Below are positions 1 to 64,000 of a DNA stretch of 64,000 nt, in pieces. The stretch covers positions 1 through 64,000 of the forward strand of contig JABMCL010002510.1 of assembly GCA_018857735.1 (NCBI GenBank), given 5' to 3'. Below the pieces are notes generated by a model that was not told the DNA's origin, made no database searches, and saw only the letters and a list, made by a program, of their open reading frames with translations. How positions within the stretch are numbered: position 1 is the first letter of the stretch; each line of letters starts with the position of its first letter. This DNA is from Alviniconcha marisindica. Lineage: Eukaryota > Mollusca > Gastropoda > Provannidae. Both the position numbers and the translations under genes were made by a program.

Positions 1-2275
1 CGGAACGCAAAAGGATGCCCCAGAGGATTCCCCCGGGCGGAGGCCCCGAATGACGGATGTCGCCGAGACGGATGGCCCTGAGACGGATGGCCCCGAGACG
101 GAGGAAGGCCGAGACGGATGCCCCCGAGACGGAGGTCCCCGAGACGGATGGCCCTGAGACGGAGGTCCCCGAGACGGAGGAAGGCCGAGACGGAGGTCGC
201 CGAGACGGGAGGTGCGTTTCTTTGTTGTTCTTTCTTTGCTTTATTGAGAAATTGTGGAAGGCTTTAGTGGCTGGGACTGTGTGATTAGCTTTGAGTGGCG
301 TGCTTATGTAGCGCAGCGATGTGTCAGTGTGGTTGATGAGAGCAATGGCGTGTGTGGGTGTCGGTGGGTGCTTGGGTGTGTGTGTATTGGGGTGCGTGTG
401 GAGGAGGGGATGGTCGAAAGAGCCTGTTTTCTCGTGGGATGTATGTTTGATTATAGAATTGCATCCAGTCTCTTTGTGAAGTGATGATGAGTTGTAATGG
501 TGTTGTGGTTTGCTTGCTTTTGAAATAAGGAGTGTTTAGTTGCTTTGTTCGTGCTGCCCTGTGAGGGATGCTAAAGTGTATTTACTTGTCTTGAATTGAA
601 GGCTGTCCCCGAGACGGAAGACCGAGAGGGATGTCCCCGAGACGGATGGCACAGGCGGAAGGCACAGGCGGATGTCCGTGAGAGGGAAAGCCAAGACGGG
701 TGGGCCCTCCGTCGGAATGTCTTTCCATCTTGGGGATATCCGCCTGCGCCGTCGGTTTTGGCCTTCGCAGTCTCGAAGACGGACGTCCCCGAGACGGATG
801 GCGCCGAGACGGATGACCCTGAGACGGATGTCCCCGAGACGGATGGCCCTGAGACGGATGTCGCCGAGACGGATGGCCCTGAGACGGATGGCCCCGAGAC
901 GGAGGAAGGCCGAGACGGATGCCCCCGAGACGGAGGTCCCCGAGACGGATGGCCCTGAGACGGAGGTCCCCGAGACGGAGGAAGGCCGAGACGGAGGTCG
1001 CCGAGACGGGAGGTGCGTTTGTTTGTTTGTTCTTTCTTTGCTTTATTGAGAAATTGTGGAAGGCTTTAGTGGCTGGGACTGTGTGATTAGCTTTGAGTGG
1101 CGTGCTTATGTAGCGCAGCGATGTGTCAGTGTGGTTGATGATAGCAATGGCGTGTGTGGGTGTCGGTGGGTGCTTGGGTGTGTGTGTGTGGTGTGTGTAT
1201 GGGGGTGCGTGTAGAGGAGGGGATGGCCGAAAGAGCCTGTTTTCTCGTGGGATGTATGTTTGATTATACAATTGCATCCAGTGTCTTTGTGAAGTGATGA
1301 TGAGTTGTAATGGTGTTGTGGTTTGTTTGCTTTTGAAATAAGGAGTGTTTAGTTGCTTTGTTCGTGCTGTCCTGTGAGGGATGCTAAAGTGTATTTACTT
1401 GTCTTGAATTGAAGGCTGTCCCCGAGACGGATGGCGCCGAGACGGATGACCCTGAGACGGATGTCCCCCAGACGGATGGCCCTGAGACGGATGTCGCCGA
1501 GACGGATGGCCCTGAGACGGATGGCCCCGAGACGGAGGAAGGCCGAGACGGATGCCCCCGAGACGGATGGCGCCAAGACGGATGACCCTGAGACGGATGT
1601 CCCCGAGACGGATGGCCCTGAGACGGATGTCGCCGAGACGGATGGCCCTGAGACGGATGGCCCCGAGACGGAGGAAGGCCGAGACGGATGCCCCCGAGAC
1701 GGAGGTCCCCGAGACGGAAGACCGAGAGGGATGTCTCCGAGAGAGATGGCACAGATGGAAGGCACAGGCGGATGTCCCTGAGACGTAAAGCTAAGACGGA
1801 TGGGCCCTCCGTCTTAAAGTGTTTCCGTCTGAAGGATATCCGTTTGTGTCATTCGTCGGGGCCGTCACAGTCTCGGAGACTGACGTCCCCGAGACAGATG
1901 CCCCTGAGACGGATGCCCGTGAGACGGATGCCCCCGAGACGGATGGAACCGAGACGGATGCCCCCTGAGGCGGATGTCCCCGAGACGGATGGAGCCGAGA
2001 CGGATGCCCCCGAGACGGATGGAGTCGAGACGGATGCCCCTGAGACGGATGTACCCAAGACGGATGTAGCCGAGACGGATGCCCCTGAGACGGATGTCCC
2101 CGAGACGGAGGAAGGCGGAGACGGAGGAAGACCGAGATGGATGTCCCCTAGACGGGGGGGGTGTTTTTTAAACATTGTGGAAGGCTTTAGTGGGTGATAC
2201 TGTCTGATTAGCTTTGAATGCTGTGTATGGGTCCAGCGATGTGTGAGGCTGGTTGGTGATAGCAGTGGTGTTTGC

Positions 2276-2351
<76 letters not shown>

Positions 2352-3060
2352 TTTGGGTCGGGAGGGTGGGGTGGCGGAGTGCATGATGAGCATGTTTTTG
2401 GTGTGATTAACTTTTGATTATTGAATTGTTTCCCGTGTGTTGATGATGTTATTCTGAATTAAGGTTTTGTGGTTGTTTTTAGGTGTTTTTTAAGTAGTTA
2501 GTCACTTTGGTAGTTAGTGGATTTGCCCTGTGGTGGATGATAAAGTCGATTTACTTGACTTGAATTGAAGGATGGAGCGGAGACGGATGTCCCCGAGACG
2601 GAAGACCGAGAGGGATGTCTCCGAGAGAGATGGCACAGATGGAAGGCACAGGCGGATGTCCCTGAGACGTAAAGGTAAGACGGATGGGCCCTCCGTCTTA
2701 AAGTGTTTCCGTCTGAAGGATATCCGTTTGTGTCATTGGCCGGGGACGTTTGGCACAGACGGAAGGCACAGGCGGATGTCCTTGAGACGTAAAGCTAAGA
2801 CGGATGGGCCCTCCGTCTTAAAGTGTTTGCGTCTCTAGGATATCCGTTTGTGTCACTCTGCCTACTCTGCGTACTCTGCCTACTCTGCCTGTCGTCGCCC
2901 GTGTCGCTGCCCGTCATATCCGCCTGCCGTCTTCGACCGCCCGCCGTCACCGCCCGCTGTCGCCGCCCGCGTCGCCGCTCGTCATCTCCGCCTGCCGTCT
3001 CCGTCCGTCCGCCCGCTGTCGCCGGCGTGGAGTCTGCACAGAATTTGACTCCGGAGGATG
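1..3060. repeat. GC-rich higher-order satellite built on a 15-bp unit
   Basis: The basic unit is about 15 bp, GAGACGGATGNCCCC, varying in the last bases. Blocks of this unit alternate with a non-repetitive spacer of about 390 bp, which recurs at about 212-599, 1014-1413 and 2156-2571, giving a higher-order period near 800 bp. A second shared segment, containing GGGCCCTCCGTC, recurs near 690-790, 1800-1870, 2680-2740 and 2800-2860. Because 15 is a multiple of three, open frames of 100-230 codons appear on both strands, giving five-residue repeats such as PETDG. I regard these as by-products: every frame is simple sequence and no domain is visible. From about 2860 to 3050 the sequence becomes C/G-rich CCGCC-type repeats. 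Confidence 0.85.
2278..2349. repeat. (TG)n microsatellite
   Basis: Almost pure TG dinucleotide run of about 70 bp with one interruption, inside the third spacer of the satellite. Confidence 0.95.
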
Positions 3061-3314
3061 TGCGGAGAGCCTAGCACACTACCTTCACCCATCCACTTGG
3101 TGACCATGCTCGATCGTGTTTAACCTCGTGTTTCGAGAGAGAGTACTATTGCTCTGCGCCACTGACTTCTCTGACTACAGGTCTGTCTATTTGTTGGCAG
3201 ATGCGTGCACGCCGTAACAGCGATATGGAGGGGACGCAATACCGTCGATACCTTTTGATTTTTGAGAGTTGCGTCCCTTGTTGCTTGTAAACCAAATGTC
3301 ACATGACAGTCAAA

Positions 3315-3491
3315 ATGGCGTCGGGCACGAAGTTTGGAGGTGTACTATATTTCTTTCTCGTGGCAGTTGTGCTGGTTTCCTCTGCAAATTCGAAGTTGTG
3401 GCAGTTGAGCTGGTTTCCTCTGCAAATTCGAAATCTTCGATGCTACCACTGGTCATAGACACTTGGCCATGCACTAACGCTACGGAAAAGG
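3315..3491 (+). CDS. AGA: AGA first exon: signal peptide plus start of mature chain, frame broken
   Basis: The ATG at 3315 opens a typical signal peptide (MASGTKFGGVLYFFLVAVVL). The frame then runs to a stop near 3460. The conserved stretch LPLVIDTWP...NATEK lies in a different frame (3446-3491). The cause is visible: GTGGCAGTTG...AATTCGAA occurs at 3360 and again at 3398, a 38-bp direct duplication. Reading only one copy joins signal peptide and mature chain in one frame. The likely donor is GTCAGT after position 3491 (phase 1). Confidence 0.75.
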
Positions 3492-3932
3492 GTCAGTTTT
3501 AGACTTTTACACAGTGTCGTCTTAATGAAGTTAATTTTAGCCATGCAGCTACCTTTACTGCAACCTCACAGATAGATGACAGTCCTACCAAAACAACCCA
3601 CACAAAGACCTATGGTGTCAAACTCAAAGCTTCATCTTTTGGGGAATCTATTTTTTCAGGTACAAATATTAGTATTATGAAAAATTGCGTCACTGCAAAA
3701 ATGGAGGTAATTTTGTCGCTGCAAAGCTGATTTTGCCATTGCCTCTGTTTATTTGTTGTTGTTTTCTAACCTCAGTCTTACCAGTTTGTGCCTTACCAGT
3801 TCTCTATCTCTCTCTCTCACCTTCGTGCATCTGACCTCCATTTTCTTTCGGTTTCAGAATTGTGTGCCATACACTGATACAGTCTGTAGTGTTACTCTGT
3901 ATTCTCACTGTTGCATTCCTACAGCAGTGCAG

Positions 3933-4037
3933 TTTGCCAAAGAGATGGGCTTCTGGGTGGAGAGTCTTTCCACCAATGGCTCTGTGCAGATGTGGAAAGA
4001 CTGGAGAGCCAAGCACTGCCAGCCAAACTACAGAAAG
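3933..4037 (+). CDS. AGA: AGA internal exon (FAKEMGF...HCQPNY)
   Basis: Translates to FAKEMGFWVESLSTNGSVQM followed by WKDWRAKHCQPNYRK, which matches the end of the AGA alpha chain region. The acceptor is CAG at 3930-3932 or an upstream CAG in the same cluster; the donor is GTACAG at 4038. No exon for the region before it was found in the preceding intron. Confidence 0.75.
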
Positions 4038-4315
4038 GTACAGATCCACTTCATTGAACAGCCAAACCCACTGTAAAACCAATGTCTTTGAGATCCTGTA
4101 ATGCTGAAGACAGAATCATTCAGATCATGTACAACAACTGATTTTAGTTCTTTATGTTTCTTGTGTTTTTTAATAGCAAATTTTGGTCAAGGTGAAGTAA
4201 TTTTGCACAATTTGAATAAAGTACAATACACAGTTTGGATTAGTGTGCATTATATCCTACAGTTTGCTTAAATGTACAGTTAATTGGTGATCTTCAAAAG
4301 CAAGACTAGGACAGA

Positions 4316-4700
4316 TCTCAGCTTTCTCTCACCCTCTCTTTCTCTCTCTCTCTTCCTCCTGCCTCCCCCCCTTCTCTCTCTCTTGCTCTCTTACTTCACA
4401 TCATTCTCCTGGCCGTCTTTTTTAGATGCTACACCAGCATCTGTCCTACCATCTCCTCTCTCTTACCTCCTCTGACACCCCTGTCCCATTGCCCTCTCTC
4501 ACTTTCTGCTTCCTCACCCTCTCTTCCTCTCTCTTCTCTTTCCTTATTTTCATCCATTTCCGTCTAACCCCACCCCCACCCCCTCCCTCTCTAAAGTTTC
4601 TCCTTTCATTCATTTTTCTCTACCCCCCTCTTTCTCCCTCCCTCTATAAATTTCTGTCTTGCTCTCTCTTTCCATCTCTCTCCTGTGTGCATTTTTTATT
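4316..4700. repeat. C/T-rich polypyrimidine stretch
   Basis: About 385 bp in which the plus strand is nearly all C and T with CTCT and CCTCC motifs. It lies in the AGA intron where the exon with the catalytic threonine would be expected. Confidence 0.85.
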
Positions 4701-4770
4701 TTTTTATGCTGCACAAATTACACAGGTAGAAATATTATGCATTGTTGTCCTCTTTTTCAGATGAGTGAGT

Positions 4771-4857
4771 GGCTCACCAATTGATGGTGCTGGTGCCTAT
4801 GCGTCAAGTGGGTTAGGAGGTGCTGCTGCAACTGGTGATGGTGACATTATGACCCAG
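4771..4857 (+). CDS. AGA: AGA internal exon (GSPIDGAGAY...GDGDIM)
   Basis: Encodes GSPIDGAGAYASSGLGGAAA and TGDGDIMTQ, matching the glycine-rich substrate-binding region of AGA beta chain (GDSPIPGAGAY-type). An acceptor at 4766-4769 (GTGAG) or nearby is plausible; using the strongest upstream CAG would put a stop in frame. Donor GTAGCG follows 4857, phase 0. The exon that should carry the nucleophilic threonine just before this one is absent. Confidence 0.7.
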
Positions 4858-7228
4858 GTAGCGATTTCTGCTATGTCCAGTGCAATATTCTGTGGACAAA
4901 CATAGGTCACGGCAGTCCGAATCTTTCCCTTTAGTTTTCGCCACTGCCCGCTAGCAGCGACGGATGCTTAAAGATAAACAACGGGCGAGTGGCCGGCTGA
5001 CTATAACCCATGCTGACCCTAGAGACTAGTGCACACCTGCACTTCACACAGACCGAAGCGCGCTGTACACAGCGAGTGCCACGCGCTGACCTTGCTATGC
5101 TGCACACACAGTGGTGATAACACACTGCGGTCAGCGAGAGCGGTGAAGGGACAAAGCAGTAAAACTGGGGTGGTTGATTGCAAAGTATTTTACTCATTAA
5201 GGCTTGCAGCCAAAGGTTTTGTATCAAATGAGCTCTGTAGAGAAAAGAACAAAGTTTCTGTCGACACTAAACATGCCTTATAAAATAGCAAAACGCATGC
5301 CATACAAGGCGCACAAAAACAGCACAGAAATCACGGAGATTTGAGCATTCCCTCACCGACCTAATTTTTCCACGTTTTTCCCACGACGCTAAGTCACGCA
5401 AACGGATTTTTGCAAGCGTAATAATGTCATGTTCACAAACCTACATGCATCTACTTTAGTGACATCAAGCCAAAAGTCATGATTCACCTACCTTTCGCTT
5501 GTAGCGGGCCTCATTAATCACTCGACGAACAGTAATCCATTCACAAGCACATGCACTCCAAGCGCTTCAGACGCTACTCACAGTGCTTCTTTTTCTTAGG
5601 GAATGTGTACTAACAGTACTTAATTTGCTACAAGTCATATCAAACATGACGGTGATTTACAATATTTGCGGTACCTATTTTGTTTTTCCCCCCTAAATTT
5701 GTCACTGACTAGTTTGTTTTCACTGCCACAGTAAAAGGTACCATACATTTAAAATAAACACGAAAATAAAACTTGTTATACGGACATTCAAGTTCTGAAG
5801 CATATGCAACACTTTGTCATAATTGTGTGTGCTCCTAATTTGCAGCATGCAAAGCATACAGTTACGTTTTGTTTTTCTCTATAGATGGCATCAGCCCATG
5901 GAAGAGAGGTGCCATGTGCATGTTCTCTCACTAAGTTAACACTCTGAGCTGCTCCTCCTTGCTCCTCAGTCCCCAAACACATTTTTAGAGGCAGCTGATG
6001 ATTGATAGCACTTGAATGTTTATGGTCTGTATTTTCGACAATGTTTATTCCAAAAATCGATAGAATTTCGTCAAAATATTGAGTACAACGGGTCCCCTTA
6101 CTTCTGTTTCTATCCTTCTCACCTCTTTTCACACGTTCTCCACACAGTCTGCAAAGAGAATTCATTCTCCTTGTGTGTTCAGTTAATGAATGGTCAGTTG
6201 AGAAACCGCTCTCCATGATGGAAAAGGCACGCACACATACACTGACTAAGTCATTATATCACAGCTTACAGGACTGAATCACGAAAATGAATAACTGGCT
6301 TTAACAAAGAAGAGACTGAACTAATAAACACACCAACATTCATGCAGTCAAAAATCCGGGCTTTGCCACAGCATGCGATTGAAATTGCCACAAAATGCTG
6401 CAAGATCTGCAGGCACAAGTAATAAGAAAGAAGGCCCAGTTTCCACCGGTGCCAGATGCCACGCTGGAATGTCAGGCGTGACCTGGGGTCAAGCTGAGTG
6501 CAATGGGGGTGAGCCGGTCAACTAAAGAGTGGGAAATAGCTGAGACTGGACTGCCGTGAGGTGTAGACTGCCCTCTGCATTCCCAATCCCAGTGCAATTT
6601 TTTGTCCTACATATCAACATAGACTCTCCCCTGCCATCACAGTAGATGACCCCAGGAAAGAGGCTATCCCAGGGGAAGCTATTAGTATTACAGTCTCTGA
6701 GTCTGTTATGTACATCCCCTGGCTGGGTAAGACTTGCAGTGTTGCATTGTGACCATTTTCTTTTTCTAAAATCTAATCTGGCCCCAGTGGCCTCTAATCA
6801 GAGAGGTCACCAAATGTGTGCACATCTGCAGACAATTTGTTGGGGCTCTCTTGAAGTTCAACAAACATGTGGAGTCATTTCTGTTGATGAGGGTGTGCCG
6901 CGTTTTGCTGAACTAAGTTTTCCATATAATTTTATAAGGTAGCAGACTGTAGTCTACCATAGGTGCCTGAAGATACATGTTTGCCGATAACACAGGCAGT
7001 GCATCTAAAAGCCACATATGACACTATTTAGAGGCTTGGGCAAAGGTTTCATAGCCTGATGCTATTAATGTTGCCATTCATGGTCCATAATGTGTTTTTC
7101 TGCATTTTATATTTTTACAGTAGCTTGTAGTCAGTAATGCTCTTGTCACTTTGATATCTCATACTGGTACTTTTGCTTCATTTCTCCATCTTGAAAATGT
7201 ATTTACTCAGTTGTGTGCATTTCTGCAG

Positions 7229-7361
7229 TTTCCATGCAGTGACCTTGCTAGGTCAAGGCCTCAGTGTGACTAAAGCTGCAGAGGTTGCCATGGCACCCAT
7301 CGCCAGGGCCTGTCCCACTTTTAGTGGAGCCTTGATTGTGGCTGATGCTTTGGGCAATATG
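7229..7361 (+). CDS. AGA: AGA internal exon (AVTLLGQGL...DALGNM)
   Basis: The frame FHAVTLLGQGLSVTKAAEVA continuing to FSGALIVADALGNM matches the AGA segment that contains SYQAVEYM and FGAVICANV. Three possible acceptors (7210, 7228, 7239) all give phases that cannot join a phase-0 exon ending at 4857. The donor GTGAGT begins at 7362. Confidence 0.65.
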
Positions 7362-7460
7362 GTGAGTTCTCAGTCCTTATCTACTTCTTTCATTTTGGTA
7401 TATTTTCTCAGTTGTTTGATGGAAGGCTGTGGAGAGGCAGGTTTTCATTTAAACCTGTCA

Positions 7461-8078
7461 GGGGGGGGGGGGGGGGGGGGGGGGGAAATCAATACAATTA
7501 AACAATCTTGAATCAGTTAGTACCATTTTAATATTCACATCTGTACAGAAAATAAATGATTCAGTGGTTCAGCTGAAAGTACAACTGAAAGGTTCAAATG
7601 TTTGTGCAATTATACATATTTTCCTTCTTTTAAACTATTTTGATTTTGTCTTTGTGGGACAGTTTTGCTGGTTGATTGGTTTTGTTTGTTTTTGTTTTTG
7701 TCTCCTTCATAGTCTTTTGAGCTTCAGTCTTCCATTCTTTATCTTCTTCTTTTTTCTTGGGAGGGGGGGGGGGGGGGGGGGTAATCAATACAATTAAACA
7801 ATCTTGAATCAGTTAGTACCATTTTAATATTCACATCTGTACAGAAACTAAATGATTCAGTGGTTCAGCTGAAAGTACAACTGAAAGGTTCAAATGTTTG
7901 TGCAATTATACATATTTTCCTTCTTTTAAACTATTTTGATTTTGTCTTTGTGGGACAGTTTTGCTGGTTGATTGGTTTTGTTTGTTTTTGTTTTTGTCTC
8001 CTTCATAGTCTTTTGAGCTTCAGTCTTCCATTCTTTATCTTCTTCTTTTTTCTTGGGGGGGGGGGGGGGGGGGGGGGG
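7461..8078. repeat. 296-bp direct duplication bounded by poly-G tracts
   Basis: Two near-identical copies (about 7487-7782 and 7783-8078) in the last AGA intron. Each begins AATCAATACAATTAAAC and ends in a G run. The three G runs are 25 (7461-7485), 19 (7763-7781) and 24 (8055-8078) bases long. The equal spacing suggests an unequal exchange between G tracts, or an assembly duplication. Confidence 0.9.
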
Positions 8079-8223
8079 TAAAAATGAAGTCATCAGATCA
8101 AGGCTGAACATTTTCTTCTTTAAATAATAGTGGATTTTTTAGTTGTTTTGGATGTGATTATTTTGAATCCTTCTCCCAGTTCTACCAGTCACTGGATGCC
8201 GGTCCTGATGTGTTTGCATGCAG

Positions 8224-8318
8224 GTGCTGCATGCCATGATTTGAAGGATGGATTCCATTATTCAGTAGTCAACCCACAGCTAGGGAAGGTGACTGTTTAT
8301 TCAACCAAGTGTGCCTAG
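8224..8318 (+). CDS. AGA: AGA last exon (C-terminus)
   Basis: After the acceptor CAG at 8221-8223 the frame GAACHDLKDGFHYSVVNPQL continues to GKVTVYSTKCA and a TAG stop. It matches the AGA end (GAACNKL...). The first codon of this frame uses the G of the acceptor, so the exon is one base out of phase with the preceding exon, which ends exactly on ATG. That implies an indel or an unseen splice choice. Confidence 0.7.
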
Positions 8319-8521
8319 TCCTCATCTGTGATACCAAACCTGCTTCAACCAGTGTCCCTGTGTGGGCATCCCTGCTACTAACATTGTAATGTGCACATCT
8401 CTGTTTTCCTTGTTGCTTTTAAGTTGCGTCAGTATAACCATGCAAGTATTGGTCCGTAATGATGAATATTTGTCAGGCTGTCTGTGGCACCATCCATTGC
8501 CAGTAACATCCAAGGAGGCAG

Positions 8522-8862
8522 TCAGGAAATTCCTGGAACATTTTATATGCCATTTTAGGTCACAAATATGACCAGAATCGTCCAAACAGGGTCATACGAA
8601 GCGAATAAATCCCCCTTTTTAAAAAAGAAAGAAAGTGAGTTTTATAATATTTGTGTCCTTCAGTGTAAGCTTCTGGAGTGCTGATGGTGGCAACTGAACA
8701 ATCAGATGTGTACTGAGAACATGCCCATTTACATACTGTGATCAAAATCACTCTTGTTGCATATGTTGGCTTCATTCGCTAGATTTGACCCTGTTTGAGT
8801 GATTCTGATGATATTTCTGGCCCAAAATGGTGCTTAAAATGTTCCAGGAATTTCCAACCATC
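8522..8862. mobile_element. Foldback (inverted-repeat) element downstream of AGA
   Basis: Arms at about 8522-8606 and 8757-8862 are inverted copies. Both contain AAATTCCTGGAACATTTTA (the right arm in reverse complement), a CAAACAGGGTCA block, and AGCGAAT. The arms are about 75-80% identical by eye, with a loop of about 150 bp. An AATAAA at 8604-8609 lies at the end of the left arm and could serve as the AGA polyadenylation signal. No transposase is present, so this is a MITE-like element. Confidence 0.75.
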
Positions 8863-11149
<2,287 letters not shown>

Positions 11150-11437
11150 GCGTGTGGCAGACTGCTGTGTCCTGGGAACCAGCCTGATTGCTGACTGCCA
11201 TGGGAACCAGCCTGACTAGGGGAAGCTGTGGGATCAGGCTGAGTGTGGCAGACTGCTGATTTTATCATGGGAACCAGCCTGACTGCCAGCTTTGCCATAG
11301 GAACCAGCCTGACTGCTGACTTTGCCATGGGAACCAGCCTGACTGTCGACTTTGCCATGGGAACCAGCCTGACTGCCAACTTTGCCATGGGAACCAGTCT
11401 GACTGCTGAATTTGCCATGGGAACCAGCCTGATCTTT
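11150..11437. repeat. 30-bp minisatellite
   Basis: Unit GGGAACCAGCCTGACTGCTG plus ACTTTGCCAT, repeated about eight times with substitutions. A partial copy of the left flank (GGGGAAGCTGTGGGATCAGG) occurs twice at 11128 and 11219. Frames are open on both strands because 30 is divisible by three. Confidence 0.9.
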
Positions 11438-12308
11438 TAGCATGGCAAATGAAATGCAGAATAAGAAGAACATGCTTCAGTACACATGCGCAAGATGGGA
11501 AGCCAGATGTGTAAGCAGAAAGACACAATCACAGCTAGGCTAAAAAGCTGGTGATCATTATGTTGACACAAGTAGATAACCATTAGATTCAGGAAGATTT
11601 TTAGACAATAAAAAATTGCCTCCCCCCCTTCCCCCCTCCAAACTTTGCAGTGTGGTTGATCATATCCTCAGAATAAATCATATCCTCAGAACAACAGCCT
11701 TAAAGAGGCAGGAAACAAAGACACAAGTTGGCCTGAAGATGCGCAAATATTTCTGTTTGCATGTTTTGTATGGCTGTTCTATCAGTATTTATGCAACACA
11801 AGTACTTTTTCCTTCAGATTTGTGTTCTTCAGGGTGCTGCCATGCTGGTTAACTCTCTACCAATGAGAGCAAATAAAGGCCAACTCATGACATAACATAC
11901 ATATGATATCTACCATACATGCTGACCTTACTCATGATGTTGCAAACAAGGTCACAAACACAACCTGTCAATGCTCAGAGTTTTAACAAACAAGACCACA
12001 AATGAACACACACACAAGGAAGAAGTAAAAAAGGATGTGTGCCTGTTTTTGCCATTCCATTCCACCTCTTTGCTTGTGGTGCTCTTTAAAGGAGCTCACC
12101 CACATCGCACAAGCATTCAAAGCTAATATAATTTAAGCTGGCCTTTGAGTTTTACACTGTACATCTTTAGTCGTGTACACCTGTAACACTGGAGATCAAA
12201 GGCTATCAGTTTAGTTTACCTAATACCAGTTTGCCAACTTTTGAAAATACAATGGTGTGCCACTTTGCCAACTTTTTGAGTGTGTGGCAGGTTCATAGTT
12301 GGAGTGAT

Positions 12309-12373
<65 letters not shown>

Positions 12374-13261
12374 AAGTTAGTTACTTCTTAGATTTTAACC
12401 TCATGTCAACCACACAGGGTCACACCAGGCTGCACAGACATTATTTTAAACTACACACTTTTGGAACCACACCAGGGTGAAAAAGGTCATGAAATCACAG
12501 CAAAAATACTAGCTCACAGTTTTGGAGAGATGGGTGTAGTTTACTACACTTTCAAATACTTCCATCACTTTAAGAACCATACCATACTCACAGATATGTA
12601 TACATCTGTAAAAACCATGTATGCAATCTTAAAAGAACTAGTCTTCTAATTCTCGAAGGTGCGTGCATGAGTGTGTGAGTTAAACTTTTATTTCTCTTGT
12701 TTTAGATGTAGGACAAAAAAAAAAGTATTTTGTAACCTTAATGCATCTACAAGTGTGTGTGTGCATGCAGGTGTGTGCACATGTGGGCACATGAGTATGT
12801 GTTTGTGTTGAACCTTTATTTCACTTTGTCTTTGACATAGGACTGTATCTTATTAATTTTAATGTAATGTGTGTGTGCGTGTGTGTGTGTTTCGTTGCGG
12901 ATGGGTGTATATTTCTAATTATGTTAGTTGATGCATGTCACACTGTCAATTGCTTATGTTTGTATATTTATTATTACCACACTTACTTGCTGTCAAGTTT
13001 GGTGAATAAACAGTCTGAATCTGAAACCTTGCTCTGTACCCAAAGAACAGTTTTTCTCCAACAGGTAGAAGTGATAAAAATAAAAACAAACAATTAAGAA
13101 ATTTGCTTTAAAATGCTTGGCTGAATTTTCTCTTGCAAGTAGGAAAACAGTGTCAAGTCTATCACTCTCAAACTGATATACATATAAAATCAGTTTACTG
13201 AGAAACGTTCCAAGAAGATCTTTTTTTAAACATAATGTGGTGTTGCTGTTGTTTTTATTTA

Positions 13262-13292
<31 letters not shown>

Positions 13293-15346
13293 AAACCAAG
13301 GGAACATTTATGAAAGAAATCACTGATTTTCAGTTTTTATTTTGATCTCTTCTTCCTCTTGGTCAGCACTTCTTTTGAGGAAGCTAGTGCCTCTAGGAAC
13401 ATCAAATACTGCAGAATTACATGTCAAATACTTTAATGACTTAGAAAGAAAAAAAATCATACCATTAGAAAAAAACAAAAACAAAAACAAAGAAACATGT
13501 TCACTTGAAGTAGAACAAACATCTTTCAATCTTGAACAGAAAACAAATAGGCAAGTGATGATCAATAAATCACCAAGGCCTGCATGCAGTCTATGATACT
13601 GAAGCAACTCTTCTTCTGTTCTGCCTCTTTGCTTTGCGTCTTTCTTTTCAAATTGTGAGCATATCTGAATGTGTGCATACGAGCATGTGAGAGAAAAACA
13701 GAGAGAGCTCAGAGATGTTATGATCCTTTACATTCAGTAATATCACAAACCTTACTGACCATCTAGGTATAACAGTATATTTATCCCCACAGAAAGACAA
13801 ACTAACAGACCCGTCCTTGGCAAACTGTTACACTGTGGGCTTTGCAAGCCAGTAAAGGAGTATTTGGCAATAGGGGAGAATTGGCAAAAGGGTAGTTGGC
13901 AAACTAGTGGTACACTTCCAGTCCAAGGCGTTTTGATCAATGTGAGTTTGAGAGTTACAGCAGCACATTTACATTCCAGCTGGACTGGGAGTTGACTGTG
14001 GAAAATGTTGATGCTGTCTGCTGACTCCATTGCAAATTGTACCAATAAACAATGTTTAATTTTTAAAAGAAGAAAAATCTTACGACAGGTTCTGGAAAAT
14101 CAAAGATTTTTTTTTTTGAGATCAAAAAAGAGGGAGAGAGAGACAGATGGACAGAAAAAGAGAAAAGGGAACCAAATGAAAAACCCCCAAAAACAACCAA
14201 CAATGAAGACTTTATAATCATTTCTGATATGTCTACAACCTATGACATCAGCCATGTAACAATTGCCCTTGAAGAAAAGTTTTTAAAATGTATCCCTGTC
14301 AGAAGGTGTGAAAAAAGAAGAAGGTAACTGCAATATAATAATCTTCCTGATTATAAATCCTTGTCTAATCTCTTGAATAATAAATGTCCACAAAAGAAAA
14401 AAGAACAAACTTGCTAAAAACCTGTTAGTCACAGAAAGCTATCTGGAAGAACCAGTCTAACAGTCACATAACTGTCTACCCCTTTTGGGAGCAAATCTTA
14501 GTCCAGAGTTTGTGAACCTGTATTTCCATTTTCTTTTTTTTCTTCTTTTTTTTTTTGGCGGTGGCAGCGGCATTTTGAATTCCAACTGGCATGTGTGGCA
14601 GTGGAAGGAAGAAGCAATGTTGTGCTAAATATGCATGCACAACTTCAAATCTTACTTCCGACAATATTTTTTAGCCTATTGCACTAGGCCAGTCAGTGTG
14701 CATTTGGCGATGGCATGTGTCGGCTGCTCATTCAACAGTTTTTCAATCTTTTTGCTCAGTTTAAAACAACAACAAAATCTCATGAAAATTATGTTTTCCT
14801 GTATCCATTTTCCAATATGGCCATATCCTCCCAAAATAATGCACAAAAAAAGTATTTTATACCAGTAAACTGTATGGGTTGACAGGTATGCAGTCACTGT
14901 AAACAAATAATTACGTTTAATATTTTTGGGAGACTCAGACAGTAGGTGTCCAGCATGCCTGTGTGTCAAGATTACACAAAAAGTGCACACTCATGGCAAA
15001 CGTTCATCAAAAAAACATCATATAACCAAACAGACAGTGTAATACGTTACTGTAAAAGAACTGCGTAAATAGGGTAATGAATACGTTACTTTAAAACAAC
15101 CGTATGAACAGACAGGGTAATGAATATGTTACTTTAGAAGAACTGCATACATCTAAAGCATGTTTTATCCAGTGTGTACAAGAGATCAAAATATAAACTC
15201 CAAACTAAAAGAACATTAGCCTTCTCAAAACATGTTTTGTCCAACAGGTAGAAGAGTTCATATTGAAATGCTTGAAATGAAGGATTTCATTATAAATACC
15301 CTGTTGATTATATATTTAAATTTCAAACAAAGTTACATGAGTGATG
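11438..15346. other. Intergenic, no gene seen
   Basis: Contains a (TG)n run at 12311-12370, TG-rich patches at 12750-12890, a (CT)n(TA)n run at 13260-13292, and a tail-like motif GAATAAACAGTCTGAATCTG near 13003 that resembles a retrotransposon 3' end. No coding region supported. Confidence 0.55.
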
Positions 15347-15698
15347 ATTAGCAGCACTAAGTAAGTAAGTAAACATGGTGCTTAACGTCCACAGAAACCA
15401 TACGGCTTATTAGGGATGGGGAGAAGATGGGGAAGGGGGTATGGAGGTGGGGGGAGAGGGAGATTATATACCTATCGCTACTGTCACCACCAGAATGACT
15501 TCTGCATGAAGATGGGCAGCGATGAGAGCCATTTTAATGTTTCAGTAGGAAGTGATGGACAAAGTCACAAGACAGAGTCCACAAACCACAACCTTTTTGA
15601 AGAGAAAGGAGAGCAGAAGCGGTATCAAACCGAGGTCCTTCCGCTTACCAGCGTAACGCCTTACCGCTAGGCCAAACCGGCTCGCATTAGCAGCACTA
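15347..15698 (-). mobile_element. Full-length tRNA-derived SINE with target-site duplication
   Basis: Read on the minus strand, the element (15360-15685) starts with a tRNA-like head, GCCGGTTTGGCCTAGCGGTA, followed by a B-box-like GGTTTGATACC. A conserved body with TGTGGACTCTGTCTTGTGAC and ATTAAAATGGCTCTCATCGC follows, and the element ends in a TTACTTACTTAC tail. The 13-bp direct repeat ATTAGCAGCACTA flanks it at 15347-15359 and 15686-15698, direct evidence of retrotransposition. Other family members are at 25037, 30541 and 39165. Confidence 0.9.
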
Positions 15699-18678
15699 GA
15701 TATATCTCTCTATATATACATCCTTAACCCTGTCACTGCCATGGTGTCACTTGAAAATGACAAATAAAGGTGCAAAATTTGAAACCCTTCAGCCTTTTTG
15801 TTTTCTTTTTCGCACTGGCACGAGAGAGGATTTTCATAAAAACATATAGCATTGAAAGTAGATGTTAAAGGACTGGAAACTATACTGTGCGCAGGCACAT
15901 CCGTACATCTTTCGGCCCGGAAATTTTACAGGCTGGGGCAGTGAGGGGGTTAAGTGCCCTTGTTTAGCACCTGTTGTAGGCCATGGCTTCTTGGCATGAG
16001 AAATACATGCTCAGGTAGTTCAAGGAACAAGACCAAGGGGTCCTGGCAGCCATCAGGCCAGCTGTCGTACTGGACAGCATTTTGTACTCCTGCTGATCAT
16101 CTTTCACAAAACTTGGTTTAAAAAATCAATATAAAATCAATTAATGCATTTTACAAAAAAAGCTCTGAATTTTACACTTCTTCTACCCTTTAGACAAACT
16201 AGGATTGAAGAAGGCTGCTAATGGTTTAAAATGAGTTACTGAGCTCACGCGGTATCAAATAACACAAATCTAGAAGATGTTTTTTTCCCTTCCCCTCTTC
16301 AGTTCTGGCTGACTCACTGTAACAGTTTTTGAATTCCCTCTCCTCAGCACAGGCTGACTCGCCTTTTGTATTTACACTCACAGCATGTACGCTGACCACT
16401 GCTTGGCAACACTGACTGAAAACCTGCATATAAAGCAGGACCACCAGTGTCTTTGTGTTGTTGTCCCTAATATGTCAACCCGACATCCGAGGACATTAAG
16501 CCTCACATCATCACCTTTGTGTTGACAGTGACTGAAATAAACAACTACAACAGAAGAAAGAGAAACTAGACAGAAATTACTACGTCCTGATGATGATTAC
16601 TTGTGGTCTTCCATCTATCCCTTCAGTGAAGATCTAAAGAGGGCAGAGGCATGGCTGAAAGATCATCTACATGTACGGAGTTCCAGGGTCACATCGTTGA
16701 TCAGAAGGTGTGCAAGTATGTGTCAGTTCTAGAGCCTGTGGTCTTCCATCTGTCCCTTCAGTGAAGATCTAAAGAAGGCAGAGGCATGGCTGAAAGATCA
16801 TCTACATGTATGGAGTTCCTGGGTCGCATGGTTGATCAGAAGGTGTGCAAGTTTGTGTCAGTTCTAGAGCATACCCTGACTGAAGATGACATACCTAAGC
16901 AAAGCACTGACACTTGCACATGGTAATGCCAGTCTACAGGATACTGGTGGACGTTTTCATTGCTAATGGGGAGGGAGAGACTACAACGCGATCTGAAAAA
17001 CACAAGAGAATGGTCTGAGAAGTGACTGTGATCACGCAGCTCAGTGTGGAGAACTGCAGCTAAGACTCCACAAAGGGGTCAAAGTAATCCCCAGGACAAG
17101 TATAAAACTGGGAGGAAATCCTGGAGGTGGATGGGGAATATTTCGGCATACAGTCATGGATCAGGGACAGATAAAGAGAACCATAGCAAACAAAACAATT
17201 GTTCCACTGAGCAATTTACTCTTACATGGACATCACCTAGTGCAGTCCATCCAAACCTGAATATCAGTATAAGTGACAGAGCCGTTAACACGGCATACAG
17301 AGGTGGGCTACTAAGCTCATTCCGAGCCTGGAACCCTGCATATGGAACATACAAATATATTCCATGCATTGGATCTATAAATCCTCTATGTCAATTGTAT
17401 ATGGAATGGCAGTTATGAAGGTAGGCTGAAAGGCATTTAGATGGGTTCCTGCGGAAGTTTTCTCCTCATCAGTCCCTTGCCCAGAGTAACCAAAGAGGCC
17501 ATGTCCAAAACAAAATGGATTGCATCTGGAAATCTGGACGGGCACTCCTCATTGAAACTGGAACTTGCTTCCTTAGAACACTGTCAGTACACAAAACAAA
17601 AAACTGTTAAAGTATGTCAAATCATAAACTTTCTGCCCTAACAGTTTCAGGTGAAGCCTCACTACTTGTTGCCACTCGGGTAAATCTGAGTTTTGGGTGG
17701 AAATAAGAGCAGCGTCTCATGCATCCAACTTGAACTCAACTGAACAATTAAGACAAAAACACACAATTTGAAAGATTTACTTTGATCTCTTCTACACCCG
17801 TGACAGTTATTTTGAATCGTTACATGAGCCAATGGGGCACTCGGTGTCTCGAAGTCCTGTAACATAAAGTGAATGTAGTGGACATTGAAAAAAAGAAGAA
17901 GGAAACAAAAGGTTTTGTGGAACCACCAATAAAAGAAGTACCCTCAACCACAGATCAGCCCTCCTGTGAGAGCAAGTCTTTGTAAACTCTTCCACATAAA
18001 TCAACCTCTCGGTCTCACTGTGACCACCACTTTTATAGAACACCTTTGGGATGGGGGGAGACAGATGTGGTCTTTCATAGGGGGCTCCACTGCTGTATAA
18101 ATAAAAGACCAAATGGAGCTGCTAGCTCGTAACTACACAACTACAGGACAGAAAAGAGTATTTTAGTGTCATGTAGTGCTGCAGTATGGCATGGTATTAT
18201 TACAATGTGGTGTGGTATGGTACAATATGGTATGGTATGAAGTATGTTCGTTCTTAATGACATGACAAACATTTAATCCACTGCAAAATCTTGGCATACG
18301 GTATATGTCTCATAAGACAAAAAAATGTCAGCCAAGGCAGTCACAATGCATACACCAGAATACATGTAGTTACAAAGTTCCAACAATGACATAAAAAACA
18401 GGTATGGTGCATGTGCCCAGCAATGAACACCATTGCAATGCAATCCATAAATAATTGTCCAGCATAAATCTCATTGCACTTCCTCTGACAACTTACTGAA
18501 ATGATTGCCACAGCGTGCACAATGCTTGCAAAAATCAAGAGTAGGTTTTATAGCAAACAATACTGGAAATTATACCACTAGAAAATGTACTCATTTTAGA
18601 TCGTCCATTTGTCTGTTCAGGTTTTAATTTATTCCAACAGGGTTGACATCACATGTGTGTGTGTGTGTGTGTGTGTGT

Positions 18679-18709
<31 letters not shown>

Positions 18710-19639
18710 TGTGTGTGTGTGCGCACGCACGCGTGCACACACATGTGCATGTATGTGTATGTTACCAGAACAAATAGAAAGGTGGGTTAACTTTCCCTTT
18801 GATTCGTTTTTGTCAAAAATCGTTTGAAGATTACACCTATGTTCACCAAATTTGCCGGCAACTTTGGGTGACAATCTTTTCAGTCAATATTTTTGACAGT
18901 CAGTGGAATGAGTACTTTTGTCCCTGCCTGGTGGAACAGCCTGAAATGCTTATTAGGGTGAAAATGTGTCTATCTTCTTCCACGTGTTGAACCAAACTCT
19001 TTGTGAACAGAGATGCTTCAGCCTCGAGTATTATTGTACTCTGAAATGGATGGTTTTACTACATGAGATTTCTGACTGAGAACAGTCACACTGCCAGCAC
19101 AACAAAGATCAGAACTCTGTACATTTACATCTGTGATGTGGTATATTGGTAAGAATTCAATGCATAAAATGCAGACAGCATTTTAAGTCTTGAAAGTACT
19201 GCAGTGAAAGAGAGGTTGCTTCCATCGGGGGTTCCATACTGAGTTCACAAGCTTTCAATCCGACTGCCATGTGGTAGCATGCTGACTCATGGAATGTACG
19301 GTGGTTTGAGTCTGACTTGGTGTTCAAGTTATTGTGATATGCTACAGATTTGATTTCAGCCGATATTTCTTGTTATCAATGAATGCTGCCCCATTATTTA
19401 AAGTTTTTGTTAGGAATCAGTCAGTCTTTTGTTTTATTGCTATGCCTTAGCTTGTGAGGGAAACATGATGACCACTTTTTGTTTCTTTCTTTTCTTTTCC
19501 ATTTCCATTTTTTTTTTTTTTTTAATATGTATATTAATTGTGATGTTCTGATTGGCTGAAGTACGAGAGTGATTGGCAGCCCAGAGCCCTCTATTAACAC
19601 AGAGGATAGGAGGGAGTCACACAGTATTGACTCTCTTCA
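15699..19639. other. Intergenic, no gene seen; one 135-bp duplication
   Basis: A segment starting TGTGGTCTTCCATCT occurs at 16602 and 16737 (two copies, about 135 bp, over 90% identical by eye). The first copy is open for about 45 codons (DDDYLWSSIYPFSEDLKRAE then a stop at the copy end), which I could not assign. A (TG)n run with variants lies at 18654-18730. Nothing else supported. Confidence 0.5.
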
Positions 19640-20480
19640 AACAGTCCCTGGGCTTCTTTCATCATGCCATCCTGATGATGGACATGGACAACTGTGAGTT
19701 ACTGATGCCATCCTGATGATGGACAAACCAGAGGTTAATGATGCCATCCTGATGATGGACAGCCTGGGAGTTATTGATGCCATCCTGATAATGGACATGG
19801 ACAAACTGGGAGTTACTGATGCCATCCTGATGATGGACAAACCTGGAGTTACTGATGCCATCCTGATAATAGACAAACTGGGAGTTACTGATGCCATCCT
19901 GATGATGGACAAACTGGGAGTTACTGATGCCATCCTGATGATGGACAAACTGGGAGTTACTGATGCCATCCTGATGATGGACAAACTGGGAGTTACTGAT
20001 GCCATCCTGATGATGGACAAACTGGGAGTTACTGATGCCATCCTGATGATGGACAAACTGGGAGTTACTGATGCCATCCTGATAATGGACAAACTGGGAG
20101 TTACTGATGCCATCCTGATAATGGACATGGACAAACTGGGAGTTACTGATGCCATCCTGATGATGGACAAACCTGGAGTTACTGATGCCATCCTGATAAT
20201 GGACAAACTGGGAGTTACTGATGCCATCCTGATGATGGACAAACTGGGAGTTACTGATGCCATCCTGATGATGGACAAACTGGGAGTTACTGATGCCATC
20301 CTGATGATGGACAAACTGGGAGTTACTGATGCCATCCTGATAATGGACAAACTGGGAGTTACTGATGGCATCCTGATACTGGACAACTGGGAGTTACTGA
20401 TGCCATCCTGATGATGGACATGGACAACTGGGAGTTACTGATGCCATCCTGATGATGGACAAACTGGGAGTTACTTATGC
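19640..20480. repeat. 36-bp minisatellite, about 22 copies
   Basis: Unit AAACTGGGAGTTACTGATGC plus CATCCTGATGATGGAC. Rare units carry an extra 6 bp (ATGGAC), and a block of variants (long unit, standard unit, CCTGG variant) recurs about 340 bp apart, showing higher-order duplication. The plus frame reads MDKLGVTDAILM repeats for 231 codons; the minus frame is open for 249. I see no flanking splice sites or domain that would make this a protein. Confidence 0.95.
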
Positions 20481-23400
20481 CGTCCACATTCTTGTCAGTT
20501 TTTGTATTGCATAGTGAGGAGAATGTGAAGTGATTGGACCTGTAGTTTTTTTTTGTTTTTTTTTCTCTCTCACTGCAATGTAGGATGAGTGAATTTGTTG
20601 CACAGCATGGAATCTGATCACAGCAGCTGTTGAAACCGCTCACTACTCCTTCTCATACTTTTTCTAGAGCTGTCTTTTTGATGGCATGATCTTCACAATT
20701 CAAATACACAATGTAGTACACATCTACACTCATATCACACACACCAAAAACATTGCACAAATATACCAACAGGTAAAATTATACTGACCAAGCATGAACT
20801 GGTATGTGTACTGAAGATACGGTATCTTTTGATGCTTTTGTTGTTTGCAACTATATGGAATTGTGTTGTGTTTGCTCTTGCATGCTCTGCAGCATATCAG
20901 GTAAGGTGATCAAAATTTCCATTTAGACTTTTAACAAAAAAATCAACTGAATCATGAAGAACAGACAAACAGATTAGCCAAATGATCAATCCATGTGACC
21001 GATGTCAGAAATTGATCTTGCTCAACAAGGCATGGAATCATTCTTTTTGTTGTTGTCCCACATGCAACTTTTGGATCAGAATAAACAACATATTCCCCCG
21101 TCTTGATCTCTGAGAATGTCATTCATCCTAATGCTAGGTTACATAACACAAACACTTGACTTGAACTATGTATTACAAGCATTTAAAGGTCAATAAATAA
21201 CCCCATCAGAACAGGTTTGTCCAATGGGCAGGAGAAATCAGAACGTATAAATTAAGACTAAAAATTTAAGACTTTGCTTTAAATGTTTTTTCTTTTTCTT
21301 TTTTTACCACAGCCAAAGGCATGGCATGGTTAAACTTACTTGCACACACTGCTTGAGGTTAGTTAGCCAATAACTGGATTTTAAGATTTTGTTAATCAAC
21401 TGCATGAGGATTACCTCAAACTGAGCCACCTGTGGCCAGATAACATAACATTTTATTTGTCTCAATGGGGGATTTAAAAAAAAAAAAAGGGCTATAAAAC
21501 AAATTAAAAAAAACTAAAAACGGCCATGCTGTGTAACAGGCAAACAGTCATGATCATTCTGAGTGTCGCTCACAGACCCCAGTTTCTAAATTTAATATAA
21601 AATCAACACTGCATTTAAAAAAGAAAAGATTTTTTTTTCACATTTTCATTTCATAAAACCTGTTTTGAGGAAGTTAGACCTTTCAATAGACACATGGACA
21701 GTCTAAACATCCATCGTCTAATGGCAAGATTTCTGGTCATGATCACGTATATTATGGATTTTTTTGTGGACATTTTTAACCAGTCTTTATATCACTTGTT
21801 GAGTTCCAGTTCATACATTAATAAATAGGCAACAAGTATTTATAAATCAAATAATGATCTGAACATGTACACACATACAAATCAAATCACGCAAGGAAAC
21901 TATTTACACTTACAAAAGTATAAGGAATGCATACAAGATTAGCAATAATGTAAATAATTTACAGACTGTTAAGTAACAGTTAGCTGACGTTTATGGACAA
22001 CCTGGTACAAAGAAAAATTACAAATCTACTGCAACAACACAAACACATTCTAAAACATAATATTTTCACATACACGATCACAGGTATGCAAAATCAACTT
22101 TTAACTTATCTGCCCTCTCAGGAAGTATTACTCTGGTGAATATACACAGCACAACTATAAGAAATCTCTAGATATCAAAGCTTACAATACAAACCAAAAT
22201 TTAATTGTCCAAAACTATTTCAAATCATAATAAATGACTATGTATGGAAAAAACAGAAAACTGAATGTATATATATATACTACTGTACTCAACCTGCTTA
22301 TCAAACTAGAAATGGAGGTCTGAAGATTTTTTCAGTAGTGGTTAAGCCTCAATGACTATGAATACATGCAGGTGAACCAGGAACGCAGTGAACAGGTATT
22401 TTACCCTTTCTTCATTGACTGAAGTTGACTTATTTGGACCTTCATCAGATATTCTCTAATATTCTTTAATGCCACTATTTTCTTTTAATTCTACATCAGT
22501 CTAGGCAAATGCGTCCATGACCCCCCCCCCCCCCCCCCCCCCCCACAAAAAGAACAAGAAGAGCAGTTACACTCAGACAACTCACATTCAAGTGTAAACT
22601 ATAGAGACAAAAGGTTATCTCCCTTAAATACACAACAGTCACAGAAAGTGTACTGTGCATAATCCTTTTAATGCATGTAACAAACAACATTGACACTACA
22701 TCTGACAAGAATAATACTTTAAAAAACAAAACAAAAAACCATTACTTTGCAGTGTAAGTTTCTGACATACCTTTGACCTTGAAGCAAGGCTAAGGCAGAC
22801 AAACATGTCAGTAGAATGAAATATGGTCATGGGCACTGAAAGTGATCTGAACAGGTAAAGCTCAGGTAGTAATTTCATCCTGTAAAGTTTGATATTCATC
22901 ACATTTATGGTGTCTGAGAAAATTGCAGTGCTAATGATTCTGACACGCTGGAGGCTCCAATAGCTGGCTTACCACTGATCAGTACATACACTCACATTTC
23001 TCATGAGTCAAAAACAAAACATAAAAATACCAAACCACCACCTAACCCACAACAGAAACAACAACAAACAATTATAAAAGCAGCAGGACACAATGAGCAA
23101 GTCACATTGCAATCTGACCCAAACCCTTTTATTTTATTTTAAAGAATCTGTTTACACATCTGGCCTTTAATTATTTTCCAGTCTGTTGTTGCTTCCCATC
23201 TTCTGCCATTGAGACTGATGTCTGATGGGTACACGCACCAGTCTTACGTGCCCTTGTGACATGGGAAGTGACTGGTATCTTTTATATGTTGCACACTGAT
23301 AGTGATACATACACATGCACATGCAGAAGAATGTTTAATAAGACTGCTGACACTTTTTCCTTCTCTGTTAAATATTTATGTATATATTTACATACAGATT

Positions 23401-25036
23401 CAAGCAAATGATTCTGAGTGACAGCTGACGCTGTGTCTTAAATCTAACTGGCATACTTGAATGATGTAAATCATTTACATTTATTAATGTATGGCACTGT
23501 ATGTTACAAACAAGTTTCACAAAACAACAAGTAAACATTAAAGAAACTAAAAACAAACAAAAAAATGAAAAAGAAAAATACAACACAACAGGCAACAGAA
23601 GCAAATGCTATATAAACATATAAATCTAGAAAACAAAAGCAAATGCTATATATATATATATCCCCCTCCCCTGCTGAAAGAACAGAAGTTTATCTGCAAG
23701 TAGATTCAATTGAAGCCACCATCTTAAAACAGTTCCAGCAAATGCATTGTGGTTTCGAGGTTTCGAACAAGAATCGCCTTGTGATTTTCACCAGTTTGAT
23801 TTTGATTTGATGTATATTTTCCATGTCTACTTTATTGACCCAAATGACAGTGCTTCCCCTCAGAAACACGTACCTATTTTCCTGAGGAAACTATATGCAA
23901 CAAAACTGCACTATGAAGCACACTATAAAATCCAGCTGGGCCAACGTATCCTGCTGCTGAGGGACTTGTATCATTCACACACCTGTAGCACATGTGACCT
24001 CACTTCTTTTCCTTGTCTGAAGGACTAGATAGTCAGCTCATGACCCTGAGACTAAGGACAGGGGTGGGGAGAGGTTATTGTTACTGTCCAAGCTGGGAAG
24101 TGAACCCCAAAATGCTTGATTTCCCCAAGTCCAAACTATTCAGACATAACCACCACCTGCCTTTTGTTGAGAGCTGCTATACTGCAACTGTCAAACTCAA
24201 ATATATAAAATTTGCAAACAAACAAAACCCCACCTCATCTCCAACATTGAGTGGCTTCGCAGATAAGCCTCACAACTTTTTTTAAAGCTAAAATGTTGTA
24301 CATTTAAAGTATACATACTGTAATTTCTTAAAAAAGAAAAAAGAAAAGAAAAAAAGAAAAGAGGTGTATGTGAATTTGGGACATCACTGGATCAGTTAAG
24401 AACATAAAAGACCAGCTGGGAGAGTCGACTTTCATTGTGAGCAGGGCTGTAAATCTCTTGGCTTGTTCCAGGCCATTTTCAACGATGGAGATGCAGAGCC
24501 ATACTTTCCATTTCACAGCTGGTGCAGACGTAGTCACATGTGTTATGACATCAGCGTTGCTGTGGCCTGTACCACAGCCCCCTCAAAGACATGAACAACA
24601 GTGTTTAAGCGACAGGCATCTGCTAGTACAAATGAACATTGACCAACGATTTCAGTCTGATCTTTCCAGCTCTTTCTCACTGCCATAACAATTGCCGCAA
24701 TTGTAAGATGCATGCAAATGTGTATTCTAAATGATTTCTCGGTTTAGATACAAGGCCACTAGTCTCGGCCTTTCTGAATCAGGCAGCTATGCATAAGCCA
24801 CCATTGTGTAAGCCTGCGCTGACTGCCTGCAATGTGTTGGCTGCAACAGCCTATGATTTAGAACAGGTCTTATTCTTTCCTGACACTCTGGCTGTGGCCA
24901 AGCAATGTTACATGGCGTGACTTTGATCTCACACATTGTACCACACCACAGAAACCTCAACACCATGTTGCTGCATGGCCTGTGGTTGTAGCACATCTCC
25001 TGTATCTGTGGCAGCTTTTATGCACGAAATCATATG
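20481..25036. other. Intergenic, AT-rich, no gene seen
   Basis: No convincing exon. Holds a 24-base poly-C run at 22521-22544 and short (TA)n runs near 22270 and 23650. Open frames here are short and show no recognisable family. Confidence 0.55.
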
Positions 25037-25341
25037 TGAGCCAGTCTGGGCTAGCAGTAAGGCCGGTAAGCAGATGGGCCTTGGCTTGATTCTGCTTCGG
25101 CTCTCCTTTCTCTTCAAAAAGGTTGTGGTTTGTGGACACTGTCTTGTGACTTAGGCCCTCACAATTAATTAAAATGGCTCTCATCGCTGTCCATCTTAAT
25201 GTAGGAGTCATTCTGGTGGTGACAGTGTAGAGATATGTACGTAATCTCCCTCTTTCCCCCCCTCTTCCCTATCCATAATAAGACTTATGGTTTTTGTGGA
25301 CGTTAAGCACAATGTTTACTTACTTACTTTGCATGAAATCA
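25021..25341 (+). mobile_element. tRNA-derived SINE, plus orientation
   Basis: Same family as the copy at 15347, at about 25037-25329. Head GAGCCAGTCTGGGCTAGCAG, a degraded B-box region, then CTTCAAAAAGGTTGTGGTTT, ATTAAAATGGCTCTCATCGC, and the tail TTTACTTACTTACTT. A 12-bp imperfect target duplication, TGCAYGAAATCA, sits at 25021-25032 and 25330-25341. Confidence 0.88.
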
Positions 25342-25906
25342 GAGATTCATGAACATGTAGCGCTACAAACATTGAAGTACAAAGCAGTGGGCTACTACCC
25401 CCTGCCCATGAGACAACAAGCCCAAAAGAAATTCAGCTTCAAGTTACATTTAAAAAAAAAACCACTCTTATTTCAATGAGACCATACAAAACACATGTAA
25501 TTTCTGGGGGTAGACCCATTTTCCAAGCAACAAACAGGCAGTTATTTTACAAGCAAATGATGAAAGAAATGTAATCACATGGCTTTTGATTGATTAAATT
25601 CTGGCCCAGAAGAAAGGCAGGCATGACCCCATGCGTGCTCTAAGAGATTTCCCGTGCAAATCTGAAGTGTTTGATTTCTTTCATTGTTTGCAGAATAACT
25701 GTTGGACCAACCAACAGTTACGTGATTTCTGTGCATGTGGGATTGTTTATAGAATAATTCTTTGTTGCTTGAAAAAGGAATCTACCACAAAAATGTGCAT
25801 AACGTTTTTAAATTGTCTCATTAAAATGAGCATTCTTCTTAACTGTCTGTGTACTTTGATCCTTTTTAAGAAACCTGGCAGTTTCAGATTTCCCCTCCAT
25901 TCTCTC

Positions 25907-25976
25907 CTAATCCTGAGCAGGCACTTCAGTTGAGTCATCATGAGTTTCAGACGCATCACTCTCTTCTTTCTCTGTG
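25907..25976 (-). CDS. Possible terminal exon of an unidentified minus-strand gene
   Basis: On the minus strand, an acceptor with a moderate pyrimidine tract (CTTATCTGCAG) is followed by a short acidic frame reading TEKEESDASETHDDSTEVPA then QD and a stop. Composition fits a protein C-terminus. No upstream partner exon was found; its phase does not fit MEAK7 exon ends, and 26050-28350 upstream is satellite. It may be chance. Confidence 0.25.
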
Positions 25977-26049
25977 CTGCAGATAAGATCCACAAGACTG
26001 AAGCAAGGGAGGAACGTATCATCTGTCCTTAGATGTGCAGCACACTGTT

Positions 26050-26800
26050 TCAAAGCAGTCTACATCGGTGGCCCTGTCCAGATTCAAAACAACTTGTGCA
26101 TCCTTCAAAGCAGTATGTAGGACTGACCCACACCATATCAGAAGTAACTTGGTAATCTGTACAACTGACCCAGTCCTGATAAGCTGTCTGTACAAGTGAC
26201 CCACTCCATATCAGAAGTAACTAGGCAGTCTGTACAAGTGACCCATTCCATATCAGAAGTAACTTGGCAATCTGTGCAACTGACCCAGTCCTAATAAGCC
26301 GTCTGTACAATCAACCCACTCCATAACAGTAGTAACTTGGCAGTCTGTACAAGTGACCCACTCCATATCAGAAGTAGCTTGGCAGTCTGTACAAACGGCC
26401 CAGTCATGATAAGCAGTCAGTCAGACTGACCCATTCCATATCAGAAGCAATGTGGCAGTCTGTACAACTGACCCACTCCATATCAGAAGTAACTTGGCAA
26501 AAAGCAGTCTGTACAACTGACCCACTCCATAATTATCAGAAGTAACTTGGCAATCTATACATCTGACCCAGTCCTAATAAGCTGTCTGTACAACTGACCC
26601 ACTCCATAATTATCAGAAGTAACTTGGCAATCTGTACATCTGACCCATTCCTAATAAGCTGTCTGTACAACTGACCCACTTCATATCAGAAGTGATTTAG
26701 CAGTCTGTACAACTGACCCAGTCCTGATAAGCCATCTGTACAAGTGACCCACTCCATATCAGAAGTGACTTGGCGATCTGTACAACCGACCAGTTTTCAG
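26050..26800. repeat. Degenerate ~40-bp minisatellite
   Basis: About 17 diverged copies of a unit with CTGTACAACTGACCCACTCC followed by ATATCAGAAGTAACTTGGCA. Unit length varies because of insertions such as AATT and AAAAAGCAG. Confidence 0.88.
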
Positions 26801-26879
26801 TTACCTGGCAATCAAGACAAGACAAGAAATGCACTTGAGACTGAAAGTTCAGCAACTTCAAGAAGTAAGGAGTCTGTAA

Positions 26880-27110
26880 TACCCTTCATAATTATTCTCA
26901 TCAAATAAAGTCTGAGAATAACTTCACAAAGTTGCTGATAATTTGTCAAGTCACTGACACTGTGGACAAACACTTTTGTGGATATATCTATCCTTCATAA
27001 TTATTCTCATCAAATAAAGTCAGAGAATAATGTCAGAAATTTGCTGATAATTTGTCAAGACGCCTGACAATGTGGCCAAACACTTTTGTGGATATATCCT
27101 TGACAACACC
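26880..27110. repeat. Two-copy ~112-bp tandem duplication
   Basis: CATAATTATTCTCATCAAAT appears near 26886 and 26997, each followed by similar sequence ending in CACTTTTGTGGATATATC. Confidence 0.9.
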
Positions 27111-27504
27111 TCACTTTTTGTCTGCATACTTGGCAAGAGTGACTCTGTCCAGCAATCGCATGCCAAACTAAGCCAAGACTGTGCCATCCGGTGGCATCAC
27201 TTTAATCACTCCTGAACCTAAGTGTGTTTGATCCTTACATAGTACCGGCAAAACTGATAGTTTTTCACATGTAAGGCACGTTTGTCACGTGCCCTCTAAA
27301 CTATGTAACGTATGTGTGGAACTGATTGCACGTTGAATGGAGGTAGACCAGTGAATATGCCCTCTGCCTGTACATGAGTTTGCAGAGGATTGAAGATCTG
27401 TGCATTGTTGCAAAAAGTCGCTTACCTTTTGGGCTTGAGTATAACTTGTATCGCATTGAAAATGGTCTGTGTCAATGAACCAGTCTACATCACAAAAGAA
27501 CCTG

Positions 27505-27800
27505 GGTATGGTTTAGAGCACTCTGTGTGTCTGACCCCGATCAAATCACTAATCACCTGTGTATCATTCACAATTCTGTATGGTTTAGAGCACTCTATGT
27601 GTCTCACCCAGATCAAATCACTAATTACCTGTGTATCATTAACAATTCTATATGGTTTAGAGCACTCTATGTGTCTCACCTAGATCAAATCACTAATCAC
27701 CTGTGTGTCATTAACAATTCTGTACGGTTTAGAGCACTCTGTGTGACTGGCCCAAATCAAATCGCTAATCACCTGTGTATCTTTAAACAATTCTGTCCAA
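27505..27800. repeat. 65-bp minisatellite, about 4.5 copies
   Basis: Unit contains GGTTTAGAGCACTCTGTGTG, CCCAGATCAAATCACTAATC and CCTGTGTATCATTAACAATT. Confidence 0.92.
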
Positions 27801-27929
27801 TTCAGTCCAGAAAACAGCCATCTGACAAGTGTGCACCTGACATGGTTCAAATGACAAACAACTTATTGTGCATGGGGCAAAGCATCCTGCACACCTGACC
27901 AAGTTCAAATCACAAATCACTTGTTTACT

Positions 27930-28350
27930 GCTGAGAGCAGTTCATGTGAATGATGCAGCCTAAATCAGACATGATTAGTCTGACCAGTTCATGTGAGTGA
28001 CCCAGCCTAAATCAGACATGATTAGTCTGACCAGTTCATGCATGTGACCCAGCCTAAATCAGACATGATTAGTCTGACCAGTTCATGCATGTGACCCAGC
28101 CTAAATCAGACATGATTAGTCTGACCAGTTCATGCATGTGACCCAGCCTAAATCAGACATGATTAGTCTGACCAGTTCATGCATGTGACCCAGCCTAAAT
28201 CAGACATGATTAGTCTGACCAGTTCATGTGAGTGACCCAGCCTAAATCAGACATGATCAGTCTGACCAGTTCATGTGAGTGACCCAGCCTAAATCAGACA
28301 TGATCAGTCTGAGCAGTTCATGTGAGTGACCCAGCCTAAATCAGACACAA
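27930..28350. repeat. 47-bp minisatellite, about nine copies
   Basis: Unit GTTCATGCATGTGACCCAGC plus CTAAATCAGACATGATTAGTCTGACCA-type sequence. Central copies are nearly identical, edge copies diverged, as expected for unequal exchange. Confidence 0.95.
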
Positions 28351-29104
28351 TTAGTGTATCATTTAGACCAGTTGGTGTGCCTGATCCTTCTTTTTTTTAA
28401 TGTAGTTATATCAGAAACAAATTCATGCATAGCATCAAAATGGCGGTGCACTGGGCCCCATGTTTACTTATGTTAGTGCAAAATATTACTTACTTGTTTG
28501 AAGCATGTAGATAAGTTTTTAGAGATGGCTCACAAGAAAAAGTAGGCTAGTCCTATCAATTCAGATCAGGCTTCATTCCTGTGGAAAATTTGATGTCACT
28601 GATCAATAATCCAATCTCAGATTGGGATTATCACTGGCAACATAGTCCGTCACACCAGTATGGTTTTGTGTGAAAAGGTGGAGATACAAAAATCATCACT
28701 GTGACCCCAAACTCATGTATGACATGGTTCTGGTACTGACTCAACAACAACAAACCAGTTCTTTCTTTTTCAGATGTACTGTGGAAACAGGCATACACTT
28801 ACAGTTACAAAATCAGGCGCAAAGGACCATCTTCTAAAACATCCCTGACAAGAAGAAAGAGGAGCGCACATCTGAACAGCACTCAGCGCTCTGTGCCAGC
28901 CTGAAAAAGAACTACCCAACCGTGACTGCACTGCACTGATCCATGCACAGGAAATGCTCTCAACTGACAGGTTTTCTGCTGTAACCATTTCCAGAAAAAG
29001 GCAATGCAACCATCTTGGGCCACAGATGAAGAAGAAGAATGAAAAAAAAAGCCTGCCCAAAAGGTTACACAGTTTTAAGTCTTGCTCTGAAGACGAGGAG
29101 CGAT
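28351..29104 (-). other. Probable MEAK7 3' flank or 3' UTR
   Basis: Follows the MEAK7 stop codon on the minus strand. No further coding region seen; no clear polyadenylation signal was identified. Confidence 0.4.
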
Positions 29105-29257
29105 TCAGAACAGGGATATGACTTTGTGGTGTTCAGGTTCATCGGCCAGGTCGTCACCTTCACGCATTCCTTCACTGACGGGCCCCCTGCCCAGCAGTTC
29201 TAGCATGGCCTTTGCTTCTGGGTCCTTGTCCAGTACACTTTTCTTGGCTAGTCGCTC
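29105..29257 (-). CDS. MEAK7: MEAK7 last exon
   Basis: Acceptor GATTTTTCAG; encodes ERLAKKSVLDKDPEAKAMLE and the acidic tail ending in VISLF with a TGA stop at 29105-29107. The motif D-x-D-P-E-A matches the family C-terminus. The first 11 bp of this exon and its acceptor are copied seven more times upstream in 65-bp units. Confidence 0.93.
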   Translation of the reverse strand, partial: ERLAKKSVLDKDPEAKAMLELLGRGPVSEGMREGDDLADEPEHHKVISLF

Positions 29258-31913
29258 CTGAAAAATCAACAATACTGTGAGCAAAACAGCACTTGTACAA
29301 TCAAAACTGTAGCTAGTCGCTCCTGAAAAATCAACAAAACTGTGAGCAAAACAGCACTTGTACAGTCAAAACTGTAGCTAGTCGCTCCTGAAAAATCAAC
29401 AAAACTGTGAGCAAAACAGCATTTGTACAATCAAAATTGTAGCTTGTCGCTCCTGAAAAATCAACAAAACTGTGAGCAAAACAGCACTTGTACAATCAAA
29501 ACTGTAGCTAGTCGCTCCTGAAAAATCAACAACACTGTGAGCAAAACAGCACTTGTACAATCAAAACTGTAGCTAGTCGCTCCTGAAAAATCAACAAAAC
29601 TGTGAGCAAAACAGCACTTGTACAATCAAAACTGTAGCTAGTCGCTCCTGAAAAATTAACAAAACTGTGAGCAAAACAGCACTTGTCCAATCAAAACTGT
29701 AGCTAGTCGCTCCTGAAAAATCAACAAAACTGTGAGCAAAACAGCACTTGTACAATACAAACTGATACTCTGCTCAGCAGTTCCATCGAAGCTATGATTC
29801 AAGGAAACTGTCTAGTCCTTAGGCTATGATCCTTTGAGGAAAAAAAAACAGAAAAAAAGGGTGGGGGTGGGGGGGCCAGGGTAGATTGAACAAAAGCTAG
29901 AAAAACTGCTCAAACAAAATTCATGCCCCCCGAAAGATTTTTCTCCTCCACAGATAAGCAGACCTATAATATATACAGATAGTAAGTCTACCAGCCTCAC
30001 ACAAATCTGTTACAAATGAAGTGTAGAGTAAGTTCCTTGGTATCAGGGTATCTGCTTTACCACGAAAAAAGAAAGAAAACCTTGCAACAGCATCTGCAAG
30101 CTTAATACAATAATTAATTTGTCATTGTACTGATTCATAAATTCCTTACTGTGACACACCAAAGAATAAGAAATTCATGAAGGTACAAAGTTTATTTGAA
30201 AAATTACAAAATGGACAGATAATTACTAATAATCTCAAGGCCTCATATCAGTGAGTAAAACCTGAGAGAAAGAACTTGCTGAACCCAAAACCTTGCCAGA
30301 TGGATCTGATAAGACGTTTTATGCAGCCAGTAAGGGAGACCACTCCAAAATCAAAACCATCACTGTAGTGACTTGCTATCCCACCCATCCAGGAATGTGG
30401 ACAGCCTCCAAGATGGGTATTCACAAACAGACACCAATTCAAACCTAAGAAGACATGAGCAACCATCTGAAAAGGAGCAAACTAGATAAGATTATCTCCA
30501 TCCACCACGTCATAGCTGTACTAATAAAAACAAAGACATCAGCTGGTTTGGGTGGACCTGGGTTTGATTCCACTTCAGCTCATCTCTCTCTTCAAAGAGT
30601 GTAGTCCACCATCTCTCCCCCAGTTAATGAAACATTAAAATGACTTGCACTGCTACCAATCTTAACTCTTTCAAGGCTTTCCGCGCTTAAGATGCGGAAC
30701 TTAGCAGTACGCTTGATGACGATCCGCGTCTTTGGACGCAGTAAGATTTTTTTTTAAATAACGGTCTTACTGACTTTCAAGTTGACTGGAGGCAATTATA
30801 TTACACTAACTGTGTCAATTTCAGACACTTTTGGTAATCGCCCTTAGTCCAGTCAAGTGTTCCTTTGTCTGTTCTGGCGTCTGTAACACATGTGTCAAAC
30901 TGACGAAAGATGTACATTTCAAAATGGCGGCGCGCAGATTGAACATGTGTTACTCGGCAAGGGAAACTGTGGAATTAGTACTGAATGAGGGCTCGGACCT
31001 AGAAGATTTTTTGGACAATGGTTCTTAAGAGAACATTGTTGATTCTGGCGAGGAGTTTGTGCTAGTAGATCTTGAGGCGGACTCGAATGACAGCGATAAT
31101 AACATCTTCATTTTCATCATTGGGATCTGTGCAACCTGTAGAATAAAACTTATTTTTTTACTGTGTTTGGACAGTTCCTGCTTTGCTGTTGCGACAGAGA
31201 AAGGTATATGATATGACTCTATGCCTATGGATTATTTATCTAACAAGTACACATCCCAAGCTTTCTAAAAATGTATATGTTTATTGTATTATTCCTAGTA
31301 GTTTATTTACTACAATTTGGTTTTAAACGGGCAAAAACAGTGCGTCTACAGAAGCCGAGCACGTCATTTTGTGGCGTCTTGAATGAGTTAATGCAAAATC
31401 ATGATGGTGTAGCATAACCTCTCCCCATCCTACTCCCTCAGGACATGCTTCCCACCCATAACTCCCCAGAGACAAGTGTGTTAAACTCTAACAAGAAGAA
31501 CTAAAAACAACAACAGACAGACAGGCTAACAGAAAGACACCCAGAGACAATTCAGAGTTAAACTCCAACATAAGTAAGAAGAAAAACTAAAAACAACAGA
31601 CAGGCTATTAGACAGACACACTGACAGACATACTCATACTGTACCTCTTCAGTGAGTTCCTCAGCATCATATTCATCTTCCTTTTTCCTCTGAGGCCCAA
31701 CAACCCACACTTCTAAGATGTCCACTTCAAACTCAGGCGATTTTGACAGCTGTGGGCTTCCATAAGTAGTGCATCGAGGCTCTGCTTTACTGTGGCCACT
31801 GCTGAAAGTGTGGTCCACCCAGAAGCCAAAGTAGTCAAACTGGCCACCCATACCCTGCATAAGAAGTGGACAATGAACAATGCATAAATGTAGAGAGTGA
31901 TGGGAATAATTAC

Positions 31914-31992
<79 letters not shown>

Positions 31993-34900
31993 CCCACATA
32001 CTGCAAACACAACCACACACTGGCATGCAACTATAATGCATACTGTATGCTACCTTCATTGCTTCAGCAAATCAAGAGTGGATTATATCAACAAAGGGAG
32101 TTAATTCAAATTCAAAAGACATCATGTGAAAACAACAAAGACCTGAATCATCTCTGTTAACTCTCACCTGGCATGTGAGTAAATACAAGGAACATGAACT
32201 CCACCTTTGGTGATTCAGGCCTACGCTGCTGTGTTTGTGTGACATCTTTCGAGTTCCAGTTAACTCCCTTTGTTTGTTGATGAACTACACAAGCCCTTTC
32301 GGTCATTAGGACTCATTCTGTGTCCAATTCTGACATGAGGTTAACTTACACAGACACATCGTGAGGTATGCAGCTGAGCAGTTTAAATTAGGCAGACACA
32401 TCATGAGGAATGCGGCAGAATAGGTTAACTTTGGCAGACACATTGTGAGGTATGTGGATGAGCAGGTTAAATTAGGCAGACACATAGTGAGGTATGCAGC
32501 TGAGCAGTTTAAATTAGGCAGACACATCATGAGGTATGTGACAGAATAGATTAAATTAGGCAGACACATCATGAGGTATTCAGCTGAGTAGGTTAGATTA
32601 GGCAGACACATCATGAGGGATGCAGCTGAGTAGGTTAAATTAGGCAGACACATCATGAGGGATGCAGCTGAGTAGGTTAAATTAGGCAGACACATCATGA
32701 GGGATGCAGCTGAGAAGGTTAAATTAGGCAGACACATCACGAGGTATGCAACTGAGCAGGTTAAATTAGGCAGACACATTTTGAAGTATGCAGCTGAGCA
32801 GTTTAAATCAGGCAGACACATTGTGAGGTATGCGGCAGAGCAGTTTAAATCAGGCAGACCCATTGTGAGGTATGCGGCAGAGTAGGTTAAGTTAGGTGGA
32901 CACATCGTGAGGTAGGCGGCTGTTGGGCATCTTTAATAAGGGGGGAAAGGGGGGAAGCAGAATAAATTTTAGTCTTACCAGTCCATTGGGCAGTGTTTGC
33001 ATGTTCATGTTGAGGTACATGAAATTGCTGTTGTAACCAGTTGCGGAATACACACCAAAGTTTGGGTTGAGTCGGAACAGACAACATCGGTCATCACCTG
33101 AGGAAAAGAAGCACTGCATGAATACATTGTGCAAACAAAGCATGTGTTTTGGTCCAGATGCATTGCAAGCTTGCATTTGCAAGTTAATCTTTTGTCTAGT
33201 TGTATCACTTCTCTCCAGAAACAAGAACCTTGCCTTATTCATCATTTCTAATAAATTCTGCCTCTAGTATAATACTATGTGCTTAGACACACATTATTTT
33301 TTCAGGTCTTGATTGTGTGGTATTGCTTCAGACAAAGATGAAGTACTTATGTATATTTGTATATAATGTCTGTTATCCATTGTTGGAACAGGTGTACTGA
33401 CTTGTTCTACAATTGTGCTATATTCGTTATATTGAATTACCTTCTCTCTTTTTTAAGACAGTTTAAGCATAAGTGTACCATTTTAAGGATCCCAATCCTC
33501 CTTAAGGTTCCCTATATGATGCAGGCTGAGTTAAATAAAATCTGATGAAAATGTTGCATATGGACAGACTGGCCATGAGTCAAATACATTTTTTCTATTA
33601 AAGGGCCCCTGAACACTGATTTTAGCATCAGATCCCCTCTTTGGTATATATATTCCACCGACTAAATATTTTCACACAGTAAATACAGGTATATATCCCG
33701 TGCCTCAGTAATAATTTCATATTTTTCTAGTGTCTTAAATGCTTATGAATCGCAAAACAAGACCAATATGTCACGGCAGAATGGGCAAGGGAAATAACTG
33801 CTGTAGCCGCATGATCGGGCGTGTTTTGGCCGAGAGTTTACTTGGAGCCGTAAAGTCAAAGGCCAATCATGACGTCACGATAAGACTCGACTGCCATTGG
33901 CATTGTTGCTTCTACAGTTTCAGTGCACAAAACTCCGGATAAATTTGCCTGAAAAGTTGGAAATGGCAACTGGAATACGGCCATTCCAGTACGAGCCAGT
34001 TGCGGATATCAATTCTGGCATGGACTGGCATCGACAAGCATAAAATAGTGGTGGTTATGCTTGTGTTTATTGTATATTGTGATGTGTGCGATACTACGTG
34101 TTGTTGTGTACTTCTTAAGTGTTAATCTTTTACATATATGTACACTGTCTTTGCGACTTTATGTGTGGCACCACATTTTCCTTTGAAGGAATAAAGAAGT
34201 TCTTGACTTGACTTGACTTAACTTGACATAAGAGCACAGAAGCAAAAGTAAATGTGCCAACAACGAACAGATGGAAAGCCAAACTAACCATAACTAACCC
34301 CTCACTAACCCGGCCTCCATCTAGAAACATAATGCCTGCAGACTGATAAAGCAAATCGCTAATCAGGACTACAGATGACAAAGCATCGGGATGTAAACAA
34401 ATGCAGATGAAAAGAGAAATTCAAAATGGCTGCCCTAATCAGGCAAGCTAACAGCGGGTACGAATAGGCCAATAAACCAAAGATAAAAACGAAAGACGTA
34501 TGGTGGAAGAGAAGAGAGAGAAAACAAAACAACGACAACAACAACAAACACTTTCTGAAAAGAAAGAGGAGGCAGGAAATGTCAGTAAGCAACGTGACAA
34601 AGGCTGGATATATACATGTAATCCGTGTACACGATACAACCCACTTAGCAGTGACAACAACACTGCGGGGAAGCAGACGCTCACAAGACTACCCCCCTCA
34701 CTCGTACATCGTAAATGAATGCTATAACCCGAGAAACAAAAGGAGCTGAAAGAGAAAAAACAGTCAATGGCAAGAACCGGTCACTAGCCCAACCCCAAAC
34801 CCTAACCCAGGGAGGCCACGAAATCGCTAGTCTATTGAACTAGAACGAACAAAACTTCTTCATCTTTACGTATGATGAAACAAACACGGATAAATTGGGA

Positions 34901-37900
34901 AGATAAAATAAAACACCCAATAAAAGGCAGGCTTCCTGAAGAGGTCTAGCCTGTTGTGAAAACTAGAGTAAACACAACGAAAAAGACCGAAACGCCACGC
35001 ACCTAACAAAGCTCGAGAAAGATGGAATGACAAGGGGGAAATAAACAAAGGCCCAACTACTGGCAAAGTCAGTGTCCCTGTGGACATGTATTTGAGCCCA
35101 AACTGAATGCTCACCAGGGTGTGATCTGTGAAACATTTTTTTCGCAATGCTTTGAGCAGAGCACATCGTGGTGTTTTGGTTCCCACTTCTTTACGGCTAG
35201 GTCCCATCGATTCATTGCCATTTGCCACTGTCGTTTTCTGGCTTCATTTTTTTTTTTAAAGGAAAAGCATGGAAAGAAAACTCCTTTGTCAACTTTTCAC
35301 TGCAACCAACGGCAGCACACTCGCTCGGCATGCTTTAAAACTGATTTGCCAGACTACTTTTGATTCAGTTTTGTTCAAGTTGTTACTGAGCCATGCTGGT
35401 CAGTTGTCTTGTCGTGACGTCACGGAGGTCACGTGACCCAAACCCAGGATTTTCAGCTGCAGATGATGCAGCTGCTCGAAGCGTCCTGTTTGTTTTCATT
35501 TAAATCAATACTTTTATGTACCTCAGGAAAATGCCAATCTATCAAATGAACAGTATGTATGTTAAACTTTATTTATATAGTACAATGTAAGTGATATTTA
35601 CTATTTAAAATCAGTGTTCAGGGGCCCTTTAAGGGTTTCTCTAGTAATAATAATGACAATAGTAGAGTATTAGAGTGCCCTTTCTCATATGAGCCCTATG
35701 CACGTACATTTCGTACTCAAGACAAAAACAACCAACATCAAAATACACAATAATTATTAATACACACAAATTCATTATCAAACACTGCCCCCCCCCCCCC
35801 CCCCCCACATGCACACCCACACACACCGAAATGCGCGCACACACACACACACACTATTCAACTGTGCTGCTCTGGAATGCCCTCACTCCACCTCAAATGG
35901 TTGGTGTCCAGGCAGTTGTGGGGTAATCATAAACTGACCATCAATTGGACAGGCATGACTGAGACCTGGACCACTCTCCACATATACCTCCACTTCCATA
36001 TGTGTATTGATCAGGCGTGCAAATAAGTGACAAGGTAAATACACAGCTTTTGCTTTAAGGTACATTTAGAAACTGAGAGCTGTTGCGGAAAATCTGTAGT
36101 TGGAGAACTGACTCTTGTCACCAGCAAAGCAACAGAAACATCCCATGATCAAGATCACTGATTCTTGTAACCAACAAAACAACCTAAACCTCCCATGATC
36201 CGATGACCGACTCTTGTAACCAGCCAAGCAACAGAAATCTTCCATGATCAAGATGACCAACACTTGTAACCAGCCAAGCAACAGAAACCTCCCATGGTCA
36301 AGATTGCACACACTTGTAACTGGCAAAGCAACAGGAACCTCCCATGATCAATATCACTGAATCTTGTAACCAACAAAGCAACAAAAAACTCCCATGATCA
36401 AGATCACTAAATACTGTAACCAACAAAGCAACAGAAACTTCCCATGATCAATATCACTGAATCTTGTAACCAACAAAAGCAACAGAAACCTCCCATGATC
36501 AATATCACTGAATCTTGTAACCAACAAAGCAACAGAAACTTCCCATGATCATATGACCGACTCTTGTAACAGCCAAGCAACAGAAACCACCAAGATCACT
36601 GACCCTTGTAACCAACAAAACAACAGAAACCTCCCATGATCAAGATTGCGCACACTTGTAACCGGCAAAGCAACAGAAACCTCCCATGATCAAGATCTCT
36701 GACTCTTGCAACCAATAAAATAACAGAAACCTTCCATGATCAACATCACTGACTCTTAAACAGCACATACAAGAATACATTATTATCGTCATCACAAATA
36801 CAGTTAAAAACTCACTTCCCTACTCAGCACAACTCACCATAAAACTTAGGACAGATGTGCCAAGGCTGACTAGCGAAGCCCCCAAAAACATGTCCCTGCC
36901 GATCGTGCAGAACCAGAAGAGATGGACCCCGACCTTCCAGGATCTTGGCTAGCTGTGAAAAGCTGTCTCCATGAAGAGCGTTGCTGAATATCAAGCGCCA
37001 TTCTCCTTGCAACTCTGAGGGAAGGGTGGCGTTTAGGAAGAGCACTGATGGTAGATCCAGGATGGTCTGCACCTTGGACCAGTTTGTGTCACACACTTGG
37101 GGTATCCGAGGGTGAGTGAACACCACATCTGCTGGGTCATTATCCTGAAAAAGTTTTTCTTTTCTTTTAGCAAGAACATATAAAAGATTCAAAAGAAAGT
37201 TTATTTTAGAATGCTAACAGTCATTCTCGTTTCAGATTTTTTTTTTTTTTAGCAAGAACAGTATGCAACTGATCAGTCAAGCTGCATTCAATACGGAAAA
37301 GTAAGTCTTTTACGATATCTCTCTAACTCTCCTGTGACCTTGAAATAGGTCAAGTCATTGAATCCTGTATAAATATATACAGAGATCTATATTTATCATC
37401 AAGCAACACTTCAACGATTCCACACACACACACACAAAAACAACCCAAAATAGCAACCTGCCTGTGTACACAAGTAGAAATAAACATAATTTGTTTCTTG
37501 AGATTATTTCAAACATATTTTGCTTTTTAAGATTATCTCAAACATATTTTGTTTTCTGAGATAATCTGAATCTGTGAAAGTCCACAATGAAATCAGACTA
37601 CAAAGGTCAACACAATGAAGGCATGCAATCTAAAAAAACTCTAATGTTTAATAAATCAGCCCAACAACTGAACTGTCTTTGCTGAAACTATAAAAGTTCT
37701 TCACTACTGTTGATGAACTGACTTTGCTAATGTTGAGTTAATCAAGCTGTCCACATGTATGTTATATCTGCAACCACATTCTATCTTCTACACATACGCT
37801 AATACAACTTTTATAAGATTAAACAGCTGATGTTGCTGTGTACACGTACATAAAGTCGGAAGCATGCATGAAAGACTTCATGAAAGATCTGCTGGAAGAG

Positions 37901-40900
37901 GGTACTTTGGGAGATCCACGTCTCAAGGTCAGCAGTGGAGAACATGACATCTTTAGGAACCACAGTCAAATTGAAGCCTTTGTCCTTTTTACTTCCTGCA
38001 AGAACACAAAGCATCCCTGGATGAATTTGCACCAAACAAAAAGCAGCTAAGTCACACTGTGATTGTCAATGTGAACCTAGCAAACACGTTCAAGTACAAC
38101 ACAGTACCCCCCCCCCCCCCCCCCCTCCCCAAGTGTTACTTATCACTGGCAGAAGCTGCCACAAGTATCATTTTTTTAGTCATGACAAAAGTGTTGTCGT
38201 GACAAACACAGGTTTGTCATGACAAACATGTGCTTGTCACAACAAACACAGGTTTGTTGCAGCAAAACAAGTCTTTTGGCACGACAAAAGTATGCTTGCT
38301 GCAGCAAAACTTTTAGTTTGTCGTGACTAAAATATTTTTTTGCAACAAACATGTGTTTGTTTTGTTGCAACAAGCATACTTCTATCGCAACAAAAGATGT
38401 GTGTTTTTTTTGCGACAAATGCATGTCCGTCATGACAAAAGTAAGACAAAACGTTTGTCATGACCAAATTTTGTTGGTTGTGACAAATATTTGTTGCGAC
38501 AAAACTTTTGTCGCGACAAAAATATGTTTGCTGCGACTAGCTTACTTCTGTCATGACAAAAATTATACTTGTGGCAGCTCCTGCCAATGACAGCTTCTCA
38601 GCTGCAACCGCAAAAACCATGAAGGACCATTTTGCTTTACGTCCACAGAAGCGAGGTGGCTTATTACGGACAGGGATGGGGGGGTGGGGGGGGGGGGACG
38701 AAAGAGTGAAGGCTCGACCGTGGACACCGCCCGAAAAAGACCGTGGACCGCCACCAGAACAATGGAAGTGTTAAGGCAGTGTCCCCTTGCCATTGCCCAG
38801 CGACTTGTGCACTGCGCAATTGCTGTTTCATCTGCTGTGCTTGGGCAGAGTCACAGACAATGTCCGTTGCACTGCTGTTGACGAACAACTCGAAGCGAAA
38901 GAAGTCCAACTTTCGCAGCCCAGTCCACCTCCCTACTCATGATCTCTTCTGAGGTTCCAGGCGAGATCAAAAGATCAAGAGATCTTAGAGGAGGGAGGTG
39001 GAGCTGGACCTTCAAGTTAGCCCAAAACCCTGATAGCAATTCAGGTTTTAAGTAGTGACCATTGGTTACAAGATTAAAAGCATCCAGCTGCGTTCTAAGG
39101 CACCACAAGCTCATTACAGCATTAGGCATTTGAGAATGTTCATTCTCCTTACTCTCACAGTGGGCCAGTTTGGTCTAGAGCTAAGGCATTAAGCTGTTAA
39201 GCAGAAGGACCTGGGTTCAATTCTGCTTCTGCTCTTCTTTCTCTTCAGATATTGTGGCTTATGGACATTGTCTTGTGACTGTGCCCTAACAATTAATGAC
39301 ATTAAAATGGCTTACGCTGCTGCCCATCTTAATGCAGAAATCATTCTGGAGGAGCGGGATCAATGATTCATCCCTAGGAGCAGGAGAATGAAGTGAGGGT
39401 TAAATAATGTCAAATCTTCAAATATAAACTTAGTCCCAAAAAGGGTTTGCGCAAGAAAAAAAGGACAGGGGTACTAGAAAAAAAATTTTGACAGGAGGAT
39501 AATGCATTTTTTAATAAACACATGTGAAGTCATCCCCAAAGGGGAAGGGGAGAAGGCAGTGCTGCTTTCGTTCCTGAGAAATTTGACTTTCGTGTGATTT
39601 GTGCAAGATGTTGAACTTACACATTACAAAAAAGCCCAATCACTGGGGGGCTGCTAACCCATGCAGTAAACTGTGAAAACCCCAAACGGGATTTTAAACA
39701 AGATGGGGACCCAACATGAGTATTCCCCCAAGAAAACTGTTGTTGTTCTGTGTCACACAGAACAGCATGCTACCCCATAGTTTGTTGCAATCCCAAACGT
39801 TCAACATACAGCCAACTTGAACATTTTTAAAATGAATAAAAAGAAACCCAAAAATTTTGAAACAAAACATTTTTTTTTAATAGAACAATATGTGACAAGG
39901 AAGATTTGATGTTTTTTTCCCCCTCAAAAAAGCTTTTTTGGGCAAAAAAAACAGCAAATGATGTAAGAAATATGTTGAACATTAAATATTTCCAAAAAGA
40001 TGTACAATGCTGTTTGTTTCTTTATAAAAATAATAAATCAGTAACTTTTTTTTTACAGTAAGTATAAAGAAAATAACTATTTCCATTTGCTTTTTGCGGG
40101 CATTAATTTTTTTTGTAGTGGGGGTTAAACAATTTAAAGTTAGAAAAACAAAGGTACCTTTTTGTTTTTCAAAAAACAAAAAAAATAATACTTATTAATT
40201 TTAACAAACAGGTTTTTAAATGTTTTTGGGAAAAAGGGAAAAAGGAACAAATAAGAGGGGAGTGCAAACCCCTTTGGCTTTTCTTTTGGGGGGTCACGGG
40301 GAAAACATCCCCGGAAAACCCCAACCCTGCGTTTTCTTTGGGATGTTGAAATTTTGGGTTTCCCCAGGACAAAAATAAATTGAACAGTTAACTTTAAAAG
40401 GGGAAAGAATTAATAATAAAAATAGAAAAAATCGTAATAAATATTAAATTAAAAAAATCACAGCCAAAGAATAATGCTATTAAAGAAAACCGGGCACCTT
40501 ACATTTTTAGAACTCTGGAAGGCAGAAACCCAAAGGGCATGGTCCCCTATAAAAATTAAAGTCGAAACCCTTTTTATTTTCCACAGCCCCCATGTTTGAA
40601 AAACGGTAATGTTCAACATCTAACTTTACCCTTTAACCCCCGCGTAAATTTAAAAAATTTTCTTTCCATATATGGAAAAAATTTGTTTGAAGACATAGTT
40701 TTGTTTAAAAAAATCAAAAATTCGTTTAAGGCGCAAAAACAAAAAATGAAAGGAAATAAAAGACCCGAATATACTGTTTTTTTAAACCCAATTTCCTTTT
40801 CCCGCACATTACGATTTCCAACCAAAAAGGCAAAAACCCATGTTGTAAAGAAGGTGAAAACAAATTTTTTTGAAAACATCTTAAAAAAACTTTTAGATCG

Positions 40901-43167
40901 GAACAACAACAAAAAAATCACTCCTTGGGATGCTAACATTTCCCATTTTCTTTTAAAAGATTCGGCATATTTTTCAATATAAATATCCCTTCCCTTTTAA
41001 AAACCCGGGAAGGAAATTTGCTAAAAACTCCCGATGAATGTTTAAAAAAGTTGAAAAGTTACGTCTTCGAAAATATTACCCCCCACCAACCTTTCCCCAT
41101 AAAACAAACCCTTCTCTTTCCCCCGGGGGGGGCCAAATTTTGCTAAAAGCAAAAGACCCCGGATGTAAACATTAGGGAAAGGTTTTGTTTTCAAAAAGCG
41201 GGAAAGGAAAAAATTTTTTTTTTTCCTTTTTTCTTGTTTAATTTAATACTTGTTGAAACGTTTTTATTGCAACAAATTTTTATGAAGAATTTGGGAAAAT
41301 ATATTTTTAAAAAATACCCCAGGGCATTTGGCAGTAAAATAAAAAAATTTGGGTTGCCTGAAAGCAGTGAACCGGTAAAAACCCAGTGACTGGAGTAAAG
41401 TTTTGAAAAGAAAGAGAAAGTCCGTTTTCCTGATTTGTCTTTTGGGGTGCTGGTCATGAAACATTTCAACAAAATAACGTTCGACCAAAGGGATATTTGG
41501 GAAACCTCTAACTCCAAAAACAAAACTTAGTGAAAATTTGTTTTTATATGCACTGTGTAAAGTATACCTCCTCTGTGAAATCGGTGACTGATTAATGTTT
41601 TGATTCGCCCTGTATTTTAAGGGGCTCAAAGCCCACCGGCAAGGGGGCCCTTTCAGGGGAAACGGGTTTTTATTAAAAAATTAATTTTCCCACTTTAAAA
41701 AAATTTTATTTTGTTTTTCCCCACTGAAATACCAACCAAATGAAGAAACTCTCAAAAAACCAACAAGACCAAAGTGTTTGAAACGGATTTTATTGACAGT
41801 CAAAAATCGGACCCCCCATTTGCATACCTTTTGGCACTAAGTCATATGAATTCTTATACATTGTCCAAAATAACACTATCTATAGGATAAAATGTTGTTT
41901 TGTCCTAAGAAATAGTGTTATTTTGAACGTTTTATACATTTGGACAATGTATAAGAATGTTGTGTTTTGTCCCAATAAATAGTGTTATTTTGAACCTATG
42001 AAAGGTTCAAAATAATGCTATTTATGTTGTGTTTTGTCCTAATAAATAGTGTCATTTACAACCTTTTATGTGTTTGTATCTTGTTTTAGAACACTAGCAG
42101 CAATTCTTGTTTCAGATTTTTATACACTGAGTTTTGAAGTTAGTCATTCATGAGAAGATGAGGCGGGTAGAAAGCGGATTCAGCAATGCTGACAGGTCTG
42201 ACAAACCTGACGGGAAAAGGTCCTCCAGCATGTAGAGTGCCAGCCGCCGGTACGTGTCTCTGGCAGGAGCAAAGATCCAGCTCTGGTACTGCCTGCAGTG
42301 CGCCGCCAAGATCTTCTCATAGCTCTTTACCATACTGCTCACAAACTGCAAAAACAAGTCAGTGTTCATCAACAGCTCATAGCTCTTCACCATACTGCTG
42401 ACAAACTGCAAAACTGTCAATGTTCATCAACATCTCATAGCTCTTCACCATACTACTCACAAACTGCAAAAACAGCAGTCAGTGTTCATCAACAGCTCAT
42501 ATCTCTTCACCATACTGCTCACAAACTGCAAAAACAACAGTCAGTGTTCATCAACAGCTCATACCTCTTCACCATACTGCTGACAAACTGCAAAAAACAA
42601 CAGTCAGTGTTCATCAACAGGTCATAGCTTTTCACCATACTGCTCACAAACTGCAAAGCAGACAATGTTTATTCCCAAAAACCCCTGGGTCTTACCATAT
42701 TCCAAAACTCAGCTCAAACTCCCCCCCCCCCCCCCCCCCCCCACTCCTTCCCCCACACACCAAAATTTTTCCCTTCACACACCACCACAAACAAACTTAG
42801 GGAAAGGAAAAAAACAAAATGGATTACAACCACGAACCAAAAACCCTTAGGGGAAAAGGGGAAAAAAAAATGAAAGGGGGTTAAAAACCCTTTTACGGGT
42901 CCCCCAGGGAAGGCCCCAGATGGGGAGAAAAGGGGAGGCCATTCACCTTTCATGGGCCCCCCTTTTTGAAAGGGGGATGGGGTTTAGGTCCATTAAAATT
43001 CATTAAAACCTTTTCCCTTTTTAGGGGGTTTTGAACCCCTGTGTTTAAAAGCTGAAAGAACCCGGGGAAAAAAAAAAAACCAAGATGCTAACATCCTTAA
43101 AAAATCTGCTAAACTGGCAAGTTTCTTAAAAAGTTTGATGTTTATGTGACCTTTACTGGTTTTCTGG

Positions 43168-43243
<76 letters not shown>

Positions 43244-44723
43244 CAAAGTGCATCCTTACCAGCTCAATTCAAAAGGGTAAAAAGATTACTATTTATTATA
43301 TTAGTGGTTATATTCTTTTATAATGCAACTCTGCAAATATTGTTGAAAGCTAGAGATCAAGCCTGCTTCCAGATGTGACTGTACACCATTCATCATTGTT
43401 TTGGTGTGCCAAATATTTTGTTGACAGTGATAACTTTGAATCATTAAATATGGTCCAGTTGTGAATTTCTTAAAGTTCTGCAGGTTCTACTGGAGAAACT
43501 GGACTACTCACTCTCAGCAAATCTGCTAACTATTCAAAGTACTGCTAACAGCAGACAGACGTGATTACAAAATCTTCTCCAGACACATTTTGAATACAAA
43601 TTAAAATGTTACCATCATCGGCACCATCTCATGGAAACCCAACTATTCCCCCACTGACCAACTGAAGCAAAGCCGTCAATTTTTCCATCTGCACCATGCA
43701 AAATTACATTAACGGTCCACTGTTTGAAGGCATTCAAGCTTTCACAGAGAAGAAAAGAATATCTTAGAAAAAAAAGAGAGTATAACTATAAATAATGATG
43801 AAGATAATATCAATAATTAGGAGTCAACTTATAAAATATGTTAATTATTGTCACTGCCTGGCACTTTGGTAATCTAACGATACTTAATAGCTAATTTCAG
43901 CCTTTACTCTACTCTAAAGGAATCAAATGAAACATGAACACCAACTGACCAAGCATGCATTAGCACTGGCCATGTCCAAGCATACAGTGACTTTAAATAG
44001 GTTAATAACAATATGCTTGGGCAAAAACAATTAAACATGCTTAGAGTTAGACAAATACAAGTAAACAATCACACCGACACTCTAACACAGTCACACCCAC
44101 ATTCACGTACATGTATGCGTGCTCTTATAAATTTTATATGCTTGACCTCTCTCTTTCTCTCACACATGATACACAACACTCAGGTTAGTCAAAGACCTGT
44201 GACCATTCAGTTTCACTTCCAGTGTTAATGTTATAAGAAAACGGCACATCAATAATAAATTAGTAACTAAAGAAGAAAACGATCAATATGAAGTGAACTG
44301 AAATAAAGAAACAGTGCATGCGATTCTGCCTCTGCAAGTTAACGACTCCTGTCAAAATCAAAATGTTTACCGTAAGCGTTCCGTCATTTCACTATTAACT
44401 GGATTACAGTTCCCTACATGTTACTTCAGATATAGCCAACATTCAGGGGACTGGGGGACTCAGATACATACAATAACACGGAACAAGGTAAACAAATATA
44501 AATGTTACTAAACAATACATTATCCATCTGAATTCTGTGGCTTTGAGTGATCACTACACACATGAACCGAACCGTAATTTGAGCTTACCCGAAATTCTTC
44601 TCTGTTGAACGTTTTCTTTCCGTGAGATATCCTATGAAATAAAGTAGATACCATTGGCTTTTCTTCATCTGAGAAATGTATTGAAGATTTACTATCTGAC
44701 TCTTTACTCTCATTTCCACCCAT
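29105..44723 (-). CDS. MEAK7: TLDc-domain protein, MEAK7/TLDC1 orthologue (7 exons found, N-terminal exon missing)
   Basis: MEAK7 (mTOR-associated protein, eak-7 homologue) is a lysosome-associated TLDc protein reported to promote mTOR signalling through S6K2. Seven exons join on the minus strand with matching phases to give 402 residues. Residues 1-6, MGGNES, fit an N-myristoylation signal (Gly2, Ser6). The segment TWISQSTLFQQIFHEVFHAC precedes the TLDc domain, which spans about residues 165-340 and shows FSNALHGDSFSQLAKILEGR, GHVFGGFAS, CCLFRLNP, YNSNFMYLN, QTLPNGLGMGGQFDYFGFWV and CTTYGSPQLS. The human protein is 456 residues; the deficit lies between exons 1 and 2, where about 50-90 residues of the N-terminal helical region should be. 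The gene is divergent from CEP76. Its introns carry a SINE, two or three DNA elements and several minisatellites. Confidence 0.93.
29247..29765. repeat. 65-bp array carrying copies of the MEAK7 last-exon acceptor (8 copies)
   Basis: Units start at 29247, 29312, 29377, 29442, 29507, 29572, 29637 and 29702, all 65 bp apart. On the minus strand each contains GTTGATTTTTCAG followed by GAGCGACTAGC, the real exon start. Only the copy nearest the exon body continues into coding sequence. A 65-bp shift is not a multiple of three, so use of an outer copy would usually break the frame. Confidence 0.95.
30662..31391 (+). mobile_element. Non-autonomous piggyBac-like element with TTAA target duplication
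   Basis: The element is 30666-31387, flanked by TTAA at 30662-30665 and 31388-31391. Termini are CTCTTTCAAGGC on the left and CTCATTCAAGAC (reverse complement) on the right, matching at 10 of 12 positions. It contains a short frame typical of acidic piggyBac transposase N-termini but no DDD catalytic region. It lies in the last MEAK7 intron. Confidence 0.8.
30924..31028 (+). pseudogene. Relic N-terminus of a piggyBac-type transposase
   Basis: Begins MAARRLNMCYSARETVELVL and continues with an acidic EGSDLEDFLDNG before a stop; the following in-frame stretch reads VDSGEEFVLVDLEADSNDSD. Acidic, low-complexity N-termini of this type are usual for piggyBac transposases. The assignment rests mainly on the TTAA context. 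Confidence 0.45.
31645..31854 (-). CDS. MEAK7: MEAK7 exon, end of TLDc
   Basis: 70 codons, phase 0 at both ends; acceptor TTATGCAG, donor GTACAG. Encodes GMGGQFDYFGFWVDHTFSSG, CTTYGSPQLS and VDILEVWVVG, the last strands of the TLDc fold. Confidence 0.96.
31915..31989. repeat. (GA)n microsatellite
   Basis: About 75 bp of pure GA, in the intron just upstream (minus sense) of the MEAK7 exon at 31645-31854. Confidence 0.97.
32345..32925. repeat. 42-bp intronic minisatellite, about 14 copies
   Basis: Unit GGTTAAATTAGGCAGACACA plus TCATGAGGTATGCAGCTGAGTA. Located in a MEAK7 intron. The minus frame is open for 199 codons (MCLPNLTYSAASLM repeats), again because the unit is divisible by three. Confidence 0.93.
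32979..33097 (-). CDS. MEAK7: MEAK7 exon, central TLDc
   Basis: Acceptor TTTTCCTCAG, donor GTAAGA; encodes DDRCCLFRLNPNFGVYSATG then YNSNFMYLN...LPNGL. Phases match both neighbours. Confidence 0.96.
33598..35632. mobile_element. 2.0-kb TTAA-flanked inverted-repeat transposon
   Basis: Terminal inverted repeats begin AGGGCCCCTGAACACTGATT at 33602 and, in reverse complement, at 35628; at least 23 bp match exactly. TTAA lies just outside each end (33598-33601 and 35629-35632). Both subterminal regions carry TGACGTCACGA followed by AAGAC, so symmetry extends inward. No transposase frame was recognised. A retrotransposon-like tail (TTGACTTGACTTGACTT near 34202) and its upstream sequence suggest a second element nested inside. 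Resides in a MEAK7 intron. Confidence 0.8.
36080..36765. repeat. ~48-bp intronic minisatellite, about 14 copies
   Basis: Unit built from AACCAGCAAAGCAACAGAAA, CCTCCCATGATCAAGATCAC and TGACTCTTGT, with small indels between copies. Lies just downstream (minus sense) of the MEAK7 exon at 36838. Confidence 0.92.
36838..37144 (-). CDS. MEAK7: MEAK7 exon, N-terminal half of TLDc
   Basis: 307 nt; acceptor TTTTTCAG, donor GTGAGT, phase 0 to 1. Contains LFLNATLPSE, WRLIFSNALHGDSFSQLAKI and HVFGGFASQPW, the diagnostic core of TLDc domains. Confidence 0.96.
37850..37995 (-). CDS. MEAK7: MEAK7 exon (SKKDKGF...HACFRLY)
   Basis: Acceptor CTTGCAG; joins the previous phase-1 exon to make a glycine codon. 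Encodes SKKDKGFNLTVVPKDVMFST and the W-I-x-x-S/T segment before the TLDc domain. Donor GTACGT, phase 0. Confidence 0.9.
38107..38125. repeat. Poly-C run
   Basis: 19 consecutive C bases just outside the element at 38143. Confidence 0.95.
38143..38590. mobile_element. 448-bp MITE-like element with an interior of short palindromes
   Basis: Ends are inverted repeats: TCACTGGCAGAAGCTGCCAC at 38143 and TCATTGGCAGGAGCTGCCAC reverse-complemented at 38590, continuing AAGTAT on both sides. The interior contains about 16 versions of TTTGTYRYGACAAA, itself a palindrome (for example TTTTGTCGCGACAAAA), spaced roughly 20-28 bp. No target-site duplication is obvious. Confidence 0.75.
39165..39360 (+). mobile_element. 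tRNA-derived SINE, 3'-truncated
   Basis: GGGCCAGTTTGGTCTAGAGC head, GGTTCAATTCTGC B box, then CTTCAGATATTGTGGCTTAT, ATTAAAATGGCTTACGCTGC and ATCATTCTGG. The TTACTTACTT tail is missing; the copy fades out before the homopolymer-rich block. Confidence 0.85.
39460..41830. other. Homopolymer-rich anomalous block
   Basis: From about 39460 the texture changes abruptly: runs of three to eight identical bases (AAAA, TTTT, CCCC, GGGG) dominate and dinucleotide repeats vanish, then normal texture returns near 41830. No exon, repeat family or mobile element can be read in it. It looks more like unpolished or erroneous assembly than natural sequence. It lies in a MEAK7 intron. Confidence 0.6.
41851..42085. 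mobile_element. Small foldback repeat with a dispersed copy
   Basis: A perfect 19-bp inverted repeat, TTCTTATACATTGTCCAAA, lies at 41851-41869 and reverse-complemented at 41939-41957. The motif GTGTTTTGTCCTAATAAATA followed by GTGTTATTTTGAAC recurs within it and again at 45692-45745 in CEP76 intron 1. Confidence 0.7.
42207..42345 (-). CDS. MEAK7: MEAK7 exon (FVSSMVKSYE...EDLFPS)
   Basis: Acceptor TTTTTGCAG then TTT GTG; reads FVSSMVKSYEKILAAHCRQY onward to LYMLEDLFPS; donor GTTTGT, phase 1. Its first ~38 bp together with the acceptor have been copied five times upstream (42401-42660), so an earlier acceptor could be used. Confidence 0.88.
42341..42660. repeat. ~60-bp array carrying copies of a MEAK7 exon acceptor (6 copies)
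   Basis: The junction ACAAACTGC (minus: GCAGTTTGT) occurs at 42341, 42401, 42459, 42521, 42583 and 42646. Each unit holds about 22 bp of intron and the first ~38 bp of the exon, reading FVSSMVKSYE. The nearest extra unit is exactly 60 bp, so using it would add 20 residues in frame. Confidence 0.93.
42665..43065. other. Second homopolymer-rich block with poly-C
   Basis: Includes 22 C bases at 42721-42742 followed by sequence with the same CCCC/AAAA/GGGG texture as 39460-41830. It sits in the intron where the missing MEAK7 N-terminal exon should be. Confidence 0.55.
43171..43240. repeat. (GT)n microsatellite
   Basis: 70 bp of pure GT in MEAK7 intron 1. Confidence 0.97.
43241..44588 (-). other. 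MEAK7 intron 1 remainder, no exon seen
   Basis: I searched the minus strand for the expected helical N-terminal exon and found no frame that joins at phase 0 on both sides. Confidence 0.5.
44589..44723 (-). CDS. MEAK7: MEAK7 exon 1
   Basis: Starts at the ATG at 44723 with MGGNESKESDSKSSIHFSDE and ends ...NREEFR before donor GTAAGC; 45 codons, phase 0. The start is supported by the N-terminal MGG myristoylation-type motif shared by the family. Confidence 0.88.
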
Positions 44724-45162
44724 GACTATCAGATTTCTGCCAACACTTGTTTACATGCCTATGTGCCACTAGTCACTTCCTTGATCTTCAAACGGATTGA
44801 GGTGCACAGGTTGAAGCTTCCTAATACTTATCAGAAGTGTAGAATGAACATGATTAAGAATATATTTTTTCAGAATATTATGATAGTGACTGGCTAGAAC
44901 TTTAAACAGAGTTCGTGTTATTTCTTGTTAAGTGATATTTTATCTGTGTGAATTCGCTTATGAGGCTGATGTTTCAAAGAAACTGAGACGCTTGTATCTT
45001 TTCAATTCCAGAAATCATTACGCCCCTTGAAAGTGTTACTTCCGTTATGCGCGAGCATGACCCCGGGAGCGTTTGGAAAACACCAGAGAAGTAGAAAGGA
45101 AAGTTAGAAGTTGTTTTGCTGCCCGTCTGATCTTTTCTCGTCAGCTTTTACCAACAGCCAGC
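44724..45162. promoter_or_regulatory. Probable bidirectional promoter of MEAK7 and CEP76
   Basis: 439 bp separate the two divergent start codons. ETS-like cores are visible (CACTTCCTT near 44775 and TACTTCCGTT near 45047), the latter next to GCGCGAGC, in sequence more CG-rich than the surroundings. No TATA box is obvious. Exact transcription starts cannot be placed. Confidence 0.6.
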
Positions 45163-45225
45163 ATGGCCTTACCACCAGAAAAGGTCACGGAACTCAAGCA
45201 GATCATTCATTCTCAGCTAGCGCAG
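45163..45225 (+). CDS. CEP76: CEP76 exon 1
   Basis: ATG in context GCATGG; 21 codons, MALPPEKVTELKQIIHSQLA plus Q; donor GTAATT, phase 0. Matches the family N-terminus, which fixes the start. Confidence 0.95.
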
Positions 45226-45809
45226 GTAATTTAAATACACCCCAAATGCTGAAGCAGCAGACGAATGCGTGATTCGACATGTTGTGTTTCTTCATTGCTC
45301 ATGAATGGAAATTGACAATAACACATAAACAGCCCTGAAGTCTGATTACAACTGTTCGAATGAATAATTGCAAGAAAGCGGTTGCTCTTGCAAACTCACT
45401 CAGCTCGGGTAAACTGAATGTTGGTTCACCTGAGAAGTGACAAAATCACACTCACACTCAGTCACAGTGTCATACTTTAGCATAGTGTATTTTTCAGTCT
45501 AGTCTTCAACAATAATAATAACAGTAGTAGCGGTCATTTCTGTAGTGCTGTATTTCACCCACACGGTTAGCACACTGTGCATTACAAGATCAACAAAATT
45601 CCCATCTCATTTTTCATCTTTTTTCACCGTTTAACTGTTGGGTAAGTGTCGTTTTGTAGCTTGACAAAGGGGATTACCCTGAAAATTTACATGTTGTGTT
45701 TTGTCCTAATAAATAGTGTTCTTTTGAACCTTTTATGTGTTTGGATCTAATTTTTGTAGTCATTGTATTCCTCACACATCATACCTGCACATGTGTGCGC
45801 TCGTGCACA

Positions 45810-45864
<55 letters not shown>

Positions 45865-48800
45865 CAGAAGTGAGTGGATTGGGGGGTAAAGGGGGAAGGG
45901 GGCAAGTAAGAATACAAGGTTTCAAATTACTTGTTGTGGTACAGTTTGTATCTTAGGTAAATTTTTAACCCAGTTTTGAAGGTATGGGAAGATTAAATGT
46001 GACAGATGTCAGAAGGGAGCAAATTCCATTGCTTTGGAGCACAGCAGGAGAAACAGCATTGGCCAAAAGTATTTGTGCTAACCTGGAAGATATGAAATAT
46101 TCATGTGTCTGCAGAAGAAAGAAGCTGCCTGGAAGGGGTGTAGACAGTAAGAAGGTCAGAGAAATAGGCAGGAGATGAGTCAGAGAAAAAGTTGCTACAG
46201 ATAGTTGACAGTTTGTAGTCTGTTCTGGCTTTAAGTTGGACCAGTAATCAATGAAGAACTTGCAGTCTAAGAGTTTGCACATGATTATATTTGTGTGCCT
46301 TGAAAACCAGGGAGTAATGAAACTGAAAGAATGCTCAGCAACAGGTTTCAAATTACCTTTAGGGATTTTCGAAAGCTGCTTGCTTGTGGATCTTAATGAG
46401 TTATTTTTTAGGACATGTAATGTTTGATGTGTGTGTGTGCAAAGCAAAGCCAAAAGGTAAGATCGGAGTGTGCTGTTGAACTTGAAGTGACAGTACGGCA
46501 TTCACAGCAGAATTTCATAGACAGCCAATAGATACAGAGGTTTTTTAACTGTGGTGTTGGGTGGTCTCACTTTTGGTTTTTTTTTCAGAAAGAATCATGC
46601 TGGATTTGTGTTCTGATCTGACTAATATATATATATACAGTTACATATGTTGCACAGGAAGACCAGCTAAATCTAATTTACTGAGTTTCAATAATCAAGG
46701 TGGGAGGTTATCAGAGCAGAGACAAATCTTTTAGAGAATTTTTTTTTTAAGAAAAAAGGAAAAGAAAGTTGGAGATACAAAGCATTGTAATTCAAGAAAA
46801 GTGGCATGACATTGACAAACACTGCTGATTTGATCCTGCTTGGAGAGAGTCTAGTCAATTTTAAATCTAACTCCAGGAAAGTGATATTAGTTTTTATTAC
46901 CAGTACCACTGCTGATAATGATATAATTATGCTGATTTGCTGTCTACCAGTCAGAGATGTGATGAAATGCCAACAGCCATTACTTATAAATTTTATACTA
47001 GTTAGAAATGTTTTGTCAGAACATGAGGTTATTGTGGTACATACATGGACAAAATGTCATGTTTGAAAGCCTGATTGGACAGGCATGGCACTTTGACTGC
47101 ACAGGCAAGACTAAGAGTGATGGAAAATCACTCTTTTTGTATTTAAATGAATTTTTTTTGCTGAACAAACAATAGGTAGAATTAGAAAGAAAGAAGACAA
47201 AAATAGGTAAGAACAGGAAACACAGACTGCATGCAGTTGACACTGACAGGCCTGTTTTTGTGCATGTTTTGTTTTATAGCTGACATGCCTATAGCCTGTG
47301 TAGGTAAGTTTATTTTTTTAACTTTAACAGTTTAAGGCTTGTTACAGAAATACAATGCTGTTGGTTCAACTTCAAGACAATTTATGTTAGTAGAATAGCA
47401 AGGGGCATCTTGCATCATGTTCATGTCAGTATAATATATGCATGCACTGATGCAGTGAGATAGACGAAGATGAAGTAAAGGGTTAAAATCTTAGTATATG
47501 AAGTCATACATGAAATGTGCAGACAGATGTTTGTTTATTTGTTCAGATGGATGTTGAGGCACATATAAGATCTGTGATGGATGAGATCATGACCAGTGAA
47601 GCTGAGAGGAACAACCTATCTGAAGCAGACATGATTGAGAAGCTGCGCAACAGAGGAGTGGTTGACGAGATTATGAACCATCTGCACTTCAGCGGCAGCA
47701 CTCAAGCATCACGGCCAGCGACCCGAATCCTGGATGTTGATGATCAAGTAACACATGGTGCTGTCAAGAAAGGTAAGCGTTTGATGTCATGGCTGCAAGT
47801 CAACAGTGAAAACAAGCAAACAAAAACAAGACGCAGGAACTAACGCTAGTTACAGAACACAAGATGAAAAAGATGCATGTTTGCTTACTTCAGTTGTAAC
47901 TTGCAGTGATGTTGCTGTTGTATTTTCTTTTTAAACTACTTTTATTTGATACCTTTGAACTACCATTATTTGATATATGAGCATGTGCCAAAAGGTGCTG
48001 CTTAGAAGGTGGACATTAGGGTGAAAAATAAAAGCAGAAAAGTCATTTAGCAAGTAACACCATTTAAAAGATAAGTCTTTTTTAATACATTTCAGGTCTG
48101 AAAAGATAACTTGATGAAGCGAGTCTGAGAAAAAGACATTTAAAGACGGACACCTGAATCTGTCGGATGCAACCCCAGGGACACCAATGTTTGTTTTGAT
48201 TTAAACCTTGAATTTAATGGTTGCTATAATCTGTGGGGAAAATAAACATCCATCGTTTATAACAAGACATTTAAAATTTAAAATTTGGGACTCAATTCAC
48301 TTTATTTTCATATTCAAAATCATAACAATGATGTCCTGTGTTACATCCGACAGACTGCCACCTTTTTTTTTTTTAATGAAATGAAAATGAACACAACACT
48401 GAATCAAAAATAGGATGTGTTTATTAGAATTTATGAAGCATAGTTGTTTCCATGACTGCAGCATGAAATAAGGTCATAAAGACATTTTTTACATTTTATC
48501 TGTCGGATGTAACAATTATTGGATGGACATAACATTTCCCATGCTCACAATACACAGCTTATAAAAAAACAGTGCTGATTTCCCTACACTGCAACAAAAT
48601 GTTACCAGCTGATTTAGTAGTGGTTTTGATGACTGCAGCACTAAACAAGTTTGCTTGTATAGTTGTAATTTTGTCAAAGGCCCTTTTTCAGCATTTTATC
48701 TGTTGGATGTAACAACTCTTGGTGGACAAACCCTTCCTTTCCTGTAAAACATATTGCACAGCTAATAAAATCACTTAGTTTTCCTACATCTGACACATTG

Positions 48801-51800
48801 CTGTAAATACTGAACAAGGCCGAAACCATTATTTAAAGTAATGCACTGTCGGATGCCTCGCATATCAGAGGACACAATGGAATATGAAACACTGGACAGT
48901 CAGTATGTGACTTAGAAAAAGTACAGCCAAGTTGCCCATTATTATTCTTTCATTGACAAAACAAAAAACCCATGGGAATTACAAATGTACATTCTATTTT
49001 TAAACAGCAGGAAAAATTTTCAATTACGAAAGACATTGATTTGGCATTCAAGTCTCACTACCTGGAATAAAAACTGTAACACATTGTAAGTAACCAGAAA
49101 TAGTAATGCAAAATCTGGAAACTGATGACAAAGCACAGAGAATTTCCCATGTTAACACTAATTCTTCCCATCCTAATAAATTTAAAAGATTTTTTTTCAG
49201 TGAGTTGGCACTTCAGCATTGAAACATATCTTTATTTCTCTGCTGTTCCTAAGTACTGCAGTGCTTCCCAGGATGAATCTGGCTTCATGCTCCACTAATG
49301 TTGTCCCTGCTGTGGCATGAAAAACACTTGCTCTTGCCCTTTTGGAGCATCGACCTCTTTAGCCTGAAAAGAAACATGCATGTGTACAAAATAAAGGGAA
49401 TATAACAACTGTTTTTGAGGATATGTCTCCTTATTTATAGGTATGCAACTCTGGAGGCCTACATGCATATAAGAAAATTGTGTGTGTCTGCACGCGCATG
49501 TGTGTGTGTTTTGACTTCCCCCGAATATATATATATTTATATACTATACTATATCAGACATTAGGTAATATTACTAACATTTTATATAAATATATTGTAG
49601 TTGAACATATAACACAAATACCAGGTACCCCTCTTTTTTAATTTCTGTTCATTTGGTCTTTTCATCCCTACTAACTTCCACCCCCACCCTACATTGTGCC
49701 ACAGTGTATTGTATTTTGTGTTGTATGAATTTTTTTTTCTTCATGTTGCATATTTATAGTAATTTCACAATAATTCTACTTTATATGCTGCACTGTATTG
49801 TATTTGTACTGCAATGCACATATAAAAATACATCAGTTAAGAAATTCTATTCTGGCTTTTCACTAGTTTCAGCACACACTTTAGAATGCATCTGTCCTCT
49901 AGAAATAGAATCAAAACAACAATAACAATATGCTTTATTCATCCCAGGGAAATGGGAAGGCCTGGGAAGATAAAATAATTTTTTTTTAAATCTCCCTAAT
50001 CACAATGTTAATGTCATGGTATCTTCTTTTCTTTTTCTTTCTTCTTCTTTTTGTTGTTGTTGTTGTGTTTTGTTCAATTTGTATAAATTGGTATAAATAG
50101 ATAATTTTTCGGCTATGCCTTTTTTAAAATCTTAGTTCACTCACATCGGCAATAAAAAACCTGTAGATTGCAGAAGTGTACCGAGGAGTAAGAATTTGTG
50201 TCATGGCATCATGCTGTTCCGATCGACTGAACAAATGAAAAAAACGCTGTCCGACAGTGGCAAATCAAATCCGAAACGTGTGCCGTCGTAAACACGGTTA
50301 TTTTCGCCATTACGAAGTAAACACTTGAACGTATAAGTTCTTCTCTTTTAGTCGAAACACTGAGAAAAAAATAGTTCGTTGATCGAAACGTGGACATTAC
50401 TTTTGCAAAATTCGGTCCCCTCGCGGGTCGAAACACTGACCTTGTGTCATCCAAAAAACAGCGGGCTATCGAACGAAGACATCACTTTGAATTTGCACAC
50501 TGCTGACCGAAACCTGTTTAATAATGGTCACTTCGCTTACAATTACAAAAGAAAATGCAAAAATAAGTTGTATCAATGAAAAGTAACTATTTAATCTGTC
50601 GGACGCAACATCACATTTCGATCGAAACTGTAAAAAGGTACATGACCCAAATTGAAAAGTCACTCACCGTTCCTTGTTGGCACCATGTTTGAAGAGAAAG
50701 TAGGCGCAAAGCACTGTGGGTAAACATGGCCGCGCTTTGTGCAAAAAGACCGCGGTCACAAAATCGACGTTTATCCCCAGAATCGCAATTCTTCGATCGT
50801 AACGGGCTGACAAAATAAAACTTGAAATTTTAAACTTAATTTTTTATTACGAACGGAATCCAACCTTTTTATTATCACGCTTTTTTTAAAAAACACTGAT
50901 TTTAGCAACACTTCTTTGTTTCACCACCCAAAAGTCCGCAGTGAATAGTAGCAGAGAACGTTTTCGTCAGCATCGGAACCGGACCCCAATGCGTTCGATC
51001 AAATAAACATATGTTTTATTTCAATTATTCCCGATTTTTCAAATAGTTATGAGCCGTTTTCTCAAGCATTAAAAGCTTTGACTATGTCCTGTCAGGCAGG
51101 GAAAGGGAAAATTGCCTGAAGAAGAAAGATGCAAACAAAAAGACAACTGAAGCGGTGCACCCGAAATGTCCACCCTTCCTTTGCCAAATTTTTGGCCGCC
51201 CGGACTTGGTGTAAATTTTCATATTTTTCTAACTCAAAACTGACTTTGGGAGTCAAGTTTATCTTTATTATCTCTTTGATGCATACTCTTTCAGATAAAG
51301 TTAGGTTTGTTCAGAGAAAACTTAAACCTGAAGAAGCATTTACGACCAAAAATGGATGGTCCTCGCTGAGCACCTTTTGGCACAGGCTCATATATCTCTC
51401 TTACTGGCTTCAGTGCAGATCCTTGGTACATCCATTCAGACACAAAATCTACTACACTTGCTGTCAGTTGGTTGCTAGTCAACGGTAGTACAGTTTCTCT
51501 TTTGCCCATATACATAATTGCTTTCATTTTTTGGCAGTCATAGTTGGGCTGCTAGTACAGACAGAATACAGAATACAGAATCTTTATTGTCTATGAATAA
51601 CATTGAAATTTGCCTTACGACTGCATATTGTACAATGTATACATTATACAAAGACAAAACAAGGTATAAGATACACATTGAGAGAGAGAGAGACTTAACA
51701 CTTTGATTCTTTATTGTTTCAGACAAAAACCATAACAATTTCACCACATTGTTTTAGAGAGAGAGAGGTTAAATTCTGTAGAAATGCATTATAAATTCTT

Positions 51801-54800
51801 TTAAACTTTTTTCCTTTTCTTTTTGTTTCAGCCAACATCGATCCATCTCGCAGGTACCTATACCTCCAGATCCATGGCGGCAAAGCTTTCATGGACCAGC
51901 TGGCAGAAGAGGATTCGGGGCAAGCGCCTTCAGCGTCATTCACCCTCCACATACACTTCAGGGGCCAGAGGTTCAAATCCAGACCTGTGCCATGTGCATG
52001 TGAGCCTTCCTTTGAGGAGGGATTCCTGTTGGAACTGCACAAAGAGGGAGCAGGTAATTCAGATAATACTGTAGTATTCTTAAAAGGAATTTCGGTTTGA
52101 AATGTACCATCAAAGTAGCATGTAAAATACTGAATAAAATTAAAATTTATTGCATGATAATTCAATGTAAGACACATATAAAGAAGAAACAAAGTGTTTA
52201 AATAAATTACAATTACAGCTGAAAACAAGTTAATAGCAACTCACGCACGCATACACTCATGCACCCACACGCACATGCATGCATGTGCACACACACGCAC
52301 ACACACACGAGAGAGAGACAGAGAGAGAGAGAGAGAGATGGATGACATGCCCTCGTACATGTACACACCTACATATATATGTGCGTGCATACATTCATAC
52401 ATACATACAGTCATACATACGTACACTCATGCGCTGCTGCAACTGGCCACTTTTCTGCGACTTGACATGCACATGCACAACAACAACAGCAACACACTCT
52501 AATGACCACACATGTACATACACCATCTGACACAGCATGAAAGACCTGTGACATGCAGTCAACCCGTCATCAGAGTTTCACACTCTGGCTGCACCGGTTG
52601 TATCAAGAGTAGCAAGTGCTCTCTGAGCTTGAAGTAATGGAATGTCACTGGGTTTTGTTGAACTTGGGTTGGAAACTGGGGGAGGGAGGATGCCAGGCAG
52701 GAAGTCTGTCATGGACAATCAAGATCTTTCAACAAGACCAAACTGGCAAAGGAAGGTGATTGTAATCATAGCTCAGAATATTATTATTCACAAAGTTTGG
52801 GCTGAGACTGAGAGGTTCTTTCCCCTGGTGCATTTTTTTGTTCTCATTTTAAGCCTTTAAATTTGTGTGAAATGTAATTTATTACCATGCCCACCAGCAA
52901 TGTTGATGTTATGTAAATCATGTTAGCCTAATGTTTTGTTCTCCTGTAATGCACATTTTAATGTAATATTTTCATAATTATTCAAGCACAGTAAGCACAC
53001 CTGTATTGACTAGAGTAAATAAAAACAATAGTAACACCCCATTGTGTTAAAAAAAAGAATTTTTTTGTGAAACCTTTCACAGTGAACTGTGACTGAATAA
53101 TGCTGGGTGTCACAAAATTGACAGTGTATTGAAATATAGAAACAGTACCACTACCAGGTGAATGAACAAAGAAAATACATTAATTCAAATACACATTTAT
53201 TTGTGTGTCAGGGGAAGCAGGAAAAATGGCCGACACACCATCAATGCTGTCCATCTGCGACCAGATTCACATTGTTCTCATCAGAACGACTGCAATGGGC
53301 GAGATGACTCTTGTGTCCTCCAATTTTTTTGAGTGGCGCCCTCTACTGGCCTCAAAAACTGGACACTTGAACGTCTCCATTGAGTTGAAAGGAATAGGTG
53401 AGTTCGGGTTTAGTTTAAAATGTCAACAAACATTCCTGTTCATCAGTGTTAAATTTAATCAGGTGTGTGTGTGTTGGGGGTGTGTGTGTGTTGGGGGGGG
53501 GGGGGGGGGGGGGGATTGCATGGTTAAAGGATACTGCTTTTTTTCTTTCATAGCTGGGGACTGTGAGGTAATGGGTCTTTGGGCTGAAATCCATGTTTGC
53601 TTCTTGTGTTTTTTGTCAGCTGTTGACATAACTTTCATTTATCTGTAACAGTCACTTGCTTTACCATCGACAGTACACACAGGTGTATTACATTCACATC
53701 TTGCAGGGCCAGAGAGCAAAGTACCGACTGGTATTCTGGAAGCAGAGCTGGAGCTGTTTCCAAGGGCAACACAGTGTCTGGAGGAGAATGTAGTTCGAAC
53801 CCAGCTAGACCTGGAACGCGGCAAACAAGCAGAACAGGACCGGCGTTTCTTGGAGTACGCCAAACACTGGTGGAGGGAGTACCTGGACATAAAGCCTGCC
53901 CACCAGGACAGGCTCATCAAAATCTTTGCCTTGGTGAGATGCTGATAGGTTCAGCACCCTGTGTGCATGAATTCAAAAGAGTTAGCCTTTCTGATATCGT
54001 TGTGCTCGAGTCTCTGCATCCTCACCTCACCACCACCACCAACTTTCCCATTCAACATTCTTACTTTGAACTGGCTCACCTGTCTATCAACCTTCGTCAA
54101 CACTGTCTGCAACTCACCTGCCATTACTGTCCGCCCCCTAACAGGGAGAGTAACTTACTGAATGAAGTGTCATATTGTGTTTATGTAATTAATGAGGTTC
54201 ACTGTGCTCTTGGTGTGTGTGTGTGTGTGTGTGCATGCGCGCAGGCGTGTGTGCGTGCATGTGTGTGTGTATATACACTTAGTCTCTATGGACAAGATTT
54301 TGTGCTTTAAAAATACTTTAATGATTATATTACATCATGGGACCTACAGCATGTGACTATGAGACAAAGACCAACACATTAGACACAGAAAAGTGGTCTT
54401 CCGAGATATGTACTGTTACCTTGTTGCACCTTCAGAGGTTTAATTACATGCTGCATGAACAGTTGGTTAGGAAGACCAGACCTTAAAAGATGCACAGTGT
54501 TGTTGTGATGAAGAGGCTGTGTAAAGTATGTTCAGCGGTACTCTTATCATTGTCCTACATTTGTGGTTTGATTTTATGTTTCATTTGGTGTGATGGGAAG
54601 TTTGTTTAAATCAAAATACTTTTATTCTGACCTGGTGTGGAAGCTTAATATGCAGGAACACATTTACCAGTGTGAATCAGACAAGCAAAATACAAGCAGA
54701 GTTGGTTCATTTTTCTCAGCTGTTTATCTGGCTGTTACTTTTCGCCCCCTGTTTCAGAGTGGCCAAAAAAGAAAAGGAAAAAAAAGGAGAGCAATACAGC

Positions 54801-55608
54801 AGGACAGTGACAGGTGCCAATTTTCTTTCACACATTCTATTATGTCGCCCTGGCTGCAGAGCCTGCATGGTGTTTTCCTTACACGTTCCTCGAACATAAA
54901 CTTGCAGAATGAGGACAGTAACTACAGACCTGTGTACTCCTTTGTGACTCCTCAGCATTCCTGTAATGTACACTTGCCAGATGAGAGCAGTAACTACAGA
55001 CCTGTGTGCTCCTTTGTGACTCCTCTGTATTCTTCTAACGTACACTTGCAGGATGAGAACAGTTACTACAGACCTGTGTGCTCCTTTGTGACTCCTCTGC
55101 ATTCTTCTAACATACACTTGCAGGATGAGAACAGTAACTACATACCTGTGTGCCCCTTTGTGACTCCTCTGCATTCTTCTAACGTACACTTGCAGGATGA
55201 GAACAGTAACTACAGTCCTGTGTGCTCCTTTCGGACTCCTCTGCATTCTTCTAACGTACACTTGCAGGATGAGAACAGTAACTACAGACCTGTGTGCTCC
55301 TTTGTGACTCCTCTGCGTGCTGGGAGGCTGCTGGACACACCTCGCCAGGCCATGCGTTTCGTGTCACTGATCCGTTACGACAAGCAGCAGACGCTGGGTG
55401 GTGGGGACAAGCTGGAGCAGTGGTGCACTCTTCATGCCTTTCTGGCCAAGAACAAAGGGGTAGGCTTTTCCATCTGTGGAGACAACTCGCTGAGTGTGTG
55501 TGTGAATGCGTGCATGCCTGTGTGTGTGTGTGCATGTGTGTGTGTATGCATGTGTGTGTTTGTATGTGTGTGTGGGTGGGTGTGCATGCCTGTGGGGGTG
55601 TTTATGCC

Positions 55609-55648
<40 letters not shown>

Positions 55649-58600
55649 CACATGCAAATGTGTGTGTGTTCATACTTTTTTTTCTTCAAATCATTGTATG
55701 CGTTTGAGTGGTCTGACTGTGGGTAGCTAGAACACCAATCCCCCTGTTTACAGGACTGTGAGGACCATACCACATTGACCGTGATGATGATGCCACATTA
55801 CTTTGCTGTTTGCAGGACTGAGGACCATGCCACATTGACTTTGAGGATGATGCCACATTACTTTGCTGTTTGCAGGACTGTGAGGACCATGCCACATTGA
55901 CTGTGATGATGATGCCACATTACTTTGCTATTTGCAGGACTGAGGACCATGCCACATTGACTTTGAGGATGATGCCACATTACTTTGCTGTTTGCAGGAC
56001 TGTGAGGACCATGCCACATTGACCGTGGTGATGATGCCACATTACTTTGCTGTTTGCAGGACTGTGAGGACCATGCCACATTGACTTTGAGGATGATGCC
56101 ACATTACTTTGCTGTTTGCAGGACTATGAGGACCATGCCGCATTGACTGTGAGGACGATGCCACATTACTTTGCTGTTTGCAGGACTGTGAGGACCATGC
56201 CACATTGACTGTGAGGACGATGCCACATTACTTTGCTGTTTGCAGGACTGTGAGGACCATGCCACATTGACCATGAGGATGATGCCACATTACTTTGCTG
56301 TTTGCAGGACTGTGAGGACCATGCCACATTGACCATGAGGAGGATGCCACATTACTTTGCTGTTTGCAGGACTGTGAGGACCATGCCACATTGACCATGA
56401 GGATGATGCCACATTACTTTGCTGTTTGCAGGACTGTGAGGACCATGCCACACTGCTGTGCAGCCTGCTGCTGGGCTTTGGCCTGGATGCCTACGTGTGT
56501 TTTGGCACCAAGGTGAAGGGCGCCGTGCACGCCTGGGTGATGACCATCAGCACCGACGGCCTTGTCACCTTCTGGGAGAGTCTCAGTGGACATAGGTCAG
56601 TGGGATGTGGCTTGGTGGAGTGGGGGGTGGGGGTGGTCTCTTCTTTTCATTTGCCTAAAGATAGACGTTACATACCACCAGAAGAAAGGGCTGTCTTACA
56701 TCTGTATGGGCTAGTAAAGAGAGTGGAGGAAAAGCAAGCGGTTGTCATTGTGTAATGCTCCATCTCTTTTCATTGAAATACAAGGAACCCATATTAGAGG
56801 ATGTACTTTTTTTTTTAAACAGATGGTAGAAAAGATTATTTTCTGATCACAATTCTCTGTCCATACATTTGTGTCTCGTACATGCACTTGTCACCCCTGC
56901 ACGCACACACACATACACACGCATGTGCTGTTAAATCTCAGGATTTTTACAGGTATTCTTTTTCTCATTTCTTTTTTGCCTATAGGTAAGTAACTGTGCT
57001 GTCCTCAAAGTACTGCATTTTTACACTACAGAATGACCTGAGCTATTGGCTGTGTACTCTGGAAGAAAAGAGAAAAGCCCTTGGGACAAGACTTGGTGCT
57101 TGTGTAGCTGACACAGATTCTTCTAGCATAGACTGAGCACAGCAGCTGCATGCATTTGCAGGTTCATTCATAGACTTGGTGCTTGTGTATCTGACACTGT
57201 TTTCTTCTGGCAGAGACTGAGTACAGCAGCTGCGTACATTTGCAGGTTCATTCATGAGCCCATTGACCCCATGGCTCCACCGATGAGCAAGAAAGAGCGA
57301 GCGAAGCACCCCTACAAAACCATTGGATGTGTCTTCAACCACCGAACCTTCTATGCCAACACCCAGGTAACTGATTGTGCTCTTTGGAGGTTTTGGTCAC
57401 TGAAAACTTCACAAAGCACCCCTTCGAAACTGTTGGATGTGTCTTCAATCACCGAACCTTCTATACCAACACCCAGGTAACTGATTGTGCTCTTTGGAGG
57501 TTTTGGTCACTGAAAACTTCACAAAGCACCCCTTCGAAACTATTGGATGTGTCTTCAACCACCGAACCTTCTATGCCAACACCCAGGTAACTGATTGTGC
57601 TCTTTGGAGGTTCTGGTCACTGAAAACTTCACAAAGCACCCCTACGAAACTATTGGATGTGTCTTCAACCACCAAACCTTCTATGCCAACACCGAGGTAA
57701 CTGTTTGTGCTTTTTGGAGGTTTTGGTCACTGTAAAAAGCCTTTCACAAAGCACCCCAACGAAACCATTGGATGTGTGTTCAAGTTCAACCACCGCACCT
57801 TCTATGCCAGCACCCAGGTAACTGTGCTCTTTGGAGGTTTTGGTCACTGAAAAGTTTCACAAAGCACCCCTGTGAAACCATTGGCTGTATCTTCAACCAC
57901 TGCACTTTCTATGCCAACACACGGGTACGTTTTTGTGCTCTTCGGAGGTTTCAGTCACTGAAAGCCGTTCAAGTGAGGTGGAAGACATTCATAATGACAA
58001 TGCAAATTTCACATGGATTTGATGTTTGAAATAAAATTAACAAAATTGTTTTCTTTTCCCATAACTTTAGTGTGAGACTACTTTTATTGCTAACTTTTTC
58101 ATATAATAATAATAGGGAATTTATAGAGCACTTTCAGAAACTCAAAGTGCTTTACAACTTAAAAACAGACACAAACGTTTTATTTTTTTAATCCAAATTG
58201 ATGTGCTCAAATATGCAGTAAATATACGGACATGTAGCCTCTATATATACATACAGTTGTTTTGTGCAGTTGCTTGCAGTTTGCGTGTAGTTTAATGATG
58301 AAAATAATTGTGTTTTGTATCAACACTTTTGTCTTGTGCAGATGAGTGATGAGGTTTTGTACTAATGCCTTTGTCATGCACAATCCAATGATGAGGTTTT
58401 GTATCCATGCCTTTGTCATGCCCAGACCAATGATGAGGTTTTGTCATGCCCGGACCAATGATGAGGTTTTGTCATGCCCAGTCCAGTGATGAGGTTTTGT
58501 CATGTGGAGACCAGTGATGAGGTTTTGTATCCATGCCTTTGTCATGCCCAGACCAGTGATGAGGTTTTGTCATGTGCAGATCAGTGATGAGGTTTTGTAT

Positions 58601-61153
58601 CAATGCCTTTGTCATGCCCAGACAAATGATGAGGTTTTGTCATGTTCAGGCCAGTGATGAAGTTTTGTCATGTGCAGACCAGTGACCGTGTGGAGGAGTG
58701 TCGCTTTGAGCTGCACAACGGCTCACTGTGGAAGAGCATGAGAAGCGAGGTGGTGCTGTCGGTGTGTGGCCCTGGCGCCAGCCCCCTCTGGCCCTCCCCG
58801 CCCCCTCTGTGTGCCTCCGTCCTTGACCCCACCCTGGTCAGCAATGACCTGGAGATACAGATACGACGTCTGGTGGTTCAGCATCGCCAGGTTAGTTAGT
58901 GGTGTGTGTGTGTGAATATGTGTACACGCGTTTGTGTGTAGGTTCACTTGAGAAAGGACTTTTAATAATAAGAGAAGAGTTGTGAAATGTGCATTTGCTT
59001 ATGATAGAGTTTGACTGCTGTGGTGTGTGTGAGTGCATGTGCGCACACGTACATGTGTGTGTGGGTCTGTGTGTGTGTTCATGCATGTTTGTGGGTGTGT
59101 GCGTTCATGTTGTATGTGTTGAATTTGGATTTATCAGACTCTTACTTTTGATACGACTCGTTTTACGCTTGACTCACTCCCTCCCTCTTCATGTTGATTG
59201 GGTGTTATAATTCAAGAGTCAGTCAATCATTTTGTCAGGACCAAGGCCTCACAACACCCTGGGATGACCAGCTGAGTTACATCCTCACCCCTGCCCTTGC
59301 TGCCTACGAAACAGAGAGAGTCACAGGTAACTCTTCATTCTACACCTCTTCTGTACTCCTGTGCTGTCTTGCTCAGGCTTCCTTGTGGATCTCAAAACCA
59401 GGCTTTGAGTTTGTTGGTAAAAGCCTGTGTGCGTCAGTTTCCAAGCTGAACAAGGTAGTGTGACATTGATTCTGCATAGACCAATGTTTGCAGTGAAATG
59501 TACACATGGAAGTAATCATATGGATGAATTGGGTTTTATTCAGGAAAATGTCGATAGACATTACAAGAAGTTGAACACACAGTGATGGTGAGGATGATGA
59601 AGACTTGAAGACCTGTCCATGCTGCCAAAAATGTGCTTATTGTGCTAAAAAACAACACACACACACACACACATGCAGTCATGCATGCATGCACACACAC
59701 ACAAACAAACCACACATGCACACTGATGCATGCATGCACACACACACACAACACAAACATATGATCACACCACACACCACAACCCCCCCCCCCCCAACAA
59801 AACAAACTAAAACAAACAAAAAACACCCCAACAACAATCCAGTCTCACTGTGCATCAAAGAAGTTGACATAATCGACATGTCATCATATGTGTTGGGTCA
59901 CCTTTTCCAGGTGTTACTGCTGGCAATGAAGAATTCCAAGATGCAGTGCGACAGGCAGTTCCAGAGGGACAGACATTTAAAGGCTACCCCATCCAGTTTA
60001 CACATCGCAATGCCCGCAAAGCTTTCCTCACGTGCCTCAAGTAAGTTTTACCATCACTTGTTGCATTGTATGTCGTGATCATGCTGAGGTAATAGTCTCT
60101 GTTTTTAGGTGTTGTTGCTTAGTTTCTGTTTGTCTGCGTTTTGTTTGTTCATCCAGTGATGTGTATGTGATGCAGAATGATGTTGACTTGCATCGCATTT
60201 TGAGAGTTACTGTGACGTTTGATTCAGCACTGCTATCATGTCTTGGTGTTTGTTTGTTCATGAGTGGGGATTGTCTGCAGATTCTCTGATTTCAGAGAGT
60301 GTGAGCTCTTCAGTTATTTCACATGTATAAGTTTTATTTTGTTTGAGGGAAGAAGACTGCCAGTCAGAATTTCAAATTTTGGTTTCAGTGTGCAATTGCT
60401 TGATCTGAAATGCTCCGATTCACTTGGATTTTATTTCTGGGTTTTACAACAAAACAAACAACAACAACAACAACAAAGGGGGAAGCGGGTGAGGGGGGGG
60501 GGGGGGGGGGGGTTATAAAGGGCATAAAAAATGGTCCCTTCAGGTATGTGTTCATAGCTTCAGGACTTTGGCAACAACTCTCTTTTTTGCTTCACCATTG
60601 CACATCCCTGGTTATTGCACATTAGCATTTTATGCTTAAAATCATGGAAAACAACAACAACAATATTGCATTTTGTTTTGGCAGTACCAGGGTCCAGCTT
60701 TCAGACTTTTGACACACCATGGGTTGCAGTATGGTTTCATGATATCCAGGCAGCATCCAGTCTGGTTAGATGATGTTTGAAAATGTTATACCACAGTGTC
60801 AGAAAGACTTGGCCACAGTGTACTTGGTTTCACAGTATGCATTGGCTTCTGTCTGGTCCAGGGCCCCAGTGTACTTGGTTTCACAGTATGCATTGGCTTC
60901 TGTCTAGTCCAGGGCCCCAGTGTACATGGTTTCACAGTATGCATTGGCTTATATCTAGTCCAGGGCCCCAGTGTACTTGGCTTCACAGTATGCATTGGTT
61001 TCTGTCTGATCCAGGGCCCCAGTGTGCGAAGAAATCATCAACTGTCGAGGGGACCAAGTGAGACTGGCGCTGCGGGTCCGGGTCTTCCCCTACCCAGAAT
61101 CCGCCTGCGCCACCTGGGTCATGTTTGCCTGCAAGTACAAGTCAGTCTTGTAG
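45163..61153 (+). CDS. CEP76: Centrosomal protein of 76 kDa, complete 12-exon gene
   Basis: CEP76 is a centriolar protein that restrains centriole re-duplication. Twelve exons with GT-AG junctions and fully consistent phases give 656 residues, against 659 in human. Order: a helical N-terminus (MALPPEKVTELKQIIHSQLA); a C2-like region about 98-260 (RRYLYLQIHGGKAF, FRGQRFKSRPVPCACEPSFE); a transition with WWREYLDIKP; a transglutaminase-like domain about 330-450; and a C-terminal region rich in conserved blocks ending in VMFACKYKSVL. In the transglutaminase-like domain the Cys of GDCEDHATLL (around 374), the His of HAWV and the Asp/Glu of TDGLVTFWES are all present; whether the domain is catalytic is not known from sequence. 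No stop or frameshift occurs in the model. Exons 6, 7, 8, 9 and 12 are each preceded by tandem copies of their own acceptor. Confidence 0.97.
45515..45610. mobile_element. Possible fragment of an AAT-tailed interspersed repeat
   Basis: AATAATAATAACAGTAGTAG followed by CATTTCTGTAGTGCTGTATT resembles the widespread invertebrate repeat seen more clearly at 58103. Weak. Confidence 0.3.
45809..45859. repeat. (CA)n microsatellite
   Basis: About 50 bp of CA in CEP76 intron 1. Confidence 0.97.
47547..47772 (+). CDS. CEP76: CEP76 exon 2
   Basis: Acceptor TTTGTTCAG; MDVEAHIRSVMDEIMTSEAE then a helical stretch LSEADMIEKLRNRGVVDEIM; ends K-K before donor GTAAGC, phase 1. Confidence 0.96.
48150..48870. 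repeat. Ancient ~150-200-bp tandem repeat with a TCTGTCGGATGYAAC motif
   Basis: TCTGTCGGATGCAAC at about 48158, TCTGTCGGATGTAAC at 48499, TCTGTTGGATGTAAC at 48698, and CTGTCGGATGCC at 48846, with an inverted copy (ACATCCGACAGA) at 48344. Sequence after the second and third is alignable (GGATGGAC/GGTGGAC, ...CACAGCT.ATAAAA). A further copy, TCTGTCGGACGCAAC, is at 50597. Confidence 0.55.
49295..49363 (-). CDS. Nested gene, last exon
   Basis: Acceptor CTTTTCAG; 22 codons AKEVDAPKGQEQVFFMPQQG, QH, stop TAG. Phase 0, consistent with exon 2. Confidence 0.5.
   Translation of the reverse strand, partial: AKEVDAPKGQEQVFFMPQQGQH
49295..50713 (-). CDS. Unrecognised small gene nested antisense in CEP76 intron 2
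   Basis: Three minus-strand segments with good splice sites join in one frame to the stop at 49295-49297. I do not recognise the protein. The last two exons give 42 residues from an internal ATG (MTQILTPRYTSAIYRFFIAD then AKEVDAPKGQEQVFFMPQQG, QH). If exon 1 codes, it adds LCAYFLFKHGANKERRSEQH upstream. The product is small, basic in the middle and polar at the C-terminus, with no signal peptide or long hydrophobic segment visible. Sequence upstream of exon 1 (50700-50960) is CG-rich compared with the intron, as in a promoter. No ATG was found in the exon-1 frame, so the true start is unsettled. Confidence 0.5.
50145..50226 (-). CDS. Nested gene, exon 2
   Basis: Strong acceptor (T-rich tract then TTTGTTCAG) and donor GTGAGT; 82 nt with one base completing the previous codon. 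Encodes RSEQHDAMTQILTPRYTSAI then YRFFIAD. Ends phase 0. Confidence 0.5.
50668..50713 (-). CDS. Nested gene, exon 1 (5' limit uncertain)
   Basis: Ends in GAACG before a perfect donor GTGAGT (phase 2). The frame that joins exon 2 reads LCAYFLFKHGANKE. The 5' edge given here assumes the weak acceptor CCCACAG; alternatively the exon extends further and is 5' UTR. Other ATGs here are out of frame with exon 2. Confidence 0.4.
50714..50960 (-). promoter_or_regulatory. Possible promoter region of the nested gene
   Basis: Unusually rich in CG dinucleotides for this intron (GCCGCGC, CCGCGG, GATCGTAACG, TTCGATC) and placed directly upstream of exon 1 on the minus strand. Several TCGAAAC-type motifs continue on the other side (50340-50640). 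Confidence 0.35.
51560..51600 (-). mobile_element. Retrotransposon tail fragment
   Basis: On the minus strand, CAATAAAGATTCTGTATTCT followed by GTATTCT repeats resembles the 3' end of LINE-type elements with short tandem tails. Only the tail is visible. Confidence 0.35.
51832..52053 (+). CDS. CEP76: CEP76 exon 3
   Basis: Acceptor TTTTTGTTTCAG; encodes ANIDPSRRYLYLQIHGGKAF, and FKSRPVPCACEPSFEEGFLL from the C2-like region; donor GTAATT, phase 1. The preceding intron is 4.06 kb and hosts an apparent antisense gene. Confidence 0.96.
52276..52345. repeat. CA/GA-rich simple sequence
   Basis: Alternating CA then GA repeats in CEP76 intron 3. Confidence 0.9.
53212..53397 (+). CDS. CEP76: CEP76 exon 4
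   Basis: Encodes MADTPSMLSICDQIHIVLIR and FFEWRPLL; donor GTGAGT, phase 1. Upstream acceptor TGTGTGTCAG. Confidence 0.96.
53493..53514. repeat. Poly-G run
   Basis: 22 consecutive G bases after TG-rich sequence, in CEP76 intron 4. Confidence 0.95.
53707..53933 (+). CDS. CEP76: CEP76 exon 5
   Basis: Encodes GPESKVPTGILEAELELFPR, then RRFLEYAKHWWREYLDIKPA to KIFAL; acceptor CATCTTGCAG, donor GTGAGA, phase 0. A 22-base G run (53493-53514) lies in the intron before it. Confidence 0.96.
54886..55320. repeat. 72-bp array of CEP76 exon-6 acceptor plus exon start (6 copies, all in frame)
   Basis: Exon-start positions are 54908, 54980, 55052, 55124, 55196 and 55268, exactly 72 bp apart. Each unit carries the tract TTCTTCTAACGTACACTTGC, the AG, and exon sequence for DENSNYRPVCSFVTPL. 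The frame stays open through all units (24 residues each), matching exon 5 phase 0. The second copy has a changed acceptor (GCCAG). Confidence 0.96.
55268..55459 (+). CDS. CEP76: CEP76 exon 6
   Basis: 64 codons: DENSNYRPVCSFVTPLRAGR, then LLDTPRQAMRFVSLIRYD and LEQWCTLHAFLAKNKG; donor GTAGGC, phase 0. This is the innermost of six acceptor copies 72 bp apart; five more in-frame copies lie upstream, so the true 5' edge could be any of them. Confidence 0.92.
55495..55665. repeat. TG-rich microsatellite
   Basis: Irregular GTGTGTGTGCATG repeats ending in a pure (GT)n run near 55612-55646, in CEP76 intron 6. Confidence 0.93.
55742..56455. repeat. 62-bp array of CEP76 exon-7 acceptor plus exon start (12 copies)
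   Basis: Exon-start copies begin at 55754, 55816, 55876, 55938, 55998, 56060, 56122, 56184, 56246, 56308, 56370 and 56432. Each has TTTGCTGTTTGCAG followed by GACTGTGAGGACCATGCCAC. Most units are 62 bp; two lack TG in GACTGTGAG and are 60. Only the last continues into the exon body. Confidence 0.97.
56432..56595 (+). CDS. CEP76: CEP76 exon 7 (transglutaminase-like core)
   Basis: Encodes DCEDHATLLCSLLLGFGLDA, then YVCFGTKVKGAVHAWVMT and TFWESLSGH; donor GTCAGT, phase 2. Innermost of twelve tandem copies of the acceptor and exon start. Confidence 0.95.
57086..57262. repeat. 84-bp duplication of CEP76 exon-8 acceptor
   Basis: The junction TTTGCAG|GTTCATTCAT occurs at 57161/57162 and 57245/57246. 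The extra 84 bp is 28 codons without a stop in the exon frame, so the outer acceptor would yield an in-frame insertion. Confidence 0.9.
57246..57366 (+). CDS. CEP76: CEP76 exon 8
   Basis: Encodes FIHEPIDPMAPPMSKKERAK and HPYKTIGCVFNHRTFYANTQ; acceptor CATTTGCAG, donor GTAACT, phase 0. The acceptor is duplicated 84 bp upstream, and the exon 3' end with donor is repeated about five more times downstream. Confidence 0.94.
57300..57930. repeat. 110-bp array of CEP76 exon-8 3' end plus donor (6 copies)
   Basis: The junction ACCCAG|GTAACTG occurs at 57361, 57471, 57581, 57691 (CGAG variant), 57812 and a diverged copy at about 57918 (GGGTACGT). Each unit includes exon sequence for GCVFNHRTFYANTQ and about 45 bp of intron. 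No acceptor lies in the extra units. Confidence 0.95.
58103..58168. mobile_element. Fragment of a widespread interspersed repeat
   Basis: AATAATAATAGGGAATTTAT then AGAGCACTTTCAGAAACTCA and AAGTGCTTTACA, a pattern familiar from invertebrate SINE-type repeats. Short fragment only. Confidence 0.45.
58340..58690. repeat. Short-unit array of CEP76 exon-9 acceptor (about 9 copies)
   Basis: Units of about 28 or 49 bp with TTTTGTCATGCCCAGACCAG and TGATGAGG. Each contains a CAG|ACCAGTGA-like junction; the last, TGTGCAG|ACCAGTGACC, is the real exon start. Confidence 0.92.
58678..58890 (+). CDS. CEP76: CEP76 exon 9
   Basis: 71 codons from TSDRVEECRFELHNGSLWKS through PLCASVLDPTLVSNDLEIQI to HRQ; acceptor TGTGCAG, donor GTTAGT, phase 0. 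The acceptor lies at the end of a short-unit array. Confidence 0.95.
59239..59326 (+). CDS. CEP76: CEP76 exon 10
   Basis: Encodes DQGLTTPWDDQLSYILTPAL and AAYETERVT; acceptor TTTTGTCAG, donor GTAACT, phase 1. Confidence 0.96.
59655..59800. repeat. CA-rich microsatellite with 13-base poly-C
   Basis: CACACA and CATGCATG repeats ending in C(13) at 59783-59795, in CEP76 intron 10. Confidence 0.93.
59911..60040 (+). CDS. CEP76: CEP76 exon 11
   Basis: Encodes VTAGNEEFQDAVRQAVPEGQ, TFKGYPIQF and ARKAFLTCL; acceptor CTTTTCCAG, donor GTAAGT, phase 2. Confidence 0.96.
60493..60512. repeat. Poly-G run
   Basis: 20 consecutive G bases in CEP76 intron 11. Confidence 0.95.
60800..61020. repeat. 51-bp array of CEP76 exon-12 acceptor (4 copies plus a partial)
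   Basis: CCAG|GGCCCCAGTGT junctions at 60862, 60913, 60964 and 61015 (first exon base). Although 51 is divisible by three, each extra unit has an in-frame TAG or TGA just before the next AG, so outer acceptors would truncate the protein before CEEIINC. Confidence 0.95.
61015..61153 (+). CDS. CEP76: CEP76 exon 12 (C-terminus)
   Basis: Completes a lysine codon, then APVCEEIINCRGDQVRLALR, VRVFPYPESACATWVMFACK and YKSVL with TAG at 61151. Innermost copy of a 51-bp acceptor array. Confidence 0.96.
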
Positions 61154-61210
61154 CCGTTGGTGCTGCAATGGAAGTGAAGGGCGGGGGGGAAAAGAACAGC
61201 AGAACTGTTG

Positions 61211-61216
61211 AATAAA
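61211..61216 (+). terminator. AATAAA polyadenylation signal for CEP76
   Basis: AATAAA lies 58 bases past the CEP76 stop codon. Implies a very short 3' UTR if used. Confidence 0.55.
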
Positions 61217-64000
61217 CACAGCATTTGAGAAAGTTTTCGCTTTCGCTGTTGTACAGATCAAGACTTTCTTCTAGTGATTCACCATTAAAATCCATTGAGA
61301 TTGGATTAAAAAATGTTTTGTTTCGCCGTGACCCAGTGTGCTGCATTTACAGTGGTTCATCTTTTGTAATAGTTGCTCAGCAGCTGAAAGCATCATGTTG
61401 ATGAGAGAGTGCAGTAACAGTATTACTGACTTAGTGAGACGATTCTGAGTGCAGAAGGGAATTTGGACTTCTTCAGATGTGATATTTTTCTCATTATGCC
61501 ATGCAGCATGCCCTGTTACTTTGTGTTTTTGGAAGATGCAAAACGTTGAAAAGAGTGCTGATTTTAATTAGACAATACAAACCATGCGCACATCTTTAGT
61601 GAAAACTCCTTTCTCAATATAAATATGACATACTTGATTGTGTATAAAAAAATATATATAATGCATTAATAAACTAACAAATGATGATGTCAAAGAAGTT
61701 TGATCTATGTAACTTGCAGTTGATGGATAGGTTTGTTCAAGAGGTTTGACCATTCCAGAAAGAAAAACAAAAAGGTGCGGTTTTGTAGTTTATCAGATTT
61801 AATATATACATGCATATTAAGAACACAAAGGTTTCGTTTTACGAAAATGTTGAAAATGGTGGCAGTTTGTTCATTTTAGTTTGTTCTGTCTCAGTTTGTT
61901 CATTTGAGTTTGTTCTGTCTTGTCTCATGCATGCGTTTAGATTGTGAAGATCACCCATCAGTGTTTGAGCACAAGCAAGGGCAACAGTTTTCTTATGAGA
62001 ATACATCTGTTTTACATTTAGTGTCTCAGCTAATAATCATTGTCCCGTTTCTCTAAACTGTGTATCTGTGTGTATTGATGAATAACTCACGGTGCTCATA
62101 CATAGTAACTGGTGTAGATGAGCTGGTTACCGTACCCTTTGAGGAAAATCAGTTTCACAGTGTCCCATAGGGCCAGACAGCCATTGGTTGGCTTGAGTGA
62201 GATCTGCAGAATCTCTGCCATCTTGCAACACCTTTGAATGATGTCTGCAGAATCTCTGCCATCTTGCAACACCAGTGAATGATGTCTGCAGAATCTCTGC
62301 CATCTTGCAACACCATTGAATGATGTCTGCAGAATCTCTGCTGCCTTGCAGCGCCATTTGTTGGCTTGAATGATGTCTGCAGAATCTGTGCTATCTTGCA
62401 ACACCAATGAATGACATCTGCAGAATCTCTGCCATCTTGCAACAACAATGAATGACATCTACAGAATCTCTGCTATCCTGCAACACCATTGGTTCAAATT
62501 CTCAGGATTCCCATTTGGTTAAACCTTGGTGTCATGTTGGGTGTCCAGTGCTAATTTCTGTATCCCTGGACTGGTTGATGTATGCCTTGTGCCTTATAGA
62601 CTTATTGGGGTTACTGTACCTCTGCGGAAACAGCCTGCAGTGGCATATCCTAAATTCTTGCAATTTTTGAGAACTTATTTCTGCTTGGCTGTGACTCAGA
62701 TACATTCATTCAGTGCAGGGTTAATCAGTAAACAAAACTATGTAATGTTGACAGAGTTTAACATGAAGACAGATGAAGAAAATGGGGAAATATAAACAGT
62801 ACAGTAATGTGAGAGGGTACAGTAATTAGCACATCTTTTCTGTATAAATATACCCTGCAGCAACATTATGGGAATTTTTTACTCTCAAGGCTACCTCTCA
62901 AAAGATGTAGATGAACTTGTAGAATTGAGTGTGTGGGCATTAAAAAAACTTTGCTTGGTGATATATATATATATGTATCTATCTCCATTCCTCTTCTGGT
63001 CATACCTGTGTCCGTGACCTTGACCTACCATCAAGGACACTGACAAATGTCACAACCTTGACCTGCCAACAAGGTGATTGACATAAGAAATATCAAAGTG
63101 AAAGTTGATTTTCTTGGTAAATTTGATCCAGTTTAATTCAAAGTTTCTACAGTTGCATGCATGGATTAAATTCATTTAAAAAATGCATTTCCCCCCTTTT
63201 TAACTATGATGTGTATTTTACAAAAGTAACTGGCATGTGCCTTGACTTGGTGAAAACCACAGTGTTGGTGTTTGTTTTTGGGGGGTGTTTTTTCCCCCCT
63301 CAATTTCAGCTCTTCTTCGTGTGTGATCTTTCAATCTTGACATGATGATGACCTTCATATAGTCACATGTTCTTACTTTTTCCATGACCCTATTTTAAGT
63401 ATTGAGCTGAGCTTGAAAAAATAAAAAGCTATTTATTTTGTTGTTTTGAATGCAAGTTGACTGCTTGCACAGCAGTTTTTCTTCTTAATTTCCATTTTAA
63501 AACTGGCATGTTGTAAACCTGGCAAAATAGCATGTTTTTTATGTTGTGCCAAGTTTTATATCCTCTGATTACATCAAAGAGATGTCTGATTACTGTACCA
63601 GAAACAAGCATGTGATTTGACAGAAGACTGCCATTGTATGCCAAAGATCATGAGGAATGTACAAGGAGTTTGAATTTGCATGTTTTTTTCTTTCTTTCTA
63701 GGTGAGTGTTGATGAGAGGGAGTGAATAGGGGGGTTGGGTTGTTGGTGCTTTGTATGAATCTGACAGCTAGTTTGTGATCTTGTTCATTTTATTTTTCAT
63801 TCCCCATACTCTGTACATGTGCATCTATTGTTTTATAATTTGTTGTTACCAGTGCACCCGGAGCTGTGTTTTCTCTCAAAAAACAACAAAACCCAGGGTC
63901 TGAGACCAGCTTCCTGTGCTTCATAGATCTCAGTAGAGCACCAGGATGTGTGTATCATTCCGTTTCTTGGTCCTGCTTGCTATGCTCATCTTGTTCTAAC
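61217..64000. other. Downstream of CEP76, no gene seen
   Basis: AT-rich with one minisatellite (62190-62480) and short (TA)n runs near 62960. No exon supported. Confidence 0.55.
62190..62480. repeat. 41-bp minisatellite, about 7 copies
   Basis: Unit ATGATGTCTGCAGAATCTCT plus GCCATCTTGCAACACCATTGA, with a variant copy containing TTGTTGGCTTGA. Confidence 0.92.

Follow-up and report, generated by a model that had tools for sequence, protein, structure and literature searches.

Why do tandem repeats lie across so many splice junctions of two adjacent genes in the snail Alviniconcha marisindica? The window analysed here (bases 1–64000 of one contig, in an assembly of 818 Mb) carries MEAK7 on the reverse strand and CEP76 on the forward strand, head to head with 440 bp between their start codons (44723–45163). 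A first-pass annotation of this sequence proposed that a local or genome-wide mutational habit seeds minisatellites at 3' splice sites. We have followed this proposal in the two genes, in other genes of the same genome and along their introns.

The nearest proteins of both genes are those of caenogastropod snails: Littorina saxatilis (88%) and Batillaria (81%) for CEP76, Littorina (78%) and Babylonia (77%) for MEAK7. Consecutive gene numbers in Batillaria, together with contig data from Littorina, suggest that the pairing of the two genes is old. Gene models were obtained by spliced alignment to snail homologues, from hand-chained matches and then with a separate dynamic-programming aligner, and the two routes agreed for CEP76. 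The models comprise 12 exons of CEP76 and, within the window, seven of MEAK7, giving 17 acceptors and 17 donors. The part of MEAK7 coding for residues ~46–122 (Littorina numbering; region 42352–44588) was not found in the window or among seven whole-assembly matches; it has been lost, has diverged or falls in an assembly gap.

Tandem arrays cover seven of the 17 acceptors and one of the 17 donors, each including 8–63 bp of exon (Table 1). The initial claim that these junctions were multiplied together with their exon edge is thus confirmed by the models, TRF and junction probes. Two of the unit sizes first given need correction: '60' is ~62 bp, and '28/49' is 28/70/98 bp; the exon edge, put at 10–50 bp, measures 8–49 bp at the acceptors and 63 bp at the donor. 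The best identity of 40-bp junction probes within 1.5 kb was at most 0.57 at unarrayed junctions versus 0.70–1.0 at arrayed ones (the MEAK7 E3 probe being 6 bp off). TRF and unit alignments of seven arrays confirmed their tandem, minisatellite-like character, and the models confirmed that the unit crosses the intron–exon boundary, with both intron and exon sequence in it. By spliced alignment, the exon-joined copy of each array runs on into protein sequence conserved in homologues, which supports the first-pass reading that this copy is the real one.

Table 1. Tandem arrays across splice junctions of MEAK7 and CEP76, and two arrays lying inside MEAK7 introns
Feature	Positions	Strand	Unit and copies	Exon inside	Basis and remarks
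MEAK7 E8 acceptor array	29247..29764	(-)	65 bp x 8.0	11 bp	TRF, sequence, both models
MEAK7 intron array	32338..32922	(-)	42 bp x 13.9		TRF; 56 bp clear of donor 32979; intron background
MEAK7 intron array	36107..36757	(-)	50 bp x 13.2		TRF; 80 bp clear of donor 36838; intron background
MEAK7 E3 acceptor array	42316..42657	(-)	~62 bp x 5.6	~30 bp (from coordinates)	TRF, alignment, probe match; first exon base 42345
CEP76 E6 acceptor (55268) array	54886..55316	(+)	72 bp x 6.0	49 bp	TRF, models, probe
CEP76 E7 acceptor (56432) array	55744..56460	(+)	62 bp x 11.6	29 bp	TRF, models, probe
CEP76 E8 acceptor (57246) array	57089..57255	(+)	84 bp x 2.0	10 bp	TRF, models, probe
CEP76 E8 donor array	57304..57963	(+)	110 bp x 5.9	63 bp	TRF, models, probe; last exon base 57366
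CEP76 E9 acceptor (58678) array	58312..58685	(+)	nested 28/70/98 bp	8 bp	TRF, models, probe
CEP76 E12 acceptor (61015) array	60811..61025	(+)	51 bp x 4.2	11 bp	TRF, models, probe

At MEAK7 E8 the first exon base is 29257, or 29254 through a second AG 3 bp further on, and copies of the junction probe lie at -65 to -455; at MEAK7 E3 they lie at -60 to -305. The sequence of the 72-bp array before CEP76 E6 is open in the frame of the exon (54886–55459), and each outer acceptor, if used, would add 24 residues and no stop.

Introners, which are repeats found at the splice junctions of many loci, have sequence in common from one locus to another. The snail arrays resemble them in being found at many junctions, but their units share no sequence between loci. 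When seven of the eight junction arrays were compared with one another (CEP76 E9 was left out), the best match extended over only 14 bp, and the CEP76 E7 array, searched against the whole assembly, matched nothing besides itself. These results contradict a mobile family and bear out the earlier view that the arrays arose as independent events. An explanation of the arrays as mobile introner-like repeats or as artefacts of assembly could appeal to their presence at many junctions, to the draft state of the genome, with its gaps, and to a donor array in a tyrosinase-family gene (L032:126–420) whose three 98-bp copies are 100% identical, as mis-assembly could give. Against it, in addition to the unrelated units and the single-locus array, stand the host exon edge that each unit carries as its own and the divergence of the window copies, 5–21% on average in the seven arrays aligned, and we regard it as extremely improbable.

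Twenty loci for dynein heavy chains from this genome, aligned to dynein proteins, served as a held-out set. Introns with an exon score below 40, a flank score below 8 or N nearby were dropped, which left 118; one intron of locus L012 was then removed as spurious, leaving 117, since an apparent frameshift had made the aligner place a micro-exon inside a donor array. This frameshift, of a single base, affects a dynein exon and directly precedes a 151-bp donor array (oriented positions 3474–4285) and represents either an assembly error or a damaged gene. The L012 donor that is counted is a site on an outer copy of its array; the two donor hits of L017 are each supported by one distant upstream copy, and a sequence gap adjoins the donor array of L015. 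Probe and TRF figures for intron coverage, and those for AG/GT retention and penetration, still include the L012 intron; those for random placement and intron length exclude it.

A junction was considered arrayed when a 40-bp probe centred on it recurred within 1.5 kb with at least 72.5% identity, low-complexity probes being excluded. In the dyneins alone this was so for 15 of 117 acceptors and 12 of 117 donors (p = 0.68). With the window genes added, 22/134 acceptors and 13/134 donors were arrayed, these totals being probe counts corrected for L012 by combining two analyses; TRF gave 20/134 and 9/134 (19/133 and 9/133 without L012). The habit of forming minisatellites that cross junctions extends, as the first-pass annotation had allowed, well beyond MEAK7 and CEP76, to dynein loci and to the tyrosinase-family gene. 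The sample beyond the window consists of dyneins, and its counts are therefore not genome-wide. Acceptors of the window are arrayed more often than held-out ones (7/17 versus 15/117, one-sided Fisher p = 0.008), in a window chosen for being striking.

These counts have to be seen against the repeat content of introns. By TRF, arrays occupy 35,013 bases out of 129,920 in introns, and 29% in those of the dyneins; 1784 of 6290 probes taken along whole introns were arrayed. At chance level, with intron probes compared with 3 kb from an unrelated locus, 11 of 1262 passed 72.5%. When the probe was moved along the sampled introns, coverage showed no peak at junctions. It was 1.5% at 60 bp inside exons, 10% at donors, 16% at acceptors and 22% at 40 bp from acceptors, and reached ~40% at 400–500 bp into introns (39–64 introns per point); beyond 500 bp, where few introns are long enough, it scattered between 17 and 39%. 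Since coverage falls towards the junctions without a peak, the junction arrays resemble the edge of an intron background. The introns of MEAK7 and CEP76, with an array content of 16–18%, are below the sample average, and 321 of 2000 random positions in them were arrayed.

The array fraction increases with intron length (rho 0.42). The median intron measures 893 bp with arrays versus 546 bp without, and the non-array part of arrayed introns measures 532 bp; arrays therefore contribute a large part of the added length in longer introns. By TRF, the region from 3 to 29 kb of the window is 14% array and two random 10-kb stretches are 8.6% and 7.3%, so that the dynein introns are array-richer than these two stretches. 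Elsewhere in the window, positions 1–2900 hold a dense array of a 15-bp repeat with larger nested repeats (124 of 148 probes are arrayed in 1–3000), and a 36-bp x 22 array at 19664–20485 is open on both strands over ~240 codons, probably as a by-product of a stop-free unit.

We consider it likely that local tandem duplication acts along introns as a whole, and that arrays which happen to cross a junction are tolerated where the exon-joined site still works. Duplication, presumably by replication slippage or template switching followed by unequal exchange, would build minisatellites through the non-coding genome, lengthening the longer introns considerably, and some arrays would include a splice junction by chance. 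With the added copies on the intron side, where they would become more intron, and with the exon-joined acceptor or donor retaining its own signals, such arrays would be tolerated; exon definition would select the exon-joined site over the outer copies. We infer that the affected junctions are spliced normally, that the arrays are neutral and that the dyneins can stand in for other genes. The array content of dynein introns (29% versus 8.6% and 7.3% in the random stretches) counts against this explanation, as does the polarity of the arrays, which differs between genes. At the DNAH3 locus (G1: L006, L026, L027) seven acceptors and one donor are arrayed out of 18 each, whereas a second dynein locus (G2: L008, L028, L029) has the opposite polarity, with no acceptor and three donors arrayed out of 26. 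Taken together, CEP76, MEAK7 and DNAH3 have 14 arrayed acceptors to two donors and the other genes eight to 11 (p = 0.012, with the grouping made post hoc).

A rival reading makes the region of the 3' splice site (pyrimidine tract, branch point, R-loop or lariat) a hot spot of mutation from which minisatellites would arise. The excess of acceptors over donors in the window (7/17 versus 1/17, p = 0.04) and the seven acceptors to one donor at DNAH3 argue for a hot spot; the absence of a coverage peak at acceptors, the near-equal held-out counts (15 and 12 of 117) and the dynein locus with donor arrays only argue against it. In a placement test, arrays were slid randomly within an intron extended by 60 bp into both neighbouring exons, and entries of 6–60 bp into the exon were counted. 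Acceptor entries exceeded expectation in the full sample (16 versus 8.3, p = 0.007; donors six versus 8.3) and in the window (five versus 1.1, p = 0.003; donors none versus 1.0), and both excesses speak against junction crossing by chance as in our preferred reading. Among the held-out dyneins the excess was smaller (11 versus 7.3, p = 0.10; donors six versus 7.2), and without DNAH3 it disappeared (six versus 5.8; donors five versus 5.7). Entries of 6–30 bp, a range set after the edge profile had been seen, favour the hot spot over our preferred reading in the held-out set, with nine acceptors versus 3.2 expected (p = 0.003) and four donors versus 3.2. An acceptor preference of the arrays is unproven, and the claim that the habit is seeded specifically at 3' splice sites is not supported, as junction coverage is below that of the intron interior and the held-out dyneins show neither a clear surplus of arrayed acceptors nor a significant excess at 6–60 bp. 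We consider a mutational hot spot at the 3' splice site unlikely.

Splice signals are intact in many array copies, as the first-pass annotation had anticipated: among the extra copies at 36 junctions (including one acceptor later judged spurious), 85 of 92 retain the AG and 57 of 58 the GT. Scored with a matrix derived from these same junctions, 41 of 92 outer acceptors and 27 of 58 outer donors equal or exceed the real site, and at CEP76 E7 nine putative outer acceptors score equal to the real one. Selection might keep these arrays as functional, either for robust recognition of the junction or for alternative products. In keeping with this, the dinucleotides are retained more often than flank-identity-matched intron-internal ones (AG 0.95 versus 0.77; GT 0.96 versus 0.84), and among outer copies alone, in arrays with at least three of them, the junction dinucleotide exceeds the mean of the remaining columns, which holds for 12 of the 15 acceptor arrays (p = 0.017) and for all seven donor arrays (p = 0.016). 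Plain neutrality, as in our preferred reading, need not give retention above the average column, although part of it is expected. However, the comparison with intron-internal dinucleotides is biased, as the real site has to be retained, the probes are centred on that site, and the columns adjoining the dinucleotide are kept about equally well; these figures therefore permit no conclusion on selection. In the window, 27 of the 34 outer acceptors tabulated would introduce a stop codon, and maintenance by selection appears to us very unlikely. Repeated peptides, as a trace of outer-copy use, occurred in four of 360 predicted homologues, three of them from non-snail species. In a starfish relative of MEAK7 (Acanthaster, protein P0136), a 15-residue stretch is repeated at a spacing of 19 residues, as use of an outer copy could give.

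Structures of this kind have been described in amphioxus as 'mirages', in Adh3, the globin genes BflGb6 and BflGb9, troponin C and PGBD5 (PMC3087553, PMC3902484). Mirages are minisatellite-like tandem duplications across 5' and 3' intron–exon boundaries, with units of tens to ~160 bp, AG or GT kept in many copies and the strongest divergence in copies at the edge of the cluster. The snail junction arrays share these features and, judged by their sequence, are mirages in structure. The amphioxus cases were reported for single genes, where RT-PCR showed regular splicing and haplotypes differed in length; the snail arrays, in contrast, belong to a mollusc and are known here from the DNA of one assembly, alongside measurements of the intron background and of junctions in held-out loci. 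The intronic minisatellite CeRep25B of C. elegans, reported near alternative splicing regions (PMC4039745), similarly links intron minisatellites with splicing, but it is one family at many places, whereas each snail array forms a family by itself and takes in exon bases. In the literature searched, which covered few subscription papers, we found no report of boundary minisatellites in molluscs; those found concerned amphioxus.

Tandem duplication can also be a route to intron gain, of which the potato RdRp gene is reportedly a case. The Rogers model derives new introns from tandem duplication of exon sequence bearing AGGT (cited in PMC3087553), and the snail arrays are like such events in being tandem duplications with splice signals. 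Comparison of the donor side with the acceptor side of 133 introns revealed no likeness between them (mean best identity 0.391, maximum 0.50; control mean 0.390, 99th percentile 0.50), and we reject this origin for the sampled introns. The tyrosinase-family gene is, we presume from a motif, haemocyanin-like. Bounded by TTAG and carrying GAG|GTGAGC, each copy of its donor array has the look of a candidate small exon. An open frame of 2572 residues next to a tyrosinase-family exon proved to be a run of N. Haemocyanin genes of caenogastropods are reported to gain introns fast (PMC8599328), and a link between the arrays and this gain is offered as a suggestion. In a bolder version, tandem duplications of this lineage would end preferentially at the 3' splice site. 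The roughly threefold, gene-dependent excess at 6–30 bp would then reflect some local feature of how the DNA is transcribed or replicated that makes acceptors founders of minisatellites, and mirages would have separate origins in molluscs and amphioxus and would feed haemocyanin intron gain in caenogastropods. We rate this scenario slightly below the hot spot in plausibility.

In the snail genes sampled, short tandem repeats account for more than a quarter of intron sequence, and local tandem duplication may be responsible for a large part of the length of longer introns. The structure of the junction arrays is of a kind known from amphioxus; what is new is the host and the measured background, and mirages are thereby extended to a mollusc. 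About one-sixth of the acceptors and one-tenth of the donors in our sample lie inside an array of similar sites, which constitutes a natural experiment on the spliceosome's choice among near-equal sites, with CEP76 E7 and its equal-scoring putative outer acceptors as an example. Exon definition would explain how the exon-joined copy wins over the outer copies.
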